DNA from: Asterochloris sp. CNOR1
Taxonomy: Eukaryota > Chlorophyta > Trebouxiophyceae > Trebouxiales > Trebouxiaceae
Reading direction: 5' to 3'
NCBI GenBank assembly: GCA_963969365.1
Contig: OZ017748.1
Coordinates: 992,001-1,056,000 of the forward strand
Length of the DNA stretch: 64,000 nucleotides
Part shown: positions 1 to 64,000 of the stretch, in pieces
Position numbering within the stretch: position 1 is the stretch's first letter
Layout of the letters: each line of letters opens with the position of its first letter
Made by a program: the position numbers and the translations under genes
Notes under the pieces: generated by a model
Databases searched by the model: none
Seen by the model: the letters and a program-made list of their open reading frames with translations, nothing else
Told to the model about the DNA's origin: nothing

Positions 1-2022
1 ACAAAGTTAGCGACAGCGCCCTGCAGGTGTACAGTGTTTTAGCTGCATTGTCGCTTCTGTTGCACGCCCATGCATCGGTGCGCCCCTTCTGTGAGCAGGG
101 CGGGTCTCTCAAGTCAGCCCATATGGGCAGTGCGGCATGGCATCGCTAGCAGCCAGCCAATGACCCATGCAAAGTGTGCTAACTGCCACAGTACGCCTGC
201 ATCAGTGGCCACCCAAATGCAAGCTGTGCTCCCAGTCCAGCCAGCCCTGCTTCACTGCTGCACATGAGCTCGCAGGAAGCAGGTAGCCCTGTAAAGCGCC
301 TGCATGGCAAGCTGGTGAGCTGACCTGGAGGTCTGCTCCCCTGCGCCAGTGCCTGGTGCCGGCCCGCCGCAGCGAGCGCCGCGCAAGCAGTGTCAGCGAG
401 GCTGTGAGGTGCCGCGTGGCGCTCTCAAACTCCAAGTCCCCCAGCTGGGCCACGCTGCCCATGATGATAGGGACCGCGAAAGCATCCAAGCCAGCATCTG
501 TAGCAAGGAGGGCCAGACAGTGAGTCTGCAGGGATACTTTGAGGATCCATTGCACCTGCAAGCTGAAAACAACATGAGGCATCCAGCTCTGCGTCTGCAG
601 GAAAAAGAAAAGGTACCACGTATGAGCACACCTGCCAGCAGCGTGGTGTGGTGCTTGTTCCAGAAGAATCTGGGGTCTGCTCGAGCGCACTGAGATTTCT
701 GTGCAGCCTTGGGGTCTGCTGCCAGGCTGGTGTAACGCTGCTGTGTGAGGGTCAAGTCACCACCGTGCGCGAAGAAGAGCCCAGTCCCGTTTTCGAGCGG
801 GTTGAAGGCACTGGATAGCAGGCGCACATACCTGCGGTGCCCAAAAGCGGCAGCCTGTCAAGAGACGGCATGCCATGACAGAGGCTTCCCGAGACAGTCG
901 AGTCATACATGAGGGCACGCGAGGAGCAGCAGCTGCGAAGCTGGCACCCAGAGGGGTATGTTTGCCATAACAGAGGCTGCTTGACAGCCCTGTTATTTGG
1001 CGCGCGGAGCGCTGTGAACACTTCGTCAAGCTGGCTTGTCATCTGGAGCGTGCCAGATGGCACTGGCTGCCAGACCCTATGCAGGTGCAGATCGCCACGG
1101 GCAGGGAAAGCTGCCAGCTGCCCGCAGTCGGGAGCTATCATGCCGGACTCCTCGCACTGCTTGCCAGACGGTGGGCTGCCATGGGCATTGGCTACTGAGG
1201 ACAGTCCAGTCCTGACATAAGTCATGGCACAGGCAGCTGCAGGTGCCAGAGCGCAAAATGGAGGCATGAGGCACGCACTGGGCGTCGTCCTTGCTGTTCA
1301 GGTGACTCCCGCCCACTACCTCAGTGCTCTTGATCTTGTACACAGGGTGGCCGCGCAGGATGGCCACCTGCGGCAGCAGCAGCCGCCTTTTTAGCAGGCA
1401 AATCCCGGATGCAGACTTGCCTTGGATTGGCAGAGAACTGGTCACAGTGCAGCAAACCTATTGCCAGACAAGCAACTCAGCAAGTTTCTCTACAACACTG
1501 GCTGCCAGCAAAGACAGTTTGCAGGCGTCATGCAGGCGGAGGGGACAGGCTGGGTGAAAGCTGAGGACGACTCTGATTCCATGGGGGGCAGTGTCACAAT
1601 GTTGCACGTCGCGAATGGACAGCTCTGAGCTTTGCAGCGGCAGTGCAGCATCTAATGTCTGAGGCCAAATGGACAGTCCCCTGCCACCTCAAACGGTCTG
1701 CTGCTGTCATCAGCGGGCAAGCAGATGCTACAAACATCAGATCAGCCTGACATCAACTCACCTGTTCAGCACCAGTTATGACAACCAGCACTGTACTGCT
1801 GGCAAGCTTGGCCACAGCAGCAATGCCAAAGACTTCCCTGAAGCCTTTGTCCATGGGGGCATGCCCTAGCAGCTTGACGCTGCCTGACTGCATGTCGATG
1901 CTGAGCGACTCGGGCTCAACCTGCCCATCCCGCACTGGTTGTAGCACAGCCATGCCCCCATAGGTCTGTAGGCGCAGCAGCTTGTGCACCTGCCCTGCCT
2001 GGGACTTTGCCTGGCCTGCCAT
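1..2022 (-). CDS. SAC-domain phosphoinositide phosphatase (Sac1-like), N-terminal part, cut by left window edge
   Basis: Sac1-family enzymes remove phosphates from phosphatidylinositol phosphates on ER/Golgi or endosomal membranes. Exons read on the minus strand with consistent phases: 1762-2022 (start MAGQAKSQAGQ; N-terminal beta-strands), 1320-1367 (VAILRGHPVYKIKSTE, the family's G-HxVYKI-TE motif), a tentative exon near 949-1046, 632-831 (NPLENGTGLFFAHGGDLTLT, then ADPRFFWN), 325-497 (VPIIMGSVAQL, then RRAGTRHWRRGADLQ), and 1-20 (GAVANFV). The order matches the SAC domain. The catalytic CX5R motif lies beyond the left edge, so activity cannot be judged. An in-frame upstream ATG at 2073 is an alternative start. 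The exon joining the KSTE and YVRLL exons is the weakest part of the model. Divergent from the epimerase gene to its right. Confidence 0.85.
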
Positions 2023-2869
2023 GCTGCTTGGCTTCCAGGGAGCAGCTGCCGGAGGCTTGGCAAGCGGTCTCAAGAGTCACAGCTCAGCTGTGCGGCGCGA
2101 GTCTGGTCTGGCAGTCAGGCCCCAGTGCTTGCCAGTAGTGTTCTGCGCCTCTGCCTCCAAACTCAAGGATTCCTGCAGCAGCTTCTTGGTGATACAGACA
2201 GCTCACTTTGACAGGATCTCCAGTGAGAGCTCCAATCAGAGCTGCAGTGAGCCATGCAGACCTCACCCGGTCTTGTGATGTCTGTGCTGTCTGTGTTGCT
2301 GGGCTTGGTGAGAAGCTGACGGTGCTGCGATAAAGAAGAGCAAGCACGCTCACGCCCGCGGCTGCCTGTCAGCATCAGGGCGCCACATGAGAGCGTCTCA
2401 CCAACTCAGCAAAGCTGTTCTCATCACTCCAGATGCTCAGCAAGGTCAGGTTGTATGATGCCACAGATGTGCAGTACACACTCACCTGCAGAGCTAGGTG
2501 GAAGTTTGTGGTCCTGCTTGCTCCCATGCGGGCTGCATGCAGTCAGAGTCCTTTTGACCTGGCATTGTCACACCGGCTTGCTTGTAATCTGCGAATCTTT
2601 CATAGGCAGCATGCAGCAGTCCCTGCAAGGCAGCCGCGTGGTGGCAGATCGCCAAGGCGCAGTCTGCAATCACCTGCTCCCAAGGCTGCCCACAGCTGTT
2701 AGGCACAGATGCCAATCGAAGAGGTTCCAGCGCCTGAATCGCACAGCCATCAGGGCTGCAGCAGACCTTGAACATCTCAAATCAAAACATGGTGCGGCCC
2801 CTCCCCCAGATCAAGGTCACATGCAGTGGGGCATGCGTGGCCAGCCTGAATGGTTATTCTGTCCTGCAG
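2023..2869. promoter_or_regulatory. Divergent intergenic region between SAC phosphatase and epimerase
   Basis: This stretch must hold the promoter of the minus-strand SAC gene and the promoter plus first coding exon of the plus-strand epimerase, because the first epimerase exon I can prove begins at 2870 in phase 1. Several short ATG-initiated candidates exist (2433-2860), but none has a recognisable conserved sequence, so the epimerase start is left open. No TATA-like motif stands out. Confidence 0.4.
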
Positions 2870-5800
2870 ACATCCCTGGATTTGTGGAAGTGTGTCCTGG
2901 CCAGGGAGGCCTGCCCAAGGTCGTGCTCAAACATTCCTGTGGCAGCAAAGCAGAGGTGTGGCACAGCAGTTCACGTGATGCATTCCATGACCCCCCTGTG
3001 AAGGAGCATTGGCCACCTCTGGTCACGGACATGCATCAAACCAAGCTGCACATGCACTTGCTGGAAAGCTCCCTGCTTGCAAGCGTAGGTGTACCTGTAT
3101 GGCGCCTGCGTGGTGTCCTGGATGCAGCCTTCAGGCGATGAGGTGCTGTACACCAGGCCAGGTAACCATCTGGGATGCACCTCTGACATCCCTGCAGGTC
3201 AGGCATGCTGCTGGATGGTGCACCCACCCTCACATGCAGCCACAACAGAGAATTCTCCTTGGGCAGCTGCAGCCTCCCATGAGCCTCAGTACCTGCCACC
3301 ACCTTGCCTGCATCTTGCGCTTCCATCTCCTCCTGCGTAATGTAACCCTAAGCTGTGGGGTCTGGATGCAGCCGCAGCAGGCTGGTTACCACAGCAGCTC
3401 TGCTTGTGTGCTGGTCGGCCAGTCTGCATCTTTACCATGGGCTTGCCTTGCCTTCAGGCTCACTTTATATGCCTGTTTGTTCAGATGCCAAGTTTGACAA
3501 ATCCAAGCCTATATCTGGCGGCATCCCCCACTGCTTCCCAGTCTTCGGCCCCGCGCCCGCGCCCATGACCCAGCACGGCTTTGCTCGCCAGTCAGACTGG
3601 ACGGTGGCCTCCACCTCAGCAGACCAGCAGCCAGATGAGCGGGATCCTGAGGTGGAGCTGGTGCTCGAGGACAATGAATACACCCGGGGCATGTGGTACG
3701 TCTGTCTGAGAAGCATGTGCTGTTCATGGGTGCAGCAGGGCCCTGGCACCTTTGGTGCTGGCTCACAGCCTATCATATGGAGTGATGACAGCCATGGGGA
3801 GCCAAGCATGAAGGCTTGTGCCTGTTGAGACAATGATCGCATGCAGGGCATGTGTTGCAGAAGCATGGGGACCCTGCAAATCACACCACATAAGAGTGTT
3901 TGGAATGGGCAGCATGCCTTAAGTCATACGGCAGCACAGGTCGTCTGTGTGGTCGCTACTGCTCTGTAGGGTGCTTCAGTGTCAGTTCTTCAATCTAGAC
4001 AGCGCTGGATGTGAGCAGTCATGGTTTATGGGCTTGTTTTGCATTTCAATCATTGACAGGAGCCAATGCGGGACAATATTTTTTTGGCTCCCGCCCGGCC
4101 TGGAATGATCAGAGGAGACGTGCAAGGGCATGTACGGGCACAAAACCTGAAATGCTCACAATATGTCTGTGCCTGGCTGGTGTCATGCAGGTGGCTTGGC
4201 TAAGCAACTGTGTGGTGCCAATCGCAGCGGTGCCCGGCCCTGGCACGCTGTTGTTGTGGCTGGCGGCTGTTCGCCAGCCCTCCTGAGCCAGCCAGCTGGC
4301 TGCCTGGCTGCCTCTCCTACATATATTGCTCACCTCAGCCACTCTTGCCCGGCTTTGTGTTTGCTGCTCCCCATGACTCAGGCCACCCCCATCCTCCAGG
4401 TGTCTGCTCTGTCCCCTGCGCTCGATGTATAGTGCATGCTATCTCTGCTTGATTGCCCAGCTGTCCTGGCTACAGACTGCACCCGTCTCTGGCAGATGTC
4501 CTTCTGGGAGGCCACGTGCATGTACTTGTGTTACACAATCACCCTGTAGGCGGGGCTGCTGAGAGCCCCTGGCCTTTCACTGAGTCTGTGCAAGACCTGC
4601 ATTGCCCACTGTGTGTTCAAAGTCACTCTGCAAGGGGAGCGCTGGAGACTGTCCTGGAGCACGTTTTCCTGCAGGCCTACATCCCTCCACAGCACGCCGG
4701 ACGTCTGCCCTACATAGAGAGCTGCTGAGGAGCAACCTTTCATCCAGTCGACTGATCTATACTGAAATCCTGCGTGACCCCTCCAGGCCACATGCCTTCA
4801 AGGCAGTCTACACAGTCACCCTGCACGGGGAGCTGCTGAGGACTGACCTCCGCATCATCAACACGGGCCACACCGAATTTGACTTCACCTCTGCCCTGCA
4901 CACCTACATCGAGGTGCTGGACATCGGCAAGGCCAAGGTCAAGGGCCTCAAGGGGTTGGAGGTCCTGGACAAGGTGCGACTCTGCTTTGGTGTCAGCTGC
5001 GGGGATTGCAATGTGTGTTTAGGCTGCGTGAGAGGGGCTGGACTTGCTGGACAGTCTCCTTGACCAACATCAGAGGCCTCCAGGGGCTGGGCCACTCTGA
5101 CAGGGGGGGCATTAGGCGTGTGGTCGACTTGAGCGGTCTGGTTTTGTGTGCGTCGTGCGGAGCAACAGTCACTGCCCTTGTTTGATCACGCAGCAGTCTG
5201 ACTTTGAGATGCCAGGAATGCTGCACAATTCAGGGCTGTGTCATGCCCCATCTGCTGGCAGCCCTGCACTGCTACTCAAATGATGGGCATGTTTGCTCTG
5301 CAGCTGGATCTTGTATGGCTGAGCTCCACCTGCAGCTGCTGCTGCCTCTCTGTATGCTCATTGCTTTGCAAACTCAGCAGAATTCCTGTAAGTTTACACC
5401 CGATTGCGATCTGTGTCAACTGCAGGTGCCAGACCCCAAAAACCCTGTGAAGAGCACAGAGCAGCGGGAGCAGGTCACATTCTCTGGCCCCGTGGATTCA
5501 GTGTACCTCAAAGCAAAGGACTATGTAGAGCTGGATGTGGGCACAGGTCAGCCCTTGGGCTTTGCATGTCATCGCCTTCTGGCAGGGATGCTGGTGACTT
5601 ACAGCCTGCGGCACATGGCAGTGGGGCACATGCCAAAAGCCCTCCTGAGAGATTGCCTGCCTGACAGCAACTCATGTGGGCTAAGAAGAGGTGCTGACAG
5701 CAGCGGCTGTGTACTCTGCTGTCTGCATGTGCAGCAGCTGATGGTCGAGGCAGCTTGCACGTAGTCATCAATGGTGGAGATTGCAAGGCATGCCTGCTGG

Positions 5801-6362
5801 AAGGCACGGTGCCTGCCATCTGCTGCTTGTGAACCAGGAACAGGTCCCCAAGCATTGCAGCCCTAGTCCATGGTGTGGGTCCTATCCAAATAGTGGCATG
5901 ACCTGAGATCTTGGCATTGCTCTCCTGCAGGGGCAGCAGTCACCATCAGCAGCAGCGGATGGGAGGACGTGGTAGTGGTGAGTGCTGCAGTGGCTTTCAG
6001 AGCCAGCAGGAATCTCATAAAAAATCTCTGTAGTGGCTGAAGAGGATTTCCTTCCAGCCCAACAAGGGCCCTGATGCCAAACTTTTGCCTGTTGCCCTCC
6101 CCTGGCTGCAGAGACTGCCTGCCTTCATGCTGCCTGACTTTCTGCAAGCTTGATTTTGCTAATTTGGATGGTCCTCTGGCTTGCCAGGCCACTGCTTGCT
6201 CACCCTGCACGCGGTTGCTTGCAGTGGTCACCTTGGGACGCCATGCCAGACTGCTACAAGAAGTTCTGCTGTGTGGAGAACGCCAAGTTTGGGAAGCCAG
6301 CTGTGGTGAAGCCTGGCGAGAGCTGGCGCGCACAGCAGGAGTTTGCTGTGGTAGACCTGTAA
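2870..6362 (+). CDS. Putative glucose-6-phosphate 1-epimerase (aldose-1-epimerase-like)
   Basis: Interconverts alpha and beta anomers of hexose 6-phosphates; cytosolic or plastid member of the galactose-mutarotase fold (plant 'apospory-associated protein C' group). Phase-consistent exons: 2870-2955, 3089-3161 (VYLYGACVVSW, DEVLYTRP), 3485-3695 (KFDKSKPISGGIPHCFPVFG, then HGFARQSDW), 4787-4973 (FDFTSALHTYIEVLDI, KVKGLKGLEVLDK), 5426-5546 (VPDPKNPVKSTEQRE, TFSGPVDSVYL), 5931-5977 (SSSGWEDVVV), 6225-6362 (MPDCYKKFCCVENAKFG, stop TAA). The sugar-binding HGFAR His/Arg motif and the CVENA motif are present. These exons give about 287 residues, so only a short N-terminal exon is missing; whether it encodes a transit peptide is unknown. 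The intron before 4787 holds two degenerate copies of the following exon's coding sequence. Confidence 0.9.
4515..4662 (+). repeat. Two degenerate intronic copies of the downstream epimerase exon
   Basis: Around 4520-4565 and 4613-4658 the intron resembles the exon stretch near 4800-4852 (the YTVTLHGELLRTD codons). All three share a TACAcAaTCACCCTG-like core followed by a GGGGAGC(T)GCTG-like core. Copies one and two have changes that break the frame, and neither joins to the protein in phase. Confidence 0.55.
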
Positions 6363-6923
6363 TAGCTGACCACCTGTGACCCTCTGAGAATGCTGGCAAG
6401 GAGGCCTCCCTTTTCCTGAACGCCATCTAACTGGTCACCTTGATGCTTGGCCCACATGACAGACGTACTGCCTGAGTGTGAGCTGCCCTGCATCCAGTAT
6501 CCCACCAGAGACCTGCAGAAGAAGAGTTGGGCTAGAATCTGTGAATGTATTCCAAGGACATCTTCACCCTTTACAGTCCCTCCATTTGACTCTGCAGACT
6601 CAGGCACAGTCTCATGTGTGAATGAACTGCCCTGTTTCGAATTTGCTGTAGGCAGGCCCTGATTCACAGGGCATTCCGAAGATCGTCTTTGGGCTTGGCT
6701 GGCGTCAACAGCACAGCCCATGGGGTAAACTTGCTGATGAAGGTCAACGCATTTGTAAAGGTCAACAGCAGACTTTGCAACTTCATGTCGGACAGGAGGG
6801 TCGGAACATGCAGCGATGAACTGAATTGAGGCTACGTCTAGTGTAGCTGATGCACATCACCCTCAACATTGCGAAAGATTTCTGAGCAAGCCTCCCCGCG
6901 GCGCTCAAGCTGCTCAGGCAGGC
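6363..6923. other. Intergenic, epimerase 3' flank and PPCS promoter
   Basis: No conserved coding sequence is visible in any frame. A TGTAA motif near 6751, the usual chlorophyte polyadenylation signal, lies about 390 bp after the epimerase stop. The remainder is presumed promoter/5'UTR of the next gene. Confidence 0.35.
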
Positions 6924-9212
6924 ATGTCAGTTGAGGATTTCTTCCAGGATAGCCCTGCTTCAGCGGCTTGCCTTGAAGGCAAGGTTGAAAGCTTTGTGCA
7001 GCGCCACTGCGGGGCAGGTGCTGCGCAGCGGAGGCCAATTGTCTGTGTCACTAGTGGCGGCACTACAGTCCCACTGGAGCGACGCTGCGTGCGCTTCATT
7101 GACAATTTCAGCGGTGGGACGCGGGGAGCGCTATCTGTTGAACAGTTCCTGAAGGTCAGCCTGGAGTCACTTGGCATATGAGCCCTTGTGCTGCCCTGCA
7201 TGGCTCTGGCAGCCCTGCAGCTCTCTCCAGGCAGGCTGACCATCACAGGAGTACGCTGCGTCTGCATGCTGCCAGTGCTCCGGCAGCCCCCACCGCCAAG
7301 ACCAGGGCCTCCTGCAGCAATCAGACAGCACAGCGCACCCCCATTGCGCTGCTGCTCTGCAGGCTGGCTATGCAGTGATCTTCCTGTACCGCAAGGGCTC
7401 CATCCAGCCCTTCACCAAGGGCCTGCCCAGCGCACAGCTGCTGGACTGCCTGACCGAGGTTCTCGTCGAGACAGAATCCAATGGAGGAGTGCAAGTGCGC
7501 GAGGAAGCGCTGGACATCATGCACACATGCCTGCAGAAGGCGCGCGACTGCAATGAGCAGCATCTGCTGCTGCGCATTCCCTACATGACCCTCTTTGAGT
7601 ACCTCCAGGTGGGCCCCACCTGGTGCAGCGCCACCTGGTCAACATCTCGTGGGTGGCAACTCATGGGCAGGACCTGCTGCTTTGCGTCCCCTGCCTGATG
7701 CTTGAGTGCCTAAAGCTGGCCAGCCTTGTCATCAGAGCGGCAGGCTATCACATGAAGATGCATGAGGTTCAAGACTTGCTGAAGCCCATGCCTGCGGGAA
7801 ATCAGTACACCAGGGTTCACCGTCTGGCCTTGCTGCCTGCTGTGCAAACATGCCTTGCTGTTGGAACAACAGACTGCTGCCAGCTCTGCTCTGTCTGGGG
7901 CCTGGACCACACTTGATGCTCTGCGGTGGCCAGACCCGCCCTGTGCTGTGCTGCTGGCGCAGCTTTGGAAAGGCACCTGTATGCAGCTGAGCCTTTGGCT
8001 TGTTCACCTGTGCCTGCAGTATCTACGCCACATAGCAACATGTCTCCAACCATGCGGCAGGCATGCAGCCCTGTTCCTGGCCGCTGCAGTCTCAGATTTC
8101 TACATGCCCTGGTCTCAGATGGTGCGTGCTGCTGCAAAGCATGCTGTCTTGTGTTGCCTGCTTATTGTGTTTGAGAGGGAGGCAAATTCCAAAGGAGGCA
8201 CGCCCCAGTGCTGATGTTCCTTGTTTTGGTCTGTAGGTGGAACACAAAATTCAATCTAGTGATGGCCCACTCAACCTCCAGCTTCAGTGGGTGCGACGCC
8301 TGCCTACAGCTGCCTGCCCACTTGTTCAGCTGCCTGCCTGCTTGTCAGCTGTCTAGGGCCTTCAAGACCAGAGTCCACAGGCGCGAATGTCCAGGCCTTC
8401 AAAAGCCACCTGCACCCCTTGGCAGCTATCTGAACTCTTCAATGCATGTCCACGACCGTGCATCTGACATCTGCTCTCCTGTGCAGCTGCCGGAGCCAAT
8501 GAGATTGCCTGCGCACATGTTCAGCTGCCTCCTTCCAAACCAATTGCTCAGGCCTGCATCTGCAGATACCCCTCCCCATCTGTGCATGGACCCCTGCGAG
8601 TACCTCGCTCCTCGGAGTTATTGCACAAATGACTCCCTGCTCCTCACCACCTTCTGCATAGGCCATGCTGGTGGCTTGCATGCTACAGGTCCCCAAAATG
8701 TTGGGAACGCTGAGGACCAGCTGGGCACCAGAGGCTTTTGTGGTCAGCTTCAAGTTGGAGACTGACACAGCCATTCTTGTCCAAAAGGTTAGCCTGGACA
8801 TGAGAAAACGGCAACAATATAATTTGGTGCACTGGCCTACTGCATTGGCAACACTTTAAAGCTGCTTGTGCAAAGATCCATCCCTGCTACACGGGAAATC
8901 CTGCGGCTGCTGCCTGCAGCACACGCTTATCTACAAGGTCAGCTTCACACTGGCAGTAAACCCAGAGCCTGCTGTATGATGCAGGCGACCAACTCTGTGC
9001 GCAACTACAAGGTTCATGCTGTGGTCGCCAATATTTTGGAAACCCGCATGAACCAGGTGCGGATTGTGCATGCCCTGCCTGGTGACAAGTTTGATATCAG
9101 CACCATTGACCGGGACCCCAAGCAAGAGTTCATTGAGCCGCAGCTGGTCAGTCAGGTAGTGCAGCTGCATGCGCAATACGAGAGAGAACCCCTTTCCTCA
9201 GTAGTTGAGTAG
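6924..9212 (+). CDS. PPCS: Phosphopantothenate--cysteine ligase (CoA biosynthesis)
   Basis: Ligates cysteine to 4'-phosphopantothenate with nucleotide hydrolysis, second step of CoA synthesis from pantothenate. All six exons were resolved with matching phases: 6924-7154, 7363-7608, 8020-8121, 8237-8290, 8689-8787, 8985-9212 (960 nt, 319 aa plus stop), about the usual length of the eukaryotic single-function enzyme. Conserved blocks in order: VCVTSGGTTVPLE with RFIDNFSGGTRGA (nucleotide-binding loop, first exon), AVIFLYRKGS, LFLAAAVSDFYMPW (third exon), VEHKIQSSDGPL, VPKMLGTLRTSWAP with SFKLETD (substrate-binding end), and VHAVVANILETR. Start chosen at MSVEDFF because it leads straight into the first conserved block. 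No bacterial-type CoaC decarboxylase domain is fused. Converges on MCM5 with about 220 bp between stops. Confidence 0.95.
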
Positions 9213-9435
9213 CAATTTTAACCAGGTTGGCAGCAGTAATGCATGTCTACTTTTCACATCAGGTCTATGTTAGCTTAAACAGCACAGGACCAACTCAAAT
9301 CATGAAATGCATGTGTGAGGCGTCATAGCTAACCTTTAATGTGATTCGTTCCCGCTGTTCTGTATTGTGCTAGACTGCACAATACTGCGTCACCTGGAGC
9401 TGTGAGTGGGCGCTGCTGGACTGGGAGGCGCCACT

Positions 9436-19889
<10,454 letters not shown>

Positions 19890-20144
19890 GGTACAGAATA
19901 CAGCTGGTCACTGCAGCTCAGGCTCAGAGCAAGGATTACTGGTCAAGAGGTGTTCCCTCCCTTTGAAGAACTGCAGAATGTTTGATTTTCCAGGGCAGCT
20001 GCAGCAACTACCAGAACTGGGCTGTCTGCTTCCCAAACAGGCAAGAAGATCGAGGCGGGAAGTCAGATACGAGGGATGAGGTCAGGTCACACACAGCCTG
20101 AAACACGGCACACCCAGCCTTGCAGGTTTGCAGAGGCAGCGGTC
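19890..20144. promoter_or_regulatory. Bidirectional promoter between MCM5 and RPB8
   Basis: Only 255 bp separate the MCM5 start (19889, minus) from the RPB8 start (20145, plus), so both promoters and 5'UTRs must share it. I see no convincing TATA box. The inference rests on spacing and on both starts being supported by conserved N-termini. Confidence 0.6.
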
Positions 20145-21314
20145 ATGCCTGCCAGTAAGCACTCCCAACTGGTCAATGATGTGTTCCAGTGTCTGAAGGT
20201 GGACTCTGACAACAAGAAGTTCGATAAAGGTCTGTGAGACCACAGGCTGCATGTGTCAATTGCCTGATCTTGATCTGCAAGGCATAACCATGTCATGGTG
20301 CCGGTGCAGTCTCAAGGATAGAGGCCCACAGCGACATGTATGAAATGGACTTGACGCTGGACATCCACTCAGATCTCTGCCCCATGGCTGTGAGTGCCGA
20401 GCCCACCGCCATAGCAACTCAGTCTGGTGCTGAGACCCTGGCAGCGGTGACATTTGCCCGTGCACATGCAGTACATGGCAGCAGCTCTGAGCCTTGCCCT
20501 GTTCATGCAGCAGGATTTGCCACTTCACCCATGCTTATTGCAGGAGGATGACAAGTTCAGGCTGCTGCTGTCGCGCACTCTGAATGTGGATGGGAGCGAC
20601 GGGGCAAGCTACTTTGACAAGGTGGGGCAGGCAGCTGCGGCCTGTTTGTGTCAGCCCTACGTCTTAGCTAAAATCCTCCAGCTTGCCCCCGCAGAGTGCG
20701 TGACAAGCGCTGCTTTGAGCCCCTTGAGCAACATGTGGTGGCCCGCAGCCCATACTGGCAGCTGCAGTCCTGGCCCTGGCACACCGCTGCAGACTGCACA
20801 GCTGTAGGCTGGCACCCCCCAATTGCGCTACCTGAGTGGCTGGCAGCCAGTCACATTAATCCAGGTTACTGTTATGTTGCTGGACCAGGCAATTACTGCA
20901 CCTCTGTACACCAACAGTCCCTGGTGTTAAGCCTTTTGGGGCAGTGCTCAGTCAGGGAGGAAAAGGTCCAAGAAGGCAGCACACATCCATGCCACCTGCC
21001 CTGCAGGACCTAGCAACCCATGCTCCACTGCACCTTTCAGCGGTGGCCCCTGCAGAATGCATGAATATCAAGCATTTGCCTTGCAGGACCTGGCGACCAA
21101 TGCAACGTCGCACACCCTACTGGATGCGTATGAGTATGTCATGCATGGCAAGATCTTCAAGACCCAAGACGCAAAGGTCCATGGGCAGATGAAGCTGGAT
21201 GTGTTCATTTCCTTTGGGGGCTTGCTGATGAAGTTGACGGGTGCAGCCAAGGAGCTGGAGCTTCTGCAGCCTGACAATGACGTCTTCTTGCTCATGCGAA
21301 AGGTCAGAGACTGA
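20145..21314 (+). CDS. RPB8: RNA polymerases I, II and III common subunit RPABC3 (RPB8)
   Basis: Small core subunit shared by all three nuclear RNA polymerases; OB-like beta barrel on the periphery of the largest subunit. Four exons: 20145-20229 (MPASKHSQLVNDVFQCLKVD), 20310-20389 (SRIEAHSDMYEMDLTLDIHS), 20544-20621 (DDKFRLLLSRTLNVDG), 21087-21314 (LLDAYEYVMHGKIFKT, then SFGGLLMKLTG and the end VFLLMRKVRD). Phases agree and give 156 aa, close to the usual 145-155. The acidic VDSDNKKFDK segment and the final LLMRKV are diagnostic. Just upstream of the last acceptor is a near-copy of that acceptor and exon start (about 21001-21040). A TGTAA near 21570 may be the poly(A) signal. Confidence 0.96.
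21001..21040 (+). repeat. Duplicate of the RPB8 last-exon acceptor
   Basis: CCTGCAGGACCTAGCAACCC at about 21001 and the true CTTGCAGGACCTGGCGACCA at 21081 share acceptor and exon start. The upstream one runs into a sequence that does not encode the conserved HTLLDAYEYVMHG segment, so it is a decoy or relic. Confidence 0.65.
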
Positions 21315-21709
21315 TAGACCATGTGGCAACCTGAATGAACCCAAAGTGAACCCGTAAGTTCAACAACCTGCCTAAGCAGACCCGCCAAGTCACATAAGGC
21401 AATCGACAACACACATGCGATTTTCTGCCTGCCCTGGGCAGTACATCCAGCCTGGCCCTCCCTTCAATGACTACAATGTGACACTGGACCATATGTCCAT
21501 GAATGAAACCTCTACCTTCTTGAACTTTCAGAGAGCCCTTGATCTGGAGTCACAAACAGTCTGTTGCTGTAATGCAGCTGACGACTCAGGCAATTGTTGC
21601 AATTGCGACCAACATAGAAACTATGGCGACTTCTTACTTACTGTCAACAACTATTTTCTGGCATTAGGGGATAATACAGCAGCATGCATTTATGAGGACC
21701 TTGTAGTCA
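21315..21709. other. Convergent 3' flanks of RPB8 and CWC21-like gene
   Basis: Contains no conserved coding sequence. It is more AT-rich than the surrounding genes and holds TGTAA on the plus strand near 21570, plausible as the RPB8 polyadenylation signal. Confidence 0.4.
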
Positions 21710-24700
21710 TCACCGAGTATCACTGCTGGATGTATCAGAGCTGCTGCGGCTGCTGCCAGAGGCGCTGGTGCTCCCACTCGATCTGCTGCTGCCGCTTGAT
21801 GAGCTACTGTATGAGCTGGAACGCGAGCGGCGCCTGGGATGTTCTCTTGCACTACTGAGGGGCGGGGAATCCTGGCGCCGCCTGCATTAGGGAACACATG
21901 TCTGCAACCCCTTGGCCAGCCGTAATGCACACAGGGATATCTGCAGACATTCTGCCCCATTGGGCTGGTGAGAGGTCCCATGTGACGCCTGGCATTGCTG
22001 ACCAGCACTCAGAGGACCATCAATTGCTGCTTGAAAGGCAAGCAAGTGTGGGGCAGGCACCCCAGACTTGTCCTGCTGATCAGCACTGAGCGCACCAAGG
22101 TTGGTAAGCCATCTTGGAACATGAATTGAGCTGCAGGCAGCCCACATTGTGACAGGCAGAGGGCTGCAAGTGTGCCTGTGGGATGTACAGCACGGCACTG
22201 AGACAGACATCGAGCAGTGAGGCCACCTCTTTGCAGGCATAGGGCAGCGCAGGAATTGTTGCACATCAGCCAGAAAAGGCAGCCCGGCTGATGCAGGCTG
22301 CCCACCTCTTGGCAGGCGCAGGGCTGCGGCTGGGGCTTGGAGAGGGGCGCCGCCGCCTTGAAGGGGAGGGGCTGCGCCGACCCGTGGGCCCGGCCACCCG
22401 GCTGGGCCGCCTGTCCTCATGCTTCACCCCCCTTCTGTCTGCCTCTCGTTCGTAGTCCCTGGACCGACTGTCATAGTCTCTGGGCCGACTAACATAGTCC
22501 CTGGGCCGCTGGCTGCCAGGGTCTCTCCGCTCATACCCCTGATGCCGGCTGTCCTCATAGCGCCTCCGGCCATCTGCAGGCAGCCATTGGCGCTGACACA
22601 TGTGCCGCAAATTGCAGGATGACATGAAATGTGCCTGTTGTGCACAGCAAGCGGCTTTGTGTGGCAGGGGGTCCTTGATAATGAGTTTGTGGCAGCTCCT
22701 CATGGAGGCGTGCTGGACATGCCTGGCCTTGAAGTGTGAGGTGTGTGCTCACTGCTGTCAGCGCAGCGCTTGTCACTGTAGCTGGGGTACTGGTGTGTCA
22801 TCCAGTGCCTGCCACCGCGATCGCCATCTAACAGGTGTGGTACCACTGCTCACTATTGTCAGCATAGCGCCTGTCATCGTAGCGGCCGTCCCTGCAACCC
22901 TCCTCTGGCCTGCCACTGCCCCGCCGGACCGCCTCGCCCTCCTGCCTGCGCCTGGGACGGGAAGCGCTGCGCTGAGGACTCGGCCTGGCAGGCGGGGGCG
23001 CGGGCAGCCTGGCCCTGCGTGCTTGCGGCGAGGCTGTACGGCTGCCACTGCGGCTGCGCTTGCGGCCTGCCCGCCCATCTGCAGGGGTCAGGTGTTGGTT
23101 GGAGCCCACAGGGTATCAGCTCCGGTGGGTGTGGGTCAGGCATGTGAGCAGGGGCAGCTGATTGAGGGTAATGGCGCAAGATACCGCACAGACCTTGCCA
23201 GCAGGGTCTGGCGTGTCAAGACGACGACGGTCAGTACTCTTGCAACAGCAGGGCAGCGCAGCACAGATCAGATCAGTCTGACTGGCATGCACCCGCTGAA
23301 AGGTGGGGTAAGGGTCCCTGTCTGTGCAGCTGAGCGGTGGCATCAGCACCGCTACACAGGAGCCATCCTCATTGTCTATCCAGGGCAAACTATTTGGGTT
23401 GCTTGGCTGTGGCTTGCATGCCAACAAGGGCTGTGTAACAGGGCAGAGTTTCCCATGCTCACGTGTCAGGTCATGGACTGCGCCTGCCTCTGCTGGGGGT
23501 GGGGTGGGAGCCTCCACCTTGACCCTCACAGGGTCTGGCGTCAGTGACTTGGAACGCTGGGGCTCTGCCTCTGGCACGGCACTGGGGTCATCTGCAGCAG
23601 CAGGGGCACTCGAGCCCTTGTAGAGCTTTGCCAGCTGAGACCACCACTGGAGACATCAAGCCCCTGCAAACACTTCCCCACCCAGCTCGCTCTGTCCTGG
23701 CTGGCGGCCACTCAACTGACGCTGCCATGCTGATGAATGATGGCTGACAGCTACCCATCGGCATGCATTGCAGATGTCTTGACACACCACAGGGGCTGTC
23801 GTATGGTCTGCTCAGATGGCAAGCCACACCTGCAGGCAGATGTGGCTCCTCTGGCACTGCGGAGCTTGGCATCACCACGCGGGAAGCCAGGCGGCGGCCT
23901 CTGACAACAGAGGCTGGAGGCGGGGAGGGCAGGCGACCTTCATCATCTGATGAAGATGTGGGTCCCTGCAGGGCAGTACATCGAGCAGGTCAAATTTTCT
24001 GCTTGTTTGGCTTGAACAGATAAATGCACATCTGTGCACAGCTGCTTGAAGTGGATCAGGCGTGGTCAGCCAAGGTGCTACACAGCCTCTGGAGAAAGCT
24101 CTCCTGCCTGCAAGGGCAGCAGCCAGTTGCAGCTGAGTGCCATACACACGCCTCTCGGAGATTCAGCCTGTTGCTATGCTATGACTGGCGGGCGGCTTGT
24201 GGCACTCCTTTGAGACAGCCAGCTGCAGCACGGCGCTTATGCCAGTTGCCAGTGCGTGTCTGCTAGTGCTAGCAGCAATGTGGCAGAGGCTGCAGCTCTC
24301 CTCAACTCTGAAGCTGCCCACAGCCACCTGGGCTCACATAGTGGCTGTCTACTCATGCACTATTACCTGCAGGAAGTGTGTCAATCTTACTTTTGAGACT
24401 GATGTGCACATTAGAAAGTGTGCCAATTTGAGGCTGTCTGCGTCCCGTAGCGCTCCAGCTCTGAGGCAGGCTGCCTCTTGGGTGCTCAGGGGCACAGGAC
24501 AGCATCCTCTCAGCAGAGTTAAGACCGTTACCTGTCGCCTGCGACTCCCAGTGCACCTGGGAGGCTGCACCCAGCCACTAAAGAGCAGGACCTAACTTTG
24601 CGTGATGCATCGCACCCTGCCACAGCAGGGCATGATGTGGGCACCTCTCACCTCTGAGGCTGCCCGAGGTCGGTAGCGCTCCAGCTCTGGCGAGGGCTGC

Positions 24701-27177
24701 CTCCTGGGGGCTGCTGGACGTGTAGCCATCTCGTCCCGTGCTGGCCGGGAGCGTGCCACCTCCGCCCTTGCAGCGTACTCTTTTGCCCTCTTAGCTGCAG
24801 CTGCATCCTCTGCAGCCTGCCGTTTGGCTGCCTCAGCCTCATCTTTCAAAGCCTGCGGTTCAGCGGCCCTCACCTGGCTCAAGCTATGCATATCAATTGC
24901 AGGAGGGACCAGCAGGCTGAGCGGCAAGTTCATGATAGGCAAGCATAGCTGTGCAAGCCATGGCAGCTGACCAGCTTGAGCCTGAGAAAAAATCCCACAC
25001 ACATGAAGCTGACTACCTGCAAGAATTTGCAAACGCAAGACCTGCTCCATTACCTCCCCTGCACAGGACCAGCTGCTTGCTCAACAATCAGGCCCGCTGT
25101 CACCTGTGCTGGTGGACAAGACGGGCTGTGGCACTCCCAAGTCTTAGCCTTACCTGCTTGGCAGCCTTGTTGGCCTTTTTCTCCTCCTTGACCTTTCTCT
25201 TCTGCTCCTTCTTCTCCTCCCTTTTTTGCTTCTTCCTGCGCTCCTGCTCCTTTTTTTTCTCCTTGGCAACGCGCTCCTCTTTCTCGCGCTCCCTGCAGCA
25301 ACAGCTACCAAGTCCTGCATCTGAACCCAAAATATGCAGGCCACCTGCACATGGAGCAAAACAAGCCCCAGCCAAGGTTGTGTCGTGCTCCATATACTGC
25401 TTAGGCAGGCAGCAAAAAGGGGCCCAACACCAAAGACAGGATCGGGGACGATGATCACGGGATGACCCCTCCACATACAAATCAATGCACGACCTTCAAG
25501 TTCTCTGGTGTCGTCCTTTTTGGCATGCCTGCTGCTCAAAAGGTGGACAGCAGAAAATGGGAAAGCAAGGCATGCGCCCACAATGATGTTGAGCATTTCA
25601 TCATTGCTCACAGTTTTTCGCGTGCCTCCCGCTTTTCCTGTCGCCGCCTCTCCTGCAGCTCGCGGTCAAAGGCCTCCCCCTCTTTGTACTCCTTGTTGCC
25701 AAATACATTGGCCAGCTGCGTCATCTGCGCCTGCTTGCGTGCGGCAATTTCATGCGTTTCCTCTGTCATCCTGCAGTGCAAACTTGTCTGTGAGTTTCTC
25801 ACGCTTCAAAGCTGCATCTTTGGGGCCTCACCTACCCGAAACAGTTGACCTGGCCAGGCAGGCCCCTCTGGAGTTGGACGCAGTCTGACTGTTAAAGCCA
25901 GAGGTGCAGCCAAGCTGGCTGCCATCATGCTTGCAGGCAGCACTGCTGTGCATCGCCTCTGTCAACCTGCATATGGGCGTAGAGCGGCGCACAGCCCCTT
26001 TTCAGAGCGGAACTATGAGCAACCTCAGCACTGCCCTTTTGTCCCTCTCCTCAGTGTGCCTGCATGGTCTGCAGCTGCAGCTGCATGCAGCATCTGGCCT
26101 AAGCTGCAAATCTAAGGCGAGCCCTCTGCCAGCCTGCAGGGTTGGCCAGAGCTGCCATTTTGGCACAGTCTTGCATACTTCGTTTGCCAGAACTCCCTGT
26201 GAAGTCCCTCTAATTGCGCAGCATTGTTTGCTGCCCACTCAATCGCCAGCATGCTTGCACCATGCCAGCCCCGATATATGCAGGAAGTGTATGTCACCAC
26301 CTGGTCTCGCATCCATGTAGTCAGACTGTCCAGCTCAATCAGAAGCATCCTGATCGGGGTCTCCCTTCTACTTGACCCAGGCAAGCACATCCGGTGCCAG
26401 CCATCCAAGCAAGGGGACATGCTGAAAGACTCACTTCTGCTGATTCTGACCAGCATCCTGATCCGCCTGCAACTGGGCTCGCAGCTTGTCCAGCTGAGCT
26501 TGAACCTCGTTGCTCGAGAGCCTGCAGAGGCGAGGGGAAGAGATTCACTTCTGGGCCTGACAGAGACTGTGCAGCAATAACATAGGCTGCCTGAGGCACC
26601 ATGTTCCCTGTGCCGGCAGACTTCACAGGCAGGGCATGCTCCCACAAGCCGCTGCCCAATCGAACACATCACCCTTCCCAGCCTGCAGCCTGCCAGTGGC
26701 AGTAGCTGCGGGCCAGGGCGTACTCTATCCAGATCTGCACCCGCGGGCACTGCGGAGAATGTAGGCCGGACCGCAACAGAACGTCCCATGTCACCAAGCA
26801 CCAGAATGTGCACATTGTCAAGGTCCTGCGCCCCTCTGCCTCCATCAGCAGCTGCCGCTTACCTTTGTGTTGCCACAGGATCTGGAAGCTGCATCAGATG
26901 TAAAGCCAAAACCACTGCTCTTTCTGCAATTACGCGGTCTTTGAGCTCACCCCAAGTCCTCCAGCTTCTCAGCCTCCACCAGCAGCTGCAGCTCGATCTC
27001 GCGCTGCCTGTTATGCTTCAGGATGCCCTCATCTGGCTTGCGCACTGTGGGGCCATTGTCTGTGTCCCTGTCAAAGTTGCTCTGTGGAGGTCTGCTGCGG
27101 ATGTTGAACTTGTTGGTCTGAACATAGCCACTAGTCCCGCTGCCGCGCACGGTGAGGATGCCCACGCCATTGTACAT
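21710..27177 (-). CDS. CWC21: CWC21/SRRM2-like splicing factor (cwf21 domain plus RS-rich tail)
   Basis: Spliceosomal protein expected to bind Prp8/Snu114 through its N-terminal cwf21 segment; the RS tail resembles SRRM2. Ten phase-consistent exons on the minus strand: 26951-27177, 26435-26521, 25612-25770, 25154-25292, 24652-24873, 23876-23965, 23463-23634, 22833-23078, 22306-22573, 21710-21881; total 593 aa. Start MYNGVGILTVRGSGTSGYVQ is the hallmark of the family; the cwf21 helices follow (KPDEGILKHNRQREIELQ, then VQAQLDKLRAQLQ). Middle: a conserved ETHEIAARKQAQM / GEAFDRELQERRR block, a very charged coiled coil rich in KEKK/REEKK (25154-25292) and acidic/proline linkers. C-terminal third: Arg-Ser/Arg-Asp-Tyr repeats (RDYVSRPRDYDSRSRDYERE), SPSPSRRRR and a final serine run ending SSDTSSDTR. 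Divergent from the PHD/GNAT gene. Confidence 0.9.
24425..24490 (-). repeat. Intronic copy of the CWC21-like exon end SPELERYRPRAASE
   Basis: The plus strand shares GAGGCTG(C/T)C...GTAGCGCTCCAGCTCTG and GGCTGCCTC(C/T)TG with 24651-24716, which covers the exon 24652-24873 end and its GTGAGA donor. The copy lies about 160-230 bp into the following intron and is out of frame. Confidence 0.75.
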
Positions 27178-27914
27178 GCTGCCTCCTCACCCTGCATGTA
27201 TGTGTCCCTGAGATGCTGCTGACATGCGCTGCACTTGTGCTGTTGCACAACCTGAAGCAGATGGCAGCCCACCTTCTACACTAGCTGTAGAGGGAGCTCC
27301 TCCTGCGACCTCGTGCTTGTATCGGGTGCTTCTGGACTCCCTGATGTCACTGATCTGTAAAGATTGTGGAGGCAGAGGGATGCTGTCGCACGAATTGTGC
27401 TGAAGAAATGTCACAGGTTTTGCTAGGGTCTGAAGAAAGCCGCAGCCCAGGCCTCCATATAAGGCCGTACACAGTACCATGAAAGCGCTAGAAGGCATGG
27501 CTTGGGACTAAGCAAGGTTTTGCTGTTAGTGACTCGCTCTACCGTCTTCGCTGCCAGTGTCATGGGATCCAGGCAAGGCGTAACTTGTTCTGCAGGCTGT
27601 GTGCCTTATCAAGGCTTTGAATACACTCACTGCAGGAGCCCACTTGGCTCCTTGATGCAGGGCTTGACCTTGCAAAGGGTGTGTGCTGCAGGCCACGCAG
27701 GAACCAGGGTGGCACAGCTGCAACATCAAGCAGGGTGCGTGACATGATCAGATGTCTGTCGCTGTACTCCTGTGAAAGCTGCTTGAGAGCTGTTGAGGGG
27801 ACATCTGAAGGCCCACGTCCCCAGCAGCCAGGCCTGAGCATTCCTGCAGCATGCAGGGGGTGTGCCATCATTTACGGAAGCACAGCGGTCAACTTAAGCT
27901 GCTGCACTGTGCAG
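27178..27914. promoter_or_regulatory. Divergent promoter region, CWC21-like and PHD/GNAT genes
   Basis: Separates the CWC21-like start (27177, minus) from the first convincing exon of the plus-strand chromatin gene. That exon opens at 27915 without its own early ATG. A tiny ATG-CAG-GGG exon at 27851-27859 with a GTGTGC donor would join it in phase but is only a guess; the ATG at 28029 inside the exon is another possible start. Confidence 0.45.
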
Positions 27915-30900
27915 GAGGCAGCCCTGTCTGCTCCGGTTAGCGCCAGCAAGTCAGCCCGGGATCGGGACGATGCAGCCACTCCAGGGGCCACAAAGCCTGC
28001 TGCATCTGCGCAGACAACACCCGCACGTATGCAGGCTGGAGGCAGCCAGCAGCCTGTCAGCAGCCTGCGGCGGTCAAGGCGCCTACCCTGGGAGGGGACG
28101 TTGACCAAGGAGGCTGCCAGGTTACAATGCTGCTGGCTAGAGCCACGGGCCTGGTTCTGGTGCTCACATGTTGCTGTGGGTCAAGCGTGAGCTGGTCACT
28201 GAGGTCACCTTGAACTCAAGCACGCTGAGACTCACGACCTGTGAACAAGCTCTTGCTGCAGGCTGTGATGCAACCAAAGCCCACTCAGCAACTGTCTGTG
28301 CAATGAGCTGAGCAGCCTGTCCTGAGTAGTGTGGCGGGTGCAGGCATTCATGTGACGGTCATGAGCTTCATGCTGGGTGGCCTGATGTGCAGGAGGATGG
28401 GGCTTCCGACAGAGGGCCTTCCCACAACTCATGAGCTGAGGGCTCAGGAGGAATCTGCCCTGCAGCAGGCTCTGGTTGAGTCAGTAGCAGCTGCTGGGCT
28501 TGTGACTGCACAAGCACCTGCCGGGCCCAGCAGCGCGCCAGAGGCAGTGCCAGCGGCAGCGCCAGAGACAGAGGCAGCACCAGAGCCAGAGGCAGCCCCT
28601 GCCATGTCTGATGAGCCTGCTGGTGGTGAAGCTGTTGCGCTGGCGGCTCCTGCTGCTGTTGCTGGCCCAACAGATGCTGAGGCTGTGCCTCCACAGCTGG
28701 AGGGCGCTGAGCCTGCAATGCGTGCCAAGGTGAGGGGCTCTGGGTCGATATGCGCCTTCGGCATGGCCTTGTGTGGCAGGGGACTTTGTTGCTCAGCCTG
28801 CAGCAAAGGCTCTGCGTCGAGTTCTCGTTGACTTCTGAACCTTGGAAGTATGACCCAGTTTTGACTGCTCAAGGCTCACACTACCTGCCAAGAGCAAGCA
28901 TTCACGCTTGACGTCGCCAGCTTGCAGCCCATGTCAAGACTTTCCGATTGTCTTCTCAGCATTGCATGAATGCCTTGACACGCTGTGTCCGGCCGCCCGC
29001 AGCGTGCAAGGGTCAGCCTGAAGGAGCTGCAGTCCTTGCACGAGGATGGTCTGGAGCTTGTGGGGAGCCGCAGCAGGTCTCGTGCAGCGCCTGCCAAGCC
29101 CTCTTCAGCGCAGGCTAATGGGAACAGCTCAGCTGGCCGCAACAGACCTCAGGCAGCGCCCGCCAAGCCCTCTGGGGTCCAGGCGAGGGCCAAGAGTGCA
29201 GCTGGCCGCAGCAGGTCTCAGGCTGCGTCTGCAAAACTTTCCAGCAAGCAAGCCAAGGGACCCAGCACAGTGGACAGTGCCCCCGTGCCCAATGCGCAAG
29301 CAGCCAGCCTGGCTGCTGATGACAAGGCAGCATCGCGCTGCAGGGCGGAGGCTGGCGCCCAGGCTGCCCCTGAGGAGGCAACTACCGCTCCTGCAGGGGC
29401 TGAGCTTGAGGCTCCAGTCGAGGCAGGGGGCCCTTCTGCGACGCCGGAGGTGGCTGCCATGCCCTCTGCTGCTGACAGAATTCCCAGCAGGGCCAAGAAG
29501 GTCAAGGGCAAAACAGTGCCCTCTGGGAAGCGCAAGGCCAAGGTCGCTGCTGCTGTGCCAGCAGATGGGGAGGCTGTGCTAGACACACAGGCACCTGAGG
29601 TCGCATCAGCAGACGCGGGCAGTGCAAGACCTGCTGCTGAGGCAGCTGCTGGGCCACCTGCAGGTCAGCTGCATGCCTCACCAGACTGTCTTGATGCACC
29701 ATGCTGACAGGCCTTGCATGCTGCTGAATCAAGAAACGAGCTATTATTGAGGGACCATGCACCCAGAAGGTGCCCTCAGAAATTACTTTCATGCTGACCT
29801 CCCTCTTTGGTGCAGGCAACGCCGAGCAGACAGCTGGAGATGTGGCAGGGTCCAGTGGTACTGCCACTGTATTGGGCGCGTTTGCACAAGGAGGCAATGC
29901 TACCAGATGTCCAAGGCCGGGGTCACGGGTAAGCACAGCTTGAGCTCAAGAGCCTGTCTTAGGAGGCCGCCAGGTGGTGCATGTGCCAGTGTTTTTTACC
30001 AGCAGCCCCGCCAGCCTCATGCTGGCAGTCCCATGGTCTGGGTGAGGTGATGGCAGCGCAACGTTGTGAGCTACTCCTAGCTGATAGCTGGCATCAATGA
30101 CATGTGCATGTGGTGTGGGTATGCACTGTATGCCTCTGTAGACGCTTATATGGCTGCTCCTGTAGCCTAAAACTGCAACTTTTCAGCTGATTTGCTTTGT
30201 GCAATATGTGCAGGTGGGACGAGCAGAGCTGGCTGGCCTAGAGATGCTGGACTCTGCTGTGCTGGGTGCTGGCCGCACCAGCAGATCGGCTCGTAATTTC
30301 GCTGGCATTGCCCCAGTTGTGCCTGCCACAACTGTTGCTGTGGGCCCTGCTGCTGCAGCTGCAAGCGCAGGCGCCCCTGCTGCCCAGCAGTTGGCAAGCA
30401 AGCCTTCTGATGGCTCGCAGAGCCGCAAGCGCAAGGCTGTTGCTATTGACAGGCCAGTCGCAGAGACTGAGGCTGGAGAGGGCCCGACTGAGGCAGAGGT
30501 GGCTGCAGCTGCTGCCAAGGCCCCTCCCCGCAAGGGGAAGAAGGCTAGTGGGAAGGCCAGAAGGGCCAAGCAGGGGCCAGCAGGTGACAGGAAAGCTGGC
30601 CCTGCAGGCGCGGCAGTTGCCGAACCTGCAGCGGCTGTGGCAGCGCGGCCTGCCAAGCGGAGCAAGGGCGAGGCAGCAGGCAGCCAGCAGATTGCTGATG
30701 TGGAGATGCCTGACGCCGCCCCCACAGAGGCTGCAGCAGCGGCAGCAGCTGCGCCAGCGGAGGCTGCGCCAGCGGAGGCTGCGCCAGCAGCAAGCGTGGC
30801 CTCTCAGGCCGTGGCAGCCCCTGCTGGAGGTGCTGCAGAGCTGCGCAGGGGGAGCAGGCGCAGACAGCAGGTTGTGCTGCTGTCCCCGGGGAGCACCCAG

Positions 30901-33900
30901 ACCAACCCGCCTGCACCTGCGCCCCGAGCAGCGGCGCCAGCAGCAGCAGCGGCCAGAGACTGGGCTGCTGCTGCTGCTGCGGCGGCGGCAACTGGTGTGG
31001 CAGCTGCAGAGCCCATGCAGGAGGGTGTGCCAGCCCCAGCCCTTGGGGTCAGCAAGGCTGGGCGCCTGCGCAAGGCCTCTGCCAAGGCCTCAGCGGCCAG
31101 GGAGGTGCCTCTGGTCAGGCAGGGCAGTGCTCGTGGCCAGGGTCGCAGATCTGCGCAACCTGAGAAGCCACAGGCTGAGAAGGCGCAGGCTGACAAGGCA
31201 CCACAGGCTGCCAGGGCAGCTCAGGCTGAGGAGGATTTTGCCACTACCACTGCACCCATGCTTGTGGCACCGCTGGAGCAGGTAGGCCCGCCGCTTGTTG
31301 GGGCTGCTGCATTCCTCAGGCTGGTTGTGTTCCACTGCCACTGTGCTTCACATACTGCCTGCATTGCTGTGATGGCTGCACAGGTGGATGCACTGAGTTT
31401 CCATGTGAAGCGTTCCGGCACTATGGCCTGCCTCTGATGCTATTACTGTATAAGCTGTTCGCACACCAACTGCAATCTGCTTGATGTGCAGCTGGTGCCC
31501 CAGGTGTCGCTGCAGCACCCCCAGGCACAGCCACCAGTGCAGCCGCAGGCCCCAGGCAGCCCCCAGGGCTTCCGCCCTGCACCCAGCTCTCCCAGCCGCC
31601 CTTCTCGGAGTGCGGCCCAGGCTGCCTCACGGGCCATCACCAGCCAGATGGTGGCAGAGAGCGCCGACCTGGGAGTCAAGGAGCTGGCAGTAAATGATAT
31701 TCAGGAGCCAGAGTTTGAGGCAGCTGGGGAAGTTGAAGCACCCAGCAGCCCCAAGCGGAAGGGGCGGCCGAGAGGTGAGGTTGCGTACTTCTGGCATGGC
31801 CAAATGTGGGGCCTGCACGCACGGGAATGTCAATTTTGAAGCATTGAAGGCCCTCCCTAAGAATGGATGCAGTGCAGCAGGCTTGCTGTGGGCAGCCAGC
31901 ACAAGGCCTCCCCAAAGTCATGAAGAGGGTTGAATCTGAGTAGGTGCACCTTTGGCAGGTCTGACCAACCAGCTCTGGGGCTTGGCATCGTTGTAGAGAA
32001 TTGAAAGAGGCCCACAACGCTGCAGCAAAACAAGAGGGCTGCAAAGAAAGCTTAGCCTGCTCGTTCCATCTGTTCAGGGTCAGGTGTGGAGGCCAAGACT
32101 GCTCAGCAGCTAGAGCTGGAGCGATGGATTATGGAGGGCTCGCAACTGCCCTGCGTCCGGCAGTGCGCTCAGGAGGTGGGTGTGTCTTGAGCGGGTGCTG
32201 TGTAGGCGTTAATGCGGCGGTTGGTAGCATCTGCGCTTGTGGTGTATGCGCATTGCTCTGAAGCATCAGGTTCCACAGTTTCTAGGCATTGCTGCAGCCT
32301 GTCTGACAACCTGGCAGCAGTTGATGCAAGCACATGCTGGCTGCCTGCGAGGCGCCTTGTGCTGGCTCTGCAGGGCCTTGCATCTTAGGCATACGTGATG
32401 TCCCGGGCAGGCTTCCTGACTGTTTCCTGACTCATTGCAGTCGTCAGGTGTTCCTTGTCACCCTGTTCGCAGGTGCTCAAAGCCAGCAACTGGCCCTGCA
32501 ACCAGGAGATCAAGCTGCAGCATCTGATCAACTCCCCTGCAATGCACGGCGTGGAGCTGTACACAGGCCTCATCAAGAAGTATGGGCCTGAGCAGGTCAT
32601 CAAGGGTGGGTGCCTATGGGTTGATTTTGCTGCCACCATCATACAAGTAGAGCACTGAATTGCCCCATGGCACTGCTGCTGCGGCCCAGCCAGTCCGTTG
32701 CCACACTTCTTCTGATTGTTCACTGGCTCCGACAGTCCACAGTCCTCATCTTGAGAGGCATGGGGCAGAGCAGGTCATCAACGGGAATGGACTGTTGCTG
32801 TAAGGCTGGCTGTACTGCTTCCTGTACACCGTGCACATGCCATGGTAGTGTCGACTGGCATCAGTCAGAAGGTGGAGCAACCACTGATCCGCACCCTGGC
32901 GGCCTCTGACGCCACATTGTGCCCTGCCGCCAAGGAATGGCTGTGTGCTGGTAACATACATTCCAGCACCATGCAGGGTCTCAGCGGTGCATCCTGCCTT
33001 GCAGGCAAGGTGGGATCGGATGGTAAGGTGGTCTGCGGTTGCGCCCTCTGCAACTTTGGCGTCTCCCAGTGCGTGAGCGAGTTTGAGAAGCACGGTCGCA
33101 GTGGGGCTAACCGCCCAGCGCAGAACGTGTGCTTGGCTGCGCTGTCAGAGGAGGCCGACCATGAAATCTCCCTGGGCGTAAGTTCACTCCAGTGCAGCGG
33201 CATGCATGGCTGGACCGTGTGAGGGGCAGTTCTGATTTCATGCCCAGCGTGGGTGCCATTTATTGCAGCGCAGCAGCCTGCCTGGCTGCAGTCTGCAAGA
33301 GGGCCATATCTGGGATTGCGCCAGGGGTGTTGCAGCATCGCCTGGCCGCAGTGTGTGCCCTGACTCAGAGCTCTTGCTGATTTGTCTTACTGTCTGCAGC
33401 ATGGGCAGCAGACATTACCTTAGCTTTACCAAACTTACTGCAGGACTGTCTGGCAGCAGTCTGCCCTGTGTGGGTGCATGCTGAAGTCCATGATGGGACA
33501 GGTGTCCACCTTTAGGTCGAGCTGACATGCACTCCAGGTGTCCCTTAGGGCTTCTGGGGTAATGTTGGCGGCCGCCTCACCCAATGCTCCTGCCTGTCCC
33601 ACTCTGCAGATGCTCATGGTGGCTGTGAACAAGCAGCGCGAGCTGAAGAGCCAGGCCTGCTTCAAGGCCGGGCAGGAGGGCGCGACCTGCGAGGGGCCTG
33701 CGGAGATGCACTGTGTCTGGTGCGGAGTGGGCGCACATGCCCAGTGCGCAGGCTTGCAGCCAAACGTGGTGAGGCGCCTTCTCGCTGGAGCTTGTGTTGC
33801 GCTGCGATAGGGTCTGGCTTGTGCTGCATGCTCTCTTTAGAGCTGATGTTTGGGGCTGGTTTGGAGTGCGGGCGCCTGGGGAGGTGTGCAGTGTCTGGTA

Positions 33901-36900
33901 CAGGGTGTGTCTGCATGTCCACTGCGCTGTGTGCAGTCTGACAGGGCAGAGCTGCTGGTCTGGGGAATGATTTCAAGCAGGTAGTGCTTTTGCCAAAGTG
34001 TGTGCGTGTGGACATGAATGCACTGTCCTGGAGTGTCAGGGGCGCTCATCTGGTGCACGGGCCCTGTGGCAGGTGTCTGCACATGCGCAGGGCACTGGGA
34101 AAGGTTGGGGGGCCCTTGTCAGAGGCACTCCCTGTGGTGATGCCGGGCCAGCAGTGCTCCTGCACTGCATGTAGGCTTTCCAGCATTCCCTGGTGCTGGT
34201 GTCTGAGGGTCCATTCTGAAGCAGATCTCAGCAACCTACTGCATGCAACCCAGCACTGTCCTCAGTCATCAACAGTGCAGCAGCAAGGCTTTGAGTGATG
34301 CATTGGCCTGCCCACAGGCGCCGCTGTGGATCTGTGCCACCTGCCAGGCCAACGGGCGCAAAGCGTCATCGCTGCCCAAGGGAGCGCCCCGCAAGAAGCA
34401 GTCAGCCACAGGCAGTGTTTCTGTGAAGGTGAGTGCCAGGGCATCAGTCTGAGTGTGCCGTCAACCCCTGAGGATGCAGCCAAATTCTTTGAATGAAGAC
34501 AGTGCTTCTGTGAAGGTGAGTGCCAGGACATCGTTCTGGATCTGCCGCCAGCCACTGAGGACGCTGCCAACTTCTGTGAATCTAGGTGCACAGGGGAGGT
34601 CTGGCGCAACGTGAGCTGGATGGAGACGCAGCTCCTCTGCATTCTGCTAGCTTTGCATGCGACACCACGCCTGCTAAAAAGGGGAAACTTGTCGAACCCT
34701 GAGCAAGTTGCAGAGCCTGCCCTAGCAATGACGATGTCTGCAACACTGCCCCTGCCCTGCACAAAACTTGGATATTGCAGAGCCTGCCTAAGCGCAGATA
34801 CTGCATGCTGAATGGAACTGACAGCTGCTGCTGACTGATGCCAAAGTGTCCCCGGGGCTTGGCCTTGGCACACAAAACGCAGGGCAGTGCTCATTCACAC
34901 CATGCGTTGATGTTGCCCCTATTTTTCAGGTCTCCTCTCCCTGCTGTAGAGCTTGCAGGCAAGGGTACCCCATCAAAGTATTTCAGAACGTCTGCAGTTG
35001 CTCTTGTCAGTTGAAGTGTCTTCTGTGTGGACACTGCATTGAAAGTGTTTATTTTGATTCCTGCTGCTGCAGAGCGCGCCCAAGGCAGGCAAGAAGCGCG
35101 CCCGGGAGGAGGAAGAGGACGAGACTGTGGGGCCCAGCGGGGTCAAGCCAGCCAAGAAGAAGCGCAAGGAGAGCAGCGGGTGGGGGCGCGCCACGCTGCT
35201 GGATTCCAGGATGTACCCCAACGAGCGGGTCTTTTTTGGGCTGCCGGGGGGCCTGGAGGTGGGTACCCTGGGGGAGCCTCCTGAAAAGACTGTCTGTTCT
35301 GACCATCTTTGTCACTTATTGTGTGCTGGCTGTGAACCAAGCGCTAATGTGAGGCTGACAGGCAAATCTGTGCTGAGGCACTCAGCGCTGCCTCGTCGCG
35401 GCTGGAAGTGGGTTTGCTGGGCTGTCGTCGCTGGAGTCTCATGTATCAAGCAGATCTTCTTTGCCTTGCTGGGAAGGCCAGAGAGACCTTTCTATATGGG
35501 ATCAGACCAGAACAAACTCCGGCCCTCTTGGCTTCCGACAGGGATGTTTTCTGTGCTGCCTTTGAGCTCAGCTTTTCAGTATGAACCTATATCCTTGGGG
35601 GTAGAAACCCCCAGATGCTATCAGGGCTGGGGGAGGGGGCTTTTCTGACTGACTTAAACCTTGTGTTTCCATGAAAAGCTTCCAGCAAAAGACGCAACAT
35701 ATTGCTACACACTTGCTTTGCACAGGCCTGTCCCCTGGGGAGCTGTGTAATTAGCATTGCTTGCTGTGCACTGGTGTGTCTGGGGCAGCGCTCCTAGATC
35801 CTGTGCCCAGGACATTCCTGCAAAGTGCAGGCTATCTGTGGCCCCCTGGCGCCTCCTGTCCTGGTGTTGTCGGAGGTGGCTGTTCGCATGCTGCCCATGC
35901 TTGATCTGTGCCAGGGTGAAGCAGCTACAGCGCCATCTGGTCTGTACCCAGTGTGCAGCATATGCTAGCAGTGCAGGGTCCTTGCCAGACACCTACTGCC
36001 CACGAGCCCAGACTCCAAAACACTGCATGCAGGATGCTGGGCGCTTCTGCTGTTGCAGAGGCCATCTTGTGTGTTTGACTCTGGGCGGCTGCTGGGCAGC
36101 TTACACATCAGTGGCACCTTGAATAGCTCAGCTCAGCCTTACTCTCCCCTGTCTGCTGTGCAGGATGGGGAGCGCTTGTATTATCGCAAGACTGTCAGCT
36201 CTGACACCATCCTGACAGGGCGGGCCAGCCTGCGGAATGCCAGCAACCCCAACAGCTGGGGGGTCATCTGCGAGTGCAAAAACTGCAAGGGGCAGGCCGT
36301 CATCAAGCCCACCAAGTTTGAGAACTGTGCGGGGAACGGGTCAGCCAAGTGAGTTGTCTGGCCAGAGCAGAGCTTCTGTGGTGGGGTGCTCATTGTCTGT
36401 GAGCTCACTGCTGATGCTACAGTCAGGCTGCAACTGCTGTTGATGCGCTTACACATGTCAACGATCTTGCACACTTACACCTCTGCCATGCTGTGCACCA
36501 CCTTGCGAACAACTTGCTGCCGCTGGTGTTTGCGTCAGTCAAGCTGCAACCTGGAGTTATTTGTGGAGCTGGCTGGTCAACGTGGCCTCTTTTCTGTGTT
36601 GCAGGCAGCCGTATCAGCACATCTGGGTGAAGCGGGGCGGGCGCCTGGTGGTGCTCAAGGAGCTGTCTCGGATGCTGCCCCCCCTGGACACTGAAGATCT
36701 GCAGTGAGCAGATGCTTTCATTGCTGTTGCTACCTCAGCCTCAGCCCTTGAGGTGCCTGTGTCTCAGCCAGCCTCCTGGGGGCAGCAGCCACCTCCAAGC
36801 CCCAATGCAGGAGCTTGGGCACTTCTCCTCTGAGATCGTCTGCAAGAAGGAAATTCTGCACTTGCTGCTCCTGCAGAGTCTTACGGCATCCTTGCCAGCA

Positions 36901-39900
36901 GCACTGCACTTTGGCCTTTCTGACAGCCAAGCTATTCCCCACACCCGCTGTGCTGCAGGGCGGCCTATGTTCAGGCCAGCCGGTTGTTGTCCCTTTGTGA
37001 CGTATGAGCTGAGACCCACCCAGGGCCTGGCGAATGGCACATGATGATGAGCTGACACAAATGACTCACTGCAGGGCGGCGTACCACCGGGCCAGCCAGG
37101 CTAAGTCACGGAGCCAGAATGTGGAGAAGGTTGGCGGCTGCGTCTTCTGCAACTCCACCCACTTCACCCCCAGCACGGAGGGGCGCTGGGATGAGCAGAC
37201 AGCGGTGCTGTGCTCCCAGTGCGAGCGGGAGCACCATGTTGGCTGCCTGCGGAAACACCGGGGCATCCACTTGAACGAGGAACCACCTGGTGAGTTGCCC
37301 TGGTTTGGGGATTTGCACTCCTTCAGGAGCCTATTTGTGTACTTCTGGCTGCCCTTCTGCACAACAACATCATGGTGTGGGGATTCATGTGTAGGCAGCC
37401 CTCTGACCACAGAAAGGTACCAGAAAGGACAGAAGCAGCCTGGCAATAGCAGTACAGCACTCATCCTTGTTCCAGCGGGGCGCCACTATATGATGCCTGC
37501 CTTGCTGTGTGTCTGTGCAAGCACAGAGCGGGGGACTCGATTGAATGAGCAGCCGCCTGGCGAGTGACTGCTGCTTGTGGTGTAGGGTTGTGAGCAGGCC
37601 CGATGCAGCTGGTTGGCCATGTTTTGCGTCAGTGCCTCAAGTAGTCTGTTACCGCTGCTACATGCTGTGCGCTGAGTCTTGAGGTATCACACAAGATGCT
37701 TACAGCCATTGTGATGACGGTTGCATGCCCTTCGTGGCTTCTGGGCTGACTGTGCCGCTTAAGCCTGACTAGCTTGCTGGGCCCATTGATGTGGCACACA
37801 CTGCTTTTCTGCTGAGTGCGGGTCCCCGTTGCTGCAGGCGACTGGTTCTGCAGCGAGCCTTGCAGCCACATGTTCTCGCAGCTCAAGGGCCTGGTGACGG
37901 ACGCCCCTGTGCCCATCCCCACCCACCTGCAGCCACCAGACCGGCCTCAGTACTTCATGAGCTTCCTGAACGGCCTGAGTGGATCCCACACCACCAAGCT
38001 AGACGTGCGTGCGGGACAGGCGGTGCTGACGGAGGCGTTTGCCTCCTGGCGCTGTGCCGGATTCCCCGCGCAGCAAGGTGGGTGACAGCCTGGCTCACAC
38101 AGCATTCAGCGCTCAGTCATTGCTGCATGGTGCTGGGTCAGGCGCTTGTTTCTTGGCCTCACTTGCTTTTGCAGGACAGCCACAACTGACATGTTGCTTG
38201 GTGGTGCTGCCTGACAAAGGGTAAGCGCTCAGCTGCTGCCATCTTGCTCTCCAGGCAAGCCCCATGCATCAGGTGTTGCGCTAAGTATGCAATATGCAAC
38301 AGTGTGTCTGTTACTCCTCAGCGCTGTTGGGGCTGCTCGCCCCTTTTGCCCCTGCTGAGTCATCTGCCGAGCATGGCACTGGTGGTGTGCAGGGGAGCAT
38401 GCACCATATGCTGCTACCGATATCCCAGTCGGTGGCATGGATCCCGTGACCTCCTACCATTCAGATGACCTAGTGGTGCATGACGATGGCATAGTGTGAG
38501 TGCCCTTCCCTTTGCTGTACGGCTGTGCTGTACGGCTGGCCTGGAGGAGCATGACAACCATGTTGCCTGGCTGTGCTGCCATGAAAAATCAACAAAGCAA
38601 TTGCCAGGTGGGCAGGTGTTCTGGTGGTGCATTACAGTGGCACAGTGAATGTGCGAATGCCAGGCTGTCTGGCTGGTCCTGCGTGCTGCTGCCCTTGCCG
38701 CTTTGGCCCGCAGAGGGTACACAAATTGTGGCAGGGCAACATTCTGCTTGAGCAGCCCAGGTCCGCCATCTGCTGTCTTGAGCTGGCTCAGCTGCCACAC
38801 ATGCTTTCAGCAAGGCTTGGTCTACCTGAGCGCCTCAACCTTGTTCCAAGTGAAGTTGGCCTGGCATGCTGCTTGGCTGTGCTGTCACTGCACTTGGCTT
38901 CACCCTGCCCTGTGCCAGGTATTAAGAAGACTGATGTCACCCATCTGTTTTGTCAGCATCAGCTGCCTCCATTTGCTTTGCTTTGCTTGGCTGCAGGAGG
39001 TGCACTGAGATGCTTGACATGCTGCTTGCAGTCAGCTAGGCCAAGCTGCTTCAGTTTGTTTCAGACAAGTGCCCTTCCTGGGTGCAGGGAGTGCACCAAG
39101 AAGAAGGAGGCAGGGATGGTCATGAAGAATATGATCATGTTGATGCCCGAGGCAGCCTCTCATGGCGCCTTTGACTTCCAGGGCTTCTATACCCTGCTGC
39201 TGACCAAGATGGTGAGCCAGCAGGCCTTTGAACAAGCTGGGATGAAGCTTAAAGTCATGGGTTTACAAGCATGTGGCCATGAGGCCTTGATCAGTCCACA
39301 AGTTATGCTTTGTGAGCATTTACATGCCACGCTGTGGCACGAGCCACCAAGTGCCATGTGTGTGACTGCACACAGACCCGCTGTACAATCTTACAGGGTC
39401 CGTGCATGAGCCTGCAGCTGCCACCTTGCATGCCTGTCTTGCAGCCCTCACCCAGCTGCCAACATACCGTTCTGCCTGCAGGAGCCCGAGATGACGGCCA
39501 AGGGGGCCCCCATTGTGGGCGAGGACGGCCAGCCCCGGCAGCGGCGGGTGCCCCTGTGCACACTGACCGCCCGCTTCCTGGGACCCCGTCTGGTGGAGGT
39601 GCCCTTTGTGGCCACGCGACTGAAGAGTCAGCGGCAGGGGCACTGCCGCATCCTGATCTCCGTGCTGGAGCATATGATGCAGCAGGTGAGGGATTTATTC
39701 GTTTCCGTGCTCAGAGCAGGTGCTGGGCCTGTGCGTCTAGCAGCATTCCTGGACAAGCTGCTTGCTGTGCAGCCCTGGGCACTGAACTCCCCTGTACTGA
39801 GGCTCGACGGTTGCCTGCTGGAGTTATGTTGCTGTGTGTGTGCTGAGCAGATCATGCAGCAGGTGAGGGTTGGGTCTTGTGTTGTCTGAACCGAGCTGAA

Positions 39901-42246
39901 CCTGTGTGGCTTACAGCCGGACGGGTTGGGCAGCCTATAGTGCAGCCCTGGGCCATGTTGCACCTGTTGCTGAGCGTCCCTGAGACGCTCAACAGCTGCC
40001 CGCTGGCACTGCATCCTGGTCCTGAAGGTCATCTTGAGCTTGGGTTTGGGTAAGTTGGGTAGTGCAGGTGTTCTGATACTGTAAGGCCATGGGATGGCCC
40101 CAAGAACGCCTAGGCCCCCACTCAATGCATAATTGCACAGCCTGTAGGACTGAAAATCCCACGCGCTGCAGAAAGCGGTCGCCCGCACCACCCAGTGGAT
40201 CTGCAGCTGCCTTTGTGACACTCAATCACAAGTCCTTTCTACACCCTCTGTGCAGGTGGGGCTGAAGCCAAGTGGCGTGCACTTCTTCAAGAGGACCATG
40301 GCTCTCTGCTGGGGGCCTCACTGAGAAACTGTTGACACCCGCTGACATGCCCGTGCTGCCTGTTGTACAGGTTGGGGTGAAGCACATTGTGCTTCCAGCC
40401 TCAAAATCAACGGTGGCCACCTGGCAGGGCGGCTTTGGCTTCCAGCCCTGCCCCGAGGCCATGTACCGCATGTACTTGAAGGAGTACCCCATCCTCAACT
40501 TTGTGGCTGACACTGTGGTCATGCACAAGTGGACGGTTGGGGCGGAGGATGCAGACCGCAGGGCGGACGAGGCAGCTGTTAAGGAGGTGAGGAGGATTTG
40601 GCACGGCCCTGTATGAGTGGGGTGCCTTGGCTGTGGCAGGATGCTGTGTGGTGGCTGCTACCAGCGTACTTGACTCGCCTGCACCAGTGACCAGGGGGCT
40701 GAAGGTGGGGCACCAGAGACCCTTGCCAAGAAGGAGGTGAGGGGCTCCTGGTGGACCCACTGGTGGGGTGCTTTGGCAGTGGCAGGGCGCTGTGTGGCGT
40801 TGGCATTGAGCGTCTGTGAGGATGCGGGCATGTGGAAGTCAACAGTGGGGTGCACAACTGGTCGGTGGGACAGAGGATGTGGATGGCAAGGCGGCTGAGG
40901 CAGCTGCCTAGAAGCATCGGGAGCCGCTCTGCCTCAATGGCATGTCAGTGCTGTGTGGACGATGGATGCTTTGCATTAGGCACCCTTGAAGTGCTTGTCA
41001 AGAAAGGGCTGGAGCGCGCTATCCAGCAGCAGGGCTGGGCAGTGCGGTCCTGCAGCAGGAGAGTGCTGTGCTCATGCAGCATCAGCAGGGTGCTTCGCCT
41101 GTTCTTTGAGGGGGGTGTTCGTGCTCACCGCAGGCTGTGCTGGTGTGTGAAGTTGGGGCCGTCGCCAAGCCACAGGCAAGGGTTTTTGCAAGGGCCGGCA
41201 GCGAGAGGCTCTGCATCGTTGAATCTGCATGACAGCAGTCTTCTGCAGCTGCATGCTGTGCAGTTGGAGAATGTGCGTGTCATGCAGCAAAGTCACTGTA
41301 CGTGAGGGTCAGATGGGTGTGGGGCAGCACCTCCTTGCGTATGTCCCTTGCAGCCGATAAGCGATCAGACCCATGTGAGGGCAAGGCAGGGAGGGCCCTG
41401 ACAGCCAGGCTGGGGGCAGCGACAAGCACCTTGCTCAAGTCCTTGGAAGCAGGCAGTCTGACAAAGCCACCCTGATTCTGTGCAGAGCAAGGGCAAGAAG
41501 GGCAAGGGAGGACGGCCACCCTTGATAAGCAAGTCCGCTGCGGGCAGTGGCGGCTTGGGGCCCTCTGGGCCGAGTTCGGCTGCTGCGTTCAATGCAGCAG
41601 TGGCTACCCAGCAGGAGCACCTGCAAGACGCCGAGTCAAATCAAGTACAATGAAAGCCTGGCAGCTGCTGTGCCTGAGGATGCAGATATGGGGGGAGTGC
41701 ATTGAATCTGACTGCACAGTGGTGCATAGGATGTGGGCTTAAACCTGAGCAATCAGCTTCAGAGCCTGTCCCCAACTTTGCACTCAATCAGCGTCTGGTC
41801 TGCACTTCCAGAGCCAGAAGGCCAAGAGCTGCATGCCTCTCCCTGCAGGATGGGCAGGGCAGCGGGAGCGCATCAGACCAGGCCAGGGAGTCTGGCAATG
41901 CACAGCCGCCGCTGCCACAGGAGGATAATGTGGAGATGGCTGATGCATCATTGCTGCCTGTTACCGACGGGGTAGCCGGCGGCGCCTCCACACGGGGACT
42001 CTCAGGGCTTCATTCGGCTCCAGACCCCCTCCTTGACAGCTGGGGTGATGCACCTCCCTCTGGGGACTCCAAGAAACGCAGCCCTGACAGCTCCAATGTT
42101 GGCGACAATGGTGAGGAGCCATGTATAGCTTGTCTGAGGTGATACGCTTGACGTTGCGGCTGACAGGCTGAGCTTCTTTGCCTGCAGAGGATTGCAAGAC
42201 ACTGAGGATAACGCTCCCCACTGCCCAGCTGGCAAGTGTCAGATAA
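27915..42246 (+). CDS. Large chromatin protein: Ala-rich N-terminus, two TDBD domains, two PHD fingers, GNAT acetyltransferase
   Basis: Resembles plant IDM1-type PHD/histone-acetyltransferase proteins but with a much longer N-terminus. Phase-linked exons: 27915-28120, 28393-28729, 29003-29663, 29816-29928, 30214-31281, 31492-31774, 32078-32175, 32473-32605, 33005-33177, 33610-33768, 34318-34428, 35073-35258, 36164-36348, 36605-36703, 37075-37289, 37838-38077, 38429-38495, 39088-39211, 39482-39685, 40371-40586, 41486-41644, 41849-42110, 42188-42246; about 1,785 aa plus an unresolved start. N-terminal 900 residues: Ala/Pro/Lys-rich, AT-hook-like KRKGRPRG (31750-31774). TDBD1: GVELYTGLIKKYGPE, VVCGCALCNF. 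PHD-like 1: HCVWCGVGAHAQC, WICATC. TDBD2: SWGVICECKNCKG. PHD2: GCVFCNS, VLCSQCEREHHVGCL, WFCSEPC. GNAT: VPFVATRLKSQRQGHCR, VKHIVLPA, WQGGFGF. Predicted nuclear histone reader/acetyltransferase. Several introns carry exon copies. Confidence 0.88.
32743..32790 (+). repeat. Intronic copy of the TDBD1 exon end
   Basis: CCTCATC...GCAGAGCAGGTCATCAACGG at 32743-32790 copies CCTCATCAAGAAGTATGGGC...GAGCAGGTCATCAAGGG at 32567-32610, which ends exon 32473-32605. It lies in the following intron and lacks a good donor. Confidence 0.7.
33262..33325 (+). repeat. Weak intronic copy of exon 33005-33177 end
   Basis: The segment resembles 33110-33180: GCGCAG, then TGCNTGGCTGC, then GTCNGNNAGAGG...ATATCTGGG against GAAATCTCCCTGGG. 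Similarity is patchy, so this is one of the less secure copies. Confidence 0.4.
34412..34585 (+). repeat. 87-bp tandem duplication spanning an exon end, donor and intron start
   Basis: Two adjacent copies, about 34412-34498 and 34499-34585, both contain CAGTGNTTCTGTGAAGGTGA followed by GTGCCAGG(G/A)CATC and later CC(A/C)...TGAGGA(T/C)GC. The first includes the last codons of exon 34318-34428 (SVSVK) and its GTGAGT donor. The second is wholly intronic but keeps an intact donor sequence. Confidence 0.85.
37515..37566 (+). repeat. Intronic copy of the PHD2 exon end
   Basis: Translated in frame it reads STERGTRLNEQPPGE followed by TGA, mirroring KHRGIHLNEEPPG at 37247-37290, the end of exon 37075-37289. 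The donor has become GCGAGT. It is in the following intron, about 225 bp downstream. Confidence 0.8.
39848..39877 (+). repeat. Intronic copy of the GNAT motif-A exon end
   Basis: ATCATGCAGCAGGTGAGGGT at about 39850 copies ATGATGCAGCAGGTGAGGGA at 39673, the 3' end of exon 39482-39685 with its donor. A second, similar acceptor-like copy (GTGGGGCTGAAGCCAAGTGG, about 40256) precedes the true acceptor at 40371 (GTTGGGGTGAAGCACATTGT). Confidence 0.7.
40820..40912 (+). repeat. Intronic copy of GNAT exon 40371-40586 end
   Basis: GTCAACAGTGGGG...GACAGAGGATGTGGATGGCA...GGCTGAGGCAGCTG resembles 40513-40580 (ACAAGTGGACGGTTGGGGCG...GACGAGGCAGCTG). It contains an in-frame TAG. A further AAGAAGGAGGTGAGGGG at 40728 copies the GTTAAGGAGGTGAGGAG donor at 40577. 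Confidence 0.65.
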
Positions 42247-42937
42247 CAGTGCACAAATTCAAATTGCAAGTCGTGACTTTCTCTGGAGTATTTTATAAGG
42301 CAGTCTCTGATTCCAGCCTATGGCCTATTTGGACAATCACAGCGGTACCCCAGATCTGTGTCTTGGGTTGCAATGTTCTCCACATTCTGATGTCCTGCTA
42401 TTAAAGCAGCTAAAGCCAGGCAAAGGTGTGGAAGTCCTGTAACAGCATGCTAGCTCCTGTATAGCAGCAGCCGGCATCAAGGCGGCCCTCAGTCAGTGCT
42501 TTGCATTGCTTCTGTACTGGATATGAGCAGGTCTGCAAGCTGAGTGTACTGCTTGTGTACATATGTCTGGGAGTAGGATTGTAGGCATGTAGGCATTGAT
42601 TGGACGGCGCTGCCTGTGTGCTTCCAGGGAAATAGGGTGCCCAAATGAGTTGCTGACAGTCCCATTGCCAGTGATGGGACTTGGGCTGTTTCAGCTGCAC
42701 ATGTCTGCTGAGTGGGGCAATTTTTGTTATTCAACCCTGGTGCAGGTGTGTTCTCACATCTGAGCCAGGCAGATCTGTTTGATTAGCTTGGCTGCAAGAC
42801 TGTCAATCCTCGGTCCCATCTGTGAGCCCAAGGGCTTGCTCAACTGTACGGATTCCAGTCTGGGCGTAGGCCCCTGCTGCCAAGTTCGGCAGCATATATG
42901 CAGAAACTGTTCCTTGCAATGCACACCGTTGCCATGT
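42247..42937. other. Intergenic, 3' flank of chromatin gene
   Basis: No coding sequence is recognisable. A TGTAA near 42438 is a plausible polyadenylation signal about 190 bp after the stop. The last part precedes the tRNA. Confidence 0.4.
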
Positions 42938-43049
42938 GTCCGTTTAGCTCAGTTGGTTAGAGCGTGGTGCTAATACCTCAACTTCTTGTCAAGTTACGCC
43001 AAGGTTCTTACATAATGCTTGTGCATCGGTTCGAGCCCGATAATGGACA
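42938..43049 (+). tRNA. trnI-AAU: tRNA-Ile(AAU) with an anticodon-loop intron and an apparent second intron in the variable loop
   Basis: Acceptor stem GTCCGTT (42938-42944) pairs with AATGGAC (43042-43048) including one G-U, discriminator A 43049. D arm GCTC...GAGC. Anticodon stem TGGTG with CGCCA, loop C-U-AAU-A-A, anticodon at 42972-42974. A 20-nt insertion (42976-42995) sits one base 3' of the anticodon, the canonical intron site, and can form an AACTT/AAGTT hairpin. T arm ATCGG / TTCGAGC / CCGAT (43025-43041). Between the anticodon stem and T stem are 23 nt instead of 5. Removing 18 nt (about 43006-43023) leaves AGGTC, the normal class I variable loop, and a 74-nt mature tRNA. A T6 run follows directly. 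Confidence 0.9.
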
Positions 43050-43050
43050 C

Positions 43051-43056
43051 TTTTTT
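43051..43056 (+). terminator. RNA polymerase III terminator
   Basis: Six T residues begin two bases after the tRNA discriminator base, the standard Pol III stop signal. Confidence 0.85.
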
Positions 43057-43915
43057 GATTCTATGAACTTTGCCACTCAACGACTTTTTATACGCTTGCG
43101 TTTGTTGTGCATGTCAATACCAGAGGTGGCATTCAAGAGATTCAGTGTCTGGCAGGGGTTCAGTTACACAGGACCTGCCTGCTGGCTCTGGGACAAGAAG
43201 ACAAGCTGTTGCTGTTGCTGGCTTCCTCACCAGTGAGGTCAAGGGCATGGAAGGAAACGGCAGACCTCGCCTGTCACCCACAAACCAGCCCCAGGCAGCT
43301 GGACACAGGCAAAACAGCATGTCAGCCAAGAAGGGAGGCTGCGACACAAAAGTCACCTGTGCATGACATTATATATACAGGCTTGACGATCTAGGAGCAG
43401 ACGGGTATGGAGGGGCGGGTAGCTTTCTCATCCTCACGCCACACTGGGGTGCCACTTTCTTGGCTGGCTGTCATCACTGCTGCGGTTGCCTTCCCATACA
43501 TGGTAGCTGGGAGCTTGCGGGCATTGCGCGGTGGTCACTAGACAGTGTTCTTTCAGTCTTCATCACCCTCTATGGGCTCCCGCAAATCCTGAGATCCTGC
43601 AGCTGCGCAAGCCTGCAGCCCAAAATCTGATGGGCAATGCCAAGCCATGTCAACGCCGAAAGCGCAGATGCACACTCGCAGCCCAAATGGCAGTCCCAAT
43701 GCTATCTGCTCCAGCTGAGCGTGTAAGCCTAGGTGTTCACCATGCTTCCGCGACCACTCCCTGACCTAGGTCTTCCCAAGCAAGCAGTCAAACCCGCCCC
43801 AACTCCCCTGCAGGGGCACCCAGCTGGGTGAGAAGGTAAGTTCTTGTGGTGAGCAACAGCAACCAGCTTGTGTGAGCAGAAGGAGCCCCTAACTCCCAAA
43901 TGCTTCAGCGCAGGC
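43057..43915. other. Intergenic, no gene recognised
   Basis: Short open frames occur on both strands, but none shows conserved motifs or splice-supported extension. It presumably holds the ankyrin gene's promoter. Confidence 0.35.
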
Positions 43916-44120
43916 CATGCCAGCACACACAGAACAGGAGCACCTGAGAATTCAGAAAAGGCTCCACCGGCAAGGTATTGAGCTGGGCAAGGCTGCCTGC
44001 GAGCATGCAGCCAGGAGAGGTTGGCAAACAGAGCTGCGGTGGCTGAAGCAGAGGGGAGTGGCCTGGGAATGAAGAAACCTGTTCAGCTGCGGCAGAGGGG
44101 GGCCACCTGGAGCTGCTGCG
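43916..44120 (+). pseudogene. Frame-broken 5' repeats of the ankyrin-type gene
   Basis: From an ATG at 43916 the frame reads repeat-like sequence (RLHRQGIELGKAACEHAA, then LRWLKQRGVAWE) and stops at 44070-44072. The next repeat (TCSAAAEGGHLELLRWLRQQ) is in the +1 frame. A further one-base loss near 44145 returns to the original frame used by the intact ORF below. The repeat match continues across both breaks, so these look like two small indels, not introns. Either the 5' end is decayed or the assembly contains errors. Confidence 0.6.
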
Positions 44121-44867
44121 ATGGCTGAGGCAGCAGGAGTGTCCATGGATGAGGCTACATGCTCCGCAGCAGCAGGGAAAGGCCACCTGGCAGTCCTGCA
44201 GTGGGCTCGAGAGCAGGGCTGTCCCTGGTGGACAGACACCTGCCAATACGCAGCCGGGGCAGGCCACCTCGCCGTCCTGCAGTGGGCTCGCCAGCAGGGG
44301 TGTCTGTGGGGCGCTGGCACCTGCAGCTATGCAGCCAAGGAGGGGCACCTGGACGTGCTGCAGTGGGCACGGCAGAATGGTTGCCCGCTGCACGAGGCGG
44401 AAGTCTGCAAGCTCGCAGCACAAGGCGGGCACCTGGTTGTCCTGCAGTGGGCCAGGCAGCACGGCTGCAGCTGTGACTGGCGGACAGGCGCCTACGCAGC
44501 TGGATCAGGCCACCTGGCCGTGCTGCAGTGGGTCTGGGCAAACGGCTGCCCGCTAGACATGCAGAAGATCTGGGGCCATGCTGCTATAGGTGGCCACCTA
44601 GAAGTGCTGCAATGGGCTCAACAGAGGAGTCCGCCTGGCCTCTTGATCGAGGACGTGACGTGGTATGCAATACACGCGGGCCACTTCACTGTCTCCCTGT
44701 GGTTGCTGAAACACGGCTATCCATGCAAGAAAGTGGGCCACAAGAGGCTTCAAAGCACAGTGGCGTCCATGACACTGTCCTACCTTGTCTTGAGGACTGC
44801 AGCACCAACTGGCATTCCGTCTGAGCTGCTGAGAGACATGGTGATGGCTGCCCACTGGGTTGACTGA
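44121..44867 (+). CDS. Ankyrin-type repeat protein (GHLxVLQWAxxxGCPW repeats)
   Basis: Single-exon frame of 248 aa with about six tandem repeats of 27-28 residues (81-84 nt), each like TCxxAAxxGHLAVLQWARxxGCPW, followed by a non-repeat C-terminus ending LRDMVMAAHWVD. This ankyrin subtype is widespread in algae, oomycetes and large DNA viruses, usually as a protein-binding scaffold and often with an F-box; no F-box is visible here. It is intronless, unlike its neighbours, and the ORF is only the in-frame remainder of a longer array (see 43916-44120). Start chosen as the first ATG in the intact frame, which lies mid-repeat, so the true N-terminus is uncertain. Function unknown beyond protein interaction. 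Confidence 0.7.
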   Translation: MAEAAGVSMDEATCSAAAGKGHLAVLQWAREQGCPWWTDTCQYAAGAGHLAVLQWARQQGCLWGAGTCSYAAKEGHLDVLQWARQNGCPLHEAEVCKLAAQGGHLVVLQWARQHGCSCDWRTGAYAAGSGHLAVLQWVWANGCPLDMQKIWGHAAIGGHLEVLQWAQQRSPPGLLIEDVTWYAIHAGHFTVSLWLLKHGYPCKKVGHKRLQSTVASMTLSYLVLRTAAPTGIPSELLRDMVMAAHWVD

Positions 44868-44879
44868 ACACTGCATGCT

Positions 44880-45690
44880 GGATCACCCTTCAAGGACTGA
44901 AGTTCTCGTGACCCTCTGTCAAGTGACTGCCCATCCGCATCCAATCAGGCAGATTGAACAAGCCAGGTCCTGCGTGATGTCTGTTTGCTGTCATTGCAAA
45001 AGGCCCTTGCCATCCAGAGCTGGACAGCTTCACGGGTCTGCTAACTGCTTTAAGGGCATGTTTTGCGCATTCAGGTGAGACCCAAATAGTTGCAACGCTT
45101 TAAGAGGCAAATGAAGCAGCACTGCCTCACCTCAGCCCTGACCACTTGCAGGCTCATTGAGACAGCATGTCTGCAGACACAAAGATAGCAGCTCCTCAAG
45201 GGGCTCGTTCTGGGGGAATTGCCACCGGGCAAGGGCTTCTGCAAGGAGGCACCCAGGAAAGGCTGGCAGGCCCTGCAACACAGCCACATGTGCAGCAGCG
45301 GCAGCAGCAGGATCCAGTGCTACTGCACTGCTTGAGGTCACAGGAATGTACCTGGGGAGATACCTGGCTACATGCAGCTGTGGAAGGCCAACTAGCAGTT
45401 CCCTTAGAGGCTTGTAAACAGTAATGTGACTGGCACAGGAGGTTGTGTCAGGCTGTAGCTCCTGCTGGTCACCTTGCACTTGTGTAGGGGGTGCCACTTC
45501 ACATGGCTGCATGCTCAGTTGCAACACAATACGCAACCACAGGTCCAGCCATTGGGATGGAGTCGCCTTGACGGCCCTGTTAACACATTCATTGCTTCTT
45601 ACATGGTGATGCAGACTGCATCACCTGACCTGCCATTAAACAGTCTGCGAGCGGTGGTGATGAGAGAGCCCATGGCATGTATGATACACC
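44880..45690 (+). pseudogene. Decayed tandem copy of the ankyrin-type gene
   Basis: Degenerate repeat pieces occur in order: about 45285-45345 (TCAAAAAAGSSATALLEV), 45349-45420 (CTWGDTWLHAAVEGQLAV), 45447-45490 (CQAVAPAGHLALV then stop). A C-terminal segment follows at about 45590-45690 (SYMVMQTASPDLPLNSLRAV) that closely matches SYLVLRTAAPTGIPSELLRD at the end of the intact ORF. The pieces are in different frames with stops. Same strand and order as the upstream gene, hence a tandem duplicate that has died. Confidence 0.7.
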
Positions 45691-45864
45691 TTGTCATTAA
45701 AACACATCTGACAAGCTGGTGCAGAACAGCTTGCTCAGGGTGATCCTAGCATGAATTGCATTGCTGACAATGTCAAAGGAAGATGGGCAATACGCTGGGT
45801 CATGGTTCCAATTGAGATGTGTTGAGGCAACACAGGCAGGCACCATTTGATGCATAGTGCCCGA

Positions 45865-48800
45865 TCAGGACCGCTGCCTTTTTTTGGTGCCCTTCTGCTT
45901 CTCGATAAACTCTGCTAGAGTATCGTCAACCTCAGCTAAGTGCTCCACATTCCTCCCTTCACCTGCCTCAGCTTTCTCCCTGGCAGCCGCCTGTGCAGCA
46001 AAGTGTATGTTTGCTAAGTAGCATGCCGAGCAAGCATACGCAGCTGGCAGGTTGAACGTTTTGCGACTCGTACTGAGCTCTGGGTGTTGACTGCAAAAGA
46101 CAAAGCTTGCCATGATTTTGCCAAATGCAGAAGTTTGCTACCACTAACAGCACTGCAGCCAGCATGCTCCAGCAAGCCTGGGAAGCGAGCCCTGACCTCA
46201 AATGTCACTGGCTCCCCCAGCGCAGCAGTCCCTGGCCTCAGCTCAGCATCAGCAGAGGCCGACGGGGCAGCAGGCCCGCCTGCAGGCTGCTTGCGCTTGC
46301 GCTGGCTCTGTCTGCCAGCCGCCCTAGCCGCTGCTGCAGGCCTCTGCCCAGGCACAGCCTGCTGCCCATCGCTCTCTTCAGCAGCAGGTCTTGTGCCAGC
46401 TGCAGCTCTGCCAGTCGATGTATGTTTCTGCTGCTGAGTCGCTGCCGACGAGGAGGCAACAGCAGGTCTGCTGCTGCTGGGCAGGTGGTCTGCAGCCTGC
46501 CCTGTATCCCGTGCTGCAGCCAGCGCTGTTTCCAGCCTGTGCACCAGCTCTGCCTTGCGTCCTGTGGTGTGCATGTTGAAGGTCTTCAGCTCGGCCTTCA
46601 ACTGAGGCACAGTCATCCTCCGTGGTGGGATGGGTTCCTGAGCTGCCAAGTCTGCATCCACAGGAGCCTGCAGGCAGCAGATTGTGATTTGTTTCAGACA
46701 CAGTGCGCGTGGCCATCTTCTGGGGCGCAAGTGTCTCCATGTGTGGCACAGGCTCTCAGCCTGCATGGTCTGCCCACACAGGAGCCTGCAGGCAGCTGTG
46801 CAGGCCACAAGCAGCTGAGTGAGGCGCTGCTGGCACTGCCTGTCTGGAGCAGGTTGAAAGGAACAAGACAGCCCACCCACCGTATCCTGCCCATCCACGA
46901 GCCTGCCAGCCTCGACCTGGTCCAACCTCTGCACCCCCATTATGGGCTCTGGCCCCTCTACTGGGTCTGAGCATGCGGCCCCCAGCCCAGGCCTCACATC
47001 CCCCGGACTGCTGGGCTGTGCCGCATCTGACACGGCAGACACCGGACTTGCAACGTGCGGCTTGCCTTGCTGCTGGGATGGTGATGGCACACCTGCACGT
47101 CAGGGGCAACCTCTGTGTCTGGCGTGAATGCTGCCCACCAGCATGCAGTCTGGGCGGAGCAGCTGGGGAGCTCACTTGCACACCTGGTGTGCAGCGCGCT
47201 TCTTGGCGGCAAGCGCTGGTGAACCTCCTGCGTAAGGGCTCACCTGCTACCCCGCCAGATGCCTGAGCTGCAGCTGCCTCTGCCCTCTCCAGCCGCTCCA
47301 CAAGGCCTGCCTTCTTTCCCGCTGCGCTCAGCCCAAGAGCTGAGAGAGCCTCCTTCAGTTCTGCCACAGCCATCTGGGAGGGCAGCTGGTGCTGCCGGCC
47401 CTCAGGAGCGCAGTGGCTCTTGAAGATCTGCAGGAACACAGGTGCAGGGTGCGGGCAGCAGGCTGGGCCATCTCCCATGACGGCTGGTGTTGCCGGGCCG
47501 TCTTGTGCAGAGCAGCTCTTAGATCAAGTCGTGTGCCTGGGCATGGACAGCAGGTGCGTACACCCACCACAGGGCAATGACTGCAACCAGGTTTCCCCTG
47601 GGGCGGCAGCAACCCCCCGGGGATCATCATCTACTGCCAAGCCTGCTTCACTTGAGTTCAGTGCAGTGCTCCACCCCACCTTGGGGTCCCTTGCAGCAGC
47701 CAGGGCCTTCTGGCGCCGCTGGTCCAGCTGGGCCCCCTCTACCAGCAGCAGGGGCTGGCATGTCTCGCAGGCATACACTGTGCGAGCCGCCATGTCCCAT
47801 GTCCGGACGCTGCTTCCGCAGCGCCCGCAGCTGCTGTGGTTGTAGATGTACCTGTAGCATGCGTGGAGTGGACACAGCAGGGACAGGGACTTTGCTGTGT
47901 GTCAAGGCAGCTGCCAGGCTGTAAATTTGCAATGGGTGGCCGCAGCATCAGTCTTGGGACATCAAGTGTGCGTCAATGCACCTGTCAGGCAGCGGCTGTA
48001 GCTGCTGAGTATGTAGACACACCTGCAGCATGCATGGGGTGGATGCACCACCAGGCCTGGACTTGCTGTGTGTCAAAGCAGTTGCCAGGCTGTGAATCCA
48101 CATCAGGTGGGGGCAGCAACAGACTGGGAATTGCTGTGAAACAAAGCAGTCGCCACTCGCCCACAGCAGGTGCCATGGATGGACTTGTGGTGTGCCCACA
48201 GAGGTTTGTCAGGCAGTGACTTGCTGATGGGCTACAGAGATGTGGCGCCCAGCAGGTGCTTCTCTGGACTCACGCAGCAGCTCCTTGAGGAGGCAATGTC
48301 ACCCTGGGACATGAAACGCAACGCCTGCGTGACCCCTGACTCAGGCGGAAACCGGACCCAGAGCTCCATGACTGACTTGAGTCAGTTGAACAAGTGAATG
48401 AGGTACAAAGACCTGTGGGGTTGACCAACCTGCGCCGGATCTGTACAGATGAATGACATGGCGGCCTGCCCATCAGTGTCAGCGGCAGCGTGTGCAGGAC
48501 AGCCTGCGTGTCCCGGGAGCACCCAGCTTGGACTGCTTCCTTGATGTGTACAGTGATACAGCTTGCAGAAGAAGCCCTGGATCAGACTGCTGTCTGTGGA
48601 CTGACCTGCGCGTCCAGGGCCTGCCCAGCTTGTCTGCCTCCTCTGGGTCCACAGTCAGGATGCTGCCAGTTTTGAAGCCGCGCTGCAGGAGCAGCACACA
48701 GTGGCGCCAGATGCGCTCAAAGGCTGCACGGTCCACTGTGTTGCTGGGCTGCTCTGGGTGCACGCCAGCCTGCAAGCAAGGACTGACAGAGTAAGGGCAG

Positions 48801-50192
48801 CCAGTCTCGACCTGCGTGCAGGAGCCACAGGGTCAAAACAGGGAGGGCAAACGATGTATCAGCAGGAGCAACAGCATTGGACAAGGTGAACTTGTAGAGC
48901 ACATGTGCTGGGGAGAGAAGCCGATGGAGATGCTTCCCAGTCTCTGGCATCCAGCATAGTGTGACTGACTGAAGCAGCTTGAATTGCTAAGGACCACGGT
49001 CCACTGTGCAACCCGACCTTGTATGCACATCAACTGCTCCAAGCCTTCTGGCAGCCTTGTCAGGCAGCATAGCAAGCTCAGTCTGCACCTTGAACAAGAT
49101 CTCGGCCCTATAGATGTTGCCCACGCCTGCCACAGCACTTTGGTCCATCAGCATCAGCCCTACAGGTTTCTTGCTGCCGTGCATGCGCAGCCATAGCTTC
49201 TCTGCATCAGCGTCCTCCCGCAGGGGGTCTGGCCCAAGTGCGCTAGCTTTCTTGTGGTAAAAGTCTGCCAGCAGTGACCACATTTCAAGTCAGCATTTGG
49301 TTTGGCTGGTGGACTCCACTGGCAGGCACAAGGCCTCCTTTTGCTTTTGCACGACAGCACATCATGTGAGCACCTTGCCTGATGTGACATGTAGAGAGCA
49401 GGCACCACTGGCAGCTGGCAGGTGCGGGCAGCAGTGGCAGGATCTCAGTGCAGTGCACCAGTGGGACGAGAGCACCAGAGCAGTGCAAGAGCTGAGCAGA
49501 GGCAGGCCACATCCTGTTACAAAGCCAAAGTGCGGGCAACGACTGCCCCCCCAGGGCTCACCCAGGTCTCCGTGTGCCACTGTCATAGCGCTGAGGTGTG
49601 CCACAATGCCCCAGCCCTCATTCACAAGCTGCAGCCTGGTGGTCTCAGTGGGATCAGGGCCTGGCAGTGTCATCGTCTTGAAAGCGCCTGCAGACAGGCT
49701 GGGGACGAGACTCAGTCGATGCTGCCTGGTCTTGCCCTGGCTCCTACCACACTGCTTTAGTGCAGGAGCTTTGAGGGTGTGCTGCAGCATGCCACTCTGC
49801 ATACTAACAAGCGCTCTCAAGCATTACCTTACCTGACATGCCAAAATGGATGTGCACAACCTCTGGCTGCTCAGCGGGGCCAAAGAAGTAGAAAAGATTC
49901 TTGCCGTGCACCTCTATCCTCGCCAGTGGCTTGCCATTGATGGCCTTGGCACCTGCAGAGAGAGTTTGAAGGTTGACTTTCTCAGCAACAATGTCTGCAG
50001 TGCCCAAGGCACTCACCATCTGCAAAGCGGCCATTTGGAGATGTGGCTGTGAAGCTCTTTGTAAGGAGCAGCTTCCTGTGTGCATGTGCCACACGGTGAC
50101 ATCCATGACCTGAAGCCAAGCAGCAGCTGGGGATCAGGCATGTGCATGGTGAACAAAGGGCAACAGCGGAGCAGCTGATCACCTTCCACCAT
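45865..50192 (-). CDS. Nei/NEIL-family DNA glycosylase/AP lyase with zinc finger and two SAP domains
   Basis: Base-excision repair glycosylase for oxidised bases. Ten phase-consistent exons: 50183-50192, 50017-50109, 49833-49952, 49562-49687, 49089-49264, 48606-48769, 47680-47851, 47244-47427, 46197-46651, 45865-45990; 541 aa. N-terminus MVEGHGCHRVAHAHRKLLL: the catalytic residue 2 is Val, not Pro, with Glu3 kept, as in NEIL3. Then RIEVHGKNLFYFFG (beta-clamp Lys) and HIHFGMSGK; helix-two-turn-helix LMLMDQSAVAGVGNIYRAEI; HPEQPSNTVDRAAFERIW; zinc finger CGRCGSSVRTWD...YACETC. Two SAP DNA-binding motifs follow: MAVAELKEALSALGLSAAGK (47244-47427) and MTVPQLKAELKTFNMHTTGR (46197-46651). Then a Lys/Arg-rich linker (QSQRKRKQ, possible NLS) and an acidic tail ending KGTKKRQRS. 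The 10-nt first exon follows from the conserved MVEG start. Divergent from the CNB gene. Confidence 0.93.
46768..46802 (-). repeat. Intronic copy of the acceptor region before the second SAP exon
   Basis: CACAGGAGCCTGCAGGCAGC occurs at about 46777-46796 and again at 46659-46678, beside the second SAP exon acceptor (46651). The upstream copy is unused in the phase-consistent model. Confidence 0.6.
47836..48145 (-). repeat. Tandem ~180-bp repeat covering the zinc-finger exon acceptor and intron
   Basis: Unit one (about 47836-47965) and unit two (about 48012-48145) share ACCTG(T/C)AGCATGC(G/A)TGG, then CTTGCTGTGTGTCAA(G/A)GCAG, GCCAGGCTGT(A/G)AAT and CAGACTGGG/CAGTCTTGGG. The first unit contains the acceptor and first codons of exon 47680-47851; the second is intronic. 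Confidence 0.75.
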
Positions 50193-50868
50193 TCTGACAG
50201 GTACCAGGCGATATTTGGGGAGTTCACAAAGAGGTGGTTGGAAGCTGGGTGAGTTTAAGTGGACCTTCAGCTTGACCAAATGCCTGAACATACAACAGTC
50301 GACCACCCTCTAGACTGTGGCTGGCCCTCTATCTGCGCCACTGTGGCAGACATTCGGCGTGGCTAGTCCTTGTTGACTAGGTTTGGCCGCGCATTCAAAA
50401 CCTAGAGGCTGTCAGTTCTGGACTGAAAATGTTGGTACCCGCCCTTGACTGGCCGGTAAAGGCTGCAAATCTAATGTGGTACTGAGATGAGGTCTAGAAA
50501 TGAACTCTGCAGATGCGAGCTCCTCGAGCAATGTTCGACAGCTTACAATGGCCCGTGCAGCGTTTACGCGTATCAAGGCCCAGCTGCACATCAGGTATGT
50601 ACAACTAACGCCTGCTGGCAGTCTGGATGGTCCAGGCGGTGCTGAAACTTGCTCCCAATTGCAGAGTTGAAGGCAACAGTATACTGGCACTCGCCACACA
50701 GTGAGTCCCAGATCAATCTCTTTGCAGAAGTAGGAGTCAAAGGATGACAGGCCCACAGTGTTCTGTTCAGCTCACGAGCGTTGTGCTGGGCAGGGCACGC
50801 AGCATACCACACTTACTGTGTCTGGCCGCAGGGCACGCGACAATGCTGTCCTGTGCGCCACCCCACAG
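50193..50868. promoter_or_regulatory. Divergent region between the glycosylase and the CNB-domain gene
   Basis: The glycosylase starts at 50192 (minus); the first secure CNB-gene exon starts at 50869 (plus) and is not initiated, so a first exon must lie here. ATGs at 50531 and 50548 lead to a GTATGT donor near 50595, but neither joins exon 50869 in phase, so the start is unresolved. The remainder is presumed shared promoter. Confidence 0.45.
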
Positions 50869-53800
50869 GAGAACGCACAGCAGGTTGCAGAAGTGCTGCA
50901 CATCTTGCCCCATCAGCGCAGCGCTGCAGATCTCAAACACCTGGCAGAGGCCGCCAGGTGAAGACAACAGCACCATGCCTGTCCAGCATGGCTTTTGCAA
51001 ATTCTTCTCTGTGTCTTCACAGTTCTTCACTGTCGGCTGAACCCGAATTGCAGCTGCAGCCCGAGCCAGACCTAAGTATGCGCTGCACCTGCCTCTGCAG
51101 GCAGCTGGGGCTGCTGCAGGGCGTGGAGGTTGCGCAGGACAGGCTGGTCTGGCACCAGCTGCTGATGCAGTGCAGCCTGCGCAGCTGCCCGGCGGGTACA
51201 GTGGTGTGCATTGCAGGGCAGCCAGCCTCCCAGGCCCTCTGGCTGCTGCAGGGGCAGGTCACAGTGGAGGCCGGCTCAGGTCACCTGCAGTCAGTGCGTC
51301 AGCAGCCTCAGGCAACTGTCACCAGACGCCCCAACCAGGACTCCCAGTATGAGGGCAGCATCTTTGGAACAGAGGTCGGCAGTGCATGGAGGACTACCCT
51401 GTCAAAAGAGCTGATCCTCTGCCTGGCATGCACATGTTTCTGCACAGCTGTGAACGGTTGATTCAGGTGATGGGTCCATGTTGCAATGCTCCTCAGGCAG
51501 GCATGGCCCCATTAGTCAAATTCCGTGCTACTTCTTGGCTGCATTGGCAGGCTGCCAGCGTGACCGTGTCACTGGTCAAGGAATGCGCAGACTTGTTTTA
51601 AGTATGCTGCAGGGCTCTGATGCAGAGGAGGAGGCAGTGACTGTGCCAGCTGAGCCTTTCCACAGGCAGCAAGGAGCTTGTGGCACAGAGCAGCTGCAGA
51701 TTGGGGAGGCTGTGGGCTTGGAGGCGCTCACATCTGGCCGCAGCGAGTGCACCGCCAGGGCTGAGGGGGATGCCCTGTTTCTGGCGCTGGATGGTGCCAC
51801 CCTCAGGTCAGCCCTGCGCTGGGTCACACCAGGCTGCAGCGCCGCACTGCCCAGGCTGAGGGGATCCTTCAATTGTGGTGCTGAATGCTGCCTTCTCAGG
51901 TCAGCCCTGCAAGTGCTGTATGCGACAGATTGCTACAGAAGCATTGTCTGGACCAGACACAGGGGAAGCGCCAACTCTGGGTCCACAGCAACGTTTTACT
52001 GGCCTCAGGGCACACAGCAGATCTGCCCCCTGCACTGCGCAGTGCACTCCACGGCTGCAGCCGCCGGAGACGCCCAATGCATCAGTCCTCACCACGCTGC
52101 TGCTTGGCAGGCCATCCCGCTGAGCTGTGGCCTGCAGAGCCACCCTGGCGCATCCCACCAGGCTGCCAGACAGCGAGCAGCAACTCCGCCAGCTGCTGCT
52201 GGTGGCCCGCCACACCCGAAGTCTCACAGAGGCTCAGCAGCTGTCTTCTGCGCTGGCCTACTTCCGCTTCTTTCAGACCCGTAGCAAGGAGGTCCGGGGG
52301 CAGCTGTGCCGCCATCTGGAGTACCTGGCTGTGCCGGCGGGGACAGTGGTGTGCAAGGCTGGCACTCCTGCTGACCTGTTCTTCCTGGTGCTGTCGGGGA
52401 GCCTGCAGTGCAGTGGCATGGGCACTCAGGTGGGGTTTGAACACCAAACGTGGGCTGGCAATGTCAGCAGGCAACATTGTGCTGCTTCTGGTCTGGACTT
52501 GTGCAGATCTGTCCACTACCTGCTGGAACAGTATTGTGTGAGGCTGGCGCCCCTGCAGACCTCCTCTTCCTGGTGCTGTCGTGGAGCCTGCAGTGCACTG
52601 CATGACTTCCTTATGGGGGTTGGAACTCCAAGCATGCTCGGTGCGTGGTCAGGGTGCAGGCAGTGCACAGCTCCTGGACAGATTGGTAGATTGGCTTGTG
52701 AAAGGACCTGATATGTCTGTGGTAACAACAATGTGCAAAGCGGGCTCATATGCAGGTTCTTGTGATCCTGGTACTACTCTAGAGTCCTGCATGACACAGG
52801 GCCTGGGAAGCAGGGGCTTCTTAAGGTCCACGCTTGCTGGGGAGGTGTTGATGCCTGACAACCCTTGTTATGCCCTGGCAGAAGTTGTCGTCATGCACAT
52901 GTCAGTTGGGCCTGTGGTGCACCAATGCCTACTGGCACACAGGTAGGGCCTGCGGCAGAGTCACAGGCCCAGCACATGGCTGACAGAAACACAGTGAGTC
53001 TGCTGCAAGCGAAGAATGCTGTCCCTCATGGTGATGCAGAGACGCTGCATTCTGCTCTTAGTGTTCCACCTCACTCATGCAGGACATCCCGCAGCAGACC
53101 AGCAGACTAGACGCAGGCCACAGGCAGTCTCGGCAGTCGATCATGCCAGGCATGCTGCCCTTGCAGCACCATCGGGGTGAGATGCGCAGGTCAAGCGTGG
53201 CTGGCGGGCGTCTGAGCGCTCTGAACGTGCAGGGGCAGTCCACCAGGCCTGGCACGCGCCCAAGCACAATGGCAGGACTTACTCTACCAAGGCTTGGGGT
53301 GAGTGCATGGCTGGCTGACTCACAGATGGGCTTGGCGGCTCGGCAGGATCAGGGGGACCCCCAGGGATCTCCGTGCTGCCCGTGCACAGCTCCTGCAGCA
53401 GTCCAGAGCCAAAGGCGGGTCCCTGACGGTGGAGTGTGTGAACTGCTCCTTCGCAGCACTGTTGTGCGGCGGGATGCCACCCTGCAGCTCCTACCTGCCA
53501 CAGTCTGCACATGTGGCGCGCACAATCTGTGTGGGCCAAAAACACCCCGACGTCATCCTCTGCAGTCCTCTTTATTGCCAGTGGACTGTGTGCACGCAAA
53601 CTGCCTCATCCCCCCTGTGCAGGGACTCAGCCCACCGGACACCAGCAGCAGCGTGCCTGACCAGCCGCGCAGGGGCTCGGCGTGGCAAGCGGCACGCAAT
53701 GGGTGGCAGCTGGCAGCTGCGTCGCAGCAGGCAGGCGAGGCAGCTGCCTGGGACAGTCAGACATCACCAGGGGAGCCCCGGGTTGTGAGGATTGGGCCCC

Positions 53801-56800
53801 ATGACTTCTGCGGGGAGGAAGCCCTCATTGACGGGCCAGTCCAGAGACTCTCCACAGTCACGGCTCTGACAGACTGCGAGCTGGCCACCATCAGCAAGGT
53901 GCAACGTTTTGGGCCAGCGTTGCATGATCGCAGCACATGCGTAGTCTGACCAGGTTCTGGAACCAGGCTGAAGCCTTGCAATGATGGTCGGAGGCTGTTC
54001 ACAGTCACGGCACTGACACACTGCAAGCTGACTGTTGTCAGCAGGTTGCACGCTGATGATGTGTTTGCCGTGCCTGGCTGGCCCTGCACGCGGTGACAGG
54101 CAGCTTATGGCGCAACATGAATCTGGATCCGCTAGTAGGACCAGGCTGTGCAGGATCAGGGTGCAAAAGCTTAGGCGTGGACTTGTTATATGGTCAGCTC
54201 TGATGCTCACGTTCTGGCACACAAAGTGGCTAGCCCTGAGCGCCTCATCACATCTGATTGCGCCTGCCCGCCTGCAGGTGGGGCTGCAGCAGGCCCTCAG
54301 GGCAGGCATGGAGCAGCAGCAGCAGGAGCAGGTGGCCTTTCTGCAAGGTATCGCCCTGCTGTGCAGGATGGCACAGCAGCACCCGCAGCTGGGCAGTCTG
54401 CCACCATGCATGCTTACCTCCAGCACCCATGTCCAGGCATTCTGGATGGCAAGCTGTGCTGACTCCTCTGTGCCTTCCTGCATGTCCTTTACACCCTGCC
54501 TGTACTGAAGGGACTGATCTATTCAAAGGCCACTCACGCGATCTGCTAGCGCGCTGCCTGCTCAGCCTGGGCGAGTGTACTGTGCCCAAGGGGGCTGTCA
54601 TCGTGCCCCAAGGCAGCTGTCCAGACAACTTGTATGTCATTCAGTGGGGAGAGTGCAAGGTGGGGCCATACGCTCCTTGAGCTCGCCCCTAATGCTGCTG
54701 TGTCCTTCACAGCGCTGGTGGCTCTGTTGTTGATCAGTGGGTTTTCAAGGATGAGAAGAACAGCTGGTGTGTGGTGCTGACCTCATGCCTGCTTGGCACA
54801 TTTGCTCTGTTCTGCTATTCCCCTTGCAGCCCTGCTGGCTGCTGACTGTGCAAAGCTTCTGCGGTCCAGCACCATCACGATTCCCTGGCTGCTGTAGGTG
54901 GTACACAACCTGAGGCAGGCAGCTGTGGGCGTCGATATTGTGTCGCGTCACGCTGCAGGTGTCTGGCCTAGCAGTGACCTGCGCTCCGAGATTGTGGTGC
55001 TGGCAGCAGGTGCGCTTGGGATCGTTCCCCTGCTGGGGTGCTGGCTGCTGCATGCAGGAGTGAAATGTCCCTGTTGGAGGCACTGGGTGTTGCTTTCAGG
55101 GTGATGACTCCAGCAGAGCACTAGCGGCCCACCTGAGATGCTAAGCACCATTTTGTAGAGTGCTCTGTCCAGCAAAGCCCTGCAGCGTCACCTCAGACGC
55201 TCAATGGCATCTTACAGGCCTGGTATTGCAGCACTGTTGCCTTCACTGCCCAAGGAAGCATGTCTCTTGCGCCAGGAGCAGCCCTGCATACATCCGGGCC
55301 AATCCCACATACGTCTGCCAGTCCTCCAGCTATGCCATTGCCTGCAGAGGACCAGTCTGGGGAGGCCAGCGTGTTGCATCAAACCCCGGCCTTGTCTGCT
55401 GTAACATCAAGCACTTTGCGCATGCTGCTTGCAAGGGGCCAGTCATGTGGAAGTCCATGTGCTTTGGCCAGGTTTGCGTGGGTACAGGTGGGTCAGCCTC
55501 ATGGTCCATTAGCCAGCTCCCACAGTCACCTGCTCTCTGCCCCTGCAGAGGAGCACTTTGAGCAGGCCTGCTGCTCCGGCAGGCCTAGCTTGTCCCACAG
55601 CTTGCTGAGTGCCAGTGCTGCCTGCAGGAGACCATTTTGGCGAGGCCTGCCTGCTGCAGCAGACTCAGGCCTTCTCAGTGGTGGCAGCCAGCACTGTGCG
55701 CCTGCTGGTCATTCCTGCACAGTACCTGCCAGCTGTGCTGCCTCTGGAGCAGCTGGCACAGATGAGGGAGGCTGCTGCTGAGAAGGTGGCCTGGTATGGG
55801 TCGCGCATCCAGCACAATGTGGAGGTGAGGGCAAGTTGGGCTGTTTATGAGGTGGTCAATGGTGTAAGCATGTCACAAGCGGCCAGGCTACAGGGACATG
55901 CGTCTAGCCCCTCCTGGTGGTCAGTAGGCTTTCTGATGCTGTGTGTGCCCTTTGCGGCCCCAACACTCAGGCAAGCCCTTCGCCTCAGCCACCTGCAGAA
56001 TTCTGTCAGCCTGTGCAGGTCTGCAGGTGCTGCGAGCTGCCCAAGGAGGCCCATTTTTTGTCAAGTAACTTGACATGGCAGACCTGGGACGACTGCAACA
56101 GCCTGCCAGCCTGTGCGTATCTGCAGGTGCTGCTGGCCGCCCAGAGCGCAAGTCGCCAACACCTGCCACGCGCTGCCTCTGTGCCAGTGGGCCGCGCCCG
56201 GGCAGCCAGCCCCCACACGGCTGCAGCGCGAGGGGTGTACCCCCAGCTGTCACGCCATGGGCGCAAGCTGGAGAAAATGTCCAATCTGGTGAGCCCACTG
56301 CTGCGCTGGGACTTGATAGAACACCGTACTGAGACCTAGTTGTTTCTGGCAGCAGTGCTCCCCCCGGCGCCACTGGTGAACCCCACATCCCTTCTCATAC
56401 AGACTCCTCAGGCGCAGCTTAGTGCTGGCTGTGCAGCTGCCTTCCCTGGCCTTAATGGAGTCCATTCGACCCGTATTCTCTAGCTGTCCAGCAGTAGAGT
56501 CAAGCTGAGGGCAGCCTTGTGACTGTGCACAAACCAATGAGCTATAGAGTGCCGAGTATTGCCTTTGACAGAGCCGCTTATGAGAACATGTGAGCAGGCT
56601 GACAGAGGCAGTGCCTTCTCCCTGCAGGTGCCTCTCCAACAGGCTGTCGCTATGCCAATATGCACAACACTAATGCTAGCTCCCCTAGAAAGGCACCACA
56701 TGTGTGTTGAAGCTAAATTTACGAGGCTGGCGCGTCCCCTGCAGGTGCCCTCCCATGTGCTGCTGTCAATCTGCCCCACAGCTGGCCCCTCTGAGAGGAG

Positions 56801-59220
56801 ATGCTCTGGCATTGAGCATACAGGCTAACAAGGGCAGCCCCTTTTCCATGCAGGTGCCCCTTCAACGTCCTGCCACAATGCTGGCACACCCTGGCCCAGT
56901 GCTGGCCCCGCTGAGGGAGGCCCCCCGGCCAGCCCTGGTGGCTGAGCCTGAGTCCAGTCACAGCTCTCTGGATGGCCTTGACCAGCCAGGCGCAGCAGAG
57001 GGCCTCAGCACCAACCAGGTCTCCAGGGAAGGCGTGGGTACGCAGAGCACTGGCAGCAGGCTGAATGAGTTTGGGGTGCACCTGCTGGCTGGGGCCCTGA
57101 CAGAGGGACATTGCTATAGGTGGGGGCTGCAGAAAGCGTTTTGTCCTTTGGTATGCTGCAGCCTGTTCACATAGTCAACATGCAGAGACTGATTGTTGAA
57201 GAATTTCTGGCGCCTGTCCGCTTGCAGTCAGTGCCCTGATGGCAGCAGCAATCAGGGCACTGCGAGGCAATTGGCGTTGGCAGGTACCTATAAGCTGCAT
57301 GTCACAGACTTTTGTAATTCACATCCAGCCTAGCCTCTTGGAGGAAGTGCCACACCCCTTTAGCATGCTGCCCTCACAACACTCAGCCAAACAGGTTCCT
57401 CAGCTCTCGAAATGTCTTTGAGTCCAAGCTCTGAAGTGTGCAGCATTCTGGCGCTCAGGGCCCTGGCGTGCTAGGGGATGTCTGCTAGCAAGGCTGCTCT
57501 ACACTGCCCTGTAGGCCCCCAGCCAAGCGCGCAGCCAGCGTGGAGCCTCTGGCATCCCAACAGGTGGAGAACGCGACCCACCGCCGCTCCATGAGCGTGA
57601 TGTCAGCTCTTGGACACCACGCAGACTCGGAAGCAGGCTCGGACAGCGGCAGGGCCAGCCCCGCGGCACTGGACAGCCCCGACTCTGCAAGCTTGGGACC
57701 AGACACAGCTGCCACTGGAGCGCGCCAGCCGGGGACAGAGGGGGAGCTTGCAGGGCAGCAGGTGGTGGTGACGCGGCCGCTTAGGCCCAAGCCGCCTTTG
57801 GTCAGGGCAGCCTGCTGCAACCCCTCCAATCCTGGGTCTGCTGAAGTCCGGACACCTCAGGGGCAACGGGCAGGGGCTGTAAGAGGCCACCGTGCTCTCA
57901 GAAGGCCTGGCAGGGCGTGGCGCCTCACCTACCATCTGCCGCCTGCCCCTGCAGCGCCTGCAGAGGGACAGGTGCTTCTGCAGCCTATAAAGCTGGTTGA
58001 CAGCCTCCTACCCATTGCCCAGCCAGCAGCCGAGCCTGAAAGTAGCTCTACAGCCCTACAGAAGGGAGCTGGGAGGCAGAGACCTGGGCCGCCTGCCAGG
58101 CTGCCTGGCCTGGAGAGGTCTGCAGGTATGCGATACTTGTCCTGCTTCAACCTACAATCAGGCTGCCTGTGGGATAAGCATCAGTAGCCTGCCCATCGCA
58201 TTACAGGCAGGGCTGGCAGATGCCATGATGTCTTGTGACGCCCCCGCGCCATCCTGTCAGAGATGCCTTGCTCTACGCAGAGCAGCTGTGTGCATCAGGG
58301 CATGGGACACCCGCAGGTTGCCTTTCCTCAGCCCTCCGTCAACTGGGCATGCCTGCTTCTTCTGCCGCCTGCAGCGCATCAGATGTAGGACAGTGGCTGA
58401 CATGGGTCCATGCTGCGGCGCCGGCCAGACTGCAGCTTGTGCAGCACTGGCAGCCTTGCTGCTCCGCAAGTGTCCTCGCCAGCTCCTTAAGTCCTGCAGT
58501 GCTCTGAGTCAGATTGCATGCCGCCGCAGAAGCAAGGAGCCCAGACAGGATTGTCCCTCACCCCACACTGGCAGCCCTCATGCGTCGCCGGCCCACCCGC
58601 GATACCCCCCGCAAGTCGGACAGCATCTATATTGGCAACGCCTTCCTGCACCTGCCAGCAGACGCTGACCCCTGCGCTCCACCCCTCACGCACCGCTTGT
58701 CAGCCCTCAAGCTGGCTGACCTCCAGTATGTGCTGGCTCGCTGGGAGCAAGGCTGGAGCTGGGACCGGGCAGTGGCTCATGTGAGTGTCACTATTGCTGC
58801 TGGCAACCTCTTCGGGTGCACAAACCGGTTACAAGTCTTTAGTGAAGTCTGGCGCCGTCACTGGGCAAAGGCTTATGTTGAGTGTCAGTACTGCCACTGG
58901 CCCTGGGGTTGCATCGGCTTCCCCCAAGGTCCCTTGCAGCCCATTTGTAGAGGCGGAATCTTAAGCTGGCATGATGCTGCCAGCATGGATTGCACCTCTG
59001 TCAGGCAGGCAAATGTCAAAAGAGTTCGGTGAGTCAAGTTGACTTGGTGCACACTTTGCAGCTGCCTATATTAGGCAAGCCTGGGGACAGTGCCTCAATG
59101 AAGAAGGAGAAGCAAAGACTACACTACACAGCCGAGCACAGCTGGACACCCAACCTGCTGGACATCATGAGAGAAAGGAACAGCAGCACCATTGAGCGGC
59201 AGCTGATGCCAGAGCCATGA
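50869..59220 (+). CDS. Protein with three cyclic-nucleotide-binding (CNB) domains, no recognisable effector domain
   Basis: Exons with agreeing phases: 50869-50957, 51101-51374, 51613-51806, 52138-52429, 53083-53298, 53623-53898, 54278-54347, 54511-54659, 54898-55009, 55628-55824, 56127-56288, 56854-57119, 57515-57800; likely also 57955-58125, 58549-58780 and 59062-59220 (joins at 57800-58549 not solved). CNB1: SLRSCPAGTVVCIAGQPASQ, closing with IGEAVGLEALTSGRSECTAR. CNB2: YLAVPAGTVVCKAGTPADLF; phosphate-binding-cassette-like GEEALIDGPVQRLSTVTAL after a 100-residue insert. CNB3: CTVPKGAVIVPQGSCPDNLY; HFGEACLLQQTQAFSVVAAS, lacking the cassette arginine. The Ser/Pro/Arg-rich C-terminal half has no known fold; ends QLMPEP. 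No kinase, channel or GEF domain seen; possibly a cilium- or signalling-associated scaffold like CNBD proteins, but this is inference. cAMP/cGMP binding is unproven. Confidence 0.8.
51880..51916 (+). repeat. Intronic copy of the CNB1 exon end
   Basis: TTCTCAGGTCAGCCCTGCAA at about 51893 copies CCCTCAGGTCAGCCCTGCGC at 51800, the end of exon 51613-51806 plus its donor. Confidence 0.6.
52514..52640 (+). repeat. Long intronic copy of the CNB2 exon
   Basis: About 125 bp resemble 52319-52445, covering the CNB2 core (AVPAGTVVCKAGTPADLFFL) and donor. Clear blocks are TGTG(C)NAGGCTGGC, TCTTCCTGGTGCTGTCG and GAGCCTGCAGTGCA. Indels break the frame. Confidence 0.85.
53985..54052 (+). repeat. Intronic copy of the CNB2 phosphate-cassette exon end
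   Basis: CACAGTCACGGCACTGACAC followed by ACTGCAAGCTG copies CACAGTCACGGCTCTGACAG / ACTGCGAGCTG at 53856-53887, then ATCAGCAAGGTGCAACG / GTCAGCAGGTTGCACG. It sits about 90 bp after the real donor. Confidence 0.85.
55345..55615 (+). repeat. Two intronic copies of the CNB3 exon acceptor and start
   Basis: CTGCAGAGGACCAGTCTGGG at about 55345 and CTGCAGAGGAGCACTTTGAG at about 55546 precede the real CTGCAGGAGACCATTTTGGC at 55622. Each continues with an AGGCC..C.TGCTG-like stretch corresponding to GEACLLQQTQAF. Neither copy keeps the frame. Confidence 0.8.
56004..56044 (+). repeat. Intronic copy of the acceptor of exon 56127-56288
   Basis: GTCAGCCTGTGCAGGTCTGC then AGGTGCTGCGAGCTGCCC mirrors CCAGCCTGTGCGTATCTGC then AGGTGCTGCTGGCCGCCC at 56106-56143. 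Confidence 0.7.
56618..56812 (+). repeat. Two intronic copies of the acceptor and start of exon 56854-57119
   Basis: CTGCAGGTGCC(T/C) followed by a CTCC/TCAA and CAAT/CTGCC stretch occurs at about 56623, 56740 and at the real exon (56848). All three continue to GCTGGCCCC/GCTAGCTCCCC with CT(A/G)AGA/GAGGGAGG. Three tandem acceptors, one used. Confidence 0.75.
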
Positions 59221-59613
59221 CGCTGCAGCATATTCGGCTGCTGTGACCTCATAATGGGCAGCAAAAACCTGTCACATAAGATGTGTCTCGAGAAAGCCTT
59301 TGCAGAAAGAGCAGTGCCAATGTCGATGAATTGGCCATGCTAAAAACTTTCAAATTTAGAGGCATGGCGCCAAGATGTGTGCTAGCCAATTGCTTCACAG
59401 CTCCACGCCCCTGTGTGGGAGGGGCACGTTCTCTGAGCCATGCTTGTCCCGTCTTGAGTGTTGAGGAACCTCTGCAGTACAGTCGTGAAGTCAAGGGCCT
59501 GACGGTCTCAGTGCCTACTCACACGACTCAGCACTCTTGTAAGCTTCTTCCCGCATCTCCGTGACCCAAGCAGCCATGAGCCATGGCATGTCAAGGACAG
59601 CCTGAAGATAATG
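59221..59613. other. Convergent 3' flanks of CNB gene and sulfotransferase
   Basis: A TGTAA near 59537 may serve the CNB gene. I searched the minus strand here for a missing hydrophobic C-terminal exon of the sulfotransferase and found none. Confidence 0.4.
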
Positions 59614-62600
59614 TCAAGCTGCCTCCTCCAACCTACCTGTTGACCTGCTGGACCGTTTAGTTGCTGCCTCAGCTTGCAGAACCTTTAGGTCTGCCGCTGG
59701 GATTGGCGGCAGCTCTTGCAGAGACCCTGCTGCTTGCAGCTGCGTCAAGCGCTGCTGGAAGAGCATCAGTCCTTCTTGATAAAGGTCCTCATCCATTTGA
59801 TTCAATTCCCTGCACAGCGAAGCACAGGCCTTCAGTAGTGCAGAGCCGGCATGCTTACAGCTCAGTTGTGGCGCCGCCTGTCTGTGCCTCCACAGTGACA
59901 AGGCAGCAGCAGCAATGACAGCAGCCTTGGCCTGATGCGGGCCTGAAGCATTGTAGTGTCTCCGGGCAAAGCCGCCTCAGCAACGGTAGGCGGCTCAACC
60001 CAGCTGCACTGACCTAATGCGAGCCGAGATGGCAGGGTCCAGATTCCTGCGCGTCTCCCCGGTGAAGTGCACTGTCCGCCCATCTGGCAGCTTCAGGTGC
60101 AGGAAGGAGTCCGCGCGCCGCTGTCCGGCCCTGATCTGTGCACGCTCGCTGCACACACGATAGGCATGCCACAGAGCCTGCCGCTGCAGGAAGTCGCTGT
60201 CTGGCTTCAACTGGCGGGCTCTGCCGCCGGGGGACACTGCCGTCTGCAGCTCAGCCTGCAGCTTCTGCTCTTTGGCCTGCAGGGTGAAGGGTGAGTTCAT
60301 GCCACAGATGCGTTGCTTCCATCCCGGCCAGCAACTTTGTGGCACTGCCTGCATCGCATGGGAGCAGGGTGTGGGAGCAGGGGTTTTTGCAGAGGCTGCA
60401 GCTCTGATGTCCTGCCTGCGTGGCCAGACTTGTTTTGCTGAGGCACAGACATACGCTACAAGGGGTACATCAATTACTGCTGGTACTGCCCTCCAGCCTC
60501 TGCCCCTTTACCTGCAGGGCCAGGGGCTCTTGAATCATTCTCATCCCATGGCAGGCACCCCAGGTTGGCTCAGTATAGTTGGCCATCCGACTGCGGCAGC
60601 AGCATCATCAGTCCAGCTGCCAGGGTGTGGCCCTATTGCATGGGCATCAGGGGTGGGAATGGCTGCTGGGGGAGGCTGGGGGTTGCCGACATCTGATACC
60701 GAAATATGGGGGCTGACACTCGGGAGGTATGAACGAAGCTCGGGCACACCCAGAATGCTGCGCAATCATTCAAGGCAGAGGGGGCTGTCCGATGTCAGGC
60801 GCCATGGCGGGAAATGCAGCCCTGTGTTTCAAAAGCTGACTTGCTGATGCACAGGGCGCTCACTGCACTTTGAGCCAGGCTTTGAGAGCACCAGCCTACC
60901 TGTGCGCCAGCAACTTGCTGCCGCAGGGAGTCCAGCCTGTCCCTAAGCGCTGCATCTGCAACAGCCTGACCAGCCCGGTGCTGCTCCTCTTTCCAGTGCT
61001 GCTGCAGAATGGCATGCTTCCTGCAGGCGGCACAATAGTGCCAGCTTTGCTGCGACAGAGGCTTACCAGCTGCATGCCAGGCACGAGCCAGGCCCTGTAG
61101 AAGAGACCACACAGGTGCATCTGCGCATTCTAGCCCTCACATGAGGCGCCATTCCATGCATTGCTGAAGCCAAGTAGAGGCTCTTGAGCTGCAGATGTCG
61201 CCCCTGCATGGCAGCGCTGTAACAGGCAGGAGGTAGAGGCGTGAACAGCACTGCAGAGCAACACGTTCTCCGGCATGCTGCTACGCTCCCTCATGTGCAC
61301 CAAGCCAGGGAATGTGCTGGCACCTGGCTGTGATCTGCAGGAAGATGCTGCACTGATGCACCCACCTTTCCAACTCATCTCGCCCCAGCTTTGTGACATG
61401 CAGGTGGTGCTGCAGAGCTGCAACTGCCTGACTCATGTTGCCAAGTGGCGCCTGCAGGGCCAGCAGCACATGAGCTGATATTCTGCCAACTCTTGAAGTT
61501 TTGGGTCAGAGCCAACACGGAGGCAGCAATGTCCCCCAAGGTGAGCGATTGAGGGCAGCAGGAGCGATGGAAGGCACCAGAGGTCTGCAGACTTCATCAG
61601 CAGTCTGCAGTCAGCAATGTCAAGAGTGCATGTCCACCTTTCCGTCATATCTGAAAGCGCCCTTGGGGTTGATCTTCCAGGAGGGCCCTTCCAGCTGGAG
61701 CCGCAGATCTGCCTGAAGCGCGCCAGCGGCATTTGCAGGTCAGTAGAAGCGTAAGCTGCCCTAGACTTTGTTGACCCAGGTATGTCATCCTGATCCACAT
61801 AGACTTGCCCATACCTCAGCCCATTGTTGCAGCCCATGCAGGCAATGCGAGCCTGCCCACCACAGATGGGGCAGCCCACTGAGGCGTGCGCCTGCTCACC
61901 GCAGGCTTTCGCTCGGATCCCGACTCACTCATTTAGCAGCCCGCAGGTGTTCACCTGCTCACCGCGAGCGTGAGGATTGACAGCTCCAGCTGCTCAGTGA
62001 GGCCAACATGCAGGAAGGTGTGCAGGCGCTTCCTGGCCATCTGGCTGGCCTGCGCCTGCAGCTGTGGCCACCGCTGGATGCAGCGCCGCACTTGAGTGGC
62101 CTCCGGCCAGTGGGAGTACTGGGTCAGCCCCAACACCTGCATCAGGGGGGGTGGGAGGCTTGTGATGCACAGTGGAGGAAAGACTTGATGCGGGAATCCT
62201 GCAGCAGCAAAGCTTGTTGATGGAGAACTGCGTCGGCCCTGGCCCCTGCAGGAAGGAGCAAGGGTGGTGTCGCTGGGCAGCTGTGGGCCAAACTCCGCAA
62301 GCCACAGCACCTGCATAAGACCAGAATGGCTGCTGCTGAGATCCTTCAGCAACAGAGTGCGCCTGTGCAGGAGAGCAGCGGCCTTGGCAGCCAAGAAGGC
62401 CGTCAAGAAGACAAACCAGCCCTGCATCTACACGCTCCATGCAACATTGTTAGGAATCTTGATCAGGCCATGTTGAAAGGCAGTCAGAAGCATTGGCAGT
62501 GCTGAGGTCCTGCCAGCACGCACCTGGAAAACTTGCCCGTCATGCAGCAGGTCCAGAGCCTCTGGCCTCTCAATGAAATCTGATAGGGGCATGAGCACCT

Positions 62601-63741
62601 CGTTGTCATAAGGGTTGACCTCGCCAGGCTTGAAGTCGGCAACACCTGCAACAGTCAGCATCTGTCGTTCCACTCTGGCAGGTCAAGTGTTTCAGGAATG
62701 CATGGCATTTGAGGTGGCTCCGCATCTCACAACAATGCAGCATCACTCAGCAATATGCCAACAGCACAGCCTTTGCAGGTACCACCAGGAACGCAGAGCA
62801 TCACACATAAGGCAGCAGAGGCTGTAAGGCCTGCTACGCCTCACCTGCTGCATGCTCTGCAGCTGCGTTTGCATACTGCACAGCAGACAAGAAGGAGGGC
62901 ACTCAAATGACTTGTCAAGGGTGACCCACTGATGATGCAAGAACCTCAACAGACTACATGAGGGCCTCTCCACAAGAGGTAACAGGGGAAATCACATAGA
63001 TGTTGCTAGGCACCAAGGGGACGGCACCACAGCCCAAGTTGTCAGGTTGTACTGCAGACTGCAGCAAACTGCTCACTCGCTGCCTGAAGTCCCTCTCCAG
63101 GAAAGGTACGAGCTGGGACCAGGGCCAGACATTGCGTGTGTCCACTTTCTGGGGGTCGGGGGTGGGAGCTGCCAATGTCCTGAGGTGTCGAGAGGCCACC
63201 TCTGCTGCAAACTCGTAGGCACTCAGGATGCGCTGAACAGGATCTCGGAGCTGCGTAATGACAGCAAAGCTGGGGGGCAGGTGCTGAATGACGCTGAAGT
63301 CATCGTGGCTGGACAGCAGGCCGCAGTGGGGCTGGCTGTTATTAAGACGGAGGGTGTCGTAGCTCTTGGCGCACCGCCTGTATGGCAGGGCCTCTTAGCA
63401 GGTGCTGGTTGACGCAGGCATGGGGCATTGTGTGTCCAGGCAGTAGGGCCTTGCTGGCAGTTCACTGTTTGCATACAGGTGCGATACAGGGGCTATGTGT
63501 ACCTCGAGGGGGGATGAGCCTGTTTTAGGAAGCAGGTGCCAAATGTTCTGCCTGCTGTTCGTGGGATGTGTAGGAAGTACAGCAGCTTCTTGGGATCCTG
63601 TTCAAGGGGTTGCTGTGATCGCAGAGTCACGAAATCTTGCCATGCAGCTTGACAACTGTCCTCGCCCAGATCCAAAAGCTCCTGTGCCCAAAGCACGTTG
63701 ACGACAGCGAAGGCCAGGCAGATGCTAAGGGAGGCCTTCAT
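59614..63741 (-). CDS. TPST: Protein-tyrosine sulfotransferase, plant type (TPST)
   Basis: Golgi/lumenal enzyme transferring sulfate from PAPS to tyrosines of secreted peptides and proteins. Phase-linked exons: 63503-63741, 63077-63377, 62845-62875, 62524-62645, 61963-62136, 61366-61451, 60900-61020, 60014-60276, 59614-59809; about 510 aa, near the length of the plant enzyme. Start MKASLSICLAFAVVNVLWAQ is a good signal peptide. PAPS 5'-phosphosulfate-binding motif FLHIPRTAGRTFGTCFL; HDDFSVIQHLP; 3'-phosphate motif QLRDPVQRILSAYEFAAEVA; NVWPWSQLVPFLERDF; NPYDNEVLMPLSDF; GLTQYSHWPEA; HVGLTEQLELS; C-terminal LNQMDEDLYQEGLMLFQQRL. A C-terminal transmembrane anchor, present in the land-plant protein, was not found, so it may be soluble or the last exon may be missing. 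The 61451-61963 join, which skips a possible exon near 61600-61700, is least certain. Confidence 0.9.
62280..62325 (-). repeat. Intronic copy of the TPST VLGLTQYSHWPEA exon start
   Basis: Minus-strand ATGCAG|GTGCTGTGGCTTGCGG translating VLWLAEFGPQLP mirrors ATGCAG|GTGTTGGGGCTGACCC (VLGLTQYSHWPEA) at 62136. It is in the preceding intron. A donor-side echo (CTCACCGCAGGC, about 61895) of the same exon's end (CTCACCGCGAGC, 61959) lies in the next intron. Confidence 0.55.
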
Positions 63742-63922
63742 GAATTGGCTGATTCAACAAAAATTAACCTGCAGGACTCTAGTGTCCTCGTTGACTATTC
63801 CAGCTCCTTCGGGTGTGAAAGTGTTTCACATGTGAACAGCGACGGGTGTGAGCCAATGCTCATGGTCTGGCAATACAGGCTGGGCGCCCACCATGCTGGT
63901 AAGCAGCATGCAAAAATGGCAT
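63742..63922 (-). promoter_or_regulatory. Short promoter between CBS-protein gene and TPST
   Basis: About 180 bp separate the stop of the upstream minus-strand gene (63923) from the TPST ATG (63741). They must hold the former's 3'UTR and the latter's promoter. Confidence 0.4.
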
Positions 63923-64000
63923 TCAACAGAGGTAAGCAGCCAGGTCAGACAGGCTGATGATACCCTCAACATGTCGCGTCTTGGGCTCCACCACATACAG
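63923..64000 (-). CDS. C-terminal end of a CBS-domain protein (SNF4/AMPK-gamma-like), cut by right window edge
   Basis: The minus strand reads LYVVEPKTRHVEGIISLSDL then AAYLC and a TGA stop at 63923-63925. The (V/L)xVVxxxTxxVEGIISLSD(L/V) ending is typical of the last CBS motif of SNF1/AMPK gamma subunits, which bind adenine nucleotides and regulate the energy-sensing kinase. Only 25 codons are inside the window, so domain number and any fused carbohydrate-binding module cannot be seen. Tandem with, and upstream of, TPST. Confidence 0.72.
   Translation of the reverse strand: MYVVEPKTRHVEGIISLSDLAAYLC

Follow-up and report, generated by a model that had tools for sequence, protein, structure and literature searches.

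What supplies the sequence of introns is, to our knowledge, poorly known outside transposon-rich genomes. The question is raised by a stretch of 64,000 nucleotides from the green alga Asterochloris sp. CNOR1 (contig OZ017748.1, positions 992,001 to 1,056,000; hereafter the window), in which introns carry imperfect copies of the exon edges and splice junctions beside them.

We consider it probable (roughly 0.83) that these copies result from small tandem duplications that straddle splice junctions, after which the outer site is spliced and the inner copy decays. Small tandem duplications, with detectable units of about 65-300 bp, would strike genes at many places. Where a unit straddles a donor or an acceptor, the original protein would survive only via the outer site (the first donor or the last acceptor); the extra exon edge, together with the splice site and intron beside it, would be added to the intron, making it longer, and this new intronic stretch would then accumulate neutral substitutions and indels. 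Since only the copy decays and the exon is conserved, an exon and its copy would remain detectable as a pair for longer than two intron sequences, and old duplications would appear as exon-edge 'echoes'. The copy that is presumably spliced was assigned by homology.

Gene models

Exons and introns were delineated with a small home-made gene finder trained on 244 kb, which returned 42 models with 537 introns. Its trained consensus is AG/GTGAG for donors and CTGCAG/G for acceptors (the slash marks the junction), the latter being very strong. The curated Pfam cut-off was passed by 12 of the 15 models submitted (5/5, 6/8 and 1/2 in successive batches), and solved homologues align to the MCM5 and RPB8 models. 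Short exons called by this finder are unreliable, and copies were sometimes threaded into the proteins: in the RuvB-like 2 model (L015), residues 392-441 derive from two intronic copies, and a solved homologue aligns to residues 1-391 and 442-503 without them. That decayed copies were threaded into such a highly conserved protein is a warning for annotation, as other pipelines may do the same. A search of prokaryote contigs for RPB8 found no relative. Comparison of viral contigs with the MCM stretch gave four loci at 52-62% identity.

Introns match their own flanking exons

We surveyed local repeats in 240 kb, comprising 60 kb of the window and 18 ten-kb stretches from other contigs. With a lag of at most 400 bp and a score of at least 36, there were 110 direct repeats and one inverted repeat, against 0.2 in shuffled sequence; at the same score, local direct repeats occur in 20 of the 24 ten-kb segments. 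Their own flanking exon was matched by 48 of 526 introns at a score of at least 28, where 3.6 were expected from swapped introns, and by 26 at a score of at least 36 (0.29 expected). In the swapped set, each of the 7151 comparisons placed an intron against flanks three or more positions distant within its gene, using trimmed introns and exon-only matching. At the higher score, reverse-complementing the own exons left one match and shuffling the introns left none. Distant exons and composition-matched sequence match far less often than an intron's own exons, the comparison by which the original prediction had proposed to tell the pattern from CTGCAG-rich composition. A copy is detectable only in a minority of introns, and a local-duplicate block of any kind of at least 15 bp is held by 93 of the 526. 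Separately, 105 of 243 lags between 40 and 399 bp are divisible by three, as expected of in-frame coding repeats.

Copies at splice junctions

About 25 intronic copies had been claimed for the window, and our count is in keeping with this figure: the window holds 29 of a non-redundant total of 76 exon-intron copies. Pairs (score at least 34, lag at most 600 bp) are present in all the genes for which echoes had been named except the TPST-like gene. That gene, whose model has no Pfam match at E ≤ 0.01, lies mostly in 60001-64000, a stretch outside the segment comparison; the sole pair listed there by the whole-window comparison (61871-61902 / 61936-61965, score 31) agrees with its description as a weaker case. 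Catalogued copies are given in Table 1.

Table 1. Intronic copies catalogued in the window and the exon sequences that they resemble
Copy	Strand	Source	Identity	Lag (bp)	Gene and remarks
4532-4563 and 4618-4655	+	Exon interior 4809-4849			Aldose-epimerase-like gene (Pfam Aldose_epim); two copies, both in the intron before the source exon (4011-4674)
9818..9862	-	Acceptor and exon start 9626-9671	80%		MCM5, last exon
10111..10140	-	10303-10332	87%		MCM5; 23 bp inside exon edge
10579..10632	-	Acceptor and exon start 10454-10508	78%		MCM5
18358..18830	-				MCM5; multi-copy set near 18358-18600, spacings ~90-240 bp; spliced copy uncertain in model
20997..21023	+	Acceptor and start of last exon 21077-21103	85%		RPB8
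22132..22249	-	Donor edge 22292-22328			cwf21-domain gene (Pfam); copied twice (22132-22167, 22223-22249)
24429..24486	-	Exon 3' end 24655-24712	79%	226	cwf21-domain gene
32735..32784	+	Exon end 32559-32606	80%		Long model 27752-45395, probably several genes
34410..34581	+		82%	87	Near-complete head-to-tail duplication, spans donor at 34429
39662/39840			90%	178	Short block (31 bp) at long lag
40851..40906	+	Exon end 40522-40578	79%	329	
47989..48128	-	Acceptor, flanking intron and exon start 47818-47957	76%	171	Nei/Fpg-like gene (H2TH)
51824..51910	+	Exon end and donor 51728-51817	74%	96	Cyclic-nucleotide-binding gene (Pfam cNMP_binding)
52519..52604	+	Exon 3' end 52334-52420	83%	185	Genome-wide, these two places only
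53991..54030	+	Exon end 53844-53883	85%	147	
55339..55427	+	Acceptor and exon start 55619-55707	75%	280	
56003..56043	+	Acceptor and exon start 56103-56143	83%	100	
58845..58901	+	Exon end and donor 58749-58804	75%	96	

Most exon-intron copies (68 of 76) span a splice junction or end within 15 bp of one, and eight are exon-interior; both junctions of an exon are carried by only two. Copies with a single junction lie on the side expected from tandem duplication in 56 of 57 cases, the lone wrong-side copy being an overlapping triplicate at L013:545-748. The rule that donor copies follow their exon and acceptor copies precede it is what geometry dictates once the protein is kept, and it is no evidence that the junctions are targeted.

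Local duplicates of all kinds form 85 separate loci, 59 of them exon-intron and 13 intron-intron only. The aligned length is at least 0.8 of the lag in 15 of the 85, the others being partial, like simulated old tandem copies; near-complete head-to-tail cases are found at L013 (lag 68, 96%), L008 (lag 119, 88%) and L003 (lag 65, 87%). The median ratio of aligned length to lag is 0.36 at exon-intron loci. As the spacing exceeds the length of most copies, only a minority of loci show the tandem step directly; for partial copies we infer it. Beyond the junction, on the intron side, identity is 0.48 at 6-15 bp, then 0.35, then 0.30 at 24-33 bp, and this profile falls between two simulated tandem settings with ages of 0.15-0.40. 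A gapped check outside the aligned blocks gave weak residual similarity. Two interpretations were dropped after simulation. Sharp block edges, with random identity outside, had been taken as exon-only copying, and simulated tandem copies look alike, leaving the feature without power; a minimum size of about 65 bp, for the unit or for the intron, had been suggested by the seeming absence of shorter lags, and simulated old units below 65 bp are almost undetectable (0/450 detected at 30-47 bp, 10/450 at 47-64 bp).

Decay of the copies

The copies decay like dead DNA, without coding constraint: across 64 blocks the mismatch at codon positions 1, 2 and 3 is 0.171, 0.148 and 0.238, and 28 of 30 gaps are not multiples of three. 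The donor dinucleotide is retained in 18 of 31 copies (neutral expectation 21.1) and the acceptor dinucleotide in 18 of 25 (neutral expectation 16.2). Consensus-like donors (score at least 3) are found in 45% of these 31 copies, against 54% under a neutral mutation model, and consensus-like acceptors (same score) in 72% of the 25, against 53%; the better retention at acceptors could, but need not, stem from alignment bias. Shifted splice sites or isoforms could conceivably be seeded by copies with such sites, as had been suggested. Preservation of splice sites, seemingly indicated by 43 of 50 being intact, was abandoned, as that count included only blocks that extend 5 bp or more beyond the junction and the wider count is near neutral. 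Mosaic copies were likewise rejected, long perfect runs being no commoner than among shuffled mismatches.

Intron length and tempo of duplication

Introns with copies have a median length of 406 bp, versus 227 bp for those without; opportunity accounts for part of this difference, since introns that match a distant exon by chance at a score of at least 24 are likewise long, at 369 bp. A tandem simulation with uniform ages fits poorly: it predicts equal numbers of exon-intron and intron-intron loci, where 59 and 13 are observed, and 23-30% young complete cases, where only 3 of these 72 loci have a young, complete appearance. A fit requires ages skewed towards the old. The two best old-skewed settings give exon-intron shares of 0.61 and 0.73 (observed 0.82) and median identities of 76 and 79 (observed 82). 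These simulations suggest that most duplications are old and that the rate has since been lower. The prediction that introns here lengthen by local duplication across junctions may need a change of tense: direct orientation, own-exon matches, flank similarity, neutral decay and longer introns agree with it, but the copies look mostly old and the process appears much weaker recently, perhaps belonging to the past.

We tentatively raise the possibility that a large share of this genome's intron sequence, about a quarter according to the rough model behind this reading, came from tandem duplications across junctions during an ancestral episode that is now largely over. If so, introns would preserve their own growth in fossils that can be dated, and a burst of small duplications, not transposons, would have determined intron size here. 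Intron lengthening would be episodic if the age skew is real, a point of relevance to ideas of intron evolution that invoke population size and repair bias. A conserved exon provides the reference for the decay of its intronic duplicate, making intron growth datable intron by intron.

Alternative explanations

Exon-edge pieces of 30-90 bp could instead have moved a few hundred bases by template switching or templated insertion during repair, with the intervening stretch not duplicated. Most blocks are indeed far shorter than their spacing, and there are short blocks of high identity at long lags, such as that at 39662/39840 of the window. Simulated old tandem copies leave short blocks too, however, inverted copies are essentially absent, and the intron flanks just past the junction are still similar, which makes such dispersed copying unlikely. 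It is very improbable that the copies serve as live exons, whether alternative or mutually exclusive, or as alternative splice sites: consensus-like sites do persist in many of them, but nearly all gaps shift the frame, the mismatch pattern is that of one unconstrained copy, an exon hardly ever has both its junctions copied, and the RuvB-like 2 homologue lacks the copied residues.

Tandem duplication with decay also has to be weighed against an artefact, whether of CTGCAG-rich composition or of gene finding, for which the strong acceptor consensus and the unreliable short exons might speak. We give this almost no weight, since the repeat excess is independent of the gene models and absent from shuffles and from the inverted orientation, the own-exon excess survives trimming, exon-only matching and the swapped-intron control, and five Pfam-supported genes alone keep it (11 of 70 introns at a score of at least 28, 0.21 expected). 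As for tempo, duplication may have been steady, with recent copies hidden by fast early divergence or by assembly collapse of young copies, in line with the scarcity of young complete loci. We find this rather doubtful, given that mismatches are unclustered, with no excess of long perfect runs, and that contigs of 2-4.5 Mb point to long-read sequencing, with which 100-bp repeats would not be merged.

Comparison with known systems

The class of mutation is already known; in the literature searched we found no description of such a density of junction fossils. Intron creation by tandem genomic or internal gene duplication has been reported (Gao and Lynch 2009 and Hellsten 2011, cited in PMC3443670; PMC2891723). 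It involves, as here, local direct duplication of genic DNA with one copy spliced out; a new intron arises there, whereas existing introns were lengthened here. The signature of intron birth, a spacing equal to intron length with exon ends matching the opposite intron ends, is not enriched at 13 or more of 24 matches (2/419 with 2.05 expected, 4/416 with 1.85 expected); at 15 or more of 24, one intron was found on each side (0.2 and 0.1 expected).

Tandem exon duplication and mutually exclusive exons (PMC9013439) likewise place copies of exon sequence in a neighbouring intron. The duplicated exons treated there are expressed, whereas the copies here mostly hold one exon edge and lack coding constraint. 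Small direct head-to-tail duplications, the same class of mutation, have been shown to form when staggered breaks, induced in mammalian cells, are filled in (PMC8355091). Repair of such breaks is a plausible source and would be our guess for the present duplications.

Introner elements, which also alter intron content, are reported mainly from rapidly evolving lineages such as green algae (PMC9860276). Introners have sequence in common between genes. Genome-wide searches with one copy, one pair of copies and one entire intron of the window revealed no such sharing among genes, in accordance with the original statement that the echoes, unlike introners, differ between genes: each matches its own locus only, and the copy matches its source exon as well.

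Gene models

The genome comprises 56.4 Mb in 21 contigs; of the 20 contigs sampled, 18 measure 1.99-4.47 Mb and two are short. Our sample, 244 kb in all, consisted of the window (G000:C3:992001-1056000, 58% GC) and positions 500001-510000 of contigs C1-C18 (18 ten-kb stretches, L002-L019), and a small hidden-Markov model trained on it served as gene finder. It returned 42 intron-rich models (13.8 exons per model) with 537 introns of median length 238 bp. For the lichen alga Asterochloris glomerata, PMC6652019 reports 9 introns per gene, a genome of 56 Mb and, across 98% of that genome, a GC content of 56-62%.

Pfam matches above the curated cut-off were obtained for 12 of the 15 models submitted, covering aldose epimerase (with DFP), MCM5, RPB8, cwf21, H2TH/SAP (Nei/Fpg-like) and cyclic-nucleotide-binding genes in the window, and ABC transporter, amino-acid transporter, WDR19, HSP70, TIP49 and Plus-3 genes outside it. 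The TPST-like model had no Pfam match and takes its name solely from the original prediction. One model (window 27752-45395) is probably several genes fused, and very short predicted exons are unreliable. Copy-position, splice-site-retention, aligned/lag and junction-centred donor/acceptor counts use only exons of at least 30 bp; own-exon matching, random-placement comparison, codon-position/gap and intron-length counts use all predicted exons.

A minority of introns resemble their own flanking exons

We aligned each of 526 introns, trimmed by 6 bp per end, to its two flanking exons. Alignment scores of at least 28, 32 and 36 were reached by 48, 30 and 26 introns, against 3.6, 0.66 and 0.29 expected from 7151 comparisons in which the flanks came from other introns of the same gene, separated by three positions or more. 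At the highest threshold, reverse-complemented own exons gave one match and shuffled introns none; in five Pfam-supported window genes, 11 of 70 introns matched at 28 or more (0.21 expected). The original prediction, that introns here carry imperfect copies of their neighbouring exon edges, is therefore upheld beyond chance, since own-exon matches far exceed all three controls and neither non-adjacent exons nor composition-matched sequence match equally often. The CTGCAG richness that it mentioned may be explained by the very strong acceptor consensus CTGCAG/G (C59 T86 G93 C97 A100 G100 percent in predicted introns of all stretches), the donor being AG/GTGAG.

When 24 segments of 10 kb (the 18 stretches plus window 1-60000) were each compared with themselves, 110 direct repeats within 400 bp scored at least 36, against 1 inverted repeat and 0.2 in dinucleotide-preserving shuffles; 20 of the 24 segments contained at least one direct repeat. 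A relaxed cut (spacing, or lag, up to 600 bp, score at least 34) yielded 130 pairs in 85 non-overlapping loci; at this cut, whole-window comparison found no pair in window 60001-64000, which lies outside the segments. Searched genome-wide, a single copy, a copy pair and a complete intron each matched their own locus only, the single copy also matching its source exon, and as far as this sequence comparison reaches the copies do not appear to be introners.

Features of the window and comparison stretches (L numbers)
Feature	Location	Strand	Lag (bp)	Identity (%)
RuvB-like 2 exon and two decayed intronic copies	L015 4019-4700	-
RuvB-like 2 copy pair	L015 4020-4064 / 4549-4595			85
RuvB-like 2 copy pair	L015 4294-4396 / 4489-4599			69
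Young-looking, near-complete head-to-tail duplication, three copies	L013		68	96
Young-looking, near-complete head-to-tail duplication	L008		119	88
Young-looking, near-complete head-to-tail duplication	L003		65	87
Young-looking, near-complete head-to-tail duplication	window 34410-34581		87	82
tRNA-Ile(AAT) gene	window 42938-43049	+
In-frame coding tandem array, period ~81-82 bp, ankyrin-like by eye	window 44033-44619	+
Predicted coding stretch rich in short tandem repeats, periods 12-69 bp	window 28527-31229	+

Position and state of the copies

Among 76 non-redundant exon-intron copies, 30 acceptor-containing ones occupy the intron before the exon and 26 donor-containing ones the intron after it; a single further donor-containing copy, in an overlapping triplicate in L013, was scored 'before'. 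Both junctions are present in two copies; nine have an end no more than 15 bp from a junction, and eight lie deeper in the exon. Under small tandem duplications straddling junctions, a duplicated donor would leave its extra copy downstream and a duplicated acceptor upstream; every tandem duplication that leaves the protein intact has to follow this positional rule. Junction-containing pairs (67 of 130) exceed the 45.9 expected from random placement of the same pairs, an excess confounded by slower loss of exon-copy pairs.

Across 64 exon-intron blocks, mismatch at codon positions 1, 2 and 3 was 0.171, 0.148 and 0.238, the pattern predicted when an unconstrained copy is compared with a constrained exon; of 30 gaps, 28 are frameshifting. 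Copies retaining the donor dinucleotide number 18 of 31, where neutrality predicts 21.1, and those retaining the acceptor dinucleotide 18 of 25, where it predicts 16.2. The wider acceptor consensus (score at least 3) persists in 72% of copies versus 53% under simulated mutation, and the donor consensus, slightly worse, in 45% versus 54%. The better-than-neutral acceptor retention may run counter to strict neutrality, with alignment bias as one possible contributor. Cryptic splicing from copies is possible.

Residues 1-391 and 442-503 of the RuvB-like 2 model in L015 align to a solved RuvB-like helicase (9eq2_D); the 50 residues between are encoded by 4347-4418 and 4019-4096, both matching the 3' end of exon 4547-4700 in the pairs tabulated above. 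The conserved protein requires one copy, the other two having been threaded in by the gene finder, which makes the locus a useful annotation test case. The MCM5 model likewise has residues without counterpart in its homologue between aligned stretches.

Mechanism, age and intron length

The 85 loci comprise 59 exon-intron, 13 intron-intron and 13 exon-exon cases; 15 are near-complete (aligned/lag at least 0.8), the tabulated head-to-tail cases looking youngest, and the median ratio for exon-intron loci is 0.36. We simulated tandem duplications of 65-300 bp at random sites and then applied neutral substitutions and indels while holding exons conserved. Evenly spread ages fail, giving equal numbers of exon-intron and intron-intron loci (observed 59 versus 13) and 23-30% young and complete loci (observed 3 of 72). 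Ages of 0.15-0.40 substitutions per site come close. Observed identity into the intron is 0.48 at 6-15 bp, 0.35 at 16-23 bp and 0.30 at 24-33 bp (56 copies). The simulation yields 0.49/0.39/0.32 under one indel setting and 0.38/0.28/0.28 under a second; under two harsher ones the value at 6-15 bp falls short (0.34 and 0.28). The fit of the first two settings is imperfect in exon-intron share (0.61 and 0.73 versus 0.82 observed) and median identity (76 and 79 versus 82).

Since old copies cannot outnumber young ones under constant input, the model implies that duplication input was formerly higher, barring unusually rapid mutation of new copies or collapse of young ones during assembly. If the 80 loci whose lags fall at 65-300 bp, exon-exon loci included, are divided by simulated detection rates, rough-model arithmetic rather than measurement would put the total at roughly 350 events and 45 kb, or a quarter of the predicted intron sequence (163 kb).

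Median length is 406 bp for the 30 introns with a copy (score at least 32) and 227 bp for the 443 without a match of at least 24; part of this difference is explained by opportunity, because a chance match of at least 24 to a distant exon likewise goes with long introns (369 bp, 59 introns). Predicted introns showed no enrichment for the signature left when exonic duplication gives rise to an intron, with one outlier per side: in MCM5 an 80-bp intron of doubtful splicing, and in L008 one of 375 bp.

The pattern is absent from titles and abstracts found in the open-access literature on intron growth, exon-edge copies and post-duplication decay, which is weak ground for calling it unreported; the copy density given here describes this one eukaryotic genome. 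The ankyrin-like array in the window represents repetition within a protein, not a copy inside an intron. A 20-nt intron interrupts the anticodon loop of the tRNA-Ile(AAT) gene, and inspection by eye shows an additional insertion close to the variable loop that may be a second intron, of non-canonical type.
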